From: Amycolatopsis tolypomycina
GTDB taxonomy: Bacteria; Actinomycetota; Actinomycetes; Mycobacteriales; Pseudonocardiaceae
Reading direction: 5' to 3'
Length of the DNA stretch: 64,000 bases
Assembly (NCBI RefSeq): GCF_900105945.1
Contig: NZ_FNSO01000004.1
Coordinates: 1,240,001 to 1,304,000, forward strand
In this document: piece after piece, positions 1 through 64,000 of the stretch
How the letters are laid out: every line of letters begins with the position of its first letter
Numbering within the stretch: position 1 is the stretch's first letter
Position numbers and translations under genes: made by a program
Notes under the pieces: generated by a model
Seen by the model: only the letters and a program-made list of their open reading frames with translations
Databases searched by the model: none
What the model was told of the DNA's origin: nothing

Positions 1-643
1 CACGCTGACCAGCCACTTCAAGCGGCTCCAGCGCGGCCTGGTCGTCCAGCCGACGGCCCTGGTGCTGGTCAAGGTCGGCGCGCTGGTCGTGCTGTCGGCG
101 GTCGGCACCTGGCTGCTGACGATCAACCGCTCGCCGAACAAGGCGGTCGTGACGATCGAAGGCGTCCCGTACGTCATCCCGATCATGCTGGCGTTGCTGG
201 TGGCCGGCACGTACGTGCTGAACCGGACCAAGTACGGCCGGTACGTCTACGCGGTCGGCGGCAACAAGGAAGCCGCCCGCCGCGCCGGTATCGACGTGCC
301 GAAGATCCGGGCCAGCGTGTTCGTCATCGGCTCGGCGGTCGCGGCCATCGGCGGCATCGTCGCCGCGTCGAAGGTCGGTTCGGTCAGCCCGCAGTCCGGT
401 GGCCTGAACACGCTGCTGTTCGCGGTCGGTTCGGCCGTCATCGGCGGCACGTCGCTGTTCGGCGGCAAGGGCCGGGTTTCCGACGCGGTCGTCGGTGGCC
501 TGGTGATCGCCGTGGTCATCAACGGCCTGGGCCTGCTCAAGCAGCCGGCCGCGGTGGTCAACATCATCACCGGTCTGGTCCTGCTCCTCGCCGCCACGGT
601 CGACGCGCTGTCCCGGCGCCGCGCGGCTGCGTCGGCGCGCTGA
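1..643 (+). CDS. Sugar ABC transporter permease (XylH/RbsC type), 3' part
   Basis: This is the C-terminal part (about 214 residues) of an inner-membrane permease of the carbohydrate ABC family. The reading frame is open from base 2, so the gene starts outside the window. Several hydrophobic segments alternate with short loops. The cytoplasmic loop YAVGGNKEAARRAGID matches the conserved EAA-like loop of RbsC/XylH/MmsB permeases, and GSAVIGGTSLFGGKG is also typical of that family. The long insert before the loop resembles XylH-type permeases. A ROK regulator follows 11 bp downstream, which suggests sugar-controlled expression. The substrate is not shown; xylose is only a guess from the family resemblance. 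Confidence 0.85.
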   Translation, partial: TLTSHFKRLQRGLVVQPTALVLVKVGALVVLSAVGTWLLTINRSPNKAVVTIEGVPYVIPIMLALLVAGTYVLNRTKYGRYVYAVGGNKEAARRAGIDVPKIRASVFVIGSAVAAIGGIVAASKVGSVSPQSGGLNTLLFAVGSAVIGGTSLFGGKGRVSDAVVGGLVIAVVINGLGLLKQPAAVVNIITGLVLLLAATVDALSRRRAAASAR

Positions 644-654
644 ACCACCATGGA

Positions 655-1836
655 ATGATAAAGCCCGTGACCAGCACGCCCGTTGCACGACCGGACGAGG
701 TGCGCCGGCACAACCGCACGACCCTGCTCCGCCTGCTGCACGTCGGCGGGCCGAGCACCCGGGCGACCCTGGCCACCCAGCTGGGGCTCAACCGGAGCAC
801 GATCAAGACCCTCGTCGACGGGCTCGCCGAAGCCGGTGTCGTCGAGGAGAAGGTGCCGAGGCCGGGACGAGGGGCGGGCCGCCCCTCGCTCCTGGTCCTG
901 CCCCAGCCGCACGCGGCGGTCGTGCTCGCGGTCGACCTCCAGGTCGAGCACGTCGCGATCGCCCTGGTCGGGCTCGGCGGGCAGATCCTGGGCCGCAACA
1001 GCTGGAACCTGCGCGGCCGGATGGGGCAGCCCGAAGAGGTCATCACCCACGTCATCGAGTCGACGGCCATCCTGGCCGGCGACCTCGACGTGACCCCGGT
1101 GGCGGCCGGGGTGTCGGTGCCGGGCGTCGTCCGGCGGGCGGACGGGCACGTGCACGAGGCCCCGAACCTGCGCTGGACCGACGTCGCGCTCGGCGAGCGG
1201 CTCGGCGGGGTGCTGCAGATCCCGATCCTGGTCGGCAACGACGCCGAGTTCGGTGCCGTCGCCGAGCACCTGCGCGGCGCGGCCCGCGGGGCGTCCGACG
1301 TGGTGTACATCTCGGCGGACGTCGGTGTCGGCGGCGGCGTCATCGCCGAAGGCTCGGCGCTGCGCGGCGGCTCGGGGTACGTCGGCGAGATCGGGCACAT
1401 GGTGATCCGGCCCGACGGGCGGCCCTGCTACTGCGGCAGCAGCGGCTGCTGGGAGACCGAGGTCGGCGAGGCGGCGCTGTGCCGGGCGCTCGGGCTGGCC
1501 GAGGACACCCCGCGCGGGGCGATCCTGTTCGAGCTGCGCGAGCTCGGCCGCGCCCCGGAGACGGCGATGACGCGGCTCGCGGAGTTCGCGGAATGGCTGA
1601 CGCTCGGGCTGATCAACGTCGTCAACCTGCTGGGACCCCAGCTGGTGATCCTCGGCGACCTGCTTACGGTGCTGCCGGAGGCGGTGCTGCGGCACGTCGG
1701 CGCCGAGGTGCGCCGGCGCAGCCTGGTGAGCCGGGCGGTCGGCGGCACGCGGATCGTCAGTTCGGCGCTGGGGGCCGACGGGAAGCTGCTCGGCGCCGCG
1801 GAAGTGGCGTTCGAAGTCGTGCTGGATTCTGTCTGA
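655..1836 (+). CDS. ROK-family transcriptional regulator (XylR/NagC-like)
   Basis: This 393-residue protein has an N-terminal winged helix-turn-helix (about residues 18-75, with TRATLATQLGLNRSTIKTLV) followed by a ROK sugar-kinase-like domain. The ROK zinc motif is intact near residues 245-270 (GHMVIRPDGRPCYCGSSGCW), with the Cys-x-Cys-x4-Cys arrangement. The sugar-site Asp lies in GNDAEFGAV. It probably represses or activates the adjacent sugar ABC transporter in response to a sugar, as is usual for ROK repressors beside xyl-type transporters. The start is ambiguous: ATG 655 is used here, but GTG 667 is possible and neither has a clear ribosome binding site. Confidence 0.85.
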   Translation: MIKPVTSTPVARPDEVRRHNRTTLLRLLHVGGPSTRATLATQLGLNRSTIKTLVDGLAEAGVVEEKVPRPGRGAGRPSLLVLPQPHAAVVLAVDLQVEHVAIALVGLGGQILGRNSWNLRGRMGQPEEVITHVIESTAILAGDLDVTPVAAGVSVPGVVRRADGHVHEAPNLRWTDVALGERLGGVLQIPILVGNDAEFGAVAEHLRGAARGASDVVYISADVGVGGGVIAEGSALRGGSGYVGEIGHMVIRPDGRPCYCGSSGCWETEVGEAALCRALGLAEDTPRGAILFELRELGRAPETAMTRLAEFAEWLTLGLINVVNLLGPQLVILGDLLTVLPEAVLRHVGAEVRRRSLVSRAVGGTRIVSSALGADGKLLGAAEVAFEVVLDSV

Positions 1837-2011
1837 TTTCCTGTCCGGCTCCGTGTCCGGAATTACCGCTTTTCGCGGCCGGAACGTGATATCGGACACG
1901 CGGCGAGCCTTATTCAGCCGTCGGCCGCCGCATGACTGGCGTTGACCGGCGGCGGTCGGGTGGGAGGGTGCGGCGGCCTGGCCCGAATAAGTCTCGATCT
2001 GCAAGATGCAG

Positions 2012-2047
2012 AAAGGCGGCCGGTGCCTGTGCGCACCGGCCGCCTTT
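2012..2047. terminator. Bidirectional-looking stem-loop terminator
   Basis: A perfect 15-bp stem (2012-2026 and 2033-2047) with a 6-nt loop starts with AAA and ends with TTT. It lies 15 bp past the stop codon of the minus-strand zinc-ribbon gene and about 175 bp past the ROK gene. It can therefore end transcription from either side. The rest of 1837-2061 shows nothing else clear. Confidence 0.7.
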
Positions 2048-2061
2048 CGCTCGTCGGGAGG

Positions 2062-2241
2062 TTACCGCTGGATGTCGGCGGACAGTTCCTTGAGCTTGGC
2101 CTCGTGCTCGCGGGCGTGGTGCCCGCAGAAGAGCAGTTCGCCACCCGTGCTGAGGATGGCGCGTACCTGAGCTGCTGCTCCGCACCGGTCACAGCGGTCG
2201 GCGGCGGTCAGTTCGGGGCGGGTGAGCGTCGGCGATGTCAT
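2062..2241 (-). CDS. Small zinc-ribbon-like protein (DUF7455-like)
   Basis: This 59-residue soluble protein carries a CDRCG knuckle and a downstream CGHHAREHE motif, so Cys/Cys and Cys/His could bind one zinc ion. Short proteins of this pattern are common in actinobacteria and are usually annotated DUF7455; the role is unknown. ATG 2241 was chosen over the upstream in-frame ATG because GGAGGGA lies about 8 nt before it. The gene stands alone, is followed by a strong terminator, and is divergent from the exporter gene. The family name is from memory, not from a search. Confidence 0.75.
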   Translation of the reverse strand: MTSPTLTRPELTAADRCDRCGAAAQVRAILSTGGELLFCGHHAREHEAKLKELSADIQR

Positions 2242-2507
2242 GGGGGTCTCCCTCCGTCCCGGCACCGGTTGCCCGGTGCCATCGATCCAGCTACGCCCAC
2301 TTCGGGACTGCTACCGGTGGCGGCGATCGCCTCCGGCTCCGCGTGTTCGTGCTTCTACTGTTCCAGACGTTTCGCGGCTCGCAAGTGTTCCCGCGCCGGT
2401 GGGACCTGAGTCACGTCGATTTACCCCGGATGCCGTAACGATGTCCCGCATTCCAGGAGACGATTACCCGGAGAGTTACGTTTTCCGTGGTCAGGCACCA
2501 TGGACTC

Positions 2508-3422
2508 GTGAGCACGGTGACTTCCCCACGACGGCTTTCCCGGGTACCGGCGCCGCTCTTGTTCGTTCTCAGCGGAATTTCGATGTACGCCGGAGCGGCG
2601 GTGGCGGTCGACCTTTTCGGCCACGCGACCCCGGCGGGCGTGGCCTGGCTCCGCTGCCTCGGGGCGGCGGTGGTCCTGCTGGCCTGGCGCCGCCCCGGTC
2701 CTGACGCGTGGCGCGGTCGCCGTCTGCTGCTGGCGATCGTGTTCGGCGTGGTGACGGCGGGCATGAACGTGCTGTTCTACGAGGCGATCGCCCGCCTGCC
2801 CCTGGGCACGGCGGTGGCGATGGAGTTCGCCGGCCCGGTGGTGGTGGCGGCACTGGGCTCCCGCACGGTGCGCGACGTCCTGGCACTGGTCCTGGTGGCG
2901 GCGGGCGTGGTGGCGATCGCGGACGTCCGGATCGCGGGCAGTTTCTGGGGAGTGGCGTTCGCCCTGGGCGCAGCGCTGGCCTGGGCGGGCTACATCCTCC
3001 TGGGCAAGAGGGTGGCGACGGACGGCGACGGCATCGACAGCCTGGCGATCGGCTTCTTCGCGGGGACGGTGGTGTTGTCACCGCTGGCGCTGGGAACGGG
3101 ACCGGTGTGGGCTTCGCCACGGTTGTTGCTGCTCGGGGTCGGGGTGGGGGTGTTGTCGACGGTGGTGCCGTATGCGCTGGACCAGGTGGTGCTGCGGCGG
3201 GTGGGGCAGGCACGGTTCGCGACGTTGCTGGCGTTGCTCCCGGTGACGGCGGGGGTGATGGGGTTCGTGTTGCTCGGGCAGGTGCCTTCGGTGGCCGAGG
3301 CGGTGGGGACGCTCGCGGTAGTGGCCGGGGTGGCGCTGCGGAGCAGGGAGGGGTCGGTGGGGCCGGACGGGTCGGTGGGGCCCGAGGGGGCGGAGGTGCG
3401 GGGGCCGGAGTTGCCAGGGTGA
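2508..3422 (+). CDS. EamA/DMT-family exporter, RhtA-like
   Basis: This roughly 304-residue protein has about ten hydrophobic segments, as in drug/metabolite transporters with two EamA repeats. The segments SGISMYAGAAVAVDLFG and LGTAVAMEFAGPVVVAAL resemble RhtA, the threonine/homoserine exporter. The C-terminal tail is short and Gly/Pro-rich. It probably exports amino acids or similar metabolites across the inner membrane; the substrate is not known. Starts at GTG 2487, 2508 and 2517 are all in frame. GTG 2508 gives the usual length before the first membrane helix, but no strong ribosome binding site decides the matter. Confidence 0.8.
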   Translation: MSTVTSPRRLSRVPAPLLFVLSGISMYAGAAVAVDLFGHATPAGVAWLRCLGAAVVLLAWRRPGPDAWRGRRLLLAIVFGVVTAGMNVLFYEAIARLPLGTAVAMEFAGPVVVAALGSRTVRDVLALVLVAAGVVAIADVRIAGSFWGVAFALGAALAWAGYILLGKRVATDGDGIDSLAIGFFAGTVVLSPLALGTGPVWASPRLLLLGVGVGVLSTVVPYALDQVVLRRVGQARFATLLALLPVTAGVMGFVLLGQVPSVAEAVGTLAVVAGVALRSREGSVGPDGSVGPEGAEVRGPELPG

Positions 3423-3608
3423 GGTCAGGTTTCTGCGGCGTCGGGTTTGTGCTGTGTCGGGTTGGCGGGGCTCGAGATGGCGCGCCCAAACCGAGCCGGC
3501 GAGCCTCAGGTCGGCCGAGCGACCAGGCCGGCACCCAGCACCGGATCGTGATGGCCCCCACCCCGCCCGCCCGGGATACTTACCCCGGGCGGCAGGAAGC
3601 GGGTGATC

Positions 3609-4961
3609 ATGACCAAAGCGGCGTCGGCCGCGGCGAAGGACTTCGCCGCCGCCGGGGTGGGTGGGGTTCATCTTGCCTGGGCCGACAACAACGGCATTCC
3701 GCGGTCGCGGATCGTGCCCGTTGGCGGGCTCGCCGATGCCGCCACGCGGGGCGTCGGGGCGACCTCGCTGTTCGCCGTCTTCGACAGTCACGACTCCATC
3801 ACCTTCGCGCACCCTGGCCTGGACACGCCTTCCGGGGACGTCCGGCTCGTGCCCGTCGTCGAGCGGCTGCGGCGGCTGGCCGGGCAGCCCGCGCTCGCCT
3901 GGGCGCCCGTCCGGCAGCTCACCCGGGACGGCGATCCGTGGCCCTACTGCCAGCGTGCCGTCCTCGAAGCGCAGGTCGCCAAGGCCGCCGCACGGGGGCT
4001 CGAGTTCCGGGCCGGCTACGAACTCGAGTTCGCCGTCGCCCCCGCGGGGAGTGCCGGCATCACCGCCAACCCCGGGCATCCCGGGCCCGCCTACAGCCCG
4101 CACGCCCTCGTCGGGCTCGATGGCTTCGTCGGGGCCCTCCTGCACGACTTCGCGGCCAACGGCCTGCGGATCGGCCAGCTGCACGCCGAGTACGGCGTTG
4201 CGCAGCTCGAACTGTCGCTGGCCGCCACCGATCCGGTTTCCGCCGCCGATGACCAGCTGCTCGCGCGGCAGACCATCCACGCCGCCGCGCGGGTGCACGG
4301 TCTTGCCGTCAGCTTCGCGCCGATGATCGATCTCGGTGCCGCCGGCAACGGCTGGCACCTGCACACCTCCGTCCACCGGAAGGGCCGCAACCTGCTCGAC
4401 GGGAACGGCCGGCCGGCCGGGGACGGCGCCGCCTACCTCGCCGGGCTGCTGCGCGACCTGCCGGCCCTGACCGCGGTCACCGCGCCGAGCGTGCCCTCGA
4501 CGTTGCGGCTGCGGCCCGGCCACTTCGCGGGCGCGTACGCGTTCTGGGGCGTCGAGAACCGGGAGGCGCCGCTGCGGTACGTCCCCGGCTCGGCCCTGCT
4601 GGGCGACGGCCACGCCAACGTCGAGCTCAAGACGTCCGACGCCTCGGCCAACCCGTACCTCGCGCTCGCCGTCGTGCTCGCCGCCGGGATGGCCGGGATC
4701 GAGGACGCGCCCGCACTGCCCGAGCCCATCGGCGCAGACCCGGGCGGCTGGACCGACCACGAACGGGAGATCCGCGGGGTGCACCGGCTGCCGGCGAACC
4801 CCGCCGAACAGGACGCCGCACTCGTGGCGTCGCCGCGGGTCGCCGGGGTGCTCGGCGACGAGCTGCTGGGCGCCTTCCGCGCCGTCCGGGCGTCCGACGC
4901 GGCGTGGGCGGCCGACCGCACGGACGACGAGATCGTCGCTGCCCACCTTTGGCGTTACTGA
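3609..4961 (+). CDS. Glutamine synthetase family protein (gamma-glutamyl-amine ligase-like)
   Basis: This 451-residue protein belongs to the GlnA fold, which makes gamma-glutamyl amides from glutamate, ATP and an amine. Metal and substrate motifs are visible: GYELEFAV, AEYGVAQLELSLA, NGWHLHTSVH, NREAPLRYVPGS and DASANPYLALA. It is shorter at the N terminus and more divergent than biosynthetic GlnA, and fits the PuuA/GlnA3/GlnA4-like group that acts on polyamines or ethanolamine. The C-terminal strand reads NVELK where true synthetases usually have an Arg after the Glu, which may mark a different specificity. ATG 3609 follows AGGAAG. The substrate is inferred only from family. Confidence 0.8.
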   Translation: MTKAASAAAKDFAAAGVGGVHLAWADNNGIPRSRIVPVGGLADAATRGVGATSLFAVFDSHDSITFAHPGLDTPSGDVRLVPVVERLRRLAGQPALAWAPVRQLTRDGDPWPYCQRAVLEAQVAKAAARGLEFRAGYELEFAVAPAGSAGITANPGHPGPAYSPHALVGLDGFVGALLHDFAANGLRIGQLHAEYGVAQLELSLAATDPVSAADDQLLARQTIHAAARVHGLAVSFAPMIDLGAAGNGWHLHTSVHRKGRNLLDGNGRPAGDGAAYLAGLLRDLPALTAVTAPSVPSTLRLRPGHFAGAYAFWGVENREAPLRYVPGSALLGDGHANVELKTSDASANPYLALAVVLAAGMAGIEDAPALPEPIGADPGGWTDHEREIRGVHRLPANPAEQDAALVASPRVAGVLGDELLGAFRAVRASDAAWAADRTDDEIVAAHLWRY

Positions 4962-5021
4962 AGGCTGGGAAGATGGACCCGGGGAGCCCGCGCGGGCTCC
5001 GGGAAGCGTCTGAGGGGACCG

Positions 5022-5804
5022 ATGACTTCGGGGATCGACGGCGGACAGCTCGACCTGTCCGGGGTGCGGTGGCTGCCCGGCGGAGCCCGGCTGACCGCGG
5101 TGGCCCAGGCGGAACTGCCCCAGAAGGACGGCCTGGCCGCGGCGTTCTGCGGGCTCGCCGCGCTGCGGGCGGCCGGGCTCGACGTGGCCGACCAGGACGC
5201 CGTCGCGGCGGCCGCGGGCACGGTCCGGGGCCCGGTCGTGCGCCCGCCGGGTGAGCCGGGCCGCCGCGGGTTCCGGCTGCCGCTGCCGGTGGTCGACGAC
5301 CCGGCCGCGGCAGGCACCCGGGTCTCCGGCCTGGCGACGGCCGTCGGCTCGCTGTCGCGGGGCGCCCTCGCGGCCGTGCCGGTGACGGGGGAGTGGACCA
5401 CCGAGACGCTGTTCGACCTGCTCGTCGGCCTGTGGGACGTCCCGCGCGTGGCGGTGCTGGCCCGGGTCGACGCCGCCGAACTCGGCGCGCACGACACCCC
5501 GGAACGCGCGCTGCTCGACTACCTCGACACCGGCGTCCCTCCACTGTGGACGTCCCGCTGGCGGCCGCCCGGCGGTCACTTCGTGCTCCTGGTGGGGATC
5601 CGCATCGGCGCCGAGGGCACCCTGCTGTCCGTTGTGGACACCTACCCGTCGCTCGGTGACAATGGCCGCCACGACCAGCCGGTCGAATGGGTGACGGCGG
5701 CGCTGGCCGGGCTCGGCGTCCTCGTCGTGGTCGACGCCGATCAGGCGGCCGTGGTGCGCCGGGCGGCGCGCGACGCCGGGCTCACTCCGTCCTACTGGGA
5801 CTGA
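5022..5804 (+). CDS. Conserved hypothetical protein with C39/papain-like features
   Basis: This 260-residue soluble protein has no signal peptide. I do not recognise a firm function. Its layout suggests a C39-like cysteine-peptidase fold: QKDGLAAAFCGLAAL near residues 33-47 has the Gln and Cys spacing of an oxyanion/nucleophile site, GGHFVLLVGI near residue 187 could give the His, and VVDTYPS shortly after could give the Asp. From memory it resembles the actinobacterial family DUF6885, unverified. It follows the glutamine-synthetase-like gene by 60 bp on the same strand and has a good ribosome site (GAGGGGA). Its last 23 bp overlap the convergent transporter gene. Confidence 0.6.
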   Translation: MTSGIDGGQLDLSGVRWLPGGARLTAVAQAELPQKDGLAAAFCGLAALRAAGLDVADQDAVAAAAGTVRGPVVRPPGEPGRRGFRLPLPVVDDPAAAGTRVSGLATAVGSLSRGALAAVPVTGEWTTETLFDLLVGLWDVPRVAVLARVDAAELGAHDTPERALLDYLDTGVPPLWTSRWRPPGGHFVLLVGIRIGAEGTLLSVVDTYPSLGDNGRHDQPVEWVTAALAGLGVLVVVDADQAAVVRRAARDAGLTPSYWD

Positions 5805-7239
5805 CCGGCGTCGCGAAGCGGGAATGGCGGCGGCCGTAGGTGAAGTAGATCACCAGGCCGATCGCCAGCCACGCGGCGAACCGGATCCACGTCAGCACGT
5901 TCAGGTTGAGCATCAGGTACAGGCACGCCAGCGCGGCCACGACCGGGATCACCGGGGAGAACGGCACCTTGAACGGCCGATCGAGGTCGGGACGGCGGCG
6001 GCGCAGCACCGGGACCGCCACGGCGACGATGATCATCGCCGACAGCGCGCCGATGCTCACCATGTCGGCCAGCTCGGAAATCGGGACGAACGCGGCCAGC
6101 ACGGCGATCAGTGCCGCGCCGCCGATCGTCATCCGGTGCGGGGTGCCCCAGCGCGGGTGCGCGGTGCCGAGCGCCTTCGGCAGCAGGCCGTCGCGGCCCA
6201 TCGCGAAGCCGATTCGCCCGATCGTGACCAGCTCGACCATCATCACCGACGTCAGCCCGGTGACCGCGCCGAGCGAGATCAGCGCGCCCACCCAGTGCTG
6301 GCCGACCCGGTCGAACGCGTCGGCCAGCGGCGCGCCCGTGTCGATGTCGGTGAACGGGACCATGCCGGTCAGCACGATCGAGACGCTGATGTAGAGCAGG
6401 GCGCAGACACCCAGCGCGCCGAGGATGCCGACGCGCAGGTCCTTGCGCGGGTTCAGCGTCTCCTCGCCGAGGTTCGCGAGCGCTTCGAAGCCGGTGTAGG
6501 CGAAGAACACCACGGCGGCCGCGGTGATCATGCCGGCCAGGCCGTAGACCGACTGCTCCAGCCCCAGCGCCGCCTGGACCACCGGCTGCTCCAGCACCGT
6601 CGTGCCGGCTTCGGGTGCCTTCGCCGGCGGGATGAACGGCGTCAGGTTCGCGCCCTTGACGTAGAACAGGCCGACCGCGAGCACCAGCACGCAGACCGCG
6701 ACCTTCACGCAGACCAGCAGGTTGGTCACCCAGGCCGACTCCTTGATGCCCCGCACGGCGACCACGGTCAGCACGGCGATGATCAGCACCGCGCCGATGT
6801 TGACCTTCGCGTCCTCGCCGAACCACTCCGGCGACAGTCCGAGCAGGTTCGCCAGGTACCCCGACCAGCCGCGCGACACCACGGCGGCGCCGAGGGCGAA
6901 CTCCAGCAGCAGGTCCCAGCCGATGATCCAGGCGAACACCTCGCCGAGGGTGGCGAAGGCGTAGGTGTAAGCGCTTCCCGCCGTCGGGACGCTGGAGGAG
7001 AGTTCGGCGTAGCACAGCGCCGCGAGCCCGGCGACGACCGCGCCGAGCACGAACGACAGCGTCACCGCGGGCCCCGCGTGGGTCTTCGCCTCGACGCCGG
7101 CCAAGGTGAAGATGCCGGTGCCGATGATGATCCCGACACCCATTCCGACCAGATCGCGCCCGCGCAGCCGGCGCTTGAGGTCACCGGACTCCTGGCGTTC
7201 CAGGACCTCGTCCACGTTCAGCGTTCGCCGCTCACCCAT
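5782..7239 (-). CDS. APC-superfamily amino acid permease (cationic amino acid type)
   Basis: This 485-residue membrane protein has about 12-14 hydrophobic segments. The first helix carries VGIIIGTGIFTLAG, the substrate-binding loop of the amino acid-polyamine-cation superfamily. The pattern LCYAELSSSVPTAGSAYTYA is typical of the CAT/YfnA group, which imports basic or branched amino acids. The transported amino acid cannot be read from the sequence. Its 3' end overlaps the preceding + gene tail to tail by 23 bp. The two-component genes lie directly upstream on the same strand, so it may be under their control, though no operator is visible. Confidence 0.85.
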   Translation of the reverse strand: MGERRTLNVDEVLERQESGDLKRRLRGRDLVGMGVGIIIGTGIFTLAGVEAKTHAGPAVTLSFVLGAVVAGLAALCYAELSSSVPTAGSAYTYAFATLGEVFAWIIGWDLLLEFALGAAVVSRGWSGYLANLLGLSPEWFGEDAKVNIGAVLIIAVLTVVAVRGIKESAWVTNLLVCVKVAVCVLVLAVGLFYVKGANLTPFIPPAKAPEAGTTVLEQPVVQAALGLEQSVYGLAGMITAAAVVFFAYTGFEALANLGEETLNPRKDLRVGILGALGVCALLYISVSIVLTGMVPFTDIDTGAPLADAFDRVGQHWVGALISLGAVTGLTSVMMVELVTIGRIGFAMGRDGLLPKALGTAHPRWGTPHRMTIGGAALIAVLAAFVPISELADMVSIGALSAMIIVAVAVPVLRRRRPDLDRPFKVPFSPVIPVVAALACLYLMLNLNVLTWIRFAAWLAIGLVIYFTYGRRHSRFATPVSPSRTE

Positions 7240-7256
7240 GGAGAGAAGTTAAAAGG

Positions 7257-7925
7257 TCACGGGTCTTTCCGCAGATCGGCGCCGGTGATGCCGGTCTCCT
7301 GGGCGAGGATCGCGGCCTGCACGCGGGAGCGCAGGTCGAGTTTGGCCAGGACGCGCGAGACGTGCGTCTTCACCGTCGCCTCGCCGATGTGCAGCCGGGA
7401 CCCGATCTGGGCGTTGGACAGGCCCTCGCCGAGGCAGCCGAGCACCTCGCGCTCGCGGTCGGTGAGGTCGCCGAGGCCGTGCGGGAGCGGGAGCTGTGCC
7501 GGGGCCGACGCGGCGAATGCGGTGATCAGCCGCCGGGTGACCTGCGGGGCCAGCACGCCGTCGCCGGCAGCGACGAGCTTGACGGCTTCGATCAGCCGGG
7601 GCGCTTCGACCGATTTGAGCAGGAAGCCGGCGGCTCCGGCCCGCAGCGCGCCGTGCACGTACTCGTCGAGGTCGAACGTGGTCAGCACGAGCACCTGGGT
7701 GAGTCCCGCGGACACCAGTTCGCGGGTGGCGGCGATGCCGTCGGTGCCCGGCATCCGGACGTCCATCAGGGTGACGTCCGGCCGCAGCGCCCGCGCCTGC
7801 CGGATGGCGGCGGCACCGTCGGCGGCCTCGCCGACGACCTCGATGCCCTCGGCGTGGCCGAGGATGGTGGTGAGGCCGAACCGGATGGCGCTGTGGTCGT
7901 CGGCGACCAGGACTCGGACAGTCAT
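7257..7925 (-). CDS. NarL/LuxR-family response regulator
   Basis: This 222-residue protein has a receiver domain (residues 2-120) with acidic pocket DD at 9-10, phospho-acceptor Asp55 in LMDVRMPG and Lys near 105 in FLLKSVEA. A LuxR-type helix-turn-helix lies near residues 150-210 (LTDREREVLGCLGEGLSNAQIG). It is phosphorylated by the partner kinase and then binds DNA. Its ATG overlaps the kinase stop codon (ATGA), so the two are translationally coupled. The APC transporter follows 17 bp downstream on the same strand and is a possible target. The long open frame extending upstream is a shadow inside the kinase. Confidence 0.9.
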   Translation of the reverse strand: MTVRVLVADDHSAIRFGLTTILGHAEGIEVVGEAADGAAAIRQARALRPDVTLMDVRMPGTDGIAATRELVSAGLTQVLVLTTFDLDEYVHGALRAGAAGFLLKSVEAPRLIEAVKLVAAGDGVLAPQVTRRLITAFAASAPAQLPLPHGLGDLTDREREVLGCLGEGLSNAQIGSRLHIGEATVKTHVSRVLAKLDLRSRVQAAILAQETGITGADLRKDP

Positions 7926-9088
7926 CGGTTTCCGACCGGGAGCTCGGCGCGGACCAGCCAGCCGTCGCCCGCCGGGCCCGCGGTGAGGTCGCCGCCCACC
8001 GCGTCGGCGCGCTCGCGCATGTTCAGCAGGCCCGTTCCGCGGCCCGGGGCGGGCCGCGGGGTGCGGACGTCGTTGCGGACCTCGACCGCGAGGACCCCGC
8101 CGCCGCAGTGGACGGCGACGTCCACCCGGCCGCCCGGGGCGTGCTTCGCGGCGTTGGTCAGCGCCTCCTGCGCGATCCGGTACGCCGTCAGGTCGACCGC
8201 CGCCGGCAGCGGCACCCGGGAGTCCACAGTGGACTCGACGTGCACCTCCAGCCCGCTGGCCCTGGCCGACTCCACCAGCTTGGCCAGGTCGGCGAGCCGG
8301 GCGGGCGCGGTCGTCTCCGCTTCGCCGCCGTCGGCCTTGAGCAGCCCGATCATCGCGCGCATCTCCTCCAGGGCGCTGACACTGTTTTCCCGCACCGATT
8401 CCAGCACGGCCTTCGCCAGTTTCGGGTCCGGCAGCGACAGCGCCGCCTCCGATTGGATGGCGATGGCCGAGAGGTGCCCGGCGATCACGTCGTGCAGGTC
8501 GCGGGCCATCCGCCCGCGCTCGGCGGCGACCGCCGCCCGCCGGTCGAGTTCCGCGATCTTCGCCAGCTGGGCGGCGTTGGCGCGCTCGGCCTCGGCGACG
8601 TCGCGTTGCTGGCGGACGTTCGCCGCCCACCACACCGGCGTGATGACGAACGGCAGCACGGCGATCGCGGCCAGCACCGCCGCCCGCCACTCCTGCGCGA
8701 CCAGGAGCACCGCGGCGAGCACGCCCACCACCGAGAACGCGGCGAGGCCGATCATCACCCGGCTGGTGCGGCGGGAGCCGTAGAGCGTCGCCGCGTACAG
8801 GAAGTCGGTGTAGATGATCAGCACCGGCAGCGACGGGCTGAGCCAGACGTCCACCGCGAGCACCGCCGTGGCCAGGACGACCGCGAGGGGCACCCGCCGC
8901 CGGAGCAGCTCGAGCCCGCACAGCGCGGTCAGCTCCAGCAGCCGCACCGCCAGCGGGGCGTGGTCGTACCCCGTCACGATCCCGTGGACGCCGGTCGTGT
9001 AGACGAGGAACCCGAGCAGCCAGGTGGCCAGCGCGATCAGGCCGTCCTGCTGCCACACCGGGAGCGAGCGCAGGCGGGGGAGCGGCAC
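7922..9088 (-). CDS. Sensor histidine kinase, HisKA_3 (NarL partner) type
   Basis: This protein is about 388 residues from GTG 9088. The first 165 residues form five or six membrane segments with no sizeable extracellular domain, as in intramembrane-sensing kinases. The phospho-acceptor His199 lies in RDLHDVIAGHLSAIA, the HisKA_3 box. The ATP-binding region shows AQEALTNAAKHA and GRGTGLLNMRERADAVGGDL. It autophosphorylates and passes phosphate to the coupled regulator. Upstream codons remain open to 9475, but they would run into the divergent gene, so a start near 9088 is preferred. The signal sensed is unknown. Confidence 0.85.
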   Translation of the reverse strand: MPLPRLRSLPVWQQDGLIALATWLLGFLVYTTGVHGIVTGYDHAPLAVRLLELTALCGLELLRRRVPLAVVLATAVLAVDVWLSPSLPVLIIYTDFLYAATLYGSRRTSRVMIGLAAFSVVGVLAAVLLVAQEWRAAVLAAIAVLPFVITPVWWAANVRQQRDVAEAERANAAQLAKIAELDRRAAVAAERGRMARDLHDVIAGHLSAIAIQSEAALSLPDPKLAKAVLESVRENSVSALEEMRAMIGLLKADGGEAETTAPARLADLAKLVESARASGLEVHVESTVDSRVPLPAAVDLTAYRIAQEALTNAAKHAPGGRVDVAVHCGGGVLAVEVRNDVRTPRPAPGRGTGLLNMRERADAVGGDLTAGPAGDGWLVRAELPVGNR

Positions 9089-9197
9089 CTGATCATCCCA
9101 GCACACCGCGCGCCGGGCCCGCGTCCTACGAAGTGATGACACCCGGTCCGTCCGTCCGCGGACGCGCCCGGGGGCCCGGGCGCGGGAGCGTGACGGG

Positions 9198-9836
9198 GTG
9201 GAAGAGATCGGGAAGTTCTTCGCGGAGAACCCGATGGCCGCCGTCATCGCGGCGGGCGAGATCGGGTTCTGGGTGTTCATCGCGGCGGGGCTGGCGGTGC
9301 GGTACGTGCTGCGCGCGCGGCGCGCGTCGGCGGTGGTGCTGGCCATGGTGCCGCTGGTCGACGTCGTGGTGCTGGTGGCGACCGTGCTCGACCTGGCCAA
9401 CGGGGGCAAGCCGGGGTTCACGCACGGCCTCGCCGCGGTGTACCTGGGCTTCAGCGTCGTGTTCGGGCCGAGCATGGTCCGGTGGGCTGATGAGCGGTTC
9501 GCGCACCGGTTCGCCGGCCGCTTGTCGGGGGTTCCGGGTGGCGGAGCCCCCGGCCCGGGGCGCAGCCCCGGTTGTCACAGCGGGCCGCCGCCACCGCCGA
9601 AGCGGCAGGGGCGGGAGCGGACGCGGTACGAGTGGCGCGAGTGGGGGAAGTGCCTGCTGGCCTGCGGGCTCGCCGCGGTGGCCCTGCTGGTGGCGATCTT
9701 CGCGATCGGCGACCCGGAGCGCGTGGCGCCGCTGTGGGGCTGGTTCTCGCGGCTGGGCACCGTGACGGTGATCTGGCTGTTCGCCGGCCCGGTGTGGCAG
9801 GAGCTGTTCGGCGAGCGTGAGGAGGTGCGGCGGTGA
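9198..9836 (+). CDS. Membrane protein of unknown function with repeat-derived linker
   Basis: This 212-residue protein has about five hydrophobic segments: three in the first 110 residues and two near the C terminus. I do not recognise a family. Between the halves is a Gly/Pro-rich stretch of about 35 residues, and part of it (residues about 110-125) is encoded by a REP-like double hairpin at 9527-9571 that keeps the frame. GGGAG lies upstream of the GTG start. The next gene begins in the stop codon (GTGA overlap), so the two products are probably made together. It is divergent from the histidine kinase, about 110 bp away. Confidence 0.6.
   Translation: MEEIGKFFAENPMAAVIAAGEIGFWVFIAAGLAVRYVLRARRASAVVLAMVPLVDVVVLVATVLDLANGGKPGFTHGLAAVYLGFSVVFGPSMVRWADERFAHRFAGRLSGVPGGGAPGPGRSPGCHSGPPPPPKRQGRERTRYEWREWGKCLLACGLAAVALLVAIFAIGDPERVAPLWGWFSRLGTVTVIWLFAGPVWQELFGEREEVRR
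9527..9571. repeat. REP-like double hairpin inside a coding sequence
   Basis: Two adjacent palindromes lie here. One has arms 9527-9536 and 9542-9551 (10 bp with one G-T wobble, 5-nt loop). The other has arms 9555-9561 and 9565-9571 (7 bp, perfect, 3-nt loop). The composition, GGGGGTTCCG followed by CGGAGCCCCC and CCGGGGC..GCCCCGG, resembles intergenic REP-type elements I recall from related genomes. The 45-bp length keeps the reading frame of the surrounding gene. Confidence 0.6.
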
Positions 9837-10027
9837 TCGAGCTGATCGGGATCCTGCTGGTGGTGCAGGGCGGTGGCGGGCTGCTCAACCGGCTGCTGGG
9901 TGCGCATTCGCCGAGCTGGTTCGTCCAGTTGCACGTGCTGCCGCCGGCGCTGCACGTGGTGGCGAGCGTGGTGATGGTGCTCCTGGGGGTGGCGGTGCTC
10001 ACCGGAACCCGGAAGCGCCGGGGGTGA
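9833..10027 (+). CDS. Small two-helix membrane protein
   Basis: This 64-residue protein has two predicted membrane helices (about residues 2-22 and 30-57) and a basic C terminus (RKRRG). The start GTG overlaps the previous stop codon (GTGA), so translation is coupled to the larger membrane protein. It may be a partner subunit or an accessory peptide of that protein. No family is recognised. Confidence 0.65.
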   Translation: MIELIGILLVVQGGGGLLNRLLGAHSPSWFVQLHVLPPALHVVASVVMVLLGVAVLTGTRKRRG

Positions 10028-10121
10028 CGGGCCGCGGGGGCGGCTGGGGGTCGCTCCCGCCGCCGGGGTGACGTCGGCCGTGCGGATGGCGGGAACCGCC
10101 CGGCACCGGAATGCTGGTCCC

Positions 10122-12068
10122 GTGCCCGAACAGATCCCCGCCCTGCACGAGCTCGCCGCCTCCCACGGTGTCGCCACCCGGTACGAGAACGCCGACCGGG
10201 TCTGGGTCGACGTCGACGACGAGGTGGTCATCGCCGTCCTCGGCCAGTTCGGCGTCGATGCCACCAGTGACGAGGCCATCGCCGCCGCCCTCGCCGCCGC
10301 GCGGGCAGCCCCGGCCGCCCTGCCGCCGACCGTCGTCGTGCGGGAAGGCACCGGCCGGACGCTCGGCGTCGATGCCGAGGTCGTCCTCGAAGACGGGACG
10401 CGGCGGCGGGTCGGCGGGGAACTGCCGGCGGACCTGCCGCTCGGCTGGCACCGGCTGGTCACCGCCGAGCAGGACGTCACCCTCGCCGTCGTGCCGGCGA
10501 AGCTGCCGGAGGTCCGGCCCGCCTGGGGGTGGATGCTGCAGCTCTACTCCCTGCACTCGGCCGGCTCGTGGGGCATCGGCGACTACGCCGACCTCGCCAC
10601 CTTCGCCGCCCGGTCCGCCGCCGAGCTGGACGCCGGCGTCGTGCTGGTCAACCCGGTGCAGGCCATCAGCCCCGCGCACCCGATCGAACGGTCGCCGTAC
10701 TCCCCGGCGAGCCGGCGGTTCGCCAACCCCGTCTACCTGCGCGTCACCGCGACCGAGACCTTCCGGGAAGCCGACGCCGCCACCCAGGCCGCCGTCGAGT
10801 CGCTGGCTCCGGACCGCGAAGGCGAGCTGATCGACTACGACGCCGTCTGGACCGCGAAGCGGGCCGCCCTCGAACTGCTGTGGCCGCACCGCGTCGAAGC
10901 GGTGCCCGAAGACGACGATCTCACGGCCTTCGCCCTCTTCTGCGCCCTCGCCGAACAGCACGGCGCGGACTGGCGGGACTGGCCCGAAGAACTGCGCGAC
11001 CCCGCGGGCCCCGCGACGGCGAGGGCGCGCGAGGAGCTGAAGGAGCGCGTTGCCTTCCACGCGTGGCTGCAGCACCTCTGCCGGGTTCAGCTCGAAGCCG
11101 CGCGGACGGCCGCGCGCGAGGCCGGGATGACCGTCGGGATCGTGCACGACCTGCCCGTCGGCGTGCACCCCGGCGGTGCCGACACCTGGGCGCTCAACGA
11201 CGTCTTCGCCGCCGACGTGCGGGTCGGCGCGCCGCCCGACGCCTTCAACCAGCAGGGACAGGACTGGAACCTGCCGCCGTGGCGGCCGGACAAGCTGGCC
11301 GAGGCCGGGTACGCGCCGTTCCGGGACGTCATCCGGGGCGTCCTGCGCTTCGCCGACGGCATCCGGGTCGACCACATCGCCGGCCTGTGGCGGCTGTGGT
11401 GGATCCCGCCGGGCGAGCCCGCGCACCGCGGCACGTACGTCCACTACGACGCCGAAGCGATGGTCGGCGTGCTCGCGCTCGAAGCGCACCGGGCCGGCGC
11501 CGTCGTCGTGGGGGAGGACCTCGGCACGGTCGAGGAGGTCGTCACCGACACCTTGCACGAACGGGGGATGCTCAGCTCGGCCGTGCTGTGGTTCGAACGC
11601 GACTGGGACGTACCCGGCCGGCCGTTCACCCCGCCCGAGAGCTGGGACCCGGACGCCATGGCCAGCATCTCCACGCACGACCTGCCGACCGTCGAGGGCT
11701 GGCTGAAGAGCGAGCACGTCCGGGTCCGGGCCGAGCTGGGGCTGCTGGACCGGGGGGTGGAAGCCGAAGAACGAACCGCCGCCGAGGAGCGCAAGGCACT
11801 GCTGGAACTCGTTGCGCGGGAAGGGATTCCGGACGACGACCCGGTCGTCGCGCTGCACACGCTGCTGGCGAAGGCGGCGTCGCGGCTCGTGCTGACGTCG
11901 CCGGCCGACGTGGCGGGCCAGGTGCGGCAGCCGAATCTGCCCGGAACGGTCGACCAGTACCCTAACTGGCGGATTCGCCTGCCCGTCAGCGTTGACGGCT
12001 TCTTCACCGCGAAGGGGGTCCGCGCCGCGGTCGCACCGCTGGCTGCGGCCCGGCCGCTGCCCCGGTAA
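10122..12068 (+). CDS. malQ: 4-alpha-glucanotransferase (amylomaltase, GH77)
   Basis: This protein is about 648 residues from GTG 10122 and disproportionates maltodextrins by moving alpha-1,4-glucan segments between acceptors. GH77 catalytic residues are visible: nucleophile Asp417 in GIRVDHIAG, acid/base Glu465 in VVGEDLGTV and Asp520 in STHDLPTVEGW. The N-terminal 130 residues are an extra beta-rich region, as in the long actinobacterial/E. coli MalQ type. It opens the glycogen/trehalose locus and recycles short dextrins released by the debranching enzymes. Upstream in-frame starts (GTG 10068, ATG 10086) are possible; 10122 was taken because homology-like sequence begins there. Confidence 0.92.
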   Translation: MPEQIPALHELAASHGVATRYENADRVWVDVDDEVVIAVLGQFGVDATSDEAIAAALAAARAAPAALPPTVVVREGTGRTLGVDAEVVLEDGTRRRVGGELPADLPLGWHRLVTAEQDVTLAVVPAKLPEVRPAWGWMLQLYSLHSAGSWGIGDYADLATFAARSAAELDAGVVLVNPVQAISPAHPIERSPYSPASRRFANPVYLRVTATETFREADAATQAAVESLAPDREGELIDYDAVWTAKRAALELLWPHRVEAVPEDDDLTAFALFCALAEQHGADWRDWPEELRDPAGPATARAREELKERVAFHAWLQHLCRVQLEAARTAAREAGMTVGIVHDLPVGVHPGGADTWALNDVFAADVRVGAPPDAFNQQGQDWNLPPWRPDKLAEAGYAPFRDVIRGVLRFADGIRVDHIAGLWRLWWIPPGEPAHRGTYVHYDAEAMVGVLALEAHRAGAVVVGEDLGTVEEVVTDTLHERGMLSSAVLWFERDWDVPGRPFTPPESWDPDAMASISTHDLPTVEGWLKSEHVRVRAELGLLDRGVEAEERTAAEERKALLELVAREGIPDDDPVVALHTLLAKAASRLVLTSPADVAGQVRQPNLPGTVDQYPNWRIRLPVSVDGFFTAKGVRAAVAPLAAARPLPR

Positions 12069-12146
12069 CGACGGTAACGACCAACCCGTCGCGCGCGACC
12101 CCCGGTGATACGTCACCGGCACGACCCAAGCTCGAGGAGAGATCCA

Positions 12147-14273
12147 GTGCGGCCCTGGCCCGGAACGCCCTACCCGCTCGGCGCCACCTACGACGGAGTC
12201 GGGACGAACTTCGCCCTGTTCTCCGAGGTGGCCGAGCGCGTCGAACTGTGCCTGTTCGACGCCGAGGGCAAGGAGACCCGCTACGCGCTCGAAGAGGTCG
12301 ACGGCTTCGTCCACCACGGCTACCTGCTCAACGTCGGCCCCGGGCAGCGCTACGGCTTCCGCGTGCACGGCCCGTACGACCCGAAGCGCGGCCTGCGCTG
12401 CAACCCGAACAAGCTGCTCATCGACCCGTACGCGAAGGCCGTCTCGCACGGCGTGAAGTGGGACGAGTCGCTGTTCGGCTACCAGTTCGCCAACCCGGCC
12501 GAGCGCAACGACGACGACTCCGCGGGCCACGTGCCGTATTCGCTGGTGGCGAACCCGTTCTTCGACTGGGGCAACGACCGGCAGCCGAAGCGGCCGTACA
12601 ACGAGACGGTCATCTACGAGGCCCACGTCAAGGGCATGACCGTGCATCACCCGTTCGTGCCCGAAGCGCTGCGGGGCACGTACGCCGGCCTCGCGCACCC
12701 CGCCGTCGTCGAGCACCTGCAGAAACTCGGTGTGACCGCGGTCGAGCTGCTGCCGGTGCACCAGTTCGTCACCGACCACGGCCTCGCCGAAAAGGGGCTG
12801 ACGAACTACTGGGGCTACAACACGATCGGGTACTTCGCGCCGCACGACTCCTACGCGGCGATGCCCGGCGAGGGCGGTCAGGTCCAGGAGTTCAAGGGCA
12901 TGGTCAAGGCCCTCCACGAAGCCGGGATCGAAGTCATCCTCGACGTGGTTTACAACCACACCGCCGAGGGCAACCACCTCGGGCCGACCCTGTCGATGCG
13001 CGGCATCGACAACGAGGCCTACTACCGCCTGGTCGAGGGGGAGCCCGAGTACTACATGGACTACACCGGCACCGGGAACTCGCTGAACGTGCGCAACCCG
13101 CACACCCTGCAGCTGATCATGGATTCGCTGCGCTACTGGGTGACGGAGATGCACGTCGACGGCTTCCGGTTCGACCTCGCCTCGGCGCTGGCGCGCGAGT
13201 TCTACGACGTCGACCGGCTGTCGACGTTCTTCGACCTCGTGCAGCAGGACCCGATCGTCAGCCAGGTGAAGCTGATCGCCGAGCCGTGGGACGTCGGCCC
13301 CGGCGGCTACCAGGTCGGCAACTTCCCGCCGCTGTGGACGGAGTGGAACGGGCAGTTCCGCGACACCGTGCGCGACTTCTGGCGCGGCGAGCCGTCGACG
13401 CTGGGGGAGTTCGCGAGCCGGATCACCGGCTCGTCGGACCTCTACCAGGACGACGGCCGCCGCCCGTTCGCGTCGATCAACTTCGTCACCGCGCACGACG
13501 GCTTCACGCTGCGGGACCTGGTGTCCTACAACGAAAAGCACAACGAGGCCAACGGCGAGGACGGCCGCGACGGCGCCGACGACAACCGGTCGTGGAACTG
13601 CGGCGTCGAGGGCGAGACCGACGACCCCGAGGTCCTGAACCTGCGCGTCCGGCAGCAGCGCAACATGCTCGCGACGCTGATGCTGTCCCAGGGCGTGCCG
13701 ATGCTCCTGCACGGCGACGAGTTCGGCCGCACCCAGCGGGGCAACAACAATGTCTACTGCCAGGACTCGGAACTGTCCTGGATGGACTGGGAACTGGCGA
13801 AGGAGAACGCCGACCTGGTCAAGTTCACCGGCGGGCTGGGCGCGTTCCGGCACCGGCACCCGGTGTTCCGCCGCCGCCGGTTCTTCCAGGGCGGGCCGGT
13901 CGGCAAGGGCGAGAAGCTCGGCGACATCGCCTGGTTCACCCCGGCCGGCGAGGAGATGACCGAGCAGAACTGGGACGACGGCTTCGGCAAGGCGGTCGTC
14001 GTCTTCCTCAACGGCAAGGCGATCCCCGACCTCGACCAGCGCGGCATGAAGGTCGAGGACGACTCGTTCCTGCTCGCCTTCAACGCCCACTACGAGGACA
14101 TCGACACCACGCTCCCGGGCAACGGCTACGGGGAGAGCTGGACCGTCGTGGTCGACACCGCGACCGGCGAGGTCGAACCCGCCGACGCCAAGCCGATCGA
14201 AGGCGGCGGCCGGCTCACCCTCCCCGCCCGGTCCCTGATCGTGCTGCAACGGACGGAGACGGAATCCGCATGA
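12147..14273 (+). CDS. glgX: Glycogen debranching enzyme GlgX/TreX (first copy)
   Basis: This is a 708-residue GH13 isoamylase-type enzyme that hydrolyses alpha-1,6 branches of glycogen. An N-terminal CBM48-like domain (PGTPYPLGATYDGVGTNFAL onward) precedes the barrel. Catalytic residues are Asp343 (GFRFDLAS), Glu379 (LIAEPWD) and Asp451 (TAHDGFT). The start GTG 12147 is set by GAGGAGA about 7 nt upstream. The gene overlaps treY by ATGA, so debranching and trehalose synthesis are coupled in translation; this is the usual treX-treY-treZ arrangement. A second glgX lies three genes downstream. Confidence 0.93.
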   Translation: MRPWPGTPYPLGATYDGVGTNFALFSEVAERVELCLFDAEGKETRYALEEVDGFVHHGYLLNVGPGQRYGFRVHGPYDPKRGLRCNPNKLLIDPYAKAVSHGVKWDESLFGYQFANPAERNDDDSAGHVPYSLVANPFFDWGNDRQPKRPYNETVIYEAHVKGMTVHHPFVPEALRGTYAGLAHPAVVEHLQKLGVTAVELLPVHQFVTDHGLAEKGLTNYWGYNTIGYFAPHDSYAAMPGEGGQVQEFKGMVKALHEAGIEVILDVVYNHTAEGNHLGPTLSMRGIDNEAYYRLVEGEPEYYMDYTGTGNSLNVRNPHTLQLIMDSLRYWVTEMHVDGFRFDLASALAREFYDVDRLSTFFDLVQQDPIVSQVKLIAEPWDVGPGGYQVGNFPPLWTEWNGQFRDTVRDFWRGEPSTLGEFASRITGSSDLYQDDGRRPFASINFVTAHDGFTLRDLVSYNEKHNEANGEDGRDGADDNRSWNCGVEGETDDPEVLNLRVRQQRNMLATLMLSQGVPMLLHGDEFGRTQRGNNNVYCQDSELSWMDWELAKENADLVKFTGGLGAFRHRHPVFRRRRFFQGGPVGKGEKLGDIAWFTPAGEEMTEQNWDDGFGKAVVVFLNGKAIPDLDQRGMKVEDDSFLLAFNAHYEDIDTTLPGNGYGESWTVVVDTATGEVEPADAKPIEGGGRLTLPARSLIVLQRTETESA

Positions 14274-16534
14274 CGGTCCCGGAGTCGACCTACCGGGTGC
14301 AGCTGCGCCCGGAGTTCACCTTCGCCGACGCGGCCGGCATCGCCGGCTACCTGCGTGACCTGGGCATCGGGGCGCTGTACGCGTCGCCGGTGCTGGACGC
14401 GGCGCCGGGTTCGACGCACGGCTACGACGTCGTCGACCCGACCCGCGCGCGGCCCGCGCTCGGCGGCGAAGGGGCGCGCCAGGAGCTGTCCGCGCTGCTC
14501 AAGGAGCTCGGGCTGGGCCTGGTGGTCGACATCGTGCCGAACCACATGTCGGTCGAGGTGCCGAAGGCGAACCGCTGGTGGTGGGACGTCCTGAAGCACG
14601 GCCGCGACTCGGAGTACGCCTCCTACTTCGACATCGACTGGGACCGCGGCCCGCTCCTGCTGCCCGTCCTCGGCGACGACGACGCTGTCGCCGAGCTGAC
14701 CGTCGAAGGCGACGAACTGGTCTACTACGACCACCGCTTCCCGCTCGCCCCCGGCACGGAATCCGGGACGCCGCAAGAGGTCCACGAGCGCCAGCACTAC
14801 CGCTTGTTCGGCTGGCGCCGCGGCAACGCCGAGCTGACCTACCGCCGGTTCTTCGACATCACCAACCTCGCCGCGGTCCGCGTCGAGGACCCGAAGGTGT
14901 TCGCCGCGACGCACGGCGAGGTGCTGCGCTGGGTCGCCGACGGCGACGTCACCGGCCTGCGCGTCGACCACCCGGACGGCCTCGCCGACCCCGGTGGCTA
15001 CTTCCGGCGGCTGCGCGCGAACGCGCCGAACGCGTGGATCGTGGCCGAGAAGATCCTGCACCCGGGCGAGCCGCTGCCGCAGAGCTGGCCGGTCGACGGC
15101 ACCACCGGCTACGACGCCCTGCGCGAGATCGCCGGCGTCTTCGTCGACCCGGCGGGCGAACCCGACTTCACCGCGCTGGCGAACGAGCTGGGCGTGAAGA
15201 CCGGCTACCACCGCGTGGAGGCCGAGGCCCGGCGGCTGGTCACCGACCGCATCCTGGTCGCCGAGGTCCGGCGGATCGCCGCGCTGCTGCGGGACGTCGA
15301 CCCCGAGGCGGCGCGCGCGGCCGTCGCCGAGACGATGATCGCCTTCCCCGTCTACCGCTCGTACCTGCCCGAGGGCGCGGCGCACTGGGCCGTCGCGATC
15401 GAAGGCGCCCGCCAGGCCCGGCCCGACCTCGCCGAGGCGCTCGCCGCCCTGGACGCGCAGGTCCGCGCCGAGCCGGACGGCGAGCTGGCCACCCGGATCC
15501 AGCAGACCTCCGGCATGGTCGTGGCCAAGGGCACCGAGGACACCACGTTCTACCGCTACACCCGCTTCGCGGCGCTCAACGAGGTCGGCGGCAACCCCGA
15601 CCGCTTCGGGCTCGACGTCGAGGAGTTCCACCGGCTGGCCGCCGAGCGCGAAGCCGGGTACCCGGCCGCGATGACGACGCTGACCACGCACGACACCAAG
15701 CGGTCCGAGGACACCCGCGCCCGGATGGCCGTGCTGGCGGAACTGCCCGGCGAGTTCGCCGACGCGGTCCGGCGGTGGAGCGCGCGCCACGGCATCGACG
15801 AGCCGTCGCTCAACCTGCTCGCCTGGCAGACGCTGGTGTCCACCTGGCCGATCGAGCCGGCCCGGCTGCGGGACTACCTCGACAAGGCGGCCAAGGAAGC
15901 CAAGCTCCGGACCAGCTGGACCGACCACGACGAGGCCTTCGAGGCCGCCGTCGCCGCCTGGCCCGACGTCGTCGTGAACGACCCCGACGTGGCCGCGTTC
16001 GTCGCGCGGATCGAGCGACCGGGCTGGAGCAACTCGCTCGGCCAGAAGCTCGTCCAGCTGACCGCGCCCGGCGTCCCGGACGTCTACCAGGGCACCGAGC
16101 TGTGGGACTTCTCGCTGGTCGACCCGGACAACCGCCGCCCGGTCGACTACGCGGTCCGGCGCGAAATCCTGGCCCGGATCCTCGACGGCGAGCTGCCGGA
16201 GATCGACGCGTCCGGCGCGGCGAAGCTGCTGGTGGTGCATAGGGCGCTGAAGCTGCGCCAGGAGCACCCCGCGTTGTTCCGCGGCTACCGACCGCTGCGG
16301 GCCGAGGGCCCGGCTGCCGCTCACTGCCTGGCCTACACCCGCAGCGCCGATCTGGCCGTCGCGGTGACCCGGCTGCCCGTCGGCCTCGAAGCCGGCGGCG
16401 GCTGGCGCGACACCGTGCTGCCGCTGCCGGACGGCGTCTGGACCGACGTCCTGACCGGGCGCGAGGTCACCAGCGACCTGGCCGCCCTGTTCGACCGTTA
16501 CCCCGTCGCGTTGCTGGTGCGAGGAGACGCATGA
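14270..16534 (+). CDS. treY: Malto-oligosyltrehalose synthase (GH13)
   Basis: This 754-residue enzyme converts the reducing end of a maltodextrin into a trehalosyl unit by intramolecular transglycosylation. The start YRVQLRPEFTFADAA and the motifs STHGYDVVDPTR and VPNHMSV are characteristic of TreY. Catalytic residues are Asp233 (GLRVDHPDG), Glu260 (IVAEKIL) and Asp475 (TTHDTKRSEDTRAR). The large insertions within the barrel make it longer than other GH13 members, as expected. It overlaps glgX upstream and treZ downstream by ATGA junctions. Confidence 0.95.
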   Translation: MTVPESTYRVQLRPEFTFADAAGIAGYLRDLGIGALYASPVLDAAPGSTHGYDVVDPTRARPALGGEGARQELSALLKELGLGLVVDIVPNHMSVEVPKANRWWWDVLKHGRDSEYASYFDIDWDRGPLLLPVLGDDDAVAELTVEGDELVYYDHRFPLAPGTESGTPQEVHERQHYRLFGWRRGNAELTYRRFFDITNLAAVRVEDPKVFAATHGEVLRWVADGDVTGLRVDHPDGLADPGGYFRRLRANAPNAWIVAEKILHPGEPLPQSWPVDGTTGYDALREIAGVFVDPAGEPDFTALANELGVKTGYHRVEAEARRLVTDRILVAEVRRIAALLRDVDPEAARAAVAETMIAFPVYRSYLPEGAAHWAVAIEGARQARPDLAEALAALDAQVRAEPDGELATRIQQTSGMVVAKGTEDTTFYRYTRFAALNEVGGNPDRFGLDVEEFHRLAAEREAGYPAAMTTLTTHDTKRSEDTRARMAVLAELPGEFADAVRRWSARHGIDEPSLNLLAWQTLVSTWPIEPARLRDYLDKAAKEAKLRTSWTDHDEAFEAAVAAWPDVVVNDPDVAAFVARIERPGWSNSLGQKLVQLTAPGVPDVYQGTELWDFSLVDPDNRRPVDYAVRREILARILDGELPEIDASGAAKLLVVHRALKLRQEHPALFRGYRPLRAEGPAAAHCLAYTRSADLAVAVTRLPVGLEAGGGWRDTVLPLPDGVWTDVLTGREVTSDLAALFDRYPVALLVRGDA

Positions 16535-18240
16535 AGTTCAGCGTGTGGGCCCCGGCGGCCCGCCGGGTCCGGGTGAGCGTCGACGCGGGCGTGCACGAGA
16601 TGACCGAGGGTGACGGCGGCTGGTGGCACGCCGAGGCCGACGGCGTCAACTACGCCTTCCTGCTGGACGACGAGAAGCCGCTGCCCGACCCGCGGTCGCG
16701 GTGGCAGCCGCACGGCGTCCACGCCGAGTCGCGCGTCTACGACCACGCCGAGTTCGCCTGGACCGACGACGCCTGGACCGGGCGGCAGCTGCCCGGCGCC
16801 GTCCTCTACGAGCTGCACATCGGCACCTTCACCGAGGGCGGCACCTTCGACGCGGCCATCGAGCGGCTCGACCACCTCGTCGACCTCGGCATCACGCACG
16901 TCGAGCTGCTGCCGGTGAACTCCTTCGACGGGACCGCGGGCTGGGGCTACGACGGCGTTCTCTGGGGCGCGGTCCACGAGCCCTACGGCGGCCCGGACGG
17001 CCTCAAGCGGTTCGTCGACGCGGCCCACGCGCGCGGCCTGGCCGTCGTGCTCGACGTCGTCTACAACCACCTCGGCCCGTCGGGTGCCTACCTCGACAAG
17101 TTCGGGCCGTACTTCGCCGGGCAGAACGACTGGGGGCCGGGCCTCAACCTCGACGGTCCCGGCTCCGACGAGGTCCGCCGGTACGTGATCGACAACGCGC
17201 TGAGCTGGTTCCGCGACTTCCACCTCGACGCCCTGCGCCTCGACGCCGTGCACGCGCTGCTCGACCGGCGCGCGGTCCACCTGCTCGAACAGCTCGCCAC
17301 CGAGGTCGACGCGCTGTCGGCGGCGCTCAACCGGCCGCTGACCCTGATCGCCGAGTCCGACCTCAACGACCCGCGGCTCGTCACGCCCCGCGAACGCGGC
17401 GGCTACGGCCTGCACGCGCAGTGGTCGGACGACCTGCACCACGCCCTGCACGTCAAGCTCACCGGCGAGACGACCGGGTACTACACGGACTTCGCCGCGC
17501 CGGACGCCCTCGAGCGGGTGCTGCGCGAAGTGTTCTTCCACGCGAACACGTGGTCGTCGTTCCGGGAGCGGACGCACGGCCGCCCGGTCGACACGCGGAC
17601 CGTGCCCGGCCACCGCTTCCTCGGCTACCTGCAGAACCACGACCAGATCGGCAACCGCGCCACCGGCGACCGGCTGTCGGCGACGGTCTCGCGCGACCGG
17701 CTGGCCTGCGGCGCGGCGATCCTGTTCTGCTCGCCGTACACGCCGATGGTGTTCATGGGGGAGGAGTGGGCGGCGAGCACGCCGTGGCAGTTCTTCGCGT
17801 CCTTCCCGGACCCGGAGCTGGCCGAGGCCGTCCGCACGGGCCGCCGTCGCGAGTTCTCCCGGCACGGCTGGGGCGAGTCGGACGTGCCGGACCCGATGGA
17901 CCCGGCCACCGTCGAGCGCTCGCGGCTGGACTGGTCCGAGCCGGAGCGTCCCGGTCACCGGGACATGCTGGAGCTCTACCGCGCGTTGATCCGGCTGCGC
18001 CGCGAACGGCCCGAGCTGGCCGACCCGGGGGTCGCCGACCTGCGGATCGACTCCGCGCCGGACGGTTCCTGGCTCGTGCTGCACCGCGGCACGCTGCGGC
18101 TGGCGGTCAACTTCGGCGCCGGCCAGGTCACGCTCCCGCTCGGCGCCACCGAAACCCTGCTGACCTGGGCGCACGCCACTGTGGACGGGGGTGCCGCGCA
18201 GCTGCCGCCGGACGGTTTCGCGCTGGTCGAGACGAAGTAA
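16531..18240 (+). CDS. treZ: Malto-oligosyltrehalose trehalohydrolase (GH13)
   Basis: This 569-residue enzyme releases free trehalose from the maltooligosyl-trehalose made by TreY. A short N-terminal CBM48-type domain (FSVWAPAARRVRV) is followed by the barrel with GYDGVLWGAVHEPYGGPDGL. Catalytic residues are Asp238 (LRLDAVHA), Glu275 (LIAESDL) and Asp371 (NHDQIG). The ATG overlaps the treY stop codon. TreX, TreY and TreZ together turn glycogen into trehalose, which the downstream TreS can feed back towards glucan. Confidence 0.95.
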   Translation: MKFSVWAPAARRVRVSVDAGVHEMTEGDGGWWHAEADGVNYAFLLDDEKPLPDPRSRWQPHGVHAESRVYDHAEFAWTDDAWTGRQLPGAVLYELHIGTFTEGGTFDAAIERLDHLVDLGITHVELLPVNSFDGTAGWGYDGVLWGAVHEPYGGPDGLKRFVDAAHARGLAVVLDVVYNHLGPSGAYLDKFGPYFAGQNDWGPGLNLDGPGSDEVRRYVIDNALSWFRDFHLDALRLDAVHALLDRRAVHLLEQLATEVDALSAALNRPLTLIAESDLNDPRLVTPRERGGYGLHAQWSDDLHHALHVKLTGETTGYYTDFAAPDALERVLREVFFHANTWSSFRERTHGRPVDTRTVPGHRFLGYLQNHDQIGNRATGDRLSATVSRDRLACGAAILFCSPYTPMVFMGEEWAASTPWQFFASFPDPELAEAVRTGRRREFSRHGWGESDVPDPMDPATVERSRLDWSEPERPGHRDMLELYRALIRLRRERPELADPGVADLRIDSAPDGSWLVLHRGTLRLAVNFGAGQVTLPLGATETLLTWAHATVDGGAAQLPPDGFALVETK

Positions 18241-18290
18241 CCGCCCGGCACACCGCGCACGAAGCACCCCCGATCTGGGACGATTCAGGA

Positions 18291-20438
18291 ATGGCCACAC
18301 GACCCTCCGCCGACCACGTCCTCGCCGGCCGTCCCTTTCCGCTCGGAGCCCACCCCGAGGCCGGCGGGGTGCGGTTCGCGATCACGTCCGCCGTCGCGGA
18401 CGCCGTCGACCTGTGCCTGATCGACGCCGACGGGTCGGAACGCCGGATCGCGCTGACCGAACGCACCTTCGGCGTCTGGCACGGCCTGGTGCCCGGGGTG
18501 ACGCCGGGGCAGCGCTACGGCTACCGGATCCACGGCCCGTACGACCCGGCCCGCGGCCTGCGCTGCAACCCGCACAAGCTGCTGGTCGACCCGTACGCCC
18601 GGCAGATCACCGGCGGCCTGACCGACCTGGCCGCGGCCCAGGGCTTCACCGGCGACCCCGAGCGCGGCCCGATGTCCACTGTGGACTCCCGGGGCAGCGT
18701 GCCGCTGTCGGTGGTCACCTCGCCCGGCGGCCCGGACACCGGGATCAAGCCGGAGGTGCCGTTCGAGGAGGCGGTGGTCTACGAACTGCACGTCAAGGGC
18801 TTCACCCGGCAGCACCCGTTCATCCCGGAGGCCCTGCGCGGCACCTACCTCGGCCTGGCCCACCCGGTCGCGATCGAGTACCTGACCCGCCTCGGCGTCA
18901 CCTCCGTCGAGCTGCTGCCGGTGCACGCGTTCCTCGACGAGCCGTCGCTGATGCGCGCCGGCCGGCACAACTACTGGGGCTACTCGCCGCTCGGCTTCTT
19001 CGCTCCGCACGCCGGGTACGCCAGCGAACCCGGCCACGAGGTCGAGGAGTTCCGGCTGATGGTGGCCGCCCTGCACGCGGCGGGCATCGAGGTGATCCTC
19101 GACGTCGTGTTCAACCACACCTGCGAAGGCGGGCCGGACGGGCCGACGCTGAGCTTCCGCGGGCTGAACGCGCCGGTGTACTACCTGCACACCGACCGCG
19201 GGCACATGGCCGACATCACCGGCTGCGGCAACACCCTGGAGGCGGGCTCGCCGACCGTGGTCCGGCTGGTCACCGACTCGCTGCGGTACTGGACGCAGGA
19301 GATGGGCGTCGACGGCTTCCGGTTCGACCTCGCCAGCACGCTCGGGCGGCCGCGCGGCGGCGCGTTCGACGACGCCTCGACGCTGCTGACGGCGATCACC
19401 ACCGACCCGGTGCTCTCGCGGTGCAAGCTGATCGCCGAGCCGTGGGACGCGACCGGCGAGGGCTACCGCGTCGGCGGCTTCGGCGCCCAGTGGGCGGAGT
19501 GGAACGGCCGCTACCGCGACACCGTGCGCGACTTCTGGCGCGGCGCGACCGGCGTCCGCGACCTGGCTTACCGGCTGTCCGGTTCGTCCGACCTGTACGA
19601 CCACAACCTGCGGCGGCCGTGGCAGTCGATCAACTTCGTCACCGCGCACGACGGCTTCACCCTGCGGGACCTGGTGTCGTACAACGAAAAGCACAACGAG
19701 GCCAACGGCGAGGACAACCGCGACGGCACCAACGACAACCGCTCGTGGAACCACGGCGCCGAGGGCGACACCGCCGACCCGGGGATCCGGGAGCTGCGGG
19801 CCCGGCAGGCCCGGAACATGTTCGCGACGCTGCTGCTGTCCACCGGCACCCCGATGCTGACCATGGGCGACGAGTTCTGGCGCACCCAGCGCGGCAACAA
19901 CAACGCGTACTGCCTCGACGACGAGACGTCGTGGTTCGACTGGACCCCGGACGACCCGGAGGCCGAAGCGATGCTGGCGTTCGCCCGCCGGGTGGTGCGG
20001 CTGCGCGCGAACAGCCCGGCGCTGCGGCAGCCGGAGTTCTTCGAGGGCCGGACCACGCCGACCGGCAAGCCCGACCTGGTCTGGTTCCGCCCGGACGGCG
20101 AGGAGTTCGGCGAGAGCGACTGGTTCGAGGACCGCCACACGCTCGGCATGTGGATCGACGGCTCGAACAGCCAGGCCCGCAACCGCGAGGGCGAGCTGGT
20201 GCCGGACCACTCGTGGCTGCTGTGGCTGCACGCGGGCGACGCCCCGGCCGAGGTGATCCTCCCGGGCCGCGAGTACGGCGAGACGTTCAAGCCGACCCTG
20301 GACACGAGCACCGCCGACGGCAGCCCGGCCAACCCGGGCCCGCTCGAAGCGAAGAGCCGCCTGACGCTCCAGTCCCGCTCCCTGCTCCTGCTGCGAGCCC
20401 CCCGCCTGGCGGCGGAACCCCACCCCGAACCCTACTGA
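18291..20438 (+). CDS. glgX: Glycogen debranching enzyme GlgX (second copy)
   Basis: This 715-residue GH13 enzyme is a paralogue of the first glgX and shares long identical blocks such as SYNEKHNEANGED and RGNNN. Catalytic residues are Asp346 (GFRFDLAS), Glu383 (LIAEPWD) and Asp454 (TAHDGFT). It differs in the N-terminal domain and has its own C-terminal tail. It begins 50 bp after treZ, has AGGA directly before ATG 18291, and ends 19 bp before a perfect long inverted repeat. Two debranching enzymes in one locus suggest separate roles, for example in glycogen turnover and trehalose supply, but the sequence does not say which. Confidence 0.9.
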   Translation: MATRPSADHVLAGRPFPLGAHPEAGGVRFAITSAVADAVDLCLIDADGSERRIALTERTFGVWHGLVPGVTPGQRYGYRIHGPYDPARGLRCNPHKLLVDPYARQITGGLTDLAAAQGFTGDPERGPMSTVDSRGSVPLSVVTSPGGPDTGIKPEVPFEEAVVYELHVKGFTRQHPFIPEALRGTYLGLAHPVAIEYLTRLGVTSVELLPVHAFLDEPSLMRAGRHNYWGYSPLGFFAPHAGYASEPGHEVEEFRLMVAALHAAGIEVILDVVFNHTCEGGPDGPTLSFRGLNAPVYYLHTDRGHMADITGCGNTLEAGSPTVVRLVTDSLRYWTQEMGVDGFRFDLASTLGRPRGGAFDDASTLLTAITTDPVLSRCKLIAEPWDATGEGYRVGGFGAQWAEWNGRYRDTVRDFWRGATGVRDLAYRLSGSSDLYDHNLRRPWQSINFVTAHDGFTLRDLVSYNEKHNEANGEDNRDGTNDNRSWNHGAEGDTADPGIRELRARQARNMFATLLLSTGTPMLTMGDEFWRTQRGNNNAYCLDDETSWFDWTPDDPEAEAMLAFARRVVRLRANSPALRQPEFFEGRTTPTGKPDLVWFRPDGEEFGESDWFEDRHTLGMWIDGSNSQARNREGELVPDHSWLLWLHAGDAPAEVILPGREYGETFKPTLDTSTADGSPANPGPLEAKSRLTLQSRSLLLLRAPRLAAEPHPEPY

Positions 20439-20457
20439 CCGGTACGCGGTGGGCCGG

Positions 20458-20516
20458 GACGTCATGAAAGAGTCGTTCATGACGTCCGGCGTCATGAACG
20501 ACTCTTTCATGACGTC
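20458..20516. repeat. Perfect 26-bp inverted repeat (CATGAA/TTCATG type)
   Basis: Arms 20458-20483 and 20491-20516 are perfectly complementary over 26 bp, separated by GTCCGGC. Each arm also contains a near-palindrome (CATGAAAGAGTCGTTCATG). It starts 20 bp after the second glgX and could end that transcript before glgE. A related element lies at 33168-33224. Confidence 0.8.
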
Positions 20517-20750
20517 TCCGGCGGTACGCGAATCGTCCGTTCGGGTACGGGTGTTGGCCGTTCGGGTTCGCGTGTCGGCGCGCGCCTGGGCGTAACCTGC
20601 CGGACATCCGCTCGAAATTCGTTGCGGCGAAAGCGTTTCGGATGATCCGGTTTGGGTACAGGGATAGAGAACCCTGCCTCGTGGGCGCTTGATCGAGTCA
20701 GGCAGACTGTCGCCGTCTGCGTCCAACCGACACACCGAGGGGCGTTGCCC
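20517..20750 (+). promoter_or_regulatory. glgE upstream region with a LacI-like operator candidate
   Basis: The gap after the second glgX (20439-20750) holds the inverted repeat and then this less GC-rich leader. CGAAAGCGTTTCG at 20628-20640 is a CGAAA-GCG-TTTCG dyad that resembles LacI/GalR-family (MalR, CcpA-type) operators. A promoter for the glgE-treS-mak-glgB part probably lies here, but no convincing -35/-10 pair was found. GAGGGG lies about 8 nt before the glgE ATG. Confidence 0.4.
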
Positions 20751-22733
<1,983 letters not shown>

Positions 22734-22773
22734 GAACGGAAGGACAGGAATCCGAGGGACTGAGGTGGAACAG

Positions 22774-24585
22774 ATGGCGGATGAGGCCCGGCCCGACGCG
22801 GCGTTGTCGGGGCTGGAGGGCGTGCCGCACACCGGCGAGGCGATGACCGCCGACGGCATGCTCGTGGAACCGCAGGCCGGGGACTTCCGGTCGGCGCAGC
22901 AGGCGCCGAGCAACCCGGCGTGGTTCAAGGGCGCGGTGTTCTACGAAGTGCTGGTGCGCGCGTTCGCCGACTCCAACGGCGACGGCACCGGCGACCTGCG
23001 CGGCCTGGCCGGGAGACTCGACTACCTGGCCTGGCTCGGCATCGACTGCCTGTGGCTGCCACCGTTCTACGCCTCGCCGCTGCGCGACGGCGGGTACGAC
23101 ATCAGCGACTTCCGCGCGGTGCTGCCGGAGTTCGGCAGCGTCGAGGACTTCGTCTTCCTGCTCAACGAGGCGCACCGGCGCGGCATCCGGGTGATCACCG
23201 ACCTGGTGCTCAACCACACCTCGGACGCGCACCCGTGGTTCCAGCAGTCCCGCAGCGAGCCCGACGGCCCGTACGGCGACTACTACGTGTGGAGCGACGA
23301 CGACTCCCGCTACGCCGACGCGCGGATCATCTTCGTCGACACCGAGACGTCGAACTGGACCTACGACCCGGTCCGCGGCCAGTTCTACTGGCACCGGTTC
23401 TTCTCCCACCAGCCCGACCTGAACTACGAGAACGTCGACGTCCAGAACGCGATGATCGACGTCCTGCGGTTCTGGCTCGACCTGGGCATCGACGGCTTCC
23501 GCCTGGACGCCGTGCCGTACCTGTTCGAGCAGGAGGGCACCAACTGCGAGAACCTGCCGCGCACGCACGAGTTCCTCAAGCGCTGCCGCAAGGTCGTCGA
23601 CGACGAGTACCCGGGCCGGATCCTGCTCGCCGAGGCCAACCAGTGGCCGTCGGACGTCGTCGAGTACTTCGGCGACCCGGCCGTCGGCGGCGACGAGTGC
23701 CACATGGCGTTCCACTTCCCGCTGATGCCGCGGATCTTCATGGCGGTGCGGCGCGAGTCGCGGTTCCCGATCTCGGAGATCCTCGACCAGACCCCGGAGA
23801 TCCCCAGCGGCACGCAGTGGGGCATCTTCCTGCGCAACCACGACGAGCTGACCCTCGAGATGGTCACCGACGAAGAGCGCGACTACATGTACGCGGAGTA
23901 CGCCAAGGACCCGCGCATGAAGGCCAACATCGGCATCCGCCGTCGGCTCGCGCCGCTGCTGGACAACGACCGCAACCAGCAGGAGCTGTTCACCGCGATG
24001 CTGCTGTCCCTGCCGGGATCGCCCGTTCTGTACTACGGTGACGAGATAGGCATGGGAGACAACATCTGGCTCGGCGACCGCGACGCGGTCCGCACCCCCA
24101 TGCAGTGGACCCCGGACCGCAACGCCGGGTTCTCCTCCTGCGACCCGGGCCGGATCTACCTGCCGGTGATCATGGACCCGGTGTACGGCTACCAGGGCCT
24201 GAACGTCGAGGCGCAGTCGAACAACGACGCCTCGCTGCTCAACTGGACCCGCCGGATGATCGAGGTGCGCAAGCAGCACCACGCGTTCGCCGAGGGCGAG
24301 TTCGTCGACCTCGGCGGGTCCAACCCGAGCGTGCTGGCCTACAAGCGCCAGTGGCGGCGCCCGGACGGCGGCGAGGACGTCGTGCTCTGCGTGAACAACC
24401 TCTCCCGGTTCCCGCAGCCGGTGGAACTGGACCTGTCCGCGCACCGCGGGTGCACGCCGGTGGAGCTCACCGGCGGCGTGCGGTTCCCGAGCATCGGCGA
24501 GCTGTCGTACCTGCTGACGCTGCCCGGGCACGGCTTCTACTGGTTCCAGCTGACGAGCACGGGAGACGAAGGCGAAGCGAGGTGA
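22774..24585 (+). CDS. treS: Trehalose synthase (maltose alpha-D-glucosyltransferase)
   Basis: This 603-residue GH13 enzyme interconverts trehalose and maltose. The motifs [31 protein letters not shown] and [13 protein letters not shown] are those of TreS. Catalytic residues are Asp245 (GFRLDAVPY), Glu287 (LLAEANQ) and Asp357 (RNHDELT). ATG 22774 is favoured by a near-ideal GAGGTG six bases upstream; GTG 22765 is an alternative. The 3' end overlaps mak by GTGA. TreS and Mak form one complex in many actinobacteria, so tight coupling fits known biology. Confidence 0.95.
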
Positions 24586-25970
24586 GTCCCTTGTCCGACC
24601 CGCGCGAGCTGGTCGACGACCTGACCGGCGACCTGAAGCGCTGGCTGCCGGAACAGCGCTGGTTCGCCGGCAAGGACCGGCCGGTGACCGGCGTCCGGCC
24701 GCTCGGCGTGACCGAGCTGGTGTCCGGCGACCCGCAGCTGCTGCACGTCGTCGTCGAGGTCGCCCAGGACGACCGGCGCGAGCCCTACCAGCTGCTGGTG
24801 GGCCGGCGGACGCACCCGCCGGAGATCGCGTCGACCAGCTGGATCGGGGCCGTCGGCGACCTCAACGCCTACGAGGCGTCCGGTGACCTGGACGTCACCG
24901 GTGTGCTGCTGGACCTGATGGCCCGCGACGAGACCGTCGGCTCGCTGGTCTTCGAGCACGAGCCGGGGGTGGAGCTGGAGACCGGCCTGCGGGCCCGGCC
25001 GATCACCTCCGAGCAGAGCAACACCTCCCTGGTCTACGCCGGGCAGTACATCCTCAAGCTGTTCCGGAAGCTGACCCCGGGCAAGAACAAGGACCTGCTG
25101 CTGCACCGCGCGCTGCAGGCGGTGGACAGCAAGCACATCGCGCCCGTGCTCGGCTCGATCACCGGCGACCTCGACGGCGAGCCGACCACCGTCGGCATGC
25201 TCCAGCAGTTCGTCTCGGACGCGGTCGACGGCTGGGCGATGGCCACCACCAGCGTCCGCGACCTGATGGCCGCACCGGAACTGCACGCCGCGGAGGTCGG
25301 CGGCGACTTCGCCGGCGAGGCGGAGCGGCTCGGGCGGGCCGTCGCCGAGGTGCACGCGGACCTGGCCGAGGCACTCGGCACGGAGGCCGTCGACGCCGAC
25401 GAGCTCGAGCGGTCGGCGAAGGCGATGCTCGACCGGCTCGACACGATCGCCGGCCGGGTCCCGGAGCTGGCCCAGCACGCCCCGAAGCTGCGAGCGGCGT
25501 ACGAGAAGCTGCGCACGCTGCCCACCGGCTCGGTGGCCATGCAGTACATCCACGGCGACCTGCACCTCGGCCAGGTGCTGCGGACCGTCGGCGGCTGGCT
25601 GCTGATCGACTTCGAGGGCGAGCCGGCGGCCCCGGTGGAGGAGCGGCACGCGCTCCGGTCGCCGTTGCGCGACGTCGCGGGCATGCTGAGGTCGTTCGAC
25701 TACGCGGCCCAGCAGATGCTGGTCGGCCAGCCGGACGACCCGGCGCTGGCCGAGCGCGCCCACGAGTGGTCGGAGCGCAACCGGACGGCGTTCTGCGAGG
25801 GGTACGCCGCGATCGCGGCCGACCCGCGCGACCAGGGCGAGCTGCTGCGCGCCTTCGAACTCGACAAGGCGGTCTACGAGGTGGGCTACGAACACGCGAA
25901 CCGGCCGGACTGGCTGGGCGTGCCGCTCGCCTCGATCGCCCGGATCACCAGCGGAGGGACGACACCGTGA
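24582..25970 (+). CDS. mak: Maltokinase
   Basis: This 462-residue kinase phosphorylates maltose to maltose-1-phosphate with ATP, making the GlgE substrate. The N-terminal cap begins with [19 protein letters not shown], typical of Mak/Pep2. The kinase lobe shows [13 protein letters not shown] (catalytic loop) and LLIDFEGEP (metal-binding Asp). Its GTG start overlaps the treS stop, and its own stop overlaps the glgB start (GTGA both times), so TreS, Mak and GlgB are translated as a coupled set. Confidence 0.94.
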
Positions 25971-28174
25971 ACGCGGCTGGAGAAGGCCTCCCGGCCGCGG
26001 CCCCGGCGGCCGCGGACATCGACCGGCTGCTCGCCGGCTCCCACCACGACCCGCACTCGGTGCTGGGCGTGCACGCCGTCGGCAAGGGCTTCGCGGCCCG
26101 GGCGCTGCTGCCCGGCGCGAAAGCCGTCACGCTGTGCGCCGGCGGGGAGAAGTACCCGATGGAGCCGGTGATCGACGCGCTGTTCGCCGTCGCCGTGGCC
26201 GAGCACCCCGGCGACTACCGCCTCGAGGTCGAGTACGACGGGCACACCACGACCGCCGACGACCCGTACCGCTGGCTGCCCACGGTGGGCGAGCTCGACC
26301 TGCACCTGATCGGCGAGGGCCGGCACGAGCGGCTGTGGGAAGCGCTCGGCGCGCACGTGCGGTCGTACGAGACTCCTGGTGGCGTCGTCGAGGGGACGTC
26401 GTTCGCGGTGTGGGCGCCGAACGCCCGCGGCATCCGCGTGATCGGCGACTTCAACGGCTGGGACGGGCGCGGGCACCCGATGCGCTCGCTCGGCTCGTCC
26501 GGGGTCTGGGAGCTGTTCGTGCCCGGCGTCGGCGCGGGCACCTGCTACAAGTTCCGGATCCTCGGCGCCGACGGCAACTGGCACGAGAAGGCCGACCCGC
26601 TGGCGTTCGGCACCGAGCAGCCGCCCGCGACGGCGTCGGTCGTCACGCGCTCGTCGTACTTGTGGGAAGACGACGAGTGGGTCGCGCAGCGCGAAGCCAC
26701 GCAGTGGGCCGCGGCGCCGATGAGCGTCTACGAGGTCCACCTCGGCTCGTGGCGGCCCGGGCTCGACTACCGGGAGCTGGCCGACCAGCTCGGCGACTAC
26801 CTCGTCGAAACCGGTTTCACCCACGTCGAGCTGCTGCCGGTGTCGGAGCACCCGTTCGGCGGCTCGTGGGGCTACCAGGTGACGTCGTACTACGCGCCGA
26901 CGTCCCGCTTCGGCTCCCCGGACGACTTCCGCTACTTCGTCGACCGCCTGCACCAGCGGGGGATCGGCGTGCTGGTCGACTGGGTGCCCGCGCACTTCCC
27001 GAAGGACAGCTGGGCGCTGGCGAAGTTCGACGGCACCGCGCTGTACGAGCACGCCGACCCGCGGCGCGGCGAGCAGCCCGACTGGGGCACGCTCGTGTTC
27101 GACTTCGGCCGCAACGAGGTCCGCAACTTCCTGGTCGCCAACGCGCTGTACTGGATCGAGGAGTTCCACCTCGACGGGCTGCGCGTCGACGCGGTGGCGT
27201 CGATGTTGTATTTGGACTACTCCCGCAACGAAGGGGAGTGGCTGCCCAACCAGTACGGCGGGCGGGAAAACCTCGACGCGGTGCGGTTCCTGCAGGAGCT
27301 GAACGCGACCGTCTACAAGCGACACCCCGGCATCGTGATGGTGGCCGAGGAGTCGACGGCGTGGCCGGGCGTCACGCGCCCGACGCACCTGGGCGGCCTC
27401 GGCTTCGGCTTCAAGTGGAACATGGGCTGGATGCACGACACGCTCCGGTACCTGTCGCACGAGCCGATCCACCGCGCGTACCACCACAACGAGATGACGT
27501 TCTCGCTCGTGTACGCGTGGAGCGAGAACTTCGTGCTCCCGCTGTCGCACGACGAAGTGGTGCACGGCAAGGGATCGCTGTGGGGCCGGATGCCGGGCGA
27601 CGCCTGGAACAAGGCGGCCGGGCTGCGGTCGCTGCTGGCGTTCATGTGGGCGCACCCGGGCAAGCAGCTGCTGTTCATGGGCGGCGAGTTCGGCCAGCCG
27701 GGGGAGTGGTCGGAGCAGCGGTCGCTCGACTGGCACCTGATGGAGGAGCCGCTGCACCTCGGCGTGTGGGAGCTGCTGCGCTCGCTGAACACGATCTACC
27801 GCTCGACACCGGCGTTGTACAGCCAGGACACCTCGCCGGACGGCTTCGCCTGGATCGACGCGAACGACTCCAGCGGCAACGTGCTGAGCTTCCTGCGCCT
27901 CGGCGCCGACGGCTCACGCCTGGCCTGCGTGGCCAACTTCGCGGGGGTCCCGCACCACGACTACCGGGTGGGACTGCCGTCGGCGGGGCGCTGGCTGGAG
28001 GTCGTCAACACCGACGCCGAGGCCTACGGCGGCTCCGGCGTCGGCAACATGGGCGCGGTGGAGGCCGTCGAGGAACCGTGGCACGGCCAGCCGGCGTCCG
28101 CGGTCCTCCAGCTGCCCCCGGCCGGCGTGCTGTGGCTGGTCGAAGAAACCCCACCGACCCCCGAACTCTCGTGA
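25967..28174 (+). CDS. glgB: 1,4-alpha-glucan branching enzyme (GH13_9)
   Basis: This 735-residue enzyme adds alpha-1,6 branches to the linear glucan made by GlgE. It has two N-terminal modules (residues about 17-120, and a CBM48 domain from [20 protein letters not shown]), then the barrel and a C-terminal beta domain. Catalytic residues are Asp408 (LRVDAVASM), Glu461 (MVAEEST) and Asp529 (SHDEVVHG). The length and the N-terminal module match actinobacterial GlgB. It ends the carbohydrate locus, and a palindrome follows 5 bp after its stop. Confidence 0.95.
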
Positions 28175-28178
28175 CCCA

Positions 28179-28208
28179 GGGCGGCACTTTCACGTGAAAG
28201 TGCCGCCC
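28179..28208. repeat. 30-bp perfect palindrome with CACGTG centre (copy 1)
   Basis: GGGCGGCACTTTCAC is followed directly by its exact reverse complement. The palindrome lies 5 bp after the glgB stop and could act as its terminator or as a binding site. Shorter copies of the same core (GGCACTTTCAC plus complement) occur at 55713-55736 and 55755-55776. Confidence 0.8.
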
Positions 28209-28240
28209 CGCCCGGGGCGTTGCGGGCTTACCATCGGGGC

Positions 28241-28633
28241 ATGGACGGCTCCGGTGGTGTCGTCGCGAACCTGATCCTCTTCGCCGTGGTCTGCCTCGCG
28301 CCCACGGTGTTGTTCTGGTGCGCCCTGCGCGTGCCGAAGCTGCTCGAGTGGGTCCGCGAGAAACGCGCGTCGCCGCAGCCGGACGGGCCGCCGATCGAGC
28401 GCGTCGCCGCGGACCTGCGGCGGGTGCACCGCCTGCTCGCCGGCTATCCGTCCGGGACGCCGGCGGCGCGGCGGATCGGCACCCGGCAGGCGTACGACGA
28501 GCTCCTCACCCAGGCCTGCCGCCAGGTCGGCGTGCCGCACCGGCTCGGGGAGCTGCCCGAGGGGATGGACCGCGAGATCGAACGGCTGCGCGTCGAGCAG
28601 TCGCTGCGGGAGCGCGGGCTGGCCGTGCCCTGA
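28241..28633 (+). CDS. Small membrane-anchored protein of unknown function
   Basis: This 130-residue protein has one N-terminal membrane helix (about residues 9-32, ANLILFAVVCLAPTVLFWCA) followed by a basic linker and a charged, helical cytoplasmic-type domain ending in RLRVEQSLRERGLAVP. I recognise no family. ATG 28241 is used; an upstream GTG at 28220 is in frame but lies next to the palindrome. It ends about 40 bp before the secreted-protein gene on the same strand. Confidence 0.6.
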   Translation: MDGSGGVVANLILFAVVCLAPTVLFWCALRVPKLLEWVREKRASPQPDGPPIERVAADLRRVHRLLAGYPSGTPAARRIGTRQAYDELLTQACRQVGVPHRLGELPEGMDREIERLRVEQSLRERGLAVP

Positions 28634-28673
28634 GTTGTACGGGCCGTGTACGCGCGCCGGGCACGCTGCCGGC

Positions 28674-29861
28674 ATGCGACTGCTGATCGGTCTCGTGACT
28701 GTCCTGCTGCTCGGCCTGGTGACCCCTGCGGAGGCCGCGGCGAACTTCCCCCGGCTGGACTCGGCCGACGGCTTCCGGCTCACCGCCGGGGACACCTTCG
28801 CCACCTACGGTTCGCGGATCGCCGCGCTGGACGCGAAACTGCCGCCGCGCGGGCTCGGCTCGCTGCTCACCGACACCAACCGCAAGGCCCGCCCGCTCTG
28901 CCACGGCACCTACCTGGCCGCGGCCCTGAAGCCCGCGGGCTTCTGCTGGGAGGACGCGAACGACGACAAGACCAACGACTGGATCCCGCAGGGCCTCACC
29001 GGTTCGGGCGACGCTTCGCCGTCGACCGGGACCGTGGGCGGCAAGCGCGTCGTCGCGGCGTCGTGGCACACCCCCGGCGACACGATGGTCCGGCTGTCCT
29101 TTGTGGACGCCACCGGGCTCGGTTACCGCCACGTGCTGCTGGTGGAACCGACGTCCGGCACGGACTTCCGGGTCGTCACCGGCCACGGCCACGGCATGAC
29201 GTGGGCCGGCAACCTGCTGTTCGTCGCGACCACCGGCGGCCTGATCCGCGTCTTCGACACGACGCACTTCTGGAAGGTCGACGCGAGTGCGGGCACGGTC
29301 GGCCTTGGCACCGACGGCAAGTACCACGCGGCGTTCTACGACTACGCGATGCCGCAGGTCGGCGCGTACTGGTACCCGGGCGGCGGCGCCTGCACGACGG
29401 CGACCGACACGCGCCCGTGCCTGTCGACGTTGTCGTACGACCACACGGATTCGACGTTCGTGACGGCGGAGCACGTCCCGTCGGCGGCGGGCGGCCGGGT
29501 GCTGCGCTGGCCGTTCGAGCCGGCCTCGGGCCGCCTGAAGGCGTCGGCCGACGGCCTGGTGCACGCGGTCGAGGGCTTCTCGTCCCCAGTGTGGGGCATG
29601 CAGGGTGCGGTGTCGCGCAACGGCTACTTCGTGCTGACGGGCGTGTGCCCGGAGTACGCGGGCGTGGCGGGCGACCACCCGTCCTGCCTGCACGGCGGCG
29701 TCGGCGGCACGTCGACGTCGAGGCTGACCGGGCAGGCCCCGGTGAACAGCCAGAACCTGTCCTACTGGCCGGCCACGGGCGAACTGTGGCTGATCAACGA
29801 GCAGCTGCGGGAACGCGTCGTCGTGCACGTCCCGTGGACGACGCTCACCGGACGGCCCTGA
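28674..29861 (+). CDS. Secreted protein of unknown function
   Basis: This 395-residue precursor has a Sec signal peptide (MRLLIGLVTVLLLGLVTPAEAAA, cut probably near residue 22). The mature part is rich in Gly/Thr/aromatic turns such as GMTWAGNLLFVATTGGLIRVFD and GMQGAVSRNGYFVLTG, which suggest a beta-propeller-like repeat protein. Six or more Cys residues in the mature part could form disulfides (HGTY region, GFCWED, ACTTATDTRPC, GVCPEY, PSCLHG). No catalytic motif is evident. A strong terminator follows. Confidence 0.65.
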   Translation: MRLLIGLVTVLLLGLVTPAEAAANFPRLDSADGFRLTAGDTFATYGSRIAALDAKLPPRGLGSLLTDTNRKARPLCHGTYLAAALKPAGFCWEDANDDKTNDWIPQGLTGSGDASPSTGTVGGKRVVAASWHTPGDTMVRLSFVDATGLGYRHVLLVEPTSGTDFRVVTGHGHGMTWAGNLLFVATTGGLIRVFDTTHFWKVDASAGTVGLGTDGKYHAAFYDYAMPQVGAYWYPGGGACTTATDTRPCLSTLSYDHTDSTFVTAEHVPSAAGGRVLRWPFEPASGRLKASADGLVHAVEGFSSPVWGMQGAVSRNGYFVLTGVCPEYAGVAGDHPSCLHGGVGGTSTSRLTGQAPVNSQNLSYWPATGELWLINEQLRERVVVHVPWTTLTGRP

Positions 29862-29864
29862 ACG

Positions 29865-29905
29865 ACGGAAACCCCGCCACCGTGAGCCGGTGGCGGGGTT
29901 TCCGT
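29865..29905. terminator. Strong stem-loop between convergent genes
   Basis: An 18-bp stem (29865-29882 and 29888-29905) with loop TGAGC lies between the stop codons of the secreted-protein gene (+) and sigA (-). The arms carry AAACCCC and GGGGTTT, so it looks like an intrinsic terminator in both directions. Confidence 0.8.
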
Positions 29906-29916
29906 GACGAACTGAC

Positions 29917-31320
<1,404 letters not shown>

Positions 31321-31440
31321 TTACGCCCTTTCGCAGCGGTCGATCACGACGAGCAACGGCACGGGTGCCACTGCTGCCTCACATTCGGGGATCACGCCTC
31401 GGCCTGCGGTTTTGCCCTCCGCAGCCGTGGGCCGTGTTCC

Positions 31441-31446
31441 ATTGTA
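31441..31446 (-). promoter_or_regulatory. Candidate sigA promoter (-10 TACAAT)
   Basis: On the minus strand TACAAT lies about 120 bp upstream of the sigA start, within the 173-bp gap after ppgK, in a local AT-rich patch. It fits the TAnnnT -10 consensus. No good -35 hexamer is present 16-19 bp upstream. The remainder of the gap (31321-31493) shows no other clear element. Confidence 0.35.
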
Positions 31447-31493
31447 ACGACGGTACGCGCATGCGGTGCGAAGCGATCACCCTCAGCGCCGAT

Positions 31494-32261
31494 TCAGTGC
31501 TGGATGCCCTCCGCCGCGGCGGCCGCGGCGCCGACGATGCCGGCGTTGTTCTGCAGGCTCGCCACCAGCACCGGAGTGCGGATGTCCAGCAGCGGCACCC
31601 ATTTCTCGGCCTTCTTGCTGACCCCGCCGCCGACGATGAACAGATCGGGCCAGATCAGGTTCTCCAGCACGGTCAGGTAACGGTGCACGCGCTTGGACCA
31701 TTCGGGGTAGGAGAGCCCCTCGTTGTCCTTCACCGAAGCGGCCGCGCGCTTCTCGGCGTCGTGGCCGTCGATCTCGAGGTGGCCGAATTCGGTGTTGGGG
31801 ACGAGCTTGCCGTCCTGGAACACCGCGCTGCCGATGCCGGTGCCGAAGGTGAGCAGCGCGGTCACGCCCGTGCGCGCGACCGGGTCGCCGAAGCGGATCT
31901 CCGCCATGCCGGCCGCGTCGGCGTCGTTGAGCATCGCGACCTGGTCGACGCTGCGGCCGAGCCGCTTGGCGAACAGCGCGTCGGCGTCGGTGCCGATCCA
32001 CTGCTTGTCGATGTTGGCCGCGGTGTGCGCGACGCCCTTCTTGACGACCGCCGGCAGCGTGACGCCGACCGGGCCGTCCCAGCCCGCCTGCGTGACGATG
32101 TCGTGCACGACGTCCGCCACCGCCGACGGCGTGGACGGCTTCGGCGTTTCGATCCGGATGCGGTCACCGATGAGCTGTCCCTTGTCCAGGTCGACCAAGG
32201 CGCCCTTGATCCCGCTGCCGCCGATGTCGATGCCGAAACCTCGGCGGGTCGCCTCCACCAC
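31494..32261 (-). CDS. ppgK: Polyphosphate glucokinase (ROK family)
   Basis: This roughly 255-residue kinase makes glucose-6-phosphate from glucose with polyphosphate (or ATP). It shows the phosphate-binding loop GFGIDIGGSGIKGALVDL, the catalytic Asp in MLNDADAAGM, and LLTFGTGIGSAVFQDG followed by NTEFGHLE, which binds glucose. It lacks the ROK zinc motif, as PpgK proteins do. The start is taken at GTG 32261 because AGAAGGGA lies 8 nt upstream; GTG 32282 is the first possible codon. It lies upstream of sigA on the same strand and could share its transcript. Confidence 0.92.
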   Translation of the reverse strand: MVEATRRGFGIDIGGSGIKGALVDLDKGQLIGDRIRIETPKPSTPSAVADVVHDIVTQAGWDGPVGVTLPAVVKKGVAHTAANIDKQWIGTDADALFAKRLGRSVDQVAMLNDADAAGMAEIRFGDPVARTGVTALLTFGTGIGSAVFQDGKLVPNTEFGHLEIDGHDAEKRAAASVKDNEGLSYPEWSKRVHRYLTVLENLIWPDLFIVGGGVSKKAEKWVPLLDIRTPVLVASLQNNAGIVGAAAAAAEGIQH

Positions 32262-32325
32262 GGACGTGGTCCCTTCTCGCACGATTCAGAAGCCTGCCTC
32301 GGAGACTTTAACCGGATGTGGTGAC

Positions 32326-33144
32326 ATGTCGGACGTGGGAGTTGACGAGTCGTTGCTGAAAAGCGTCGCGGTGCAGGTCGCGACGGAGGCCTCCGCCCTG
32401 GTCCGCGAGGCCTGGGAGGGGATGTCGTCCGGTCGCGCGGTCGCCGTCGGGACCAAGTCCGGCGCCACCGACGTGGTGACCGCGGTGGACCACGAGTCGG
32501 AGCGGCTGGTGCGGTCGCGGCTGGCTTCGCTGCGGCCCGGCGAGCCGGTGCTGGGCGAGGAAGGCGGCGGCGCCACGGGCGACGGCGTGACGTGGGTGGT
32601 CGACCCGATCGACGGGACGGTCAACTTCCTCTACGGGCTCCCGTGGTTCGCGGTCTCGGTGGCGGCCCAGGTCGCCGGCGAGTCGGTGGCGGGCGCGGTG
32701 GTCGAGCCGGCGAGCGGCCGGGTCTGGTCGGCGGCCCGCGGCCAGGGCGCGTTCCTGGACGGACGGCGCCTGGCGGTGTCGGCACCGGCGCGGCTGGAGG
32801 TGACGTTGGTCGGAACCGGTTTCGCGTACTCGCCTTCGCGGCGGGTGCGGCAGTCGCGCTTCGCGGCGTCGCTGCTCGGGCAGGTGCGGGACATCCGCCG
32901 CAACGGGGCGGCGTCCCTGGACCTGTGCGCGGTGGCGGCGGGCTGGCTGGACGCGTACGTGGAGCACGGGCTCAACCGCTGGGACTGGGCGGCGGGAGCG
33001 CTGATCGCGGCGGAGGCGGGCGCGGAGGTGTCCCTGCCGGGAACGGCACCGGAGCTGGGCGCGGACGCGACGTACGCGGCGGCGCCGTCGATCGCGGACC
33101 CGCTGCGCAAGGCGCTGGCGGACTGCGGGGCGGCGGAGGTGTGA
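32326..33144 (+). CDS. suhB: Inositol monophosphatase family protein
   Basis: This 272-residue Mg2+-dependent phosphatase resembles SuhB (Rv2701c). Metal motifs are intact: LGEEGG (Glu78/Glu79), WVVDPIDGTVNF (Asp93, Asp96) and the C-terminal WDWAAG. It probably dephosphorylates myo-inositol-1-phosphate for mycothiol or phosphoinositide synthesis, though other substrates are possible in this family. It is divergent from ppgK, with 64 bp between the starts. Its last codons belong to a 24-bp segment that is duplicated 100 bp downstream. Confidence 0.88.
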   Translation: MSDVGVDESLLKSVAVQVATEASALVREAWEGMSSGRAVAVGTKSGATDVVTAVDHESERLVRSRLASLRPGEPVLGEEGGGATGDGVTWVVDPIDGTVNFLYGLPWFAVSVAAQVAGESVAGAVVEPASGRVWSAARGQGAFLDGRRLAVSAPARLEVTLVGTGFAYSPSRRVRQSRFAASLLGQVRDIRRNGAASLDLCAVAAGWLDAYVEHGLNRWDWAAGALIAAEAGAEVSLPGTAPELGADATYAAAPSIADPLRKALADCGAAEV

Positions 33145-33247
33145 GCGGCCCTTCGCGCGGTTCCCGGATGTCATGAACGAGTCGTTCATGACATCCGGCG
33201 CCATGAACGACTCGTTCATGACATGCGGGGCGGCGGCCGGGTGAGCG
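33124..33247. repeat. Imperfect direct repeat flanking an inverted repeat
   Basis: Segments 33124-33147 and 33224-33247 match at 21 of 24 positions (TGCGGGGCGGCGG, then GTGAGCG). The first copy contains the end and stop codon of suhB. The two copies sit exactly 100 bp apart, and the long inverted repeat lies between them. Confidence 0.75.
33168..33224. repeat. CATGAACGA-type long inverted repeat (copy 2)
   Basis: Arms 33168-33190 and 33202-33224 are complementary over 23 bp. Each arm contains the 19-bp odd palindrome CATGAACGAGTCGTTCATG or its complement. The centre TCCGGCG matches the centre of the element at 20458-20516. It lies between the convergent genes suhB and cei and may serve as their shared terminator. 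Confidence 0.8.
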
Positions 33248-33265
33248 CCGGGCTTCAGCGCGGGG

Positions 33266-33949
33266 TCAGCACTCCACGTCGCGGGCCGAGGCGAGCAGCG
33301 TCTGGTCGACCACCGGGGCCTTCGCGCCCGCGGACTGCTCGTTGCCGCCGCCGCCCTGGTGGGCCTTCGACCAGTCCGCGAGCTGGGTGATGATCTGGCG
33401 GGCCTCGGGGCGCGGCCGCAGGTCGCCGAAGAGCGTGCCCGTCACCACGTCGACGCTGGCGTCCTTGCGGTTGTCCTGCACCAGCTCGGCGCAGGGCACC
33501 ACCAGGCTCAGCGTCCGGGCCGCCGTCACGCCGTTCTCGCCGAACCGGATCTGGCCGCGGCACTTGGCCTCGCGACCGTCGTAGGCCGGGTCGTTGGCCG
33601 GCTCCGCGGCGCCGGTGAAGCCGAGCTCGCGCAGCGTTGTCGTGGTGATGCCGCCCTGGCCGCGGCTGCCCGAGGCGTTGAGGACCCGGTAGGCGATCTT
33701 GTCCGGCGACACGGGTGTGCGGTCGTCGAGCGCGTTGTGGGGGAGGGTGCTGAACGTGACGCCCGGTGGCGGGCTCGCGGGCGGGTCGCACTTGACGGCC
33801 TCGTCGATGTCGCCCTTGCCGATCGCCGCGTTCACCCAGACGACGATCGCGCCGAGGGCGAGCACGCCGATGACGATCAGCGCCGGCAGCGGCTTGTGCT
33901 TGCGATACGGCCGCGCCCCACGGTCCCCGATGCCGTTCCCCGACGCCAC
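33266..33949 (-). CDS. cei: Envelope integrity protein Cei-like (LytR C-terminal domain)
   Basis: This 227-residue membrane-anchored protein has a cytoplasmic basic N terminus (PYRKHKPLP), one membrane helix (about residues 23-45) and an extracellular domain. The part from AYRVLNASGSRGQGGITT resembles the LytR_C fold. Two Cys pairs (CDPPA, KCRGQ, VPCAEL, DVEC) could form disulfides. Place and pattern match Rv2700 (Cei), which supports cell-envelope integrity in mycobacteria. GTG 33949 follows AAGGGA. It ends near the repeat cluster and is convergent with suhB. Confidence 0.8.
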   Translation of the reverse strand: MASGNGIGDRGARPYRKHKPLPALIVIGVLALGAIVVWVNAAIGKGDIDEAVKCDPPASPPPGVTFSTLPHNALDDRTPVSPDKIAYRVLNASGSRGQGGITTTTLRELGFTGAAEPANDPAYDGREAKCRGQIRFGENGVTAARTLSLVVPCAELVQDNRKDASVDVVTGTLFGDLRPRPEARQIITQLADWSKAHQGGGGNEQSAGAKAPVVDQTLLASARDVEC

Positions 33950-34464
33950 CTGCCCGTCCCTTCCCGAACACGAAACCGATCGTGCGTTCCGGGCACCGCC
34001 CGAGGCCGATCAGCCTAGGCGCTGCGGTCGGCGCACGTGGTCCCGGGTCACCCCCGTGGGCTCCCGCGCTCGTCCTGCGGTACCGGGCCCCAGCCGGACC
34101 GATCCCCGTGCAGCGATCGCACCACGACGGGCCCGGCCGGGGCAAGCGGACACGGGTCGCGCGTGAAGTTCTCCACCCGCGCGCAACCCGAACGGACGAC
34201 AACGCGTCTTACCTGCGGGTTCCCCCTGTCGGGTGACGATTCCCCGGCAATGTCTGACTCGTTGCAGAACCCGGATCGCGGTGAGCTACCCTTCCCGGGC
34301 TCCGGCCGCAGGAAGAGGCCCGAAAAGAAGAGACCTCGGTCACTTCGGCCGTCGGGCACAAACAGGGGCCCTGGAACGTTGACCAGCGGCACGGCGGACT
34401 CGCGGGCGCATCCGGGAGTCCGGGAAAACGACTACACAAGCTGATCGCAGGGGTGAGGGACAAC
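33950..34464. other. Divergent intergenic region, cei / DUF4193 gene
   Basis: This 515-bp stretch separates two divergent genes and must hold promoters for both. The only promoter-like pair noted is TTGCAG (34262-34267) and TACCCT (34287-34292) facing the DUF4193 gene, with a long 19-bp spacer. No tRNA, small gene with a good ribosome site, or clear hairpin was found. Confidence 0.35.
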
Positions 34465-34773
34465 ATGGCTACCGACTACGACGCTCCGCGCCGCAGCGAA
34501 GCCGACGAGCTGGCCGAAGACTCGTTGGAGGAGCTCAAGGCCCGGCGGAACGAGAACCAGTCCGGCGTCGTCGACGTCGACGAGGACGCGACCGCCGAGA
34601 ACTTCGAGCTGCCGGGTGCCGACCTCTCCGGGCTTTCCGGTGAGGACATGACCGTGAAGGTGGTGCCGAAGCAGGCGGACGAGTTCACCTGCTCCGTGTG
34701 CTTCCTGGTGCACCACCGCAGCCGGCTGGCCGAGGACAACGGCGGACGCCTGATCTGCCGCGACTGCGCCTGA
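34465..34773 (+). CDS. DUF4193 family zinc-ribbon protein
   Basis: This 102-residue acidic protein has an N-terminal disordered stretch (SEADELAEDSLEELKARRNE) and a C-terminal zinc ribbon made by CSVC and CRDC about 20 residues apart. It matches the DUF4193 family, represented by Rv2699c, which is nearly universal in actinobacteria and essential in some; the function is unknown. ATG 34465 follows GAGGGA. It stands between cei and the DUF3093 gene, as in mycobacteria, and is followed by a strong terminator. Confidence 0.88.
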   Translation: MATDYDAPRRSEADELAEDSLEELKARRNENQSGVVDVDEDATAENFELPGADLSGLSGEDMTVKVVPKQADEFTCSVCFLVHHRSRLAEDNGGRLICRDCA

Positions 34774-34865
34774 GCGACACGCAGGGGTTCTCGGACACAG
34801 GGGACGAACAGACGCGACGGAGAGCCTCGAGGGAGCACGGGGAAGGCTCGAAGCGCGCTGGGGAC

Positions 34866-34895
34866 AAGGGGGCCGGCCGGCAGGCCGGCCCCCTT
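34866..34895. terminator. GC-rich stem-loop terminator
   Basis: A 13-bp stem (34866-34878 and 34883-34895) with loop GGCA has AAG and CTT at its base. It lies between the DUF4193 gene (+) and the DUF3093 gene (-) and can serve both convergent transcripts. Confidence 0.75.
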
Positions 34896-34909
34896 CCCCA
34901 TGCCGGGGT

Positions 34910-35392
34910 TCAGGAGCTCTTGAGCAGCTCGGCGACCTTTTCCGGGTGCCGGGTGCTGAACAGCCAGTACGGCGTGGGGTCGTTCTCGTCGGTGAGGTGC
35001 ACCTTCACGACCGGGCCGACCCAGCCGCGGTGCAGCACGTAGGCGGCCGGGTCGCCGTCGCGGCCCAGTGCCTTGCGCTTGGCCTCCTTGTCGAAGATCT
35101 CCACCTCGCCGGCGAACCGCCGCGGCAGGTGGGCGTCGCCGACCCACAGCTCCGGCTCGGCGCCGCCGGTGATCCGGACCTTCGACCGGCCCAGCGACAG
35201 CAGCAGCGCCACGACGACCGGCAACGCGATCACGTACGGCAGCCACGCCCGGATCCCCGGGTACCCGAGGTCGATCTCGGCGGCCAGGAGGATCGCGCCC
35301 AGGACCGGCAGCGGCCAGCCCCACCACGGGACGTACAGCCGTTCGGAGTGCCGGACCGCGGTGTTCGCGGCCGTCTTCGCTGATTCACCCAC
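34910..35392 (-). CDS. DUF3093 family membrane protein
   Basis: This 160-residue protein has two adjacent membrane helices (about residues 25-70, [18 protein letters not shown] and [18 protein letters not shown]) and a C-terminal soluble domain with [20 protein letters not shown] and [12 protein letters not shown]. It matches DUF3093 (Rv2698); the function is unknown. The GTG start at 35392 lies only 24 bp from the divergent dut start, so the two promoters must overlap. The open frame upstream of 35392 is a shadow of dut. Confidence 0.85.
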
Positions 35393-35416
35393 GGGAACAG
35401 AGTAATCTCGCGGCCC

Positions 35417-35920
35417 GTGTCCAGCGTTCAGGTACTCCTCTCCCGGCTCGATCCGGATGTCCCGCTGCCCGCCTACGCCCGACCGGGCGACGCGGGCGCC
35501 GATCTCGTCACCACCTCGGATATCGTGCTGCGACCCGGGGAACGCGGCGTCGTCGGCACCGGCGTCGCGATCGCGCTGCCGCCCGGGTACGCGGGGTTCG
35601 TCCACCCGCGGTCCGGCCTGGCCGCCCGGGCAGGCCTTTCGGTGGTGAACACCCCGGGCACGATCGACTCGGGCTACCGCGGCGAGATCAAGGTCTGCCT
35701 GATCAACCACGACCCGGTGCACCCGCTGGAGCTGACGCGCGGCGACCGCATCGCCCAGCTGGTCGTGCAGCGGGTCGAGCACGCCGAGTTCGTCGAGGTC
35801 GACGCGCTCGACGCGACCGAGCGGGGCGACGGAGGCTACGGCTCCACGGGTGGACACGCCACACTGGGAGCACCGGCGCTCGCCGCGAGCGCCGCCACGG
35901 GGGAAGGAACGGAGAAGTAG
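35417..35920 (+). CDS. dut: dUTP pyrophosphatase (trimeric dUTPase)
   Basis: This 167-residue enzyme hydrolyses dUTP to dUMP, limiting uracil in DNA and feeding dTMP synthesis. All five trimeric dUTPase motifs are seen in order: [36 protein letters not shown] and the C-terminal [11 protein letters not shown] short Ala-rich tail follows. The TAG stop overlaps the next start by one base (TAGTG), so dut and the DUF3710 gene are co-translated, as in mycobacteria. Confidence 0.95.
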
Positions 35921-36582
35921 TGGGGATTTTCGGACGCAAGCGGCGGACCGAGGGCGGATCCGCCGGACGGCACGCCGCGCCCGAGTCTGACGACACGATC
36001 GAGGACGAGGCGTACGAAGAGGATTCGGAGCTTTCGGACGTTTCCGACGGTCCGTTCGACGTCGCCGACTTCGAAGACGACGGCATCCCGCGGATCGACC
36101 TCGGCTCGGTGAAGGTGCCGGTGCCCGACGGTTCCCAGGTCCAGGTCGAGATGGACCCGGAGGCCGGCGGCGTGCGCGCCGTGCACGTCGTCACCGAGCA
36201 GGGCCAGATCACGGTCAGCGCGTACGCCGCGCCGCGCTCGGGCGGGCTGTGGCGGGAGGTCAGCTCCGAGCTGGCCGACCAGCTGCGGTCCGACGGCGCG
36301 AAGGTCACCATCGGCCGCGGCGTGTGGGGTCTGGAGATCTCGGCCATCATCGGCGACGTCGCCCTGCGCTTCGTCGGCGTCGACCGGCCCCGCTGGATGC
36401 TGCGCGGCGTCATCGCCGGCCCGCAGTCGGAGGCCGCGGCGGCCGTCGAGGTGCTGCGCGAGATCGTCCGGCGGACCATCGTCGACCGCGGCGACGCCCC
36501 GATGCCGGTCCGCACCCCGCTGACCATCACGCTGCCCGAGGCGGTCGCCGAGCACATCGCGGCCCAGCAGCAGCAGGGCTGA
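35920..36582 (+). CDS. DUF3710 domain protein
   Basis: This 220-residue soluble protein starts with a basic segment (GIFGRKRRTEGG), then a strongly acidic stretch (residues about 24-50) and a globular domain containing SAYAAPRSGGLWREV and VDRPRWMLRGVIAG. It matches DUF3710 (Rv2696c). Its role is unknown; constant linkage to dut suggests a link to nucleotide or DNA metabolism, which is only an inference. GTG 35920 shares its G with the dut stop and follows GGAG. Confidence 0.85.
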   Translation: MGIFGRKRRTEGGSAGRHAAPESDDTIEDEAYEEDSELSDVSDGPFDVADFEDDGIPRIDLGSVKVPVPDGSQVQVEMDPEAGGVRAVHVVTEQGQITVSAYAAPRSGGLWREVSSELADQLRSDGAKVTIGRGVWGLEISAIIGDVALRFVGVDRPRWMLRGVIAGPQSEAAAAVEVLREIVRRTIVDRGDAPMPVRTPLTITLPEAVAEHIAAQQQQG

Positions 36583-36591
36583 CGTCACCGT

Positions 36592-36628
36592 CCGTGAAGG
36601 CCACCTCCCGGCGAGGTGGCCTTCACGG
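36592..36628. terminator. Stem-loop overlapping the end of the convergent gene
   Basis: A 16-bp perfect stem (36592-36607 and 36613-36628) with a 5-nt loop follows the DUF3710 gene by 9 bp. Its right arm contains the stop codon of the minus-strand hydrolase (36623-36625), so it can end both transcripts. Confidence 0.75.
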
Positions 36629-37336
36629 CGTTTTCCGGGCCCTCAGGAAGGCGAGGACGGTCGCCCGGCCGAGGGACTCGCGGTCCGCGCCCAGCGCCGT
36701 GAGCGTCGTCTCCCCGAGGGCCGCGCGGGGGAGTGCGCTCGCCCACTCCGATGCGACTTTCGTCGGGTGGATCGGGTCGTCGGTGCAGGTGCCGATCCCG
36801 GCCGGGACGTCGAGCGCCGCGAGGTCGGCCAGGGTCGGCGCCGGACGGCCCGCGGCGGCGCGCAGGCTGCCGGCGAGGCCGTCGCCGTGGCGGCGCCACG
36901 CCCGGTCCAGTTCGGCCCGCAGCCAGTCTGGGCTGCCCGCGGTCTGGGCCAGTGCCGCGGCGACGCCGGAATCGGCCACCAGATCCGCCGTCAGCGTCGC
37001 GGCGAGCGATGCGGGTGCCGGGCCCGGGACGCCGTTCCAGGCCGGGAGGGCGGCCAGCAGGCCCCCGCAACGGGCCGGGTTGCGGACCGCCCACTCCGCG
37101 GCGAGGTGGGCGCCGAAGGAGATGCCGCCGACGAGGAGGGCGCCCTGCTCGTCCGCGAGCGCGTCGAGGGTCGCCAGGTAGGCGTCGCCGAGCCCGGCAC
37201 CAGGGGTCGGCGGTGGCGCGATGAGCGGGACGCCGAGGGCACGCAGGGGCCGTTCGAAGACGGCCCGGACGAACACGTCGTCCGAGCCGGTGCCGGGCAG
37301 CAGCACCGCCGTGGGAACTCTGATTGCGGACGTCAC
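36623..37336 (-). CDS. Alpha/beta-hydrolase-like protein (Rv2695 type)
   Basis: This roughly 237-residue protein has the alpha/beta hydrolase pattern: LLPGTGSDD near the start as oxyanion region, nucleophile elbow GGISFGAH (G-x-S-x-G) and a later acid candidate in GTCTDDPIHPT. It sits where M. tuberculosis has Rv2695. The substrate is unknown. The GTG at 37336 has AAGGA about 8 nt upstream and is preferred over the upstream in-frame codon. It is divergent from the OB-fold gene. Confidence 0.75.
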   Translation of the reverse strand: MTSAIRVPTAVLLPGTGSDDVFVRAVFERPLRALGVPLIAPPPTPGAGLGDAYLATLDALADEQGALLVGGISFGAHLAAEWAVRNPARCGGLLAALPAWNGVPGPAPASLAATLTADLVADSGVAAALAQTAGSPDWLRAELDRAWRRHGDGLAGSLRAAAGRPAPTLADLAALDVPAGIGTCTDDPIHPTKVASEWASALPRAALGETTLTALGADRESLGRATVLAFLRARKTP

Positions 37337-37443
37337 GTTGCAATCCTTGCGCAAAGGCGTTTCCCTGGCGGGGACCGCAGCTACGCTGGAAATCGCACGG
37401 GCCGCATGCACCACGTCGGGGGCCCCGGAGCACAGGAGTACCT

Positions 37444-37824
37444 ATGTCCGCCAAAGACGGCGGCTACTTCAGCCGGTTGGTTCGCAAGCTGACCAGCGAC
37501 GTCGAGGATCTCGACGCCGACGAAATGTCGATGAGGTCCGGCGCCGAGGGGGCGCAGCGGGCGTGTGACTGCCGCTCCGGCGAAGAGGTCACCGTGATGG
37601 GGCGGCTGCGCAGCGTCGAACTCTGCCCGACCAACGAGGCCGCCACGCTGGAGGCGGAGCTGTTCGACGGGACACAGGGCGTGACGCTAATCTGGCTCGG
37701 CCGCCGCCGGATCCCGGGCATCGAGCCTGGCCGGACGATCAAGGTGCGCGGCCGGATGGCCGAGCGTGACGGCCAGAAGGTGCTGTACAACCCCTATTAC
37801 GAGCTCCAGAGCCCAGTGAGTTGA
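37444..37824 (+). CDS. OB-fold nucleic acid-binding domain protein (Rv2694c-like)
   Basis: This 126-residue protein has an OB-fold beta barrel from about residue 45: EEVTVMGRLRSVEL, ATLEAELFDGTQGVTLIWLG, and PGRTIKVRGRMAERDGQKVL. Such domains occur in RecG-like and tRNA-binding proteins and bind single-stranded nucleic acid; no enzyme domain is attached. AGGAG lies 5 nt before ATG 37444. The gene is followed after 9 bp by the DUF3159 gene, the same pair as in mycobacteria. Confidence 0.85.
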   Translation: MSAKDGGYFSRLVRKLTSDVEDLDADEMSMRSGAEGAQRACDCRSGEEVTVMGRLRSVELCPTNEAATLEAELFDGTQGVTLIWLGRRRIPGIEPGRTIKVRGRMAERDGQKVLYNPYYELQSPVS

Positions 37825-37833
37825 TCACCCATC

Positions 37834-38553
37834 GTGACTGAACCCGCCTCGAGCGAGAAGAAGACCGACGGCGAAGAGCCGCAGCCCACCCTGCTGGAGC
37901 AGATGGGCGGCGTGTCCGGCCTGATCTACTCGTCGGTACCGGTGATCGTCTTCGTGCTGGCGAACGCGTTCTTCGGCCTGACGGCGGCGATCTGGACGGC
38001 GATCGGCAGCGCGGTGGCCATCACGGTGCTGCGCGTGGTCCGCAAGGAGCCGCTGCAGCCGGCGATCTCGGGCTTCTTCGGCGTCGCGATCGCGGCGTTC
38101 ATCGCCTACCGCACGGGGTCGGCGAAGGGGTTCTTCCTGTTCGGGATCTACGCGAGCCTGATCTACTGCGGCATCTTCGTGCTGTCGGTGGTGGTGCGCT
38201 GGCCGATCGCGGGCGTGGTCTGGAACCTGCTCAACGGCACGGGCCAGGCATGGCGCAAGGACAAGCCGTCCCGCTACGGCTACGACATCGCCACCCTGGC
38301 GATGGCGGCGATCTTCGCGGCCCGGTTCGTGGTGCAGCGGTGGCTGTACCAGGAGGACTACACGGGCTGGCTGGCCTTCGCGAAGATCGCGATGGGCTAC
38401 CCGCTGTACGCGCTGGGCCTGCTGGTGGTCGTGTGGGCGGTCCGCCGGTCGGACAAGCGCCTGAAGGCACTGGCCGAGTCGGAGCCCACCCCGGAGACGG
38501 ACGCGGAGATCGAGGCCCGCCTGCGCGAGAAGTACGCAACCCCGGAGTCCTGA
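37834..38553 (+). CDS. DUF3159 integral membrane protein
   Basis: This 239-residue protein has about six membrane helices, short acidic N and C termini, and the segment LLEQMGGVSGLIYSSVPVI near the start, matching DUF3159 (Rv2693c). Function unknown. GTG 37834 follows the OB-fold gene by 9 bp, so they form an operon. Immediately downstream is a GC hairpin shared with another locus at 50280, then the 21-bp repeat array. Confidence 0.85.
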   Translation: MTEPASSEKKTDGEEPQPTLLEQMGGVSGLIYSSVPVIVFVLANAFFGLTAAIWTAIGSAVAITVLRVVRKEPLQPAISGFFGVAIAAFIAYRTGSAKGFFLFGIYASLIYCGIFVLSVVVRWPIAGVVWNLLNGTGQAWRKDKPSRYGYDIATLAMAAIFAARFVVQRWLYQEDYTGWLAFAKIAMGYPLYALGLLVVVWAVRRSDKRLKALAESEPTPETDAEIEARLREKYATPES

Positions 38554-38574
38554 GCCGCACAACCCGCGCGCGTT

Positions 38575-38617
38575 GGGGGCGCCCCCCGGTTTCCACTCTA
38601 CCGGCCGCCACCGACAG
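38575..38617 (-). repeat. Dispersed hairpin/promoter-like element (copy 1)
   Basis: On the minus strand this reads CTGTCGGTG, 8 bp, TAGAGT, then about 8 bp and the palindrome GGGGGCGCCCCC (38575-38586). Read on the plus strand it is a terminator-like hairpin plus GGTTTCC, 22 bp after the DUF3159 stop. The first two blocks fit the RecA-NDp/PafBC promoter consensus tTGTCRGTG-N8-TAnnnT. A near-identical copy is at 50249-50291. Confidence 0.65.
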
Positions 38618-38638
38618 TTTCGCCGCGCCGGCGCCCGA

Positions 38639-38818
38639 TCACGCTGATGCCTCCACAATCACGCGTGATGCCCCTCCAGACACGCGTGATGCCTCCCTGA
38701 TCACGCGAGATGCCTCGTCCAGCACGTGAGATCCGGCCCCAATCACGTGAGATCCGGGCCCGATCACGCGAGTCCCGCCCCCAATCACGCGAGTCCCGCC
38801 CCCAATCACGCGAGACGG
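38639..38818. repeat. 21-bp-phased TCACGCG array A
   Basis: Nine units carry the core (A)TCACGCG or close variants at 38639, 38659, 38680, 38701, 38722, 38743, 38764, 38785 and 38806. Spacing is 20 bp once and then 21 bp seven times. Unit ends vary (TGATGCC, AGATCC, AGTCCC). The array lies between the convergent DUF3159 and ceoC genes. The rest of 38554-39007 holds only a 15-bp tandem duplication (GCGGAGGCCGAACCA, 38967-38996) and no gene. Confidence 0.85.
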
Positions 38819-39007
38819 CCAGGGCCCACGGCACGAGACCGGACGACACCCAGACCCCCGCAACCCCGATCCGAAGCCAGAACACGGCCGGCGGCGCCGG
38901 GGCAAGGCACGCTTTCCCGCCTTGACGCGGCGCTGCCGGCCGTAGTCACAATCAGGCTTCGGGGTGGCGGAGGCCGAACCAGCGGAGGCCGAACCAGAGG
39001 CAAAGCC

Positions 39008-39664
39008 TCAGTACCCGAGCGCCGTCCGAATCTCCGGCTCCACATCGGCAGTCGCGACGAAGAGCAGCTCGTCGCCAGGCTCCAGCGGGTCCTCCGGCTG
39101 CGGCACGATCACCCGGTCACCCCGCAGAATGGTCACCAACGCCGCATCCCGAGGCAGTGTCAGCTCGCTCACCGGCTTCCCGGCCAGCGGCGTCTCCGCC
39201 GGCAGCGTCAGCTCGACGAGGTTCGCGTTGCTCTGCCGGAACGTCATCAGCCGCACGAGGTCGCCGACGCTGACCGCCTCCTCGACCATCGCCGCCAGCA
39301 TCCGCGGGGTCGAGACGGCGACGTCCACGCCCCAGGCGTCGGTGAACAGCCACTCGTTGGCCGGGTTGTTCACCCGGGCCACCACGCGCCGCACCGCGAA
39401 CTCCGTCTTGGCCAGCAGCGAGACCACCAGGTTCGCCTTGTCGTCGCCCGTCGCGGCGATGACGACGTCGCACTGCTCGATCCCGGACTCCTCCAGGATC
39501 GACACCTCGCACGCGTCGCCGAGCACCCAGTCGGCCTGCTCGACCGCGTGCGGCTCGAACTGGTCGGCCTCGCGCTCGATCAGCATCACCTGGTGCCTGC
39601 CGTCGATCAGCTCGGCGGCGATGGAGCGGCCGACCGCCCCGGCGCCCGCAATCGCGACCCTCAT
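39008..39664 (-). CDS. ceoC: TrkA-family potassium uptake regulatory protein
   Basis: This 218-residue cytoplasmic protein has an RCK_N Rossmann domain (MRVAIAGAGAVGRSIAAELI, NAD-binding GxGxxG) and a C-terminal TrkA_C domain (VELTLPAETPLAGKPVSEL). It would gate a K+ channel or transporter in response to NAD(H) or nucleotides. ATG 39664 overlaps the stop of the upstream trkA-like gene (ATGA). The pair matches Rv2691/Rv2692 (ceoB/ceoC). No Trk membrane subunit is in the window. Confidence 0.9.
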   Translation of the reverse strand: MRVAIAGAGAVGRSIAAELIDGRHQVMLIEREADQFEPHAVEQADWVLGDACEVSILEESGIEQCDVVIAATGDDKANLVVSLLAKTEFAVRRVVARVNNPANEWLFTDAWGVDVAVSTPRMLAAMVEEAVSVGDLVRLMTFRQSNANLVELTLPAETPLAGKPVSELTLPRDAALVTILRGDRVIVPQPEDPLEPGDELLFVATADVEPEIRTALGY

Positions 39665-40326
39665 GCCTCGTCCTCCGGTTCGCGGTGGGCCACACTCGTC
39701 ACGTCGCTGACGGTGCCGGACCGCGCCGCCACCCACACGACGTCGTCGGCCTGCAGCACCGTCTTGGTGTCGGGCAGCACGCCGGTGCCGAAGCGCATGA
39801 TGAACGCCACCCGCGCGCCGGTCGCCTCCTGCAGGGACCGCACCGAGTGCCCGACCCAGCCCTCGTGCAGCGGCAGCTGCAGCAGCGCCACGTTGCCCGA
39901 CGGGTCACGCCACGCCGACGCGACGCCGTCCGGCAGCAGGGTGCGCAGGAACCGGTCGGTGGTCCACGGCACGGTCGCGACCGTCGGGATGCCCAGCCGC
40001 TCGTACACCGCCGCGCGCTTGTGGTCGTAGATGCGCGCGACGACGTGCTCGATGCCGAAGTTCTCGCGCGCGACCCGCGCCGAAATGATGTTCGAGTTGT
40101 CGCCGCTGGACACCGCCGCGAACGCGCCGGCCCGCTCGATGCCCGCCTCGATCAGCACCCGGCGGTCGAAGCCGACGCCGACGACCTGCTGGCCGTGGAA
40201 GTCGCTGCCGAGCCGGCGGAACGCCTGCTGGTTCTTGTCGATGACGGCCACCTCGTGGCCGAGCCGCTCCAGCGCAGCGGCCAGGGACGCGCCGACCCGG
40301 CCGCATCCCATGATCACCACGTGCAC
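39661..40326 (-). CDS. ceoB: TrkA-family potassium uptake regulatory protein
   Basis: This 221-residue protein is the first gene of the ceoB-ceoC pair. RCK_N begins VVIMGCGRVGASLAAALERL; the ligand Asp is in VAVIDKNQQ. The C-terminal half (NVALLQLPLHEGWVGHSVRSL) is a TrkA_C domain. It probably forms a gating ring with the second protein on a potassium transporter. GTG 40326 follows GGAGG with 6 nt spacing. It is divergent from the APC permease, with about 90 bp between starts. Confidence 0.9.
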   Translation of the reverse strand: MHVVIMGCGRVGASLAAALERLGHEVAVIDKNQQAFRRLGSDFHGQQVVGVGFDRRVLIEAGIERAGAFAAVSSGDNSNIISARVARENFGIEHVVARIYDHKRAAVYERLGIPTVATVPWTTDRFLRTLLPDGVASAWRDPSGNVALLQLPLHEGWVGHSVRSLQEATGARVAFIMRFGTGVLPDTKTVLQADDVVWVAARSGTVSDVTSVAHREPEDEA

Positions 40327-40405
40327 GCCCTGCCTCCTCCTCGGCGGTTACCCGTCCGACCTACCCCTATCCACCAGCGCCGAACCTACCGTGCCCCGGT
40401 GCCGT

Positions 40406-40411
40406 TAGGCT
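40406..40411 (+). promoter_or_regulatory. Candidate -10 (TAGGCT) for a leaderless transcript
   Basis: TAGGCT ends 6 bp before GTG 40418. This places the expected transcription start on the start codon of the APC permease. No ribosome binding site is present upstream of that codon, which fits a leaderless mRNA. The -35 region is not recognisable. Confidence 0.35.
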
Positions 40412-40417
40412 TTCGTG

Positions 40418-42451
40418 GTGTCGAAGTTCCCGACCGTGCTGAAACGCCTGGTCCTCGGACGTCCGTTCCGCAGTGACCGGCTGTCCCACACGCTGCTGCC
40501 CAAGCGCATCGCGCTGCCGATCTTCGCCTCCGACGCGCTCTCGAGCGTGGCGTACGCGCCGGAAGAAATTTTCCTGACGCTGAGCGTGGCGGGTCTCTCG
40601 GCGTACGCGCTGGCGCCGTGGATCGGCATCATGGTCGCCCTGGTCATGCTCGTCGTCGTCGCGTCCTACCGGCAGAACGTGCACGCCTACCCGAGCGGCG
40701 GCGGCGACTACGAGGTCGCCAACACGAACCTGGGCGGCAGGTTCGGCCTCACGGTGGCCAGCGCGCTGCTCGTCGACTACGTGCTCACCGTCGCGGTGTC
40801 CACTTCGTCCGGTGTGGCCAACATCGGCTCGGCGGTCCCGTGGGTGGCGCAACACAAAGTGCTCGCGTCGATCGTCATCGTGGTCGTGCTGACGTCGCTG
40901 AACCTGCGCGGCATCCGCGAGTCGGGCAAGGCCTTCGCGATCCCGACGTACGGCTTCATCATCGGCATCCTGCTCATGGTCGTCTGGGGCCTGGTCCAGG
41001 CCGCCACCGGCACCGAGATGAAGGCCGAGAGCGCCGGGTTCACGCTGAACGCCGAAGGCACCTTCGCGGGCGTCGCGTACGCGTTCCTGGTGCTGCGGGC
41101 GTTCTCCTCCGGCGCGGCCGCGCTGACCGGGGTCGAGGCGATCAGCAACGGTGTCCCGGCGTTCCGGAAGCCGAAGTCGAAGAACGCCGCGACCACGCTG
41201 CTGATGATGGGCGTGCTGGCGGTCACCATGCTGGTCGGCATCATCACCCTGGCCACGATCACCGACGTCAAGTTCGCCGAGGACCCGGCGACGCAGCTCG
41301 CCGGCGCGCCCGCGGGCTACGAGCAGAAGACGATCGTCGCGCAGATCGCGCACGCGGTGTTCGCCGACTTCCCGCCGGCGTTCTACTACATCTCCTTCTC
41401 CACCGGCATCATCCTGCTGCTGGCCGCCAACACCGCGTTCAACGGCTTCCCGGTGCTCGGCTCGATCCTGGCGCAGGACCGCTACCTGCCGCGGCAGCTG
41501 CACACCCGCGGCGACCGGCTGGCGTTCTCGAACGGCATCCTGTTCCTCGCGGCGTTCGCGCTGGTCCTGATCATCGCGTTCGACGCCGAGGTCACCCGGC
41601 TCATCCAGCTCTACATCGTCGGCGTGTTCGTGTCGTTCACGGTGAGCCAGGCCGGCATGATCCGGCACTGGAACCGGTTGCTGGCCAAGGAAACCGACCC
41701 GGGCGTGCGGCGGCGGATGCGGCGCTCGCAGACGGTCAACGCGATCGGCCTGACGATGACCGCGACCGTCCTGGTGATCGTGCTCATCACCAAGTTCCTG
41801 CTCGGCGCCTGGATCGCGATCGCCGCCATGGTGGCGATCTACGTGCTGATGACGGCGATCCGGCGGCACTACGACCGGGTGGCCGACGAGCTGAAGGACC
41901 TCGGCGACACCCCGACCGTGCTGCCCTCGCGCAACCACGCCATCGTCCTGGTGTCCAAACTGCACCGTCCGACGCTGCGCGCGCTGGCCTACGCCAAGGC
42001 GATGCGCCCGGACGTCCTCGAAGCCGTGACGGTCAATGTGGACGATGCGGACACGCGGCGCCTGACCCAGGAATGGGACGCGCACAACTTCAAGGTGCCG
42101 CTGAAGGTCGTCGAGTCGCCCTACCGCGAGATCACGAAGCCGGTGCTCGACTACGTGAAGCGCGTGCGCGGTGACAATCCGCGCAACGTGGTCACCGTGT
42201 TCATCCCGGAGTACGTGGTCGGGCACTGGTGGGAGCAGGTGCTGCACAACCAGAGCGCGCTGCGGCTCAAGGGCAGGCTGCTGTTCCAGTCCGGCGTGAT
42301 CGTGGCGAGCGTGCCGTGGCAGCTGGAGTCGTCGGCCAAGGCGGCCGCGCGGGTCCGGAACGAGCGCCCGGCGGCCGGCGACGTCCGCCGCGGGTTCTCG
42401 GCCAACGGGAAGCCGGTCGCGGCGCCGAAGCCCAAGGAGCCTGCCGAATGA
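40418..42451 (+). CDS. APC-family permease with C-terminal cytoplasmic domain (Rv2690c-like)
   Basis: This 677-residue protein has about 12 membrane helices in residues 30-480 and a soluble C-terminal domain of about 190 residues. The first helices contain PIFASDALSSVAYAPEEIFLT, typical of the KUP-like/APC group related to Rv2690c. SYRQNVHAYPSGGGDYEVA is a conserved substrate-loop segment. The tail (HAIVLVSKLHRPTLRALAYA) resembles a USP-like domain and may sense a nucleotide. It probably imports amino acids or potassium; the divergent TrkA pair would fit the latter. GTG 40415 or 40418 starts it. Confidence 0.85.
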   Translation: MSKFPTVLKRLVLGRPFRSDRLSHTLLPKRIALPIFASDALSSVAYAPEEIFLTLSVAGLSAYALAPWIGIMVALVMLVVVASYRQNVHAYPSGGGDYEVANTNLGGRFGLTVASALLVDYVLTVAVSTSSGVANIGSAVPWVAQHKVLASIVIVVVLTSLNLRGIRESGKAFAIPTYGFIIGILLMVVWGLVQAATGTEMKAESAGFTLNAEGTFAGVAYAFLVLRAFSSGAAALTGVEAISNGVPAFRKPKSKNAATTLLMMGVLAVTMLVGIITLATITDVKFAEDPATQLAGAPAGYEQKTIVAQIAHAVFADFPPAFYYISFSTGIILLLAANTAFNGFPVLGSILAQDRYLPRQLHTRGDRLAFSNGILFLAAFALVLIIAFDAEVTRLIQLYIVGVFVSFTVSQAGMIRHWNRLLAKETDPGVRRRMRRSQTVNAIGLTMTATVLVIVLITKFLLGAWIAIAAMVAIYVLMTAIRRHYDRVADELKDLGDTPTVLPSRNHAIVLVSKLHRPTLRALAYAKAMRPDVLEAVTVNVDDADTRRLTQEWDAHNFKVPLKVVESPYREITKPVLDYVKRVRGDNPRNVVTVFIPEYVVGHWWEQVLHNQSALRLKGRLLFQSGVIVASVPWQLESSAKAAARVRNERPAAGDVRRGFSANGKPVAAPKPKEPAE

Positions 42452-43635
42452 CCAGCTGGCTGGGCCGGGTCCTCGAGGTCGAGGTGGGCGCGGTGGCGCA
42501 CGGCGGGCACTGCGTCGCGCGCGCGGACGGGCGGGTCGTGTTCGTCCGGCACGCGCTGCCGGGCGAGCAGGTCCGCGTCGAGATCACCGAGGACAACGGC
42601 GGTTCGTTCTGCCGCGGGGACGCGATCGAGGTGCTTTCGGCGTCGCCGCACCGGGTGCCGCCGCCGTGCCCGCTGGCGGTGCCCGGCGGCTGCGGCGGCT
42701 GCGACTGGCAGCACGCGGACCCGGACCACCAGCGTTCGCTCAAGGCGTCGGTCGTGGCGGAGCAGCTGCGGCGGCTGGCGGGGATCGAGCGCGAGGTCGT
42801 CGTGGAGGCCCTCGACGGCGGGCCGCTGGACTGGCGCAGCCGGGTCCGGCTGGTCGCCGGGCGCGACGGCCGTGCCGGGCTGCGCGCCCACCACAGCCAC
42901 CGCGTGGTGGCGCTGGACGACTGCCCGATCGCGGTCCCCGGCGAGCTCGACGACGTCCTGGCGCGGCGCTGGCGGCCGGGCAGCGAGCTGGAGGTCACCC
43001 GCGACGGTGACGGCGACGTGCACGTCCGGGAGCTGTCGACCGTGCGCGGGAAGGTGCGGGCGCGGCAGCTGAGCGGCGGCGTCGCGGTCCAGCACGCGGC
43101 GGGCCGCGACTGGCGCCTCGACGCACACGGCTTCTGGCAGGTCCACCCGGCGGCGGCGTCGACGCTGGCCGCGGTCGTGGGGGAGTGGGCGGAGGCTCCG
43201 TCCGGGGGCACGGCCTGGGACCTCTACGCGGGGGTCGGGCTGTTCGCCTCGGTGCTGGCGGCGCAGGTCGGCGCTTCGGGCCACGTGCTGGCGGTCGAGT
43301 CCGGCCGGCGCGCGGTCGCCGACGGCGAGCGCAACCTCGCGGACCTGCCGCAGGTTTCGTGGCGTGCGGGGCGCGTGGAGCACGTGCTGGCGTCGGCGGC
43401 CAAGCCGGTCGACGTGGTGGTGCTGGACCCGCCTCGCAAGGGCGCGGGCAAGGCGGTCGTGGAGTCGATCGTGGCAGGTTCACCCGATCGAGTCGTGTAC
43501 GTGGCCTGCGACCCGGCGGCACTGGCCCGTGACCTGGCGTTCTTCAGCGCCCACGGCTATTCGCTGACGGATTTGAGGGCGTTCGACGCGTTCCCGATGA
43601 CCCACCACGTGGAGTGCGTGGCGCTGCTGTCCTGA
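42448..43635 (+). CDS. TrmA/RumA-family RNA (uracil-5-)-methyltransferase
   Basis: This 395-residue protein methylates uridine C5 in rRNA or tRNA with AdoMet. An N-terminal TRAM domain (residues about 1-62) is followed by Cys74, Cys82 and Cys85 (PPPCPLAVPGGCGGC), probable ligands of a 4Fe-4S cluster. The AdoMet motif WDLYAGVGLFASVLA lies near residue 257. The catalytic Cys354 is in VYVACDPAALARDL and the base Glu in HHVECVAL. It corresponds to Rv2689c. Its ATG overlaps the permease stop codon. Confidence 0.9.
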   Translation: MTSWLGRVLEVEVGAVAHGGHCVARADGRVVFVRHALPGEQVRVEITEDNGGSFCRGDAIEVLSASPHRVPPPCPLAVPGGCGGCDWQHADPDHQRSLKASVVAEQLRRLAGIEREVVVEALDGGPLDWRSRVRLVAGRDGRAGLRAHHSHRVVALDDCPIAVPGELDDVLARRWRPGSELEVTRDGDGDVHVRELSTVRGKVRARQLSGGVAVQHAAGRDWRLDAHGFWQVHPAAASTLAAVVGEWAEAPSGGTAWDLYAGVGLFASVLAAQVGASGHVLAVESGRRAVADGERNLADLPQVSWRAGRVEHVLASAAKPVDVVVLDPPRKGAGKAVVESIVAGSPDRVVYVACDPAALARDLAFFSAHGYSLTDLRAFDAFPMTHHVECVALLS

Positions 43636-43639
43636 GTTT

Positions 43640-43662
43640 TTGTCGGTGGTGGTCGCCACACT
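43640..43662 (+). promoter_or_regulatory. RecA-NDp/PafBC-like promoter, probably leaderless
   Basis: TTGTCGGTG at 43640-43648 matches the consensus tTGTCRGTG exactly. After 8 bp comes CACACT (43657-43662) at the -10 place, which departs from TAnnnT at the first base. ATG 43669 lies 6 bp further, where transcription would start. In mycobacteria this motif drives LexA-independent, PafBC-dependent DNA-damage induction. Confidence 0.5.
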
Positions 43663-43668
43663 GTCGCC

Positions 43669-44232
43669 ATGACCGAATTCGATGACTTCGACCTCGCGGC
43701 TTCAACGGTGACCGGCCTGGTCACCGCGGTCCGTGCCGACCAGTGGGCGCACCCGACGGCGTGCCAGGACTGGGACGTGCGCGCGGTGGTGAACCACCTG
43801 GCGCACGGAAACGCGAAAGTGGCGTTCTGGGCGGGCGCGGGCCCGCCGGTCCCGGACGGCGATTACCTGGGGCCGTCGCCCGTTTCGGCGTTCGCCGCAT
43901 CGGTGGCGGCGGCCCGGGCGGTGCTGGCCGCACCCGGGCTCCTCGCGCGGCAGGTGACAACGCCGCTCGGTGAGGTGCCGGGGGTGTTCCTGGTGCACAT
44001 GAGGGTGAACGAGTACCTCGCCCACGGCTGGGACATCGCGGACGCGACCGGGCAGCCGACGGACCTGCTGCCCGACCTGGCGGCCCAGGCGCTGGCGCAG
44101 TGGCGCACCCGGTTCGGCTCGACGCCGAGGCAGCCGGGCGGCCCGTTCGGCCCGGAGATCCCGGCACCCCCGGACGCAACGGCGGCCGACCGGCTGGCGG
44201 CGTTCCTCGGCCGGAAGGCGGTGAACGGCTAG
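43669..44232 (+). CDS. TIGR03086/mycothiol-dependent maleylpyruvate isomerase-like (DinB superfamily)
   Basis: This 187-residue protein has the four-helix DinB/MDMPI N-terminal fold. Likely metal-binding His residues are in VRAVVNHLAHG (about residue 43) and EYLAHGWDIADATG (about residue 117). Members of this family act with mycothiol or are induced by DNA damage; the reaction here is unknown. There is no ribosome binding site, and a PafBC-type promoter lies directly upstream, which supports a leaderless damage-induced gene. The gene ends about 140 bp before repeat array B. Confidence 0.8.
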   Translation: MTEFDDFDLAASTVTGLVTAVRADQWAHPTACQDWDVRAVVNHLAHGNAKVAFWAGAGPPVPDGDYLGPSPVSAFAASVAAARAVLAAPGLLARQVTTPLGEVPGVFLVHMRVNEYLAHGWDIADATGQPTDLLPDLAAQALAQWRTRFGSTPRQPGGPFGPEIPAPPDATAADRLAAFLGRKAVNG

Positions 44233-44374
44233 AGACCAGGCTTCCGGCCCGAGAACGGCGGCCGGACCGGGCGGGGTCGCCACGTTCCGGTGCTCGGCAG
44301 GTGCTTTCGGTGGTCGCAGGGGCGATTCGGCGGTGGTCGGGGTTCGGCGGGCCGGCGCGGGGTTGCGTGCACGC

Positions 44375-44467
44375 TGTCGCGTGTCGACCTTCCAGTCACG
44401 CGTGTCGACCCTCCAGTCACGCGTGTCGACCCTCCAGTCACGCGTGTCGGCCCTCCAGTCACGCGGG
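44375..44467. repeat. 21-bp-phased TCACGCG array B, left part
   Basis: Five units start at 44375, 44396, 44417, 44438 and 44459, all 21 bp apart. The unit is TCACGCGTGTCGACCCTCCAG with small changes. The last unit is cut after TCACGCGGG by the IS3 element. The preceding stretch 44233-44374 shows no gene or element. Confidence 0.9.
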
Positions 44468-44531
44468 TGGAGTTGCCCCGTGGGGCCGGACACCTTGATT
44501 CCAGACAGTGGTCTGGAGGGAGGATGTCCTG

Positions 44532-44822
44532 ATGTCTTCCAGGTCGAAGTATCCGGAGCAGTTCCGACGGGACGCGGTCGAGCTGGTCAACTCGAGTGAC
44601 CGGCCGTTGCGGCAGATCGCCCGCGAACTAGGGGTCAACCACGAGACCCTGCGGGCGTGGGTCAACACCGCCAAGCAGGCCGCGGAGGCCGGGCCGCCGG
44701 CAGAAGACCCGGCGGAGGCCCTGGAGGTGACGCGGTTGCGGAAGCAGGTCGCTGAGCTGCAGAAAGAGAAGGAGATCCTGCGGAAAGCGGCCGCCTATTT
44801 TGCGCGCGAGATGGATCGATGA
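44532..44822 (+). CDS. IS3-family transposase OrfA
   Basis: This 96-residue DNA-binding subunit has a helix-turn-helix (YPEQFRRDAVELVNSS, then IARELGVNHETLRAWV) and a C-terminal leucine-zipper-like coiled coil (VTRLRKQVAELQKEKEILRK). ATG 44532 follows GGGAGGA by about 8 nt; GTG 44508 is an in-frame alternative. The stop overlaps the orfB ATG (ATGA). The fused OrfAB transposase is expected to arise by -1 frameshifting near the end of orfA; TTTTG at about 44799 is one possible slip site, not proven. Confidence 0.9.
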   Translation: MSSRSKYPEQFRRDAVELVNSSDRPLRQIARELGVNHETLRAWVNTAKQAAEAGPPAEDPAEALEVTRLRKQVAELQKEKEILRKAAAYFAREMDR

Positions 44823-45700
44823 TCTACCGCTACCGGTTCATCTCCGAACACCGCGCCATCTACGGCGTCAAGCGGTTGTGCCAGGTCCTGGGCCTGCGCC
44901 GGCAAGGCTTCCACGAATGGGTCGCCGCCGAAGCAGCCCGGATCCGCCGGGCGGAGGCCGAGGCCGAACTGGTCCGGCTGATCACCGAGATCCATGCCGA
45001 ACACCAGGGTGCCTACGGCGTCCCGCGGATCACCGCCGAACTGCACCGCCGCGGGATCGTGGTGAACCACAAGCGGGTCGAGCGGCTCATGCGCGCACAC
45101 GACCTGGCCGGGATCACCCGCCGCAAACGCCGAGCGTTGACCCGGCCTGCGGCCGGCCCGGTCACCCCAGCACAGGACCTGATCCGCCGCGACTTCACCG
45201 CCGAGAAACCCGGGACACGGCTGGTCGGGGACATCACCTGCCTGCCCACCTTCGAGGGCTGGCTCTACCTGGCCACCGTCATCGACCTGCACACCCGGGA
45301 GGTCATCGGCCACGCCATGGCCGACCACATGCGCACCGACCTCGTCTGCGACGCCATCGACCTCGCGACCGCCCGCGGCCTCATCCAGCCCGACGCGGTG
45401 TTCCACTCCGACCGCGGAGTCCAATACACGAGCAGCCAGTTCCGGGCCGCCCTCGCCGAGCACCGGATCCGCCCGTCGGTCGGGCGGGTGGGGTCCTGCT
45501 ACGACAACGCCGTCGCCGAAGCCTTCTTCGCCACCCTGAAGACCGAAATCGGTGTCTCGATCTGGCGCACCCGCGCCGAGGCGCGCCAGGACGTGTTCAC
45601 CTGGCTGCACTACTACAACCACAACCGGCTGCACTCAACGGTCGGCCAGAACACCCCAGCCGAAGCCCGAATCAACTATCGTCAGGCCTCAGCTGCCTGA
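44819..45700 (+). CDS. IS3-family transposase OrfB (DDE integrase domain)
   Basis: This 293-residue protein has the N-terminal HTH_21 segment (YGVPRITAELHRRGIVVNHK) and an rve integrase core. The DDE triad is Asp138 (VGDITCL), Asp198 (HSDRGVQY) and Glu234 (AVAEAFF), with the 35-residue D-E spacing typical of IS3. A Lys/Arg follows at the expected distance. The frame is complete, so the element may still be active. Start ATG 44819 overlaps the orfA stop. Confidence 0.93.
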   Translation: MIYRYRFISEHRAIYGVKRLCQVLGLRRQGFHEWVAAEAARIRRAEAEAELVRLITEIHAEHQGAYGVPRITAELHRRGIVVNHKRVERLMRAHDLAGITRRKRRALTRPAAGPVTPAQDLIRRDFTAEKPGTRLVGDITCLPTFEGWLYLATVIDLHTREVIGHAMADHMRTDLVCDAIDLATARGLIQPDAVFHSDRGVQYTSSQFRAALAEHRIRPSVGRVGSCYDNAVAEAFFATLKTEIGVSIWRTRAEARQDVFTWLHYYNHNRLHSTVGQNTPAEARINYRQASAA

Positions 45701-45733
45701 AAACCCCGTGTCCGCCTCACCGGGGCAACTCCA

Positions 45734-45970
45734 CGGGTCGGCCGTGTGGGTGCGCGTGTCGACCCTCCAGTCACGCGTGTCGGCCCTCCAGTCACGCGGG
45801 TCGGCCGTGTGGGTGCGCGTGTCGACCTTCCAGTCACGCGTGTCGACCCTCCAGTCACGCGTGTCGACGCTCCAGTCACGCGGGTCGGCCGTGTGGGTGC
45901 GCGTGTCGACCTTCCAGTCACGTGGGTCGGCCGTGTGGGTGCGCGAGTCGACCCCTGGGGTGCGCGGGTC
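45734..45970. repeat. 21-bp-phased TCACGCG array B, right part
   Basis: Eleven units continue the array at 45750, 45771, 45792, 45813, 45834, 45855, 45876, 45897, 45918, 45939 and 45960, all 21 bp apart. Two unit types are mixed: TCACGCGTGTCGACC-CTCCAG and GTGCGCGTGTCGACC, with linker GGGTCGGCCGTGTGG. Removing the IS and one CGGG leaves 21 bp between units 44459 and 45750. Confidence 0.9.
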
Positions 45971-45990
45971 ACCCGATGCATGCTGCGGGA

Positions 45991-46016
45991 CGCCCGCCGC
46001 CGCGCAGCGGCGGGCG
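45991..46016. terminator. GC-rich hairpin after the membrane-protein gene
   Basis: A 10-bp stem (45991-46000 and 46007-46016) with loop CGCGCA lies about 125 bp past the minus-strand gene at 46143. It has no T-tract and is only a weak terminator candidate. The rest of 45971-46142 contains nothing recognisable. Confidence 0.35.
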
Positions 46017-46142
46017 CTCAGCCGCTGCGCCGGGATCGGGAGGTGGCTGCTGCGCGGTGGTGCGGCGGTTGCCGCTGGGCATGCGCGGCGTTGCTGCGCG
46101 CCGATACGGCGGATACCGCTCAGCCCGGGCGGCGGCGGCCGT

Positions 46143-46577
46143 TCAGCCTGCCCGGCGCACCGCGAACGCCGCGGCCAGCCCGGTCACCGTCATCGCCACG
46201 CCCGACACCAGCAGCACCCACGCTCCCGCACCCGGGGCGATCCGGGCCGAGGGCTGGAAGCGGGCCACGTGCGGCAGCGTCACCACCAGGTGCCGCAGCA
46301 CCACGCCGGTCACCACCAGGCCGGGCAGGCACGCCATCGCCAAAGGCTCGTCGCGGTTGCGGACCAGCGTCAGGTACGTCAGCGTGCCCGCCGCGAGCAC
46401 CGCCGCCGCGCACACCAGGCGGAGGCTCACCGCCAGCTCGGGGTCGGGCGTGCCCGGATCCAGCACGCCCGCGTGCCGGGCCGTGCGCAGGGTCAGCCCG
46501 GCGATCACCCCGAGCCCGGCCGCGGCCGCCAGGACCGCGCGCGGGACCCGGCTGCGCCTGCCCGGTCGCTGCTGCAC
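46143..46577 (-). CDS. Four-helix membrane protein of unknown function
   Basis: This 144-residue protein starts with a basic segment (QQRPGRRSRVPR) and has four hydrophobic helices (about residues 14-30, 50-70, 82-100 and 117-138). No motif or family is recognised. It ends in repeat-rich DNA and follows the aldehyde dehydrogenase gene by 21 bp on the same strand, so it may be the last gene of that transcript. The GTG start is the first in frame but lacks a clear ribosome site. Confidence 0.6.
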   Translation of the reverse strand: MQQRPGRRSRVPRAVLAAAAGLGVIAGLTLRTARHAGVLDPGTPDPELAVSLRLVCAAAVLAAGTLTYLTLVRNRDEPLAMACLPGLVVTGVVLRHLVVTLPHVARFQPSARIAPGAGAWVLLVSGVAMTVTGLAAAFAVRRAG

Positions 46578-46598
46578 TCCGGCAGCATAAGCGCGTGC

Positions 46599-48068
46599 TC
46601 AGCCCCCGAACCAGTGTTGCGGTCCCGGGCGCAGGTTCTGGTAGATGTGCTTGACCTCGGTGTACTCGGCCAGCCCCGTCGGGCCCAGCTCGCGGCCGAA
46701 CCCGGACTGCTTGTAGCCGCCCCACTCGGCCTGGGGCAGGTACGGGTGGAAGTCGTTGATCCACACCGTCCCGTGGCGCAGCCGTCCGGCGACCCGCTGC
46801 GCCCGCGAAGCGTCGTTCGTGAACACCGCGCCGGCCAGTCCGTAGTGCGTGTCGTTGGCGATGCGGACCGCGTCGTCCTCGTCGGTGAACGTCTCGACCG
46901 TCAGGACCGGGCCGAACGACTCGTCGACGACCGCCGACGACCCCTGTTTCACCTGGTCGAGGATGGTCGGCAGGTAGTAGAAGCCGTCGGCGAGGGCCGG
47001 GTCGTCCGGGCGGCGGCCGCCCGTGCGCAGCACCGCGCCCTCGGCCAGCGCCGCCGCCACGTACGCCTCGACCTTCTCGCGGTGCGCCGCCGAGATCAGC
47101 GGGCCCGTTTCGGCCTGCGCGTCGAACGGGCCGCCGAGGCGGATCCGCTCTGCCCGGCGCACCAGCTCGTCGACGAACTCGTCGTGCCACTCGCGCTGCA
47201 CGATCAGCCGCGCGCCCGCCGAGCACACCTGGCCCGAGTGCAGGAACACCGCCGTCAGCGCGTAGTCGACCGCGGTCTCGAAGTCGGCGTCGGCGAACAC
47301 CACGTTCGGGTTCTTCCCGCCCAGCTCCAGTGCCACCTTCTTGACCGTCCCGGCGGCCGCCGCGGCGATCACCTTGCCGGTCGCCAGGCCGCCGGTGAAC
47401 GACACCAGGTCGACGTCCGGGTGGGACGCCAGCGGCGCGCCCGCCTCGGCGCCCGCGCCGAGCACCAGGTTGCCCGCGCCCGGCGGCAGGCCGGCCTCGG
47501 TGAGCAGCTTCATGAACAGGATCGCCGTGTGCGGGGTCAGCTCGCTGGGCTTGAGCACGAACGTGTTGCCCGCGGCCAGCGCGGGCGCGATCTTCCACAC
47601 GGTCTGCAGCAGCGGGTAGTTCCAGGGCGTGATCAGCCCGCAGACACCGACCGGCTCGTGCACGATCCGGCTGATCGCGTCCGGGTTGCCGGTGTCGACG
47701 ACGCGCCCGGCGTCCTGGGCCGCGAGCTTGCCGAAGTAGCGCAGGCAGGCGGCGATGTCGGCCATGTCGTAGCGGCTCTCGACCAGGCGCTTGCCGGTGT
47801 CGAGCGACTCGGCGCGGGCGAACGCCTCGGCGTCGCGGTCGAGCAGGTCCGCGGTGCGCAGCAGCAGGTCGCCGCGCAGGTGCGCGGGCGTGGCGGGCCA
47901 CGGACCGGTGTCGAACGCCCGGCGCGCCGCCGCGATGGCGGCCTCGGTGTCCTTCGCGGTGCCCTCGGCGACCGTCGCGACCAGGGAACCGTCGGCCGGG
48001 CAGCGGATCTCGCGGCGCCCGCCGTCCACCGCGTCCACCCATTCGCCGCCGATGAAGAAATCCGCCAT
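46599..48068 (-). CDS. Aldehyde dehydrogenase, betaine-aldehyde dehydrogenase-like
   Basis: This 489-residue NAD(P)+-dependent enzyme shows the ALDH pattern: [33 protein letters not shown] (cofactor site), the general base Glu in [14 protein letters not shown] and the nucleophile Cys in [11 protein letters not shown]. It resembles BetB/GbsA enzymes that oxidise betaine aldehyde or aminoaldehydes. No choline dehydrogenase is nearby, so the substrate stays open. Starts at ATG 48068 and 48077 are both possible. It is divergent from dxs. Confidence 0.85.
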
Positions 48069-48243
48069 GCGATCCATTCTCGTGGCCACGCCGCGTGACC
48101 GCCACAGCGCCGCGGGGAGGCGCGGGTCACCCGGCGTGCTGACCTGTGGTCGCGCTCCGGCTGTGACGCCGGACGCGGCCTGCGGCCGGGCTCTGGCGGG
48201 TCTCCGTAGACTGGCCGGAACCGAGCGAGTGAGGTGGAGACGA

Positions 48244-50157
48244 GTGACGATGCTGGAGTCCGTGAGCGGACCGGCGGACCTGAAGCGCATGAGTGTCGAG
48301 GACCTCGGCGAACTGGCCGCCGAGATCCGGGACTTCCTCGTCGACAAGGTCCGGCGGGCGGGCGGTCACCTGGGGCCGAACCTCGGCGTCGTCGAGCTGA
48401 CACTGGCGCTGCACCGCGTGTTCGACTCGCCGCGTGACGCGATCGTGTGGGACGTCGGGCACCAGGCGTACGTCCACAAGCTCGTCACCGGCCGCGCGGC
48501 CGGGTTCGACCTGCTGCGCCAGACCGGCGGGGTCACCGGTTACCCGTCGCGCGCGGAGAGTGAGCACGACTGGGTGGAGAGCAGCCACGCGTCGTCCGGT
48601 CTGTCCTATGTGGACGGCCTGGCAAAGGCGTTCGAGCTGGCCGGCGGCGGGCGGCACGCGATCGCCGTCGTCGGCGACGGCGCGCTCACCGGCGGCATGT
48701 GCTGGGAGGCGCTCAACAACATCGCCGCGCACCGGGAGCGCCCGGTCGTCGTCGTGATCAACGACAACGGGCGCTCGTACTCGCCGACCATCGGCGGCGT
48801 GGCCGACCACCTCGCGGCGCTGCGCCTGCAGCCCGGCTACGAGCGGCTCCTCGACGGCGGCCGCGAGATCCTCAAGCACACCCCGGTCCTCGGGAAGCCG
48901 ATCTACGCGGCGCTGCACGCGGCGAAGGCCGGCCTGAAGGACGCGCTGAGCCCGCAGGCGATGTTCTCCGACCTGGGCCTGAAGTATCTCGGCCCGGTCG
49001 ACGGGCACGACCAGGTGGCGCTGGAGAAGGCCTTCCACAGCGCGAAGTCGTTCGGCGGCGCGGTGATCGTGCACGTGGTCACCGAGAAGGGCCACGGCTA
49101 CGCGCCCGCCGTCAACCACGAGCACGACCAGATGCACCAGACCGACCCGATCGACCCGGAGACCGGCCTGCCGCCGGTGAAGGGCCCGAGCTGGACCGGC
49201 GTGTTCGGCGACGAGCTGGCGAAGATCGGCAGCAGGCGCGAGGACGTCGTCGCGATCACCGCGGCGATGCTGCGCTCGACCGGGCTGGACAAGTTCGCCG
49301 ACGCGTTCCCGGACCGCTGGTACGACGTCGGCATCGCCGAGCAGCACGCGGTCACCTCGGCCGCGGGCCTGGCCATGGGCGGGCTGCACCCGGTGGTGGC
49401 GATCTACTCGACGTTCCTCAACCGCGCGTTCGACCAGGTGCTGATGGACGTGGCGCTGCACCGCCTGCCGGTGACGCTGGTGCTCGACCGGGCCGGCATC
49501 ACCGGGCCGGACGGGCCGAGCCACCACGGCATGTGGGACCTGTCGCTGCTCGGCATGGTGCCGGGCATGCGGGTGGCGGCGCCCCGCGACCCGGCCACGC
49601 TGCGCGAGGAGCTGAACGAGGCCGTCGACGTCGCCGACGGGCCGACGGCGCTGCGGTTCTCGAAGGGCAAGGTCGGCACGGACGTCACGGCCGTCGAGCG
49701 GATCGGCACGGTCGACGTGCTGCGCCGCCCGGCCGAGGGTGCCGACGTGCTGCTGGTGACCGTCGGCGCGTTCGCGACGCTCGGGCTGGCGGCCGCCGAC
49801 CGGCTGGCCGACCAGGGGATCGGCGTGACGGTGGTGGACCCGCGCTGGGTGCTGCCGGTGCCGGCCGAGCTGGTGGCGCTGGCGTCGCAGCACAAGCTGG
49901 TGGTGACGGTCGAGGACAGCGGGCGGCACGGCGGTTTCGGGTCGGCTTTGGCCGCGATGTTCCGGGACGCCGAGTGCGACGTGCCGCTGCGGGACCTGGC
50001 GGTGCCGCAGTCGTTCCACGACCACGGCAGCCGCGACGAGGTCCTGGGGCGGATCGGGCTGACCGCGCAGGACGTGGCTCGGCGGGTGACGGAGTGGGCC
50101 TCCGGGCGGCTGGGCACCGCGGAAGAGCCGGCGAAGAACAGCGCCGACCGCAGCTGA
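48244..50157 (+). CDS. dxs: 1-deoxy-D-xylulose-5-phosphate synthase
   Basis: This 637-residue TPP enzyme condenses pyruvate and glyceraldehyde-3-phosphate, the first step of the MEP isoprenoid pathway. The N-terminal part has [28 protein letters not shown] and the TPP motif [18 protein letters not shown] near residues 140-160. The transketolase pyrimidine domain has [21 protein letters not shown] 48244 is supported by GAGGTGG six bases upstream. It stands close to the trmA-like gene, as dxs1 (Rv2682c) does in M. tuberculosis. A strong terminator follows. Confidence 0.96.
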
Positions 50158-50168
50158 GTGAACCGTTT

Positions 50169-50207
50169 CGCGAAGCGGGCCCCAGGACGTCTGGGGCCCG
50201 CTTCGCG
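50169..50207 (+). terminator. dxs terminator
   Basis: A 17-bp perfect stem (50169-50185 and 50191-50207) with loop GACGT lies 11 bp after the dxs stop and is followed by TTG. It is a good intrinsic terminator by actinobacterial standards. Confidence 0.8.
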
Positions 50208-50248
50208 TTGTGGACAGCCAAGGCCCGCCGGGGACTTCAGGCCGGAAA

Positions 50249-50291
50249 CTGTCGGTGCCCTCCGGTAGAGTGGAAAACGGGGGGCGCCCCC
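50249..50291 (+). repeat. Dispersed hairpin/promoter-like element (copy 2)
   Basis: CTGTCGGTG (50249-50257), 8 bp, TAGAGT (50266-50271), then GGAAAACG and the palindrome GGGGGCGCCCCC (50280-50291). The order and most bases match copy 1 at 38575-38617 on the other strand. On the minus strand the hairpin lies 17 bp past the NCS1 permease stop and looks like its terminator. The motif also fits a PafBC-type promoter pointing towards that gene's 3' end. Confidence 0.65.
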
Positions 50292-50307
50292 AGGGCCGAG
50301 GGGCGGG

Positions 50308-51750
50308 TCAGGCTTCGGCCGGCTGGGCGGTGGTGACCGGAATCCGGGCTGGGGCGAAGACTTCCGGTGGTTCCGGGAACAGCTTCACCAGCACCGGATA
50401 CGCCACCGCGGCTGTCAGCAGCGTCACCAGGAGGCTCACGTCCACTCCGCCGGCGATGTCGCGCCACGGCCCCGCGATCATCGGTGTGTTCGCGCACAGC
50501 AAGCCCAGCGTTGTCGCCGGGATCCAGGCCGCCATGGCTCGCCAGTTCACGCCTCGGGTGAACCAGTACCGGCCGCCGCGGCGGCCCTCGTTGAACACCT
50601 GCAGGTCCGCCACGTCGTAGTACCCTCGGCGCTGGACGAAGCCGATCATCATGATCACCATCCACGGTGACGTGCACAGGACGATCAGCGTGGCGAACGT
50701 GTTGATGCTCGACACCATGTCCAGGACGAAGTTGCCCACGAAGATGAACGCCACGCTCAGCGTGCCGATCAGCAGCGTCGCCCGTACTCGGGACAGCCGG
50801 GGGAAGATCGAACTGAAGTCCAGGCCCGTTCCGTACAACGACGTCGTTCCCGTCGACAGGCCGCCGATCAGGGCCACCACGATCAGCGGGATCGCGTACC
50901 ACAGCGGGGAAATCGCCGTCAGGCCCGTGATGTAGTCGGCCGGGTTCGCCACCAGGGTTGCCGTGGCGATGCCGAAGCCGAACGGCAGGAGCGTGGCCAC
51001 CTGGGCCAGGAACGGCGCCGTCAGCAGAGAGCGCTTGCTGAACGACGCCGGGATGTAGCGGGCCCAGTCGCCGAGGAACGCGCCGAACGAGATCGGGTTG
51101 GCCAACGCCGTCAGTGCCGCCAACGTGAACGTCGGCCAGAACGTGCCCAGCGCGTACGTGCCCGTGCCCGCGTAGCCCGGGTCGAACGAGCCGCCGTAGG
51201 CGAACACGCCCAGGAGCATGATCGCCGTGCCCAGGACCACCGCGACGCGGTTCACCAGCAGCATGAACCGGTAGCCGTAGATGCACACCACCAGCGTCGC
51301 GATCGCGATCACGCCGTACGCGAAACCGCGCAGCACCGGTCCGCCGTCGAAGCCGAAGAGGCGCTGGGCCGCCCCGGCCACCGCGTCGCCGCTCACCCAG
51401 ACCGAGATCGCGAAGAACGTGATCGCCGTCAGCAGCGACAGGAACGAGCCCACGCAGCGGCCGACCACGCCGAAGTGCGCGCCCGACGACACCGCGTTGT
51501 TGGTGCGCGTACGCGGGCCGAACAACGCCATGGGTGCCAGCACCAGGCCGCCCACCACGACGCCGAGGGTCGTGGCCAGGACCGCGTCGCGGAAGCTCAG
51601 GCCGTACGCGATCGGCAGCGTGCCCAGGATGATCGTCGCGAACGTGTTCGCGCCGCCGAACGCCAGGCGGAACAGGTCGCGGGGCCGCGAGGTCTGCTCC
51701 GCCGGCGGGATCGGCGCGATGCCGTGGTGCTCGACTTCCGTCACCTTCAT
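50308..51750 (-). CDS. NCS1-family permease (cytosine/purine type)
   Basis: This 480-residue protein has about 12 membrane helices. FRLAFGGANTFATIILGTLP, FGPRTRTNNAVSSGAHFGVVG and the acidic GAFLGDWARYIP resemble nucleobase:cation symporter-1 proteins such as CodB. It is the last gene of the five-gene minus operon, and its ATG overlaps the upstream dehydrogenase stop. The operon enzymes act on guanidino or amino compounds, so its true cargo may be one of these rather than a base; that is an inference. Confidence 0.85.
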   Translation of the reverse strand: MKVTEVEHHGIAPIPPAEQTSRPRDLFRLAFGGANTFATIILGTLPIAYGLSFRDAVLATTLGVVVGGLVLAPMALFGPRTRTNNAVSSGAHFGVVGRCVGSFLSLLTAITFFAISVWVSGDAVAGAAQRLFGFDGGPVLRGFAYGVIAIATLVVCIYGYRFMLLVNRVAVVLGTAIMLLGVFAYGGSFDPGYAGTGTYALGTFWPTFTLAALTALANPISFGAFLGDWARYIPASFSKRSLLTAPFLAQVATLLPFGFGIATATLVANPADYITGLTAISPLWYAIPLIVVALIGGLSTGTTSLYGTGLDFSSIFPRLSRVRATLLIGTLSVAFIFVGNFVLDMVSSINTFATLIVLCTSPWMVIMMIGFVQRRGYYDVADLQVFNEGRRGGRYWFTRGVNWRAMAAWIPATTLGLLCANTPMIAGPWRDIAGGVDVSLLVTLLTAAVAYPVLVKLFPEPPEVFAPARIPVTTAQPAEA

Positions 51751-53105
51751 GCGAACCTCGTCATCACGTGCTTGACGCGGGTGTACTCGGCGAACGCGTA
51801 CGCCGACAGGTCCTTCCCGAGCCCGGAGTGGCCGAAGCCGCCGTGGGGCATCTCCGCCACCAGTGGCCCGTGCGTGTTCACCCACACGCACCCGAAGTCC
51901 AGCTCCGCCGACACCCGCGCCGCAACGCCGAGGTCCCGCGTCCACACCGAGGACGCCAGGCCGTACGGGACGCCGTTGGCCAGTGCGACCCCCGCGGCCT
52001 CGTCCGCAAAGGACTGGACCGTGATCACCGGGCCGAAGATCTCCTCCTGGACGATCTCGTCGTCCTGCCGCAGGCCCGAGATCACCGTGGGCGCAAAGAA
52101 AAAGCCCTGGGAACCGAAGCGGGTGCCGCCCGTTTCGATGCGGGCGTGGGACGGCAAGCGCGAGATGAGGCCTTCGACGCGGGAGAACTGCGCCGCGCTG
52201 TTCAGGGGCCCGTAGTCGACGCCCGGCTTCTGCGCCTCGGCCGCCTTCGTCAGCGAGGCGACGAAGTCTTCGTGGATCGACTCGTGGACCAGGACCCGGC
52301 TGCCCGCCGTGCAGTCCTGGCCCGCGTTGTAGAACGCCGCGCCCACGATGCCCTCGACCGTGGTGGCCACGTCGACGTCGGGGAACACCAGCAGTGGCGC
52401 GTTGCCGCCCAGCTCCAGGTGGGTGCGCTTGAGGTCCGCCGCCGCGACCGTCGCGACGTCGATGCCCGCGCGCGTCGACCCGGTGATCGAGACCAGGTCC
52501 GTCAGGGGATGGCGCACCAGGGCACGGCCGGTGTCGCGGTCGCCGGTCAGCACGGTGAACGCGCCCGCGGGCAGGAACTCCGCCGCCACCTCGGCCAGCA
52601 GCACCGCCGTCGACGGCGTGGTCTCCGCCGGCTTGAGCACCACGGTGTTGCCCGCCGCCAGGGCCGGGGCGATCTTCCAGACCGCCATCATCAGCGGGTA
52701 GTTCCACGGGGCGATCTGCGCGCAGACGCCGATCGGCTCGCGGCGGATCACCGACGTGTGGCCCGGCGTGTACTCCCCGGCCGCCGTGCCTTCGAGGTGG
52801 CGGGCCGCGCCGGCGAAGAAGCGCAGTGCGCTCACGCACTCCGGGATCTCCTCCGCCAGAACGACCGCGCGGATCTTGCCCGTCTCGCGCACCTCGAGGT
52901 CCGCGAGCTCCGCTGCCCTCGCCTCGAGCGCGTCGGCGATCTTCAGCAACGCCAGCTGCCGCTGCGCCGGAGTGCTGCGCCGCCAGGCCGCAAACGCTTG
53001 CGCGGCGGCCGTCAGTGCCTTGTCCACATCGGACGGCGAGGCGACGGGGGAAGTGCCGAACACCTCGCCGGTGGCCGGGTCCGTCAGGTCGAGCGTGCGG
53101 GTCAT
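51747..53105 (-). CDS. Aldehyde dehydrogenase, aminobutyraldehyde/guanidinobutyraldehyde type
   Basis: This 452-residue enzyme has [20 protein letters not shown], the cofactor region SITGSTRAGI, base Glu in THLELGGNAPLLVF and nucleophile Cys in NAGQDCTAGSRVL. It resembles gamma-aminobutyraldehyde dehydrogenases (PatD/PuuC/KauB type). It is slightly short at the N terminus for the family. ATGA overlaps join it to the TPP enzyme upstream and the permease downstream. Following a 2-ketoarginine decarboxylase, it would oxidise 4-guanidinobutyraldehyde to 4-guanidinobutyrate; that role is inferred from the operon. Confidence 0.85.
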   Translation of the reverse strand: MTRTLDLTDPATGEVFGTSPVASPSDVDKALTAAAQAFAAWRRSTPAQRQLALLKIADALEARAAELADLEVRETGKIRAVVLAEEIPECVSALRFFAGAARHLEGTAAGEYTPGHTSVIRREPIGVCAQIAPWNYPLMMAVWKIAPALAAGNTVVLKPAETTPSTAVLLAEVAAEFLPAGAFTVLTGDRDTGRALVRHPLTDLVSITGSTRAGIDVATVAAADLKRTHLELGGNAPLLVFPDVDVATTVEGIVGAAFYNAGQDCTAGSRVLVHESIHEDFVASLTKAAEAQKPGVDYGPLNSAAQFSRVEGLISRLPSHARIETGGTRFGSQGFFFAPTVISGLRQDDEIVQEEIFGPVITVQSFADEAAGVALANGVPYGLASSVWTRDLGVAARVSAELDFGCVWVNTHGPLVAEMPHGGFGHSGLGKDLSAYAFAEYTRVKHVMTRFA

Positions 53106-54745
53106 GCCTGCTCCAGGTGGGTCGGCGCGAACATCTTCAACAGGGCCGGGAGGACGACGACGGACGGGCCGGGGGTGCGCAGCGCCGCCGCCAGGTCCGC
53201 GCCCACGGTGGCCAACGAGGACAGCGTGGCCGGCACGCCGAAGGACGACGCCAGCGCCACGAAGTCGGGCCGGGCCAGCTCGGTCGCCGTCGTCCGGCCG
53301 AACGTGTCGGTGAGGTACTCGCGGAGGATGCCGTAGCCGCCGTCGTCGATGATCAGCCACGTGACGTCGAGGTCGTGCTGCACCGCCGTGGCCAGCTCGG
53401 CGACGCCGTACATCGCGCCGCCGTCGCCGGACACCGCGAGCGTCGGACGGCCCGCCGCCGCTGCGCCGAGGGCGCCCGGCAGCCCGTAGCCCAGCCCGCC
53501 CGCGCCCTGGGCCGTGTGGATCGGCGCGCCCTCGGGGTTCCACGCCGACCAGGCCCAGTACGCCGCGATCGTCATGTCCCAGAACGTCTGCGTGCCGTCC
53601 GGGAGCGCGGCGCGGATGTCGTCGATCAGCTTCCGCTCGGCCGCCAGGTCCTGACCGTCCAACCGGGACTCCACGGCCGCGAGCAGCGCCGAGACGGACG
53701 ATTCGGCCCGGCCGTCCGACGCCCGCATCGGCACCCACTCCAGCAGCGCCTGCAGGGTGAGCCGGACGTCGGCGTGGATGCCCAAGGCGGGGTAGTTCGA
53801 CTCCAGCTTGCCCGGGTCCGCCTCGACCTGGATCACCCGGCCGCGCGGCGCGAACCCGCGGTAGTTGCTGGACAGCTCGCCGAGGCCGGAGCCGAGCACG
53901 AGCAGCACGTCGGCGGCCGCGAGGAACTCCGTGGTGTGCCAGTCCTCCAGCCACGACCGGCCGGACAGCTCGTGGTCCCAGCCGAAGACGCCCTTGCCGC
54001 CGAACGTCGAGATCACCGGCGCCCGCAGCGCCTCGGCCAGCGCCGTCAGCTCGGCCGCCGCGCCGGACCGCAAGGCACCGCCGCCGGCGAGGATCACCGG
54101 ATTCGAAGCCGCACCCAGCAGCTGTGCGGCCTCGGTCACCAGCTCCGGCAGCGGTTCCAGGGGAACCGGCGCGGCCGACACCGACGTGATCGGCGGCAGG
54201 CCGGCCGGCCCGAGCAGCACGTCCTGGGGGATCTCGACCCACACCGGGCCGTAGGGCGCGGTCGCCGCCGACGTCCACGCCTCCCGCAGCGCCGTCGGGA
54301 TCTGGCTCGCGCGCCGCACGACGTGCACCGACTTGACGACGTCCCGGAAGCTGGCCTGCTGGTCGGGCAGCTCGTGCAGGTAGCCGTGCCGCCCGCCGCC
54401 CAGCCCGGCGACCGGGACCTGGCTGGAGATACCCAGCACCGGCACCGAAGCCGCCCGCGACTCCTGCAGCGAAGCCAACGTGAGCAGCGCACCCGGGCCG
54501 GTGGAGACGACCAGCGGAGTCACCGGCACCGGGCCGTCCGGGTCCGCCGCGAGCCGGGCGCGGGCGTGGCCGTCGGCGGCGAAGGCGAGGTTGTTCTCGA
54601 CGCGCCCGCTGATCACGCGCACGTCGTCGGCGCGCCGCAGGGCCTCGAACAGCCCCAGCGCGTGCTGGCCCGGCAGGCCGAACACCGTGTCGGCGCCCAG
54701 CGCCCGCAGGGTCTCGACGACGACGTCGCCGCCGATGCGGCTCAT
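53102..54745 (-). CDS. Thiamine-diphosphate-dependent enzyme, acetolactate synthase-like (AruI-type candidate)
   Basis: This 547-residue TPP enzyme has three domains: pyrimidine-binding with activating Glu50 ([14 protein letters not shown]), a central domain ([15 protein letters not shown]) and diphosphate-binding with [13 protein letters not shown] near residue 439 and DDGGYGI. It is acetolactate-synthase-like, but no regulatory subunit gene is present and its neighbours are catabolic. AruI of Pseudomonas, which decarboxylates 2-ketoarginine, is of this type and also works beside an ALDH and a ureohydrolase. Other 2-keto acid substrates are possible. Its ends overlap both neighbours by ATGA. 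Confidence 0.8.
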
Positions 54746-55686
54746 GCGCCCTTCCCCAGCGCCAGCAGGCTCACCAGGTCGTAGGCGACGTGGGAGGCCG
54801 CGATGGCGGTGATCTCGGCGTGGTCGTAGGCCGGGGCGAGCTCGACGACGTCCGCGCCGACCAGGTTGAGGCCGCGCAGCCCGCGCAGGATCTCCAGCAG
54901 CTCGCGGCTGGTCATGCCGCCCGCTTCCGGCGTGCCCGTGCCGGGGGCGTGGGCCGGGTCGAGCACGTCGATGTCGACCGAGACGTACAGCGGGCGGTCG
55001 CCGATGCGCTGCCGCAGCGCGTCGACGGTTTCGGCGACCCCGCGGCGCATGACGTCGCCGGAGGTGACGATGCCGAAGCCGAGCCGTCGGTCCTCTTCGA
55101 GGTCGCGCTTGCCGTACAGCGGCCCGCGCGTGCCGACGTGCGAGAGCGCGCTCGTGTCGAGGATGCCCTCCTCGGACGCCCGCCGGAACGGGGTGCCGTG
55201 GGTGTACGGCTCGCCGAAGTAGGTGTCCCAGGTGTCGAGGTGCGCGTCGAAGTGCAGCAGGGCAACGGGTCCGTGCCGCTTCGCCGCCGCGCGCAGCAGC
55301 GGCAGCGCGATGGTGTGGTCGCCGCCGACGGTCACCAGCTGCGTCCCGTTCGCCTGCAGCGCCTCGGCTTCCTGCTGCAGCGTCTCGATCGCCTCGCCGA
55401 TGTTGAACGGGTTGACCGCGATGTCCCCGGCGTCGACGACCTGCTTCTCGGCGAACGGCGAGACGTCCAGCTCCGGGTGGTACGGCCGCAGCAGCCGGCT
55501 CGCCTCGCGGACCGCGGCCGGGCCGAACCGCGCGCCGGGCCGGTAGGACACGCCGGAGTCGAAGGGCACCCCGACGACGGCGACGTCGGCGCGTTCGACC
55601 TGGTCGATCCGCGGCAGCCGCGCGAAGGTCGCGAAACCGGCGAACCGGGGGATGCGCGACGAGTCGAGGGGTCCGATGTTAGGCAC
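54742..55686 (-). CDS. speB: Agmatinase/guanidinobutyrase-family ureohydrolase
   Basis: This roughly 314-residue binuclear manganese enzyme splits urea from a guanidino compound. All metal motifs are intact: [25 protein letters not shown] and [20 protein letters not shown]. Sequence alone cannot separate agmatinase (SpeB) from guanidinobutyrase (GbuA); the operon favours 4-guanidinobutyrate. Start GTG 55686 has AGGAG at 8 nt; GTG 55695 overlaps the symporter stop and is the alternative. The 3' end overlaps the TPP enzyme ATG. Confidence 0.88.
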
Positions 55687-55691
55687 TGCTG

Positions 55692-57182
55692 TCACTCCTG
55701 ATTCTCGGGAAGGGGCACTTTTACGTGAAAGTGCCCTGGCGGTGCGGGCTCCGGGGCACTTTCACGTGAAAGTGCCGGCTCGGCGCCGGCGAGGCGGCGG
55801 GTCCAGACGGAGAGAACGGCGTCGGACGTGCGGGGCGTCGCGAGGCTGACCGCCAGGTACACGACCAGGCTCACGCCGAGACCCCAGTAGATCGGGGTGT
55901 TGGCGTCGACGCCGTCGATGACCATGAATGCGATGACCGAGATCGTGCCGGCCACCATCGACGCGTACGCGCCCTGGCGCGTGCCGCGCTTCCAGAACAG
56001 CGCGCCGACGATCGCCACCAGCAGGCCGCCGACCAGGATGTCGTAGGCGATGGTGAGCGCGTTGACGACGTCGTCGACGATCATCGCGATGCCGATGGCC
56101 AGCAGGCCGAGCAGCAGCGTGGCGATCCGGTTGCGGCTGACCTCGCCGCCCTTCTTCAGGCCCAGCTTGGTGAGCAGGTCCGACGTCGTCGTGGTCGAAC
56201 ACGCGATCAGCGCGCCGCTTGCCGTCGACATCATCGCCGAGAGCGCGGCGGCCAGCACCAGGCCGCGGACGCCGGTGGGCAGCAGGCGTTCGACGATCGT
56301 CGCGAAGGCGTCCTGCGCGCTGGCGATGTCCGGGTAGAGCGTGTGCGCGGCGGTGCCGATGAGCGCGCCGGCCAGGCCGTAGACGAGGCAGTAGACGCCG
56401 GAGGTGATGCCGCCGGACGTCGCGATCGCCGGCGTGCGGGCGGTGAAGACGCGCTGCCAGATGTCCTGGCCGATCAGCAGGCCGAAGGTGTAGATCACGA
56501 AGTACGTGATGATCGTGTCGGTGCCGATCGCGGTGAAGCTGAAGAAACTCGCGTCGAGCTTCTCGCTCATCCCCGAGAAGCCGCCCGCCGACGAGATCGC
56601 CACCGGCAGCAGGATCAGCAGGATGCCGATGGTCTTGATGACGAACTGCGCGATGTCGGCGAGCGTGATCGACCACATGCCGCCGAGCACCGAGTAGAGC
56701 ACCACGATCGAGCCGCCGATCGCGATCCCGGCCCAGTTCGGCAGGTCGAACAGCACCTTGAAGATCGTCGCGAAGGCCAGCGTCGAGGTCACCGTGAGCA
56801 TCAGCGTGTAGCCCCACATGACGACGCCGGACACCGCGCTGGTGCGGCCGCCGTAGCGCAGGTCGAGCATCTCGCCGACGGTGTAGACCTTCAGCCGCAC
56901 CAGCCGCCGCGCGAACAGCGCGTGCAGCACCAGGATGCCGACGCCGATGCTGACGACCAGCCACATCCCGGAGATGCCGTAGGTGTAGCCGAGCTTCACG
57001 CCGCCGACCGTCGACGCGCCGCCGAGGACGACGGCCGACATCGTCCCGGAGTACATGAACCAGCCCAGCCGCCGCCCGGCGACGAGGTAGTCCGACTTCG
57101 TCTTCGCGAGCCGGAGGCCGTACCAACCGACCCCGAGCATGGCCGCGATGTACAGCGCGATCACTGCGTAGTCGCCGGTCAC
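55692..57182 (-). CDS. Sodium:solute symporter (SSS family)
   Basis: This 496-residue protein has about 13 membrane helices with the SSS features [42 protein letters not shown] and [21 protein letters not shown] (sodium site region). It probably imports the operon substrate with Na+. GTG 57182 follows GAGGAGG by 5 nt, an excellent ribosome site, so it leads the operon. The C-terminal tail after TRRLAGAEP is unlike normal transporter sequence and is encoded by two palindromic repeats. A divergent PucR regulator starts 97 bp away. Confidence 0.9.
55713..55776. repeat. CACGTG-centred palindrome, copies 2 and 3, in coding sequence
   Basis: Copy 2 (55713-55736, 24 bp with one T-G mismatch) and copy 3 (55755-55776, 22 bp perfect) share the core GGCACTTTCAC plus complement with the glgB-downstream copy. 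Both lie within the last 35 codons of the symporter gene and keep its frame. They encode HFHVKVP and ALSRESA respectively. Confidence 0.85.
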
Positions 57183-57279
57183 GGTGTCCTCCTCACGTCG
57201 TTTCGGGTCACCGTAGGTTCGCCCGCGGTCTCCGTGGCATGGGATGATTCGTCCCTATGTCGACTTGAGTGAGGACGAA

Positions 57280-58773
57280 ATGGCCACAGCCGCGGATTCG
57301 TTGTCCACGGAGGTGAATGTCCCGTTACGGGACGTGGTCGGCAACCGGGAGCTCGCCCTGGAAGTCGTCCCCGAGACCCTGCGGCCGGGTGCGCTGGACC
57401 TGCCCGTGCGCTGGGCCCACGTCAGCGAGCTGCAGGATCCCGCGCCCTACCTGCTGGGCGGCGAGCTGATCCTCACCGCGGGCGTCAACCTGCCCGAGCG
57501 GATCGACGGGTACGTGCGCGGGCTGCGGGACGCCGGCGTCACGGCGCTCGGCTTCGGCCTCACCCCGTCGGTGCACGAGACGCTGCCGGAGTCCCTGCGC
57601 CGGGCCTGCGCGCGCCGCGGGCTGCCGCTGCTCGTGGTGCCGTCGCGCACGCCGTTCCTGGCGGTCAACCGGGCCGTCTCGGTCGCGCTGACCGAGGCCG
57701 GGCAGCGCGACCAGCGGCGGATCACGGCGGCCCGCGAGACGTTGACGCGTGCGGCCGGCGGCGGGCTCGGCGAACTGACGTCGGCGCTGGCGGACGTGCT
57801 GCGGTCGTGGGTCGCCCTGGTCGGCGCCGGGGACGTGCTGGCTTCGGCGCACGACGCGCCGGTGCCGCTGCCGCCCGAGGTGCGCGAGCTGATGGCGACC
57901 GTGCGGGCGGGCAGCGGGATCCGGAGCGCGACGACGGAGACCGACGGCGGGTTCGTCGTCGTCCAGCCGGTGTACCCGCAGGCCACGGCGTCGCACCTGG
58001 TGGTCGTCGGCAGGCGCGCGCGGCTCGACGGCGCCGAGCGGACGATCCTCGCCGTCGGCGCGGCCCTGCTCGGCCTGGTCGGCCGCGCGGGCTCGGACGC
58101 GGCCGAGCTGGGCGCGGCGGCCACCGGCCTGCTGCTCGGCCGGACGTCGCCCGGGGAGGTGGCCCGGGCGCTGCTGGGCGCGGACGTCGTCCGGCTGGTC
58201 GCCGGGGCGGCGTACCGGCGGGGGCCGGACGAGGTGGCCCAGCGTGCGGACTGGCTGCGCGCCCGGCTGGACACGCCGCTGGTTTCGGTGCGGCCGGGGA
58301 CGTTCGTGGCGGTGGCCGGCTCGGTCCCGCGGCTGGAAGACCTGCGTGCCCACGGCTGGCTGGCGGCGGTGGGGTCGCCGGTGCCGGCTGCCCAGGCGGC
58401 CTCGGCGGGGGCCGAGGTGGAGCTGCTGCTGGCGCGGGCGCTGGCGCTCGGCCGCCCGGTCGTGGCCGGGAGCGAGCCGCTCGACTTCGAGGCCCTGCTG
58501 GACCCGGGCGCCTCCCGCGGGTTCGCCTCGCGGGCGTTGGCGCCGCTGGTGGCCCTCGACGAGGCCGGCGACCGGTCGTTGGTGCTGACGCTGCGGACGT
58601 GGCTGGCCCACCACGGCGGCTGGGAACCGACGGCCGCGGAACTGGGCGTGCACCGGAACTCCGTGAGGCACCGGATCGCGCAGGTGGAGCGGGCTTTGGA
58701 CGTGGACCTGGCGGACCCCGAGACCCGGATGCGGCTGTGGTTCGCGCTGCGCTGGATGGCACAGGGTCCTTAA
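57280..58773 (+). CDS. PucR-family transcriptional regulator
   Basis: This 497-residue regulator has an N-terminal PucR domain (PLRDVVGNRELALEVVPE, YLLGGELILTAGVNLPER), a central sensory region and a C-terminal HTH_30 domain (WEPTAAELGVHRNSVRHRIAQVE). PucR-type proteins control purine, amino acid or polyamine catabolism. Being divergent from the symporter-ureohydrolase operon, it most likely controls that operon; the effector is unknown. ATG 57280 follows GAGGA closely, and the earlier ATG 57244 lacks a ribosome site. No clear dyad operator was found in the 97-bp gap. Confidence 0.85.
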   Translation: MATAADSLSTEVNVPLRDVVGNRELALEVVPETLRPGALDLPVRWAHVSELQDPAPYLLGGELILTAGVNLPERIDGYVRGLRDAGVTALGFGLTPSVHETLPESLRRACARRGLPLLVVPSRTPFLAVNRAVSVALTEAGQRDQRRITAARETLTRAAGGGLGELTSALADVLRSWVALVGAGDVLASAHDAPVPLPPEVRELMATVRAGSGIRSATTETDGGFVVVQPVYPQATASHLVVVGRRARLDGAERTILAVGAALLGLVGRAGSDAAELGAAATGLLLGRTSPGEVARALLGADVVRLVAGAAYRRGPDEVAQRADWLRARLDTPLVSVRPGTFVAVAGSVPRLEDLRAHGWLAAVGSPVPAAQAASAGAEVELLLARALALGRPVVAGSEPLDFEALLDPGASRGFASRALAPLVALDEAGDRSLVLTLRTWLAHHGGWEPTAAELGVHRNSVRHRIAQVERALDVDLADPETRMRLWFALRWMAQGP

Positions 58774-58808
58774 AGGGCACTCTCAGGAAAATATGGGATT
58801 GTGGGCTC

Positions 58809-59489
58809 GTGCGAGTTTTGGTAGTCGAGGACGAAGAACCCCTGGCCGACGCGATCGCCCGCGGGCTGCGCCGTGAGGGGATGGCGGTGGACGTCGCGCT
58901 CACCGGGGACGACGGGCACGAGAAGGCCGCCGTCACGCGGTACGACGTCGTGCTGCTGGACCGGGACCTGCCCGGGATGTCCGGCGACGAGCTGTGCCGG
59001 GAGATCGTCGCCTCCGGGGAGCTGACCCGGGTGCTGATGCTCACCGCGAGCAGCTCGGTGTCCGACCGCGTCGAAGGGCTGTCGCTCGGCGCCGACGACT
59101 ACCTCGCCAAGCCGTTCGCCTTCCCCGAGCTGGTCGCGCGGGTGCGGGCGCTGGGCCGCCGGGCCACGCCGGCCGCGCCGCCGCTGCTCACCGCCGGCGA
59201 CGTCGAACTCGACCCGGCCAAACGCACGGTCCGGCGCGCGAGCGGGCCGGTGGAGCTGACGCGCAAGGAGTTCGGCGTCCTCGAGGTCCTGCTGCAGGCC
59301 GCCGGGTCCGTCGTCAGCAGCGAAGAACTCCTCGAACGCGTCTGGGACGAGAACGCCGACCCGTTCACCACGACCGTCCGGGTCACCGTCATGACGCTGC
59401 GCAAGAAGCTCGGCGAGCCGGGGATCATCGAGACCGTCGTCGGCTCCGGGTACCGCGTGCCGGAACCCGGCACACCGCAGCGCGCGTGA
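58809..59489 (+). CDS. OmpR/PhoB-family response regulator
   Basis: This 226-residue protein has a receiver domain with EDEE at residues 7-10, phospho-acceptor Asp51 (VLLDRDLPG) and Lys near 101 (YLAKPFAF), and a winged-helix DNA-binding domain from about residue 128 (LTRKEFGVLEVLLQAAG, TTTVRVTVMTLRKKLG). It acts with the following kinase, which it overlaps by GTGA. The GTG start 58809 lies 35 bp after pucR. Target genes are not evident. Confidence 0.92.
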   Translation: MRVLVVEDEEPLADAIARGLRREGMAVDVALTGDDGHEKAAVTRYDVVLLDRDLPGMSGDELCREIVASGELTRVLMLTASSSVSDRVEGLSLGADDYLAKPFAFPELVARVRALGRRATPAAPPLLTAGDVELDPAKRTVRRASGPVELTRKEFGVLEVLLQAAGSVVSSEELLERVWDENADPFTTTVRVTVMTLRKKLGEPGIIETVVGSGYRVPEPGTPQRA

Positions 59490-60610
59490 ACCTGCCGGGC
59501 ACCCGCACCCTCCGCGCCCGGATCACCCTGCTGGCGACCGTGCTGGTCGCCGCCGTCAGCCTGCTGCTGCTCTGGCTGGCCTGGACGCTGGTGCGGGACT
59601 CGCTCGACACCGTCCCGCAGATGCCGCCGGGCAGCGTGGTCGTCGTCGACGGCGTCACGGTCGACGCCTCGACGCTGTCCGAGCACCTGCGCGTGCACGC
59701 CCGCGACCGGATGCTGCTGTTCGGCTCGATCGCGTTCCTGCTGGTGGTGGCGGCCGCGGCGATCCTCGCCTGGACGTTCACCTCCCGCGTCCTGCTGCCG
59801 CTGCGCGAGATCACCGGCACCGCGCGGCGGCTGTCGGTCGAGTCGCTGGGGGAGCGGATCGGCGAGATCCGGTCCCGCGACGAGCTGGCCGAGCTGGCGA
59901 GCACGTTCGACGACATGCTCGACCGGCTCCAGGCCGCCTTCGACGCGCAGCGGCATTTCGTGGCGAACGCGAGTCACGAGCTGCGGACGCCGTTGTCGGT
60001 GATCCGCACGGAACTCGACGTCACCCTCGCCGACGACGACGCCGACGAAGCCGAGCTGCGGCGGATGGCCGGCGTGGTCCGCGACGCGACCGAGCGGGCC
60101 GGGCAGCTGGTGAACTCCCTGCTGCTGCTGGCCCGCACCGACGGTGCCGGGCTGGGCGTGCACGAGCCGGTGGACCTGGCGGTCGTCGTCGACCGGGCGT
60201 GGCGGGCGGTGCAGCGGGAAGCCGCGCAACGCGGCATCCGGGCGACGTTCGCCGTGGTGCCCGCGTCGGCGTTCGGCGACCCGGCGCTGCTGGAGCGGAT
60301 CGCGGGCAACCTGCTGGAGAACGCGGTCCGCCACAACGTCGACGGCGGCTGGCTGGAGGTCGTGACCCAGCCGGGGCCGCGGTGGTCGACCCTGCGCGTC
60401 CGGTCTTCGGGCGGCCTGGTCGACCCGGCGGCGGTGCCGGAGCTGTTCGAGCCGTTCCGCCGCGCCGGGGTCGCCCGCACGGCCCGCCACGGCGCGGGTC
60501 TCGGGTTGTCGATCGTCCGGGCCGCGGTGTCGGCCCACGGCGGAACGGTCACGGCCGAGCCCATCGTGGGCGGCGGCCTCGGCGTCACGGTCCACCTCCC
60601 CGCCCACTGA
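59486..60610 (+). CDS. Sensor histidine kinase (HisKA/HATPase type)
   Basis: This 374-residue kinase has two membrane helices (about residues 12-35 and 75-98) flanking a short extracellular loop of about 40 residues, then a HAMP domain (LLPLREITGTARRL). The H-box is NASHELRTPLSVI with His164. The ATP domain shows the N-box LLENAVRHN and GAGLGLSIV. The small sensor loop suggests it senses the membrane or a partner protein. It ends just before repeat array C. Confidence 0.92.
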   Translation: MNLPGTRTLRARITLLATVLVAAVSLLLLWLAWTLVRDSLDTVPQMPPGSVVVVDGVTVDASTLSEHLRVHARDRMLLFGSIAFLLVVAAAAILAWTFTSRVLLPLREITGTARRLSVESLGERIGEIRSRDELAELASTFDDMLDRLQAAFDAQRHFVANASHELRTPLSVIRTELDVTLADDDADEAELRRMAGVVRDATERAGQLVNSLLLLARTDGAGLGVHEPVDLAVVVDRAWRAVQREAAQRGIRATFAVVPASAFGDPALLERIAGNLLENAVRHNVDGGWLEVVTQPGPRWSTLRVRSSGGLVDPAAVPELFEPFRRAGVARTARHGAGLGLSIVRAAVSAHGGTVTAEPIVGGGLGVTVHLPAH

Positions 60611-60767
60611 CCCGTGATCGAGCACGAATCTCGCGTGATCGGGAGCGGAACTCGCGTGATCAGAGGCGGATCTCGCGTGATTGGAGGCGGATCTCGCGAG
60701 TTCCGTGCTCAATCACGCGAGATCCGGCCTCAATCACGCGAGTTCCGTGCTCGATCACGCGGTGGGG
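60611..60767. repeat. 21-bp-phased TCACGCG array C, with internal inversion
   Basis: Eight units occur at exact 21-bp steps (core starts 60612, 60633, 60654, 60675, 60696, 60717, 60738, 60759). The first four read CTCGCGTGAT, the last three read ATCACGCG, and the middle one is CTCGCGAG. The array is thus an imperfect large palindrome. It lies between the convergent kinase and esterase genes and supplies the esterase stop codon. Confidence 0.88.
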
Positions 60768-61815
60768 CGAGGGCGAGGGCGGCGCGGAGGACTCCGGCGG
60801 CGTGGAGCATGGCTGCGCGGGCGTCCGGGTCCACGCCTACTCGGTTGGCGAAGCCGTGGAGCTGGCCTTCGTGACGTCGGTGGACCAGGGGGACTCCCGC
60901 CGAGGCGAGGCGTTCGGCGTAGGCCTCGCCTTCGTCGCGCAGGAGGTCGAAGCCGCACGTGGCCACGTACGTCGGGGGGAGGCCGTCGAGGCAGTCGTCG
61001 TACAGGACCGATGCGCGGGGGTCCTTGTAGCGGGCCGGGTCGCGGAGGTACTGCTCGCGGTACCAGGCCCACTCGTCCCGGTCGAGGCGGAAACCCGAGC
61101 CGAACTGCTGGTGGGACCGTGACGAACCGAGCGCGTCCGTCGCCGGGGTGAGCAGGAGGCTGAAGACCGGCCGGGGCAGCTCGCCGCGGGCGGCCGCGTG
61201 CGCGACCACCGCCGCCAGGTTGCCGCCGCTGCTGTCGCCGCCCACCGCCAGCCGGTCCGGGTCGATGCCGAACTCCGCCGCGTGGGCGTGCACGTGGGCG
61301 AAGGCGCCCATCGCGTCCGTGGCCGCCGCCGGGAACCGGTGTTCCGGAGCCAGCCGGTAGCCGGCCGACACCACCCGCACCCCGGCTTCCTCGGCCAGCA
61401 GCCGGCACGCGCCTTCGTGCGTGTCGAGGCTGCCGAGCACGAACCCGCCGCCGTGGAAGTACACGAGCGCCGGGCCGTGCGCCGGGACGCCCTCCGGTTC
61501 GTACAGCCGCAGCGGCAGCGGGCCGCCCGGTCCGGGCCACGAGAGGTCGCGGGTCCGGACGCCGGGGCAGATCCCCGCGCCGGCGAGCGCGCCGGCCAGG
61601 TTCAGCTCGGCCCGGGCCCGCGCGAGGTCGCCGTTGCGGTGCGGCGCGTCGAACGGCGCCAGCCGCGACACCCGCATCAGCACCCGTGCGGAAAGCACCG
61701 GCTGCCGCCCGGCCACCACCACCGGACGGCCGGCGATCACCCGCAGCACCGGCTCCGGCAGCCGCAGCAGGAACTTCAACCCGGTCATGATCGACCACAC
61801 GAGCAGTTTTCTCAC
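60730..61815 (-). CDS. HSL-family alpha/beta hydrolase (esterase/lipase)
   Basis: This 361-residue hydrolase belongs to the hormone-sensitive-lipase group: oxyanion motif HGGG at 121-124, nucleophile Ser195 in GGDSSGGNLA, Asp290 in CGFDLLRDEGE and His320 in EGQLHGF. It probably hydrolyses short-chain esters, as LipH-type proteins do. The last residues (RDRARNSRD) and the stop codon are encoded by units of array C, so the original C terminus near LALAPP was probably altered. Start GTG 61815 lies 32 bp after the PHP-domain gene on the same strand. Confidence 0.88.
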   Translation of the reverse strand: MRKLLVWSIMTGLKFLLRLPEPVLRVIAGRPVVVAGRQPVLSARVLMRVSRLAPFDAPHRNGDLARARAELNLAGALAGAGICPGVRTRDLSWPGPGGPLPLRLYEPEGVPAHGPALVYFHGGGFVLGSLDTHEGACRLLAEEAGVRVVSAGYRLAPEHRFPAAATDAMGAFAHVHAHAAEFGIDPDRLAVGGDSSGGNLAAVVAHAAARGELPRPVFSLLLTPATDALGSSRSHQQFGSGFRLDRDEWAWYREQYLRDPARYKDPRASVLYDDCLDGLPPTYVATCGFDLLRDEGEAYAERLASAGVPLVHRRHEGQLHGFANRVGVDPDARAAMLHAAGVLRAALALAPPRDRARNSRD

Positions 61816-61847
61816 ACCGTATACAATGGACACTGGGGCCGGGTTGT

Positions 61848-63374
61848 TCAACAAACATCCGCAAAAAGCGGATTCGTGTACAGCCACAGGTCCTCGAACG
61901 GGTTGGCTTGGCCGACGACGTCCGGCGTGGGCTCGGCGTCGCCGTTCGAGCCCCGGACGCGGAAGTAGAACGGCTCCCGCACGTTCCGGAACGTGTGCCG
62001 GAAGACGACCTGCCGTCCCGGCGCCCACCGCGGCTCGAACGACGCGACCACCCGCGTGCCCGGCGCGGTCATCGCGTCGCGGTCGGCGACCGGGCCGGTG
62101 ACCGGCCCCGCGACGACGTCCAGGCGCGCCAGCCGCGGCACCGAGCCACCGCCGTTCGGCCGCGACGCCAGCCGTGCCCGCACCACGACCGTGACGTCCG
62201 AGCCGCGCCGCACCCGCAGCCGCCCGCCCAGCGTCGCCGAGGAACCGCCGCCGTGCGCGTCGACCGCCAGGTCCTGGACCAGGCCGCCGTGCGTCAGCCA
62301 GATCCGCCCGGCCCGCAGGCCCTCCAGGACGCCTTCGAGGCTGCGCCGCGTGACGCCGACGTACGTGCGGCTGAACTCGCCCGGGTAGAAGTCCGCGTAC
62401 GGCGCGGCCAGCTGCGGCGTGCCGGCATCGACCGGGTCGGGGAACTTGCCGTGCGTGTCGTACCAGTCGCCCGGCACGTCCGGGCGGACCAGCGTGTCGC
62501 CGCGGTTGTAGTGCGAGTCGGAGTTCGTGGTGATCCACCACGGCTTGCCCTCGGCGAGCAGCGAGTCCCACAGCCCGCCGACCTTCGCCGTCGCCCAGTC
62601 CCAGCCGCCGTGCGTCCGGTAGGCCTCGGCCGGGTAGCCCGGCCACGAGTTCGGGCCCGGGGTGTTGATGTAACCGCCGCGCGCGCCGCCGTTGCCGAGC
62701 GGCTTCGGGAAGCCGTCCGCCTGGGCGCCGGGCGCGCCTTCCATGCCGATGACGATGCCCGGCGCGGCGTCGCGGTAGGCGCGCAGCTCGTGCGGGGCGA
62801 CGCGGCCGTTGCGCAGCGGGTGGTTGATCAGCACGACCGGCGCGTGGATCCGCCGCGCGCGTTCGGAGTCGGAGAGCCAGCGCAACGCCCGCAGCGCGAG
62901 GGCCTCGTTCGCCGGGCTCGACGCCTCCGAGTTCGTCAGCCGCCAGTCGAAGGCCCGCTCGAACTCGCGCAGCTTCGCCGCCTGCTGGTCCCCGGCCTGG
63001 AAGAACACCGTCGCGTGCTCGGCGCCCGGGACGTTCCACTCCAGGCCGTGCCACAGCAGCAGGTCCGGGTACTTCGCCCGGGCGGCGAGGAAGTCGGCTT
63101 CGGTGGGCTCGACCGACACCTTCTCGTGCTCGGCGTGGCCGTGGTCGGTGAAGACGATCCAGTCCGCGCCGTGCGCCCGGCCGCCGCGCGCGATGTCGTC
63201 GATCCGGTACATCGCGTCGTAGGAGTACTGGCTGTGCGTGTGGTGGTCGCCGACCAGCCACTGGTAGCGGCCGGGGGCGAAGCCGGCGAAGGTCTCGGGG
63301 GCGGGCAGCGGCAGGCCCGCGGCGGCGGCCGCGAGGCCGGCGCCCTTGAGGAAGCGGCGTCGATCGGTGGTCAC
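61848..63374 (-). CDS. Tat-exported PHP-domain phosphoesterase-like protein
   Basis: This 508-residue protein starts with a twin-arginine signal (DRRRFLKGAGLAAAAAG) and a probable cleavage near residue 30. The PHP metal motif GDHHTHSQYSYD begins near residue 43, with FTDHGHAEHEK, LLWHGLEWNVPG and LINHPLRNGR as further metal ligands and NSDSHYNRG later. A beta-rich C-terminal domain follows. It is probably a secreted metal-dependent phosphoesterase of unknown substrate. GTG 63374 fits the start of the Tat signal. It lies upstream of the esterase gene on the same strand. Confidence 0.8.
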   Translation of the reverse strand: MTTDRRRFLKGAGLAAAAAGLPLPAPETFAGFAPGRYQWLVGDHHTHSQYSYDAMYRIDDIARGGRAHGADWIVFTDHGHAEHEKVSVEPTEADFLAARAKYPDLLLWHGLEWNVPGAEHATVFFQAGDQQAAKLREFERAFDWRLTNSEASSPANEALALRALRWLSDSERARRIHAPVVLINHPLRNGRVAPHELRAYRDAAPGIVIGMEGAPGAQADGFPKPLGNGGARGGYINTPGPNSWPGYPAEAYRTHGGWDWATAKVGGLWDSLLAEGKPWWITTNSDSHYNRGDTLVRPDVPGDWYDTHGKFPDPVDAGTPQLAAPYADFYPGEFSRTYVGVTRRSLEGVLEGLRAGRIWLTHGGLVQDLAVDAHGGGSSATLGGRLRVRRGSDVTVVVRARLASRPNGGGSVPRLARLDVVAGPVTGPVADRDAMTAPGTRVVASFEPRWAPGRQVVFRHTFRNVREPFYFRVRGSNGDAEPTPDVVGQANPFEDLWLYTNPLFADVC

Positions 63375-63432
63375 GGCGGGGGACGCTAAGCCGCCGGGGT
63401 GAACGGGCGGTGTCCCGGCGGCCAACTGTGCT

Positions 63433-63873
63433 GTGATCTTCGGTGTGGAGGAGAAACCCCTGGGCCGGGTGCTGCTGCCGGTGATCGCGCTGGCACTGGC
63501 CGCGGGCGTGGGGCTCGCGTTCTTCGTCGACGCGCTCGTCCGGCCGCCGGAGCTGCCGGTCGACACGAACCCGGCGCCGCTGGCGGGACACACGTTGTGC
63601 GCGGCGGTCGTCGTGACCTTTTTGTCCGAAGAGGACATGCGGGCCGCGCTGCCGTCCTTCCGCGACGACCCGAAGGCCCGGCGGGTGTTCGTCGACCCGC
63701 CGTCGGCGTCCCTGCTCGCCGTCCCGGGCACCGACCTGAAGGCGTGGGCGCAGGAGCTGCACGCCCGCTACCGGACCGCCGAGCGGGTGACGGTGATCGA
63801 CTCCGACACGACGGCGGCGCAGCTGAACCTCACTGCGCCGCCGCCGAAGTGCCCTCGTGAGGGCGAGTACTAG
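63433..63873 (+). CDS. Membrane-anchored extracellular protein (possible FtsX-ECD-like)
   Basis: This 146-residue (or 142 from GTG 63445) protein has one N-terminal membrane helix (about residues 12-34) and an extracellular domain with two Cys residues (HTLCAAV and PPKCPRE). The segment VVVTFLSEEDMRAALPSF followed by RRVFVDP loosely resembles the extracellular domain of FtsX-like proteins found as small actinobacterial genes; the match is weak. Its TAG stop overlaps the stop of the convergent gene at CTAG. Confidence 0.5.
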   Translation: MIFGVEEKPLGRVLLPVIALALAAGVGLAFFVDALVRPPELPVDTNPAPLAGHTLCAAVVVTFLSEEDMRAALPSFRDDPKARRVFVDPPSASLLAVPGTDLKAWAQELHARYRTAERVTVIDSDTTAAQLNLTAPPPKCPREGEY

Positions 63874-64000
63874 CGCGCCGGGACCGAAGCCACACCCGGG
63901 GCGAGGAACGGCTTGCCGTTCACCCGCTCGGACACGCCGGAGCGGTCCAGGTACGGCGTGATGCCGCCGTTCCAGAACGGCCAGCCGGCGCCCAGGATCA
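63870..64000 (-). CDS. 3' end of a probable 3-hydroxyacyl-CoA dehydrogenase (FadB-like)
   Basis: Only the last 43 codons are in the window. They read ILGAGWPFWNGGITPYLDRS and end in GVASVPAR. The Gly-rich GWPFWNGGITPYLD resembles the C-terminal segment of the helical domain of fatty-acid-oxidation 3-hydroxyacyl-CoA dehydrogenases. The fragment is short, so the assignment is tentative. The stop codon shares CTAG with the convergent gene. Confidence 0.45.
   Translation of the reverse strand, partial: ILGAGWPFWNGGITPYLDRSGVSERVNGKPFLAPGVASVPAR

Follow-up and report, generated by a model that had tools for sequence, protein, structure and literature searches.

Dispersed 21-bp arrays with a CWCGCGWG core, mostly between convergent genes, in Amycolatopsis

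The window, that is, the whole stretch of 64,000 nucleotides analysed here, contains three arrays of a symmetric 8-mer, CWCGCGWG, repeated with a period of 21 bp. A chance origin of such arrays is excluded by two counts in the same genome. In 864 kb, 13 core chains (at least three cores with at most one mismatch, at least two of them perfect) were found at period 21; 14 alternative periods in the range from 17 to 32 each gave none, and period 42 appeared as a harmonic of 21. In the whole genome, 216 exact TCACGCG-N14-TCACGCG pairs (100 + 116) were found, compared with 0 for the reversed pattern used as control. Read from the sequence, the arrays are further characterized by a helical phase held over most inversions, a convergent bias, conservation of sites and cores, turnover of linkers and targeting by an insertion sequence (IS).

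Arrays and insertion sequence in the window

The coordinates of the arrays, the IS and the flanking genes are shown in Table 1. The preliminary description listed three 21-bp-phased loci with 9, 16 and 8 units, and all of these read out in a 21-bp register. Its core, TCACGCG / CGCGTGA, is common to the arrays but forms only part of CWCGCGWG, whose four forms reveal the orientation of each unit; the core palindrome is 8-12 bp long. Linkers are 13 bp long, alike inside arrays and partly so across arrays. A CRISPR array, with unique spacers and repeats of about 23-47 bp, was therefore rejected, as had been proposed.

Table 1. Arrays, insertion sequence and neighbouring genes in the window
Feature	Position	Strand	Description
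Gene left of A1	37834..38553	+	DUF3159 (Pfam)
Array A1	38637..38818	+	9 units, period 21; tandem-repeat scan
Gene right of A1	39008..39664	-	TrkA_N / TrkA_C (Pfam)
Gene left of A2	43669..44232	+	MDMPI_N (Pfam)
Array A2, left part	44375..44467	+	5 units, type TCACGCGTGTCGACCCTCCAG, reaching the IS; tandem-repeat scan
IS target duplication, A2 copy	44464-44467		CGGG, 4-bp
IS3-family insertion sequence	44468..45733	+	Inside A2; ends TGGAGTTGCCCCG..CGGGGCAACTCCA inverted
IS orfA	about 44532-44822	+	HTH_Tnp_1 (Pfam)
IS orfB	44819-45700	+	rve, HTH_21 (Pfam)
Array A2, right part	45734..45971	+	11 units, 84-bp higher-order pattern; tandem-repeat scan
Gene right of A2	46143..46577	-	Called by codon usage; without Pfam match
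Next called gene beyond	46599-48068	-	
Gene left of A3	59486..60610	+	Histidine kinase: HAMP, HisKA, HATPase_c (Pfam)
Array A3	60611..60761	.	8 units, inverted; CGCG kept in 7/8
Gene right of A3	60730..61800	-	Abhydrolase_3 (Pfam)

Units of A1 have a single orientation throughout, and two of the nine are the palindrome CACGCGTGAT. The second locus, earlier taken as 1.6 kb of array (44375-45970), is a single array of 16 units (5 + 11) split by an IS3-type insertion sequence. When the flanks are joined without the IS, the 21-bp lattice is continuous and the left and right parts are in phase. In A3, CTCGCGTG units are followed by the centre unit CTCGCGAG and then by CACGCGAG units, with every CGCG on a single 21-bp register. 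A3 occupies the whole gap from the histidine kinase gene (+) to the Abhydrolase_3 gene (-), the final codons of which, as called, overlap the array.

The inserted element has the features of the IS3 family: an orfA with a helix-turn-helix, an orfB with an integrase core, inverted ends and a target duplication in the range of 3-5 bp. A search by end pattern identified five copies in the genome, all five within an array core and each with a 4-bp duplication (CTCT, CACG, CGGG, CGTG, CTCG). This suggests that at least one protein, the IS transposase, reads the core word.

Spacing and helical phase

Among successive perfect cores at most 35 bp apart in the named Amycolatopsis loci, the spacing was 21 bp in 326 cases, 20, 22 and 23 bp once each, 31 bp twice and 32 bp once. 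Adjacent linkers in these loci differ at 31% of their bases. Inverted neighbour units mostly lie near whole helical turns apart, at about 31, 42 and 52 bp, in keeping with the early claim that the cores face the same side of the DNA; the inverted neighbours, too, mostly fall near multiples of 10.5 bp. A tally by hand of the 75 forward places listed for opposite-orientation neighbours in five genomes gave a distance of 42 bp in 42 places, 41 in 8, 31 in 9, 52 in 8 (six of them 31+21), 51 in 2, 50 in 1, 32 in 2, and 27, 35 and 39 once each. In 12 arrays with truncated centres and unrelated loops, all 15 offsets deviated from a multiple of 10.5 by no more than 1.5 bp, and a Rayleigh test of spacings at 10.5 bp gave R = 0.82 (n = 39); these phase counts take in homologous arrays. 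Arrays of a different core, GGCGAGTT, in genome G148 also have the half-step (9, 10, 10, 10 and 10 in five arrays).

Other orientation classes are less tidy, with 12 of 75 listed places at other distances. Stray single spacings of 16, 17, 23, 54, 58, 59 and 69 were seen, and one GGCGAGTT array (L330, judged by eye) is 2 bp out of phase. A strict orientation rule that places every minus unit to the left of the plus units, suggested by a first list, fails, as plus-then-minus arrays were found in relatives and in the own genome (S2 114585 and L129). The preliminary description had overlooked that many arrays are inverted, with long hairpins possible on both strands. Whole-turn spacing would not be expected if a 21-bp unit were simply copied; it speaks for proteins, or the shape of the DNA, along a single face of the helix. 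Relative to previously known constant-size repeats, the phase held through most inversions is new.

Location and conservation

Each of the three arrays in the window is flanked by convergent genes, as first described; elsewhere this holds for only about 60%, leaving about 40% in non-convergent positions. Arrays are nevertheless far commoner between convergent genes than expected from controls, as had been predicted. In unbiased stretches of the own genome, 10 of 16 arrays were convergent, compared with 13.5% of gaps. The corresponding numbers were 51/81 (control 34/332) for other Amycolatopsis, 13/19 (control 3/64) for four other genera and 11/19 (control 7/60) for GGCGAGTT-core arrays of three array-poor Amycolatopsis. 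The count of 51/81 excludes 22 non-Amycolatopsis stretches among the 120 named ones; with them it is 54/95. Divergent gaps are avoided. A coding repeat, likewise dismissed at the outset, was rejected, as none of 18 array clusters in the own-genome stretches lies inside called genes. None of 99 Amycolatopsis arrays is in a gene; three other arrays are, all of them in the 22 non-Amycolatopsis stretches. No tRNA was found by a tRNA search at six own-genome loci around non-convergent arrays.

The 21-bp period is maintained in other loci, species and genera, which the preliminary description had made a condition of its reading. The three array-poor Amycolatopsis have 21-bp arrays built on GGCGAGTT. 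A search for paired GGCGAGTT listed mostly scattered pairs at other distances; among the places listed, clear 21-bp arrays were found in G148, G158 and G162 only. The highest paired-GGCGAGTT counts belong to G180, outside the listed places. In relative G173, an array is present at 8 of 10 compared sites, including the site orthologous to A1, where it also runs in one direction. Over six site pairs between the own genome and G173, identity is 0.91 in cores and 0.76 elsewhere, the former biased upward because cores were chosen in one genome. Unit number and linkers turn over rapidly between species, and in other genera the units within arrays are near-identical and young-looking. A 3-unit match is missing from 37 of the 79 genus relatives, so a genome can do without the element or replace it. 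Of the 80 genus genomes, 35 are array-rich, and A. rifamycinica is an example of a laboratory strain that bears arrays. Array-lacking G003 showed no marked autocorrelation at lag 21 when its convergent gaps were analysed independently of the core (z 1.6); 21-bp arrays are thus not universal in the genus.

Possible role and comparison with known systems

The array may be a cis-acting DNA element with near-palindromic CWCGCGWG sites aligned along the same side of the B-form helix. A putative dimeric DNA-binding protein would occupy these sites cooperatively and, at the 3' ends of genes, form a short filament or wrap confined to one side. This structure would be a boundary between convergent genes that halts RNA polymerases reading through from either gene, retains the positive supercoils gathering there, or does both. 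The transcript of inverted arrays might also fold as a long hairpin and add to termination. The protein, its cooperativity and the boundary or termination role are parts of the model that we infer, and cooperative one-face binding at gene ends, setting a boundary to transcription from both directions or to DNA topology, is given an even chance of being correct. A point against it is that any repeat harmful near promoters would also gather between convergent genes.

Two-way RNA terminators or mRNA 3'-end hairpins, the array being one of several interchangeable hairpin families, are a rather doubtful alternative. Many arrays are inverted with long hairpins on both strands (z < -2 in 24 of the 29 arrays in the inverted class), which makes an RNA role possible. 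At the A3 site, relatives without the array carry another long perfect or near-perfect hairpin in four of five listed cases, compatible with a terminator role needing no protein. Some arrays adjoin a separate conserved hairpin (S1 197824), and G003 has many other dispersed hairpins in its convergent gaps. In the own genome, 12 of the 30 convergent arrays are flanked on either side by no more than 30 bp, which leaves little space for an additional terminator. Strong both-strand hairpins are, however, absent from 13 of the 18 arrays in the direct-only class and marginal in A1 (z -2.2/-2.3). A simple scan for intrinsic terminators (GC hairpin, then U-tract) gave no site at A1, A2 or A3, and window positions 38000-62000 gave no Rfam match. 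Strong covariation of opposite-linker pairing was rejected; the arm-swap test gave a weak signal (z 2.4-2.6), so linker base pairing is not the main thing kept. The 10.5 bp of DNA also fit the spacings somewhat better than the 11 bp of A-form RNA (R 0.82 vs 0.74).

A selfish or neutral repeat, in which slippage or template switching makes 21-bp units and inverted copies that survive away from promoters, would agree with the fast change of unit number and linkers, the young-looking units of other genera, the patchy distribution and the avoidance of divergent gaps. It is unlikely in view of the half-turn spacing at non-homologous junctions, the near absence of 20- and 22-bp spacings although linkers diverge by 31%, core conservation above the surroundings and the retention of an array at 8 of 10 sites. 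The arrays could also be wrapping sites of gyrase or another topoisomerase that relieve positive supercoils through DNA bendability, with no dedicated protein. Their convergent location and a period conserved despite different cores fit, and the accessible parts of two papers report a positive-supercoil reader enriched in convergent gaps of E. coli and yeast (PMC8360656) and gyrase bound by REP elements (PMC1525189). Core conservation presumably exceeds what bendability alone would require, and this explanation is very improbable.

An extension of the cooperative-binding reading is put forward tentatively: Pseudonocardiaceae might mark hundreds of mostly convergent junctions with helix-phased operator arrays for a dedicated fast-evolving protein. 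Core and protein would change together from lineage to lineage (CWCGCGWG or GGCGAGTT) with the two-turn spacing unaltered, and the arrays would serve as two-way boundaries of transcription and topology. If true, bacteria would have an equivalent of insulators, and the so far unexplained 20-23-nt repeats of constant size in other bacteria would be accounted for. Location at convergent 3' ends offers a concrete testable role in transcript ending or supercoil management, and gene junctions that bear an array in some Amycolatopsis species but not in others provide an existing natural experiment.

ParR/parC centromeres and plasmid iterons consist of tandem sites of about 20-22 bp with cooperative binding on one face, confined to one or a few plasmid loci, whereas the Amycolatopsis arrays are dispersed over the chromosome at gene ends. 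Intrinsic two-way terminators share the convergent 3' ends and the hairpin potential of inverted arrays; the arrays differ in the missing U-tract at the three window arrays, in the many cases lacking a strong hairpin and in the phase of about 10.5 bp. No paper describing the Amycolatopsis arrays was found by title or abstract opening, the subscription literature being mostly beyond reach.

Constant-size bacterial tandem repeats of 20-23 nt, about two helical turns, were described by Subirana and Messeguer, in Actinobacteria among others, as mostly non-coding, species-specific families of variable sequence with a characteristic short word kept; a protein was proposed whose polymerisation along DNA depends on repeats of constant size (PMC8161180, available part). 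The Amycolatopsis arrays are alike in two-turn size, variable sequence, kept word and mostly non-coding location. Their length is fixed at 21 bp, other periods being absent or single, and linkers vary while CWCGCGWG is kept, a core for which the search pattern itself selects. The repeats and the idea of a binding protein are thus already known from that source, in the main text of which 'convergent' and 'palindrom' are absent. New beyond its available part are the convergent location, inverted architecture, half-turn phase, cross-genus core, IS targeting and orthologous-site conservation.

The nearest functional analogue is REP/BIME. The REP/BIME unit is a palindrome of 20-40 bp that folds alone, in contrast to the 21-bp phased site of the arrays, and one-direction arrays occur here, unlike in REP/BIME. 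The likeness lies in many dispersed extragenic copies, a preference for 3' ends and convergent gaps, and alternating orientation (PMC1525189, available part), the 21-bp arrays being extragenic, present in many copies and preferentially convergent. REP/BIME are also targeted by specific IS elements, including the IS3-family IS1397 and ISKpn1 (PMC1525189, same part), as the arrays are by all five copies of one IS.

Arrays and core of the window

Base-by-base reading in lines of 21 bp agreed with Tandem Repeats Finder, which gave period 21 for A1, A2 and A3 alike, and the unit counts (9, 16 and 8) and period of the preliminary description were confirmed. The shared word TCACGCG named there is present, but is only one part of the symmetric core CWCGCGWG: in A3, seven successive units keep CGCG in one 21-bp register while the flanks go from CTCGCGTG over CTCGCGAG to CACGCGAG, and because the register is held despite the changing flanks, the symmetric word is the real core. 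Near one end of A3, and also at loci L023 and L133, a TGA lies inside the sense unit; some genes as called stop within the first unit, so array and stop codon overlap at these places.

Arrays, insertion sequence and other repeats of the window
Feature	Window position	Units	Remarks
A1	38637-38818	9	one orientation
A2	44375-44467 + 45734-45971	16 = 5 + 11	two parts with insertion sequence between
IS3-family insertion sequence	44468-45733		encodes HTH_Tnp_1 and rve (Pfam)
A3	60611-60761	8	inverted arrangement
TGA inside sense unit	60730-60761		
GCGGAGGCCGAACCA	38967-38997		exact 15-bp repeat just past A1, two copies
30-bp-period element on GTCATGAAnGACTCGTTCATGAC	20460-20516 and 33172-33228		two copies; resembles one hairpin family of relative G003

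Abundance, gene context and distribution

TCACGCG-N14-TCACGCG has 216 exact matches in the genome of A. tolypomycina (10.36 Mb, four contigs; positions were listed for the first 100), and the pattern read backwards has 0. Two stretches were sampled without regard to arrays, C4:1000001-1464000, which contains the window, and C4:5000001-5400000. They hold 13 chains of at least three cores at period 21 and none at 14 other periods tried (17-32). None of 18 clusters lies within a called gene, as expected from the earlier statement that the arrays are non-coding. Joining of two pairs split by the insertion sequence left 16 arrays, of which 10 are convergent (binomial p ~1e-5; the array at position 130231 of stretch S1 was scored tandem, using a loose gene call and its orthologue). 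The background is 58 convergent gaps among 431 of at least 30 bp (13.5%), or 14.7% of intergenic bases. The claim that all arrays lie between convergent genes holds for the three of the window; elsewhere it stands as a strong excess (about 60% of arrays), but not as a rule. The 40 match-centred clusters, which include some duplicates from overlapping loci, divide into 21 convergent and 15 tandem ones, with 4 unresolved.

The search for three phased cores matched 61 of 390 genomes of the family, this genome included, and so recovered the 21-bp period in other species. A count of the table splits the 79 genus relatives into 35 with at least 16 matches, seven with 1-5 and 37 with none; outside the genus, nine genomes of five genera have at least seven. 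Beyond the family but within the order, 24 genomes were searched for two units: one had a single match and the other 23 lacked the pattern. The whole genome of G286 (genus g50) gave 13 matches to the reversed control, the highest value in the table, from another tandem repeat.

A scan of named genomes returned at least 120 stretches; those listed comprise Amycolatopsis (98), Pseudonocardia (2), Prauserella (1) and other taxa (19, mostly single matches in MAGs). Enrichment between convergent genes extends to these genomes. In the Amycolatopsis stretches listed, convergent genes flank 51 of the 81 arrays whose context was resolved, 18 further arrays at a locus edge not being among them; control gaps of the same stretches give 34 of 332 (p ~6e-22). 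In four other genera the corresponding figures are 13 of 19 and 3 of 64. Divergent gaps are under-represented: over all 120 stretches listed they account for 5 of 95 arrays against 137 of 379 control gaps. Units within one array of the four genera are mostly near-identical copies, with linkers (the bases between cores) unlike those of Amycolatopsis; core and period are the same, both being demanded by the search pattern itself.

Conservation, replacement and phase

The relative G173 has an array at the same place at 8 of 10 sites compared, most with flanks 86-95% identical, and none at the sites of A2 and S1 355598. At the latter (L045 ~11460-11700; C4:1355.5 kb) the array of A. tolypomycina is seemingly flanked by a direct repeat of ~45 bp from the end of the adjacent gene, which looks like a joint arrival of array and duplication. 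Unit numbers and linkers differ between the two genomes, and the one-direction or inverted design is mostly preserved (one-direction at the A1 site, inverted at the A3 site); at S1 413315 it is mixed in one genome and one-direction in the other. Over six site pairs, core bases are 91% identical and the other bases of the aligned stretches 76%, a comparison flattered by the picking of cores in one genome. Alignment gaps within arrays measure 20-22 bp in A3, 130k and 352k, and A1 has none; for the 123k and 413k pairs the alignment is poor, with many small gaps. Successive cores at most 35 bp apart in named Amycolatopsis loci are spaced by 21 bp in 326 cases and by 20, 22 and 23 bp once each, although 31% of bases differ from one linker to the next.

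The A3 junction was compared in five relatives lacking this array, with both flanks mapped in the listed direction. G003, G152 and G168 have 0 three-unit matches genome-wide; G153 and G160 have arrays at other sites. In four of the five the junction has long hairpins of the GTCGTGAGTG..CACTCACGAC kind, perfect or nearly so; G152 has a short GGCGAGTT-type 21-bp array besides, and G168 has just a 15-bp gap. As hairpins occupy the junction in relatives without the array, array and hairpin can substitute for each other at a given site. Convergent gaps of G003 (C1:5300001-5700000, L101-L120) hold several other dispersed hairpin families, none with a U-tract: GCACTTTCACGTGAAAGTGC; AAGGGGACGTTC../GAACGTCCCCTT; CCCAATGTGGCGTT../AACGCCACATTGGG; CGCGAATGACTCATT..; GTCATGAACGACCC..; and CGTGAGTGTTCAG...CTGAACAC.

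Paired GGCGAGTT found 21-bp arrays in G148, G158 and G162 among the matches listed. Gene context could be assigned to 19 of 20 such loci: 11 lie in convergent, 6 in tandem and 1 in divergent gaps, and 1 overlaps a called gene (control, 7 of 60 convergent). Locus L327 (G158 C1:8240510-8248853) has a 42-bp higher-order unit of two alternating 21-bp types, with eight successive 42-bp matches. Inverted centres in five G148 arrays have offsets of 9, 10, 10, 10 and 10 bp; four more matches of that pattern (34, 22, 7, 17) lie well outside arrays, and L330, read by eye, has 23.

Mere copying of a 21-bp unit could place orientation switches at any distance; contrary to this, they mostly avoid arbitrary distances. 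For CTCGCGTG followed by CACGCGAG (75 forward places among the matches listed, in G030, G021, G006, G147 and G150, counted by hand), CGCG-to-CGCG distances are 42 bp (42 places), 41 (8), 31 (9), 52 (8, six being 31 + 21), 51 (2), 50 (1), 32 (2, an ordinary palindrome), and 27, 35 and 39 once each. The looser opposite pattern CACGCGWG..CWCGCGTG, whose matches include palindromic and one-direction units as well, gave 42 bp (45), 41 (1), 50-53 (12) and 29-30 (5) by hand count of 75 listed forward places; the other 12 are 23, 24, 26, 28, 34, 37, 38 (twice), 39, 44, 48 and 49, four of them in genomes with at most one three-unit match. In the A. tolypomycina and named loci, the 28 '-' to '+' pairs at most 70 bp apart show only the distances 21, 31, 32, 41, 42, 62 and 63, and other orientation classes include off-phase 16, 17, 23, 54, 58, 59 and 69 once each and several of 50-53. 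For centres that consist of a truncated core around an unrelated loop, 15 offsets were measured in 12 arrays, and every one deviates by no more than 1.5 bp from a multiple of 10.5. The Rayleigh length over 39 junctions, excluding exact 42-bp distances of the CTCGCGTG-then-CACGCGAG set, is 0.82 at 10.5 bp (nominal p 5e-12, too small as some junctions are homologous) and 0.74 at 11 bp. Separate sets are best fitted by periods of 10.05-10.35 bp, closer to B-DNA than to A-form RNA (11 bp), over a distance range too short to fix the value.

Hairpins, insertion targets and related systems

Both strands of 47 arrays of A. tolypomycina (at most 300 bp including some flank) were folded, with 30 shuffles apiece for comparison. 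Both strands had z below -2 in 24 of 29 arrays classed inverted, a class defined by presence of both CGCGTGA and TCACGCG in which palindromic units count as both, so that A1 (z = -2.2/-2.3) is in it; the direct-only class had 5 of 18. Opposite linkers match at 7.08 of 11 bases within an array against 6.49 between arrays (z 2.6), or 7.76 against 7.17 of 13 (z 2.4); direct neighbours match at 9.67 against 6.03. Real arms at 21 junctions folded to a mean of -88.7 against -81.9 for swapped arms and were better in just 12. Hairpins are thus common, and linker pairing is weakly maintained at most. The U-tract terminator scan at A1, A2 and A3 and the Rfam search of window 38000-62000 gave no match. 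At most 30 bp is left on either side of 12 of 30 convergent arrays of A. tolypomycina, so for those gene pairs transcripts are ended by the array or by nothing in the gap.

Constant-length tandem repeats of 20-21 or 52 nt, variable in sequence around a short characteristic word, are described in PMC8161180, which equates the shorter length with two helical turns, lists Actinobacteria among the bearers and proposes a protein that requires constant repeat size for polymerising; the main idea of the preliminary description is thereby already published for the general class. A table of PMC6749651 has an entry for A. mediterranei, to which it seems to assign 23 satellites. Neither PMC6749651 nor PMC8161180 uses the word 'convergent' in its main text. 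PMC8360656 reports a positive-supercoil reader enriched at convergent gaps in E. coli and yeast. The arrays belong to the constant-size repeats of 20-23 nt, to which they add inversions, a common core and convergent position, a combination for which no description was found in the literature searched. By analogy, they may work like a phased operator array with REP/BIME-like habits. REP elements are insertion targets of the IS3-family elements IS1397 and ISKpn1, according to PMC1525189. The arrays are likewise hit by an IS3-family element: all five copies found by end pattern in the genome of A. tolypomycina lie within an array, every 4-bp duplication falls in a core (CTCT, CACG, CGGG, CGTG, CTCG; two of the five target cores with one mismatch), and the split array at C4:1180 kb is intact in G173.
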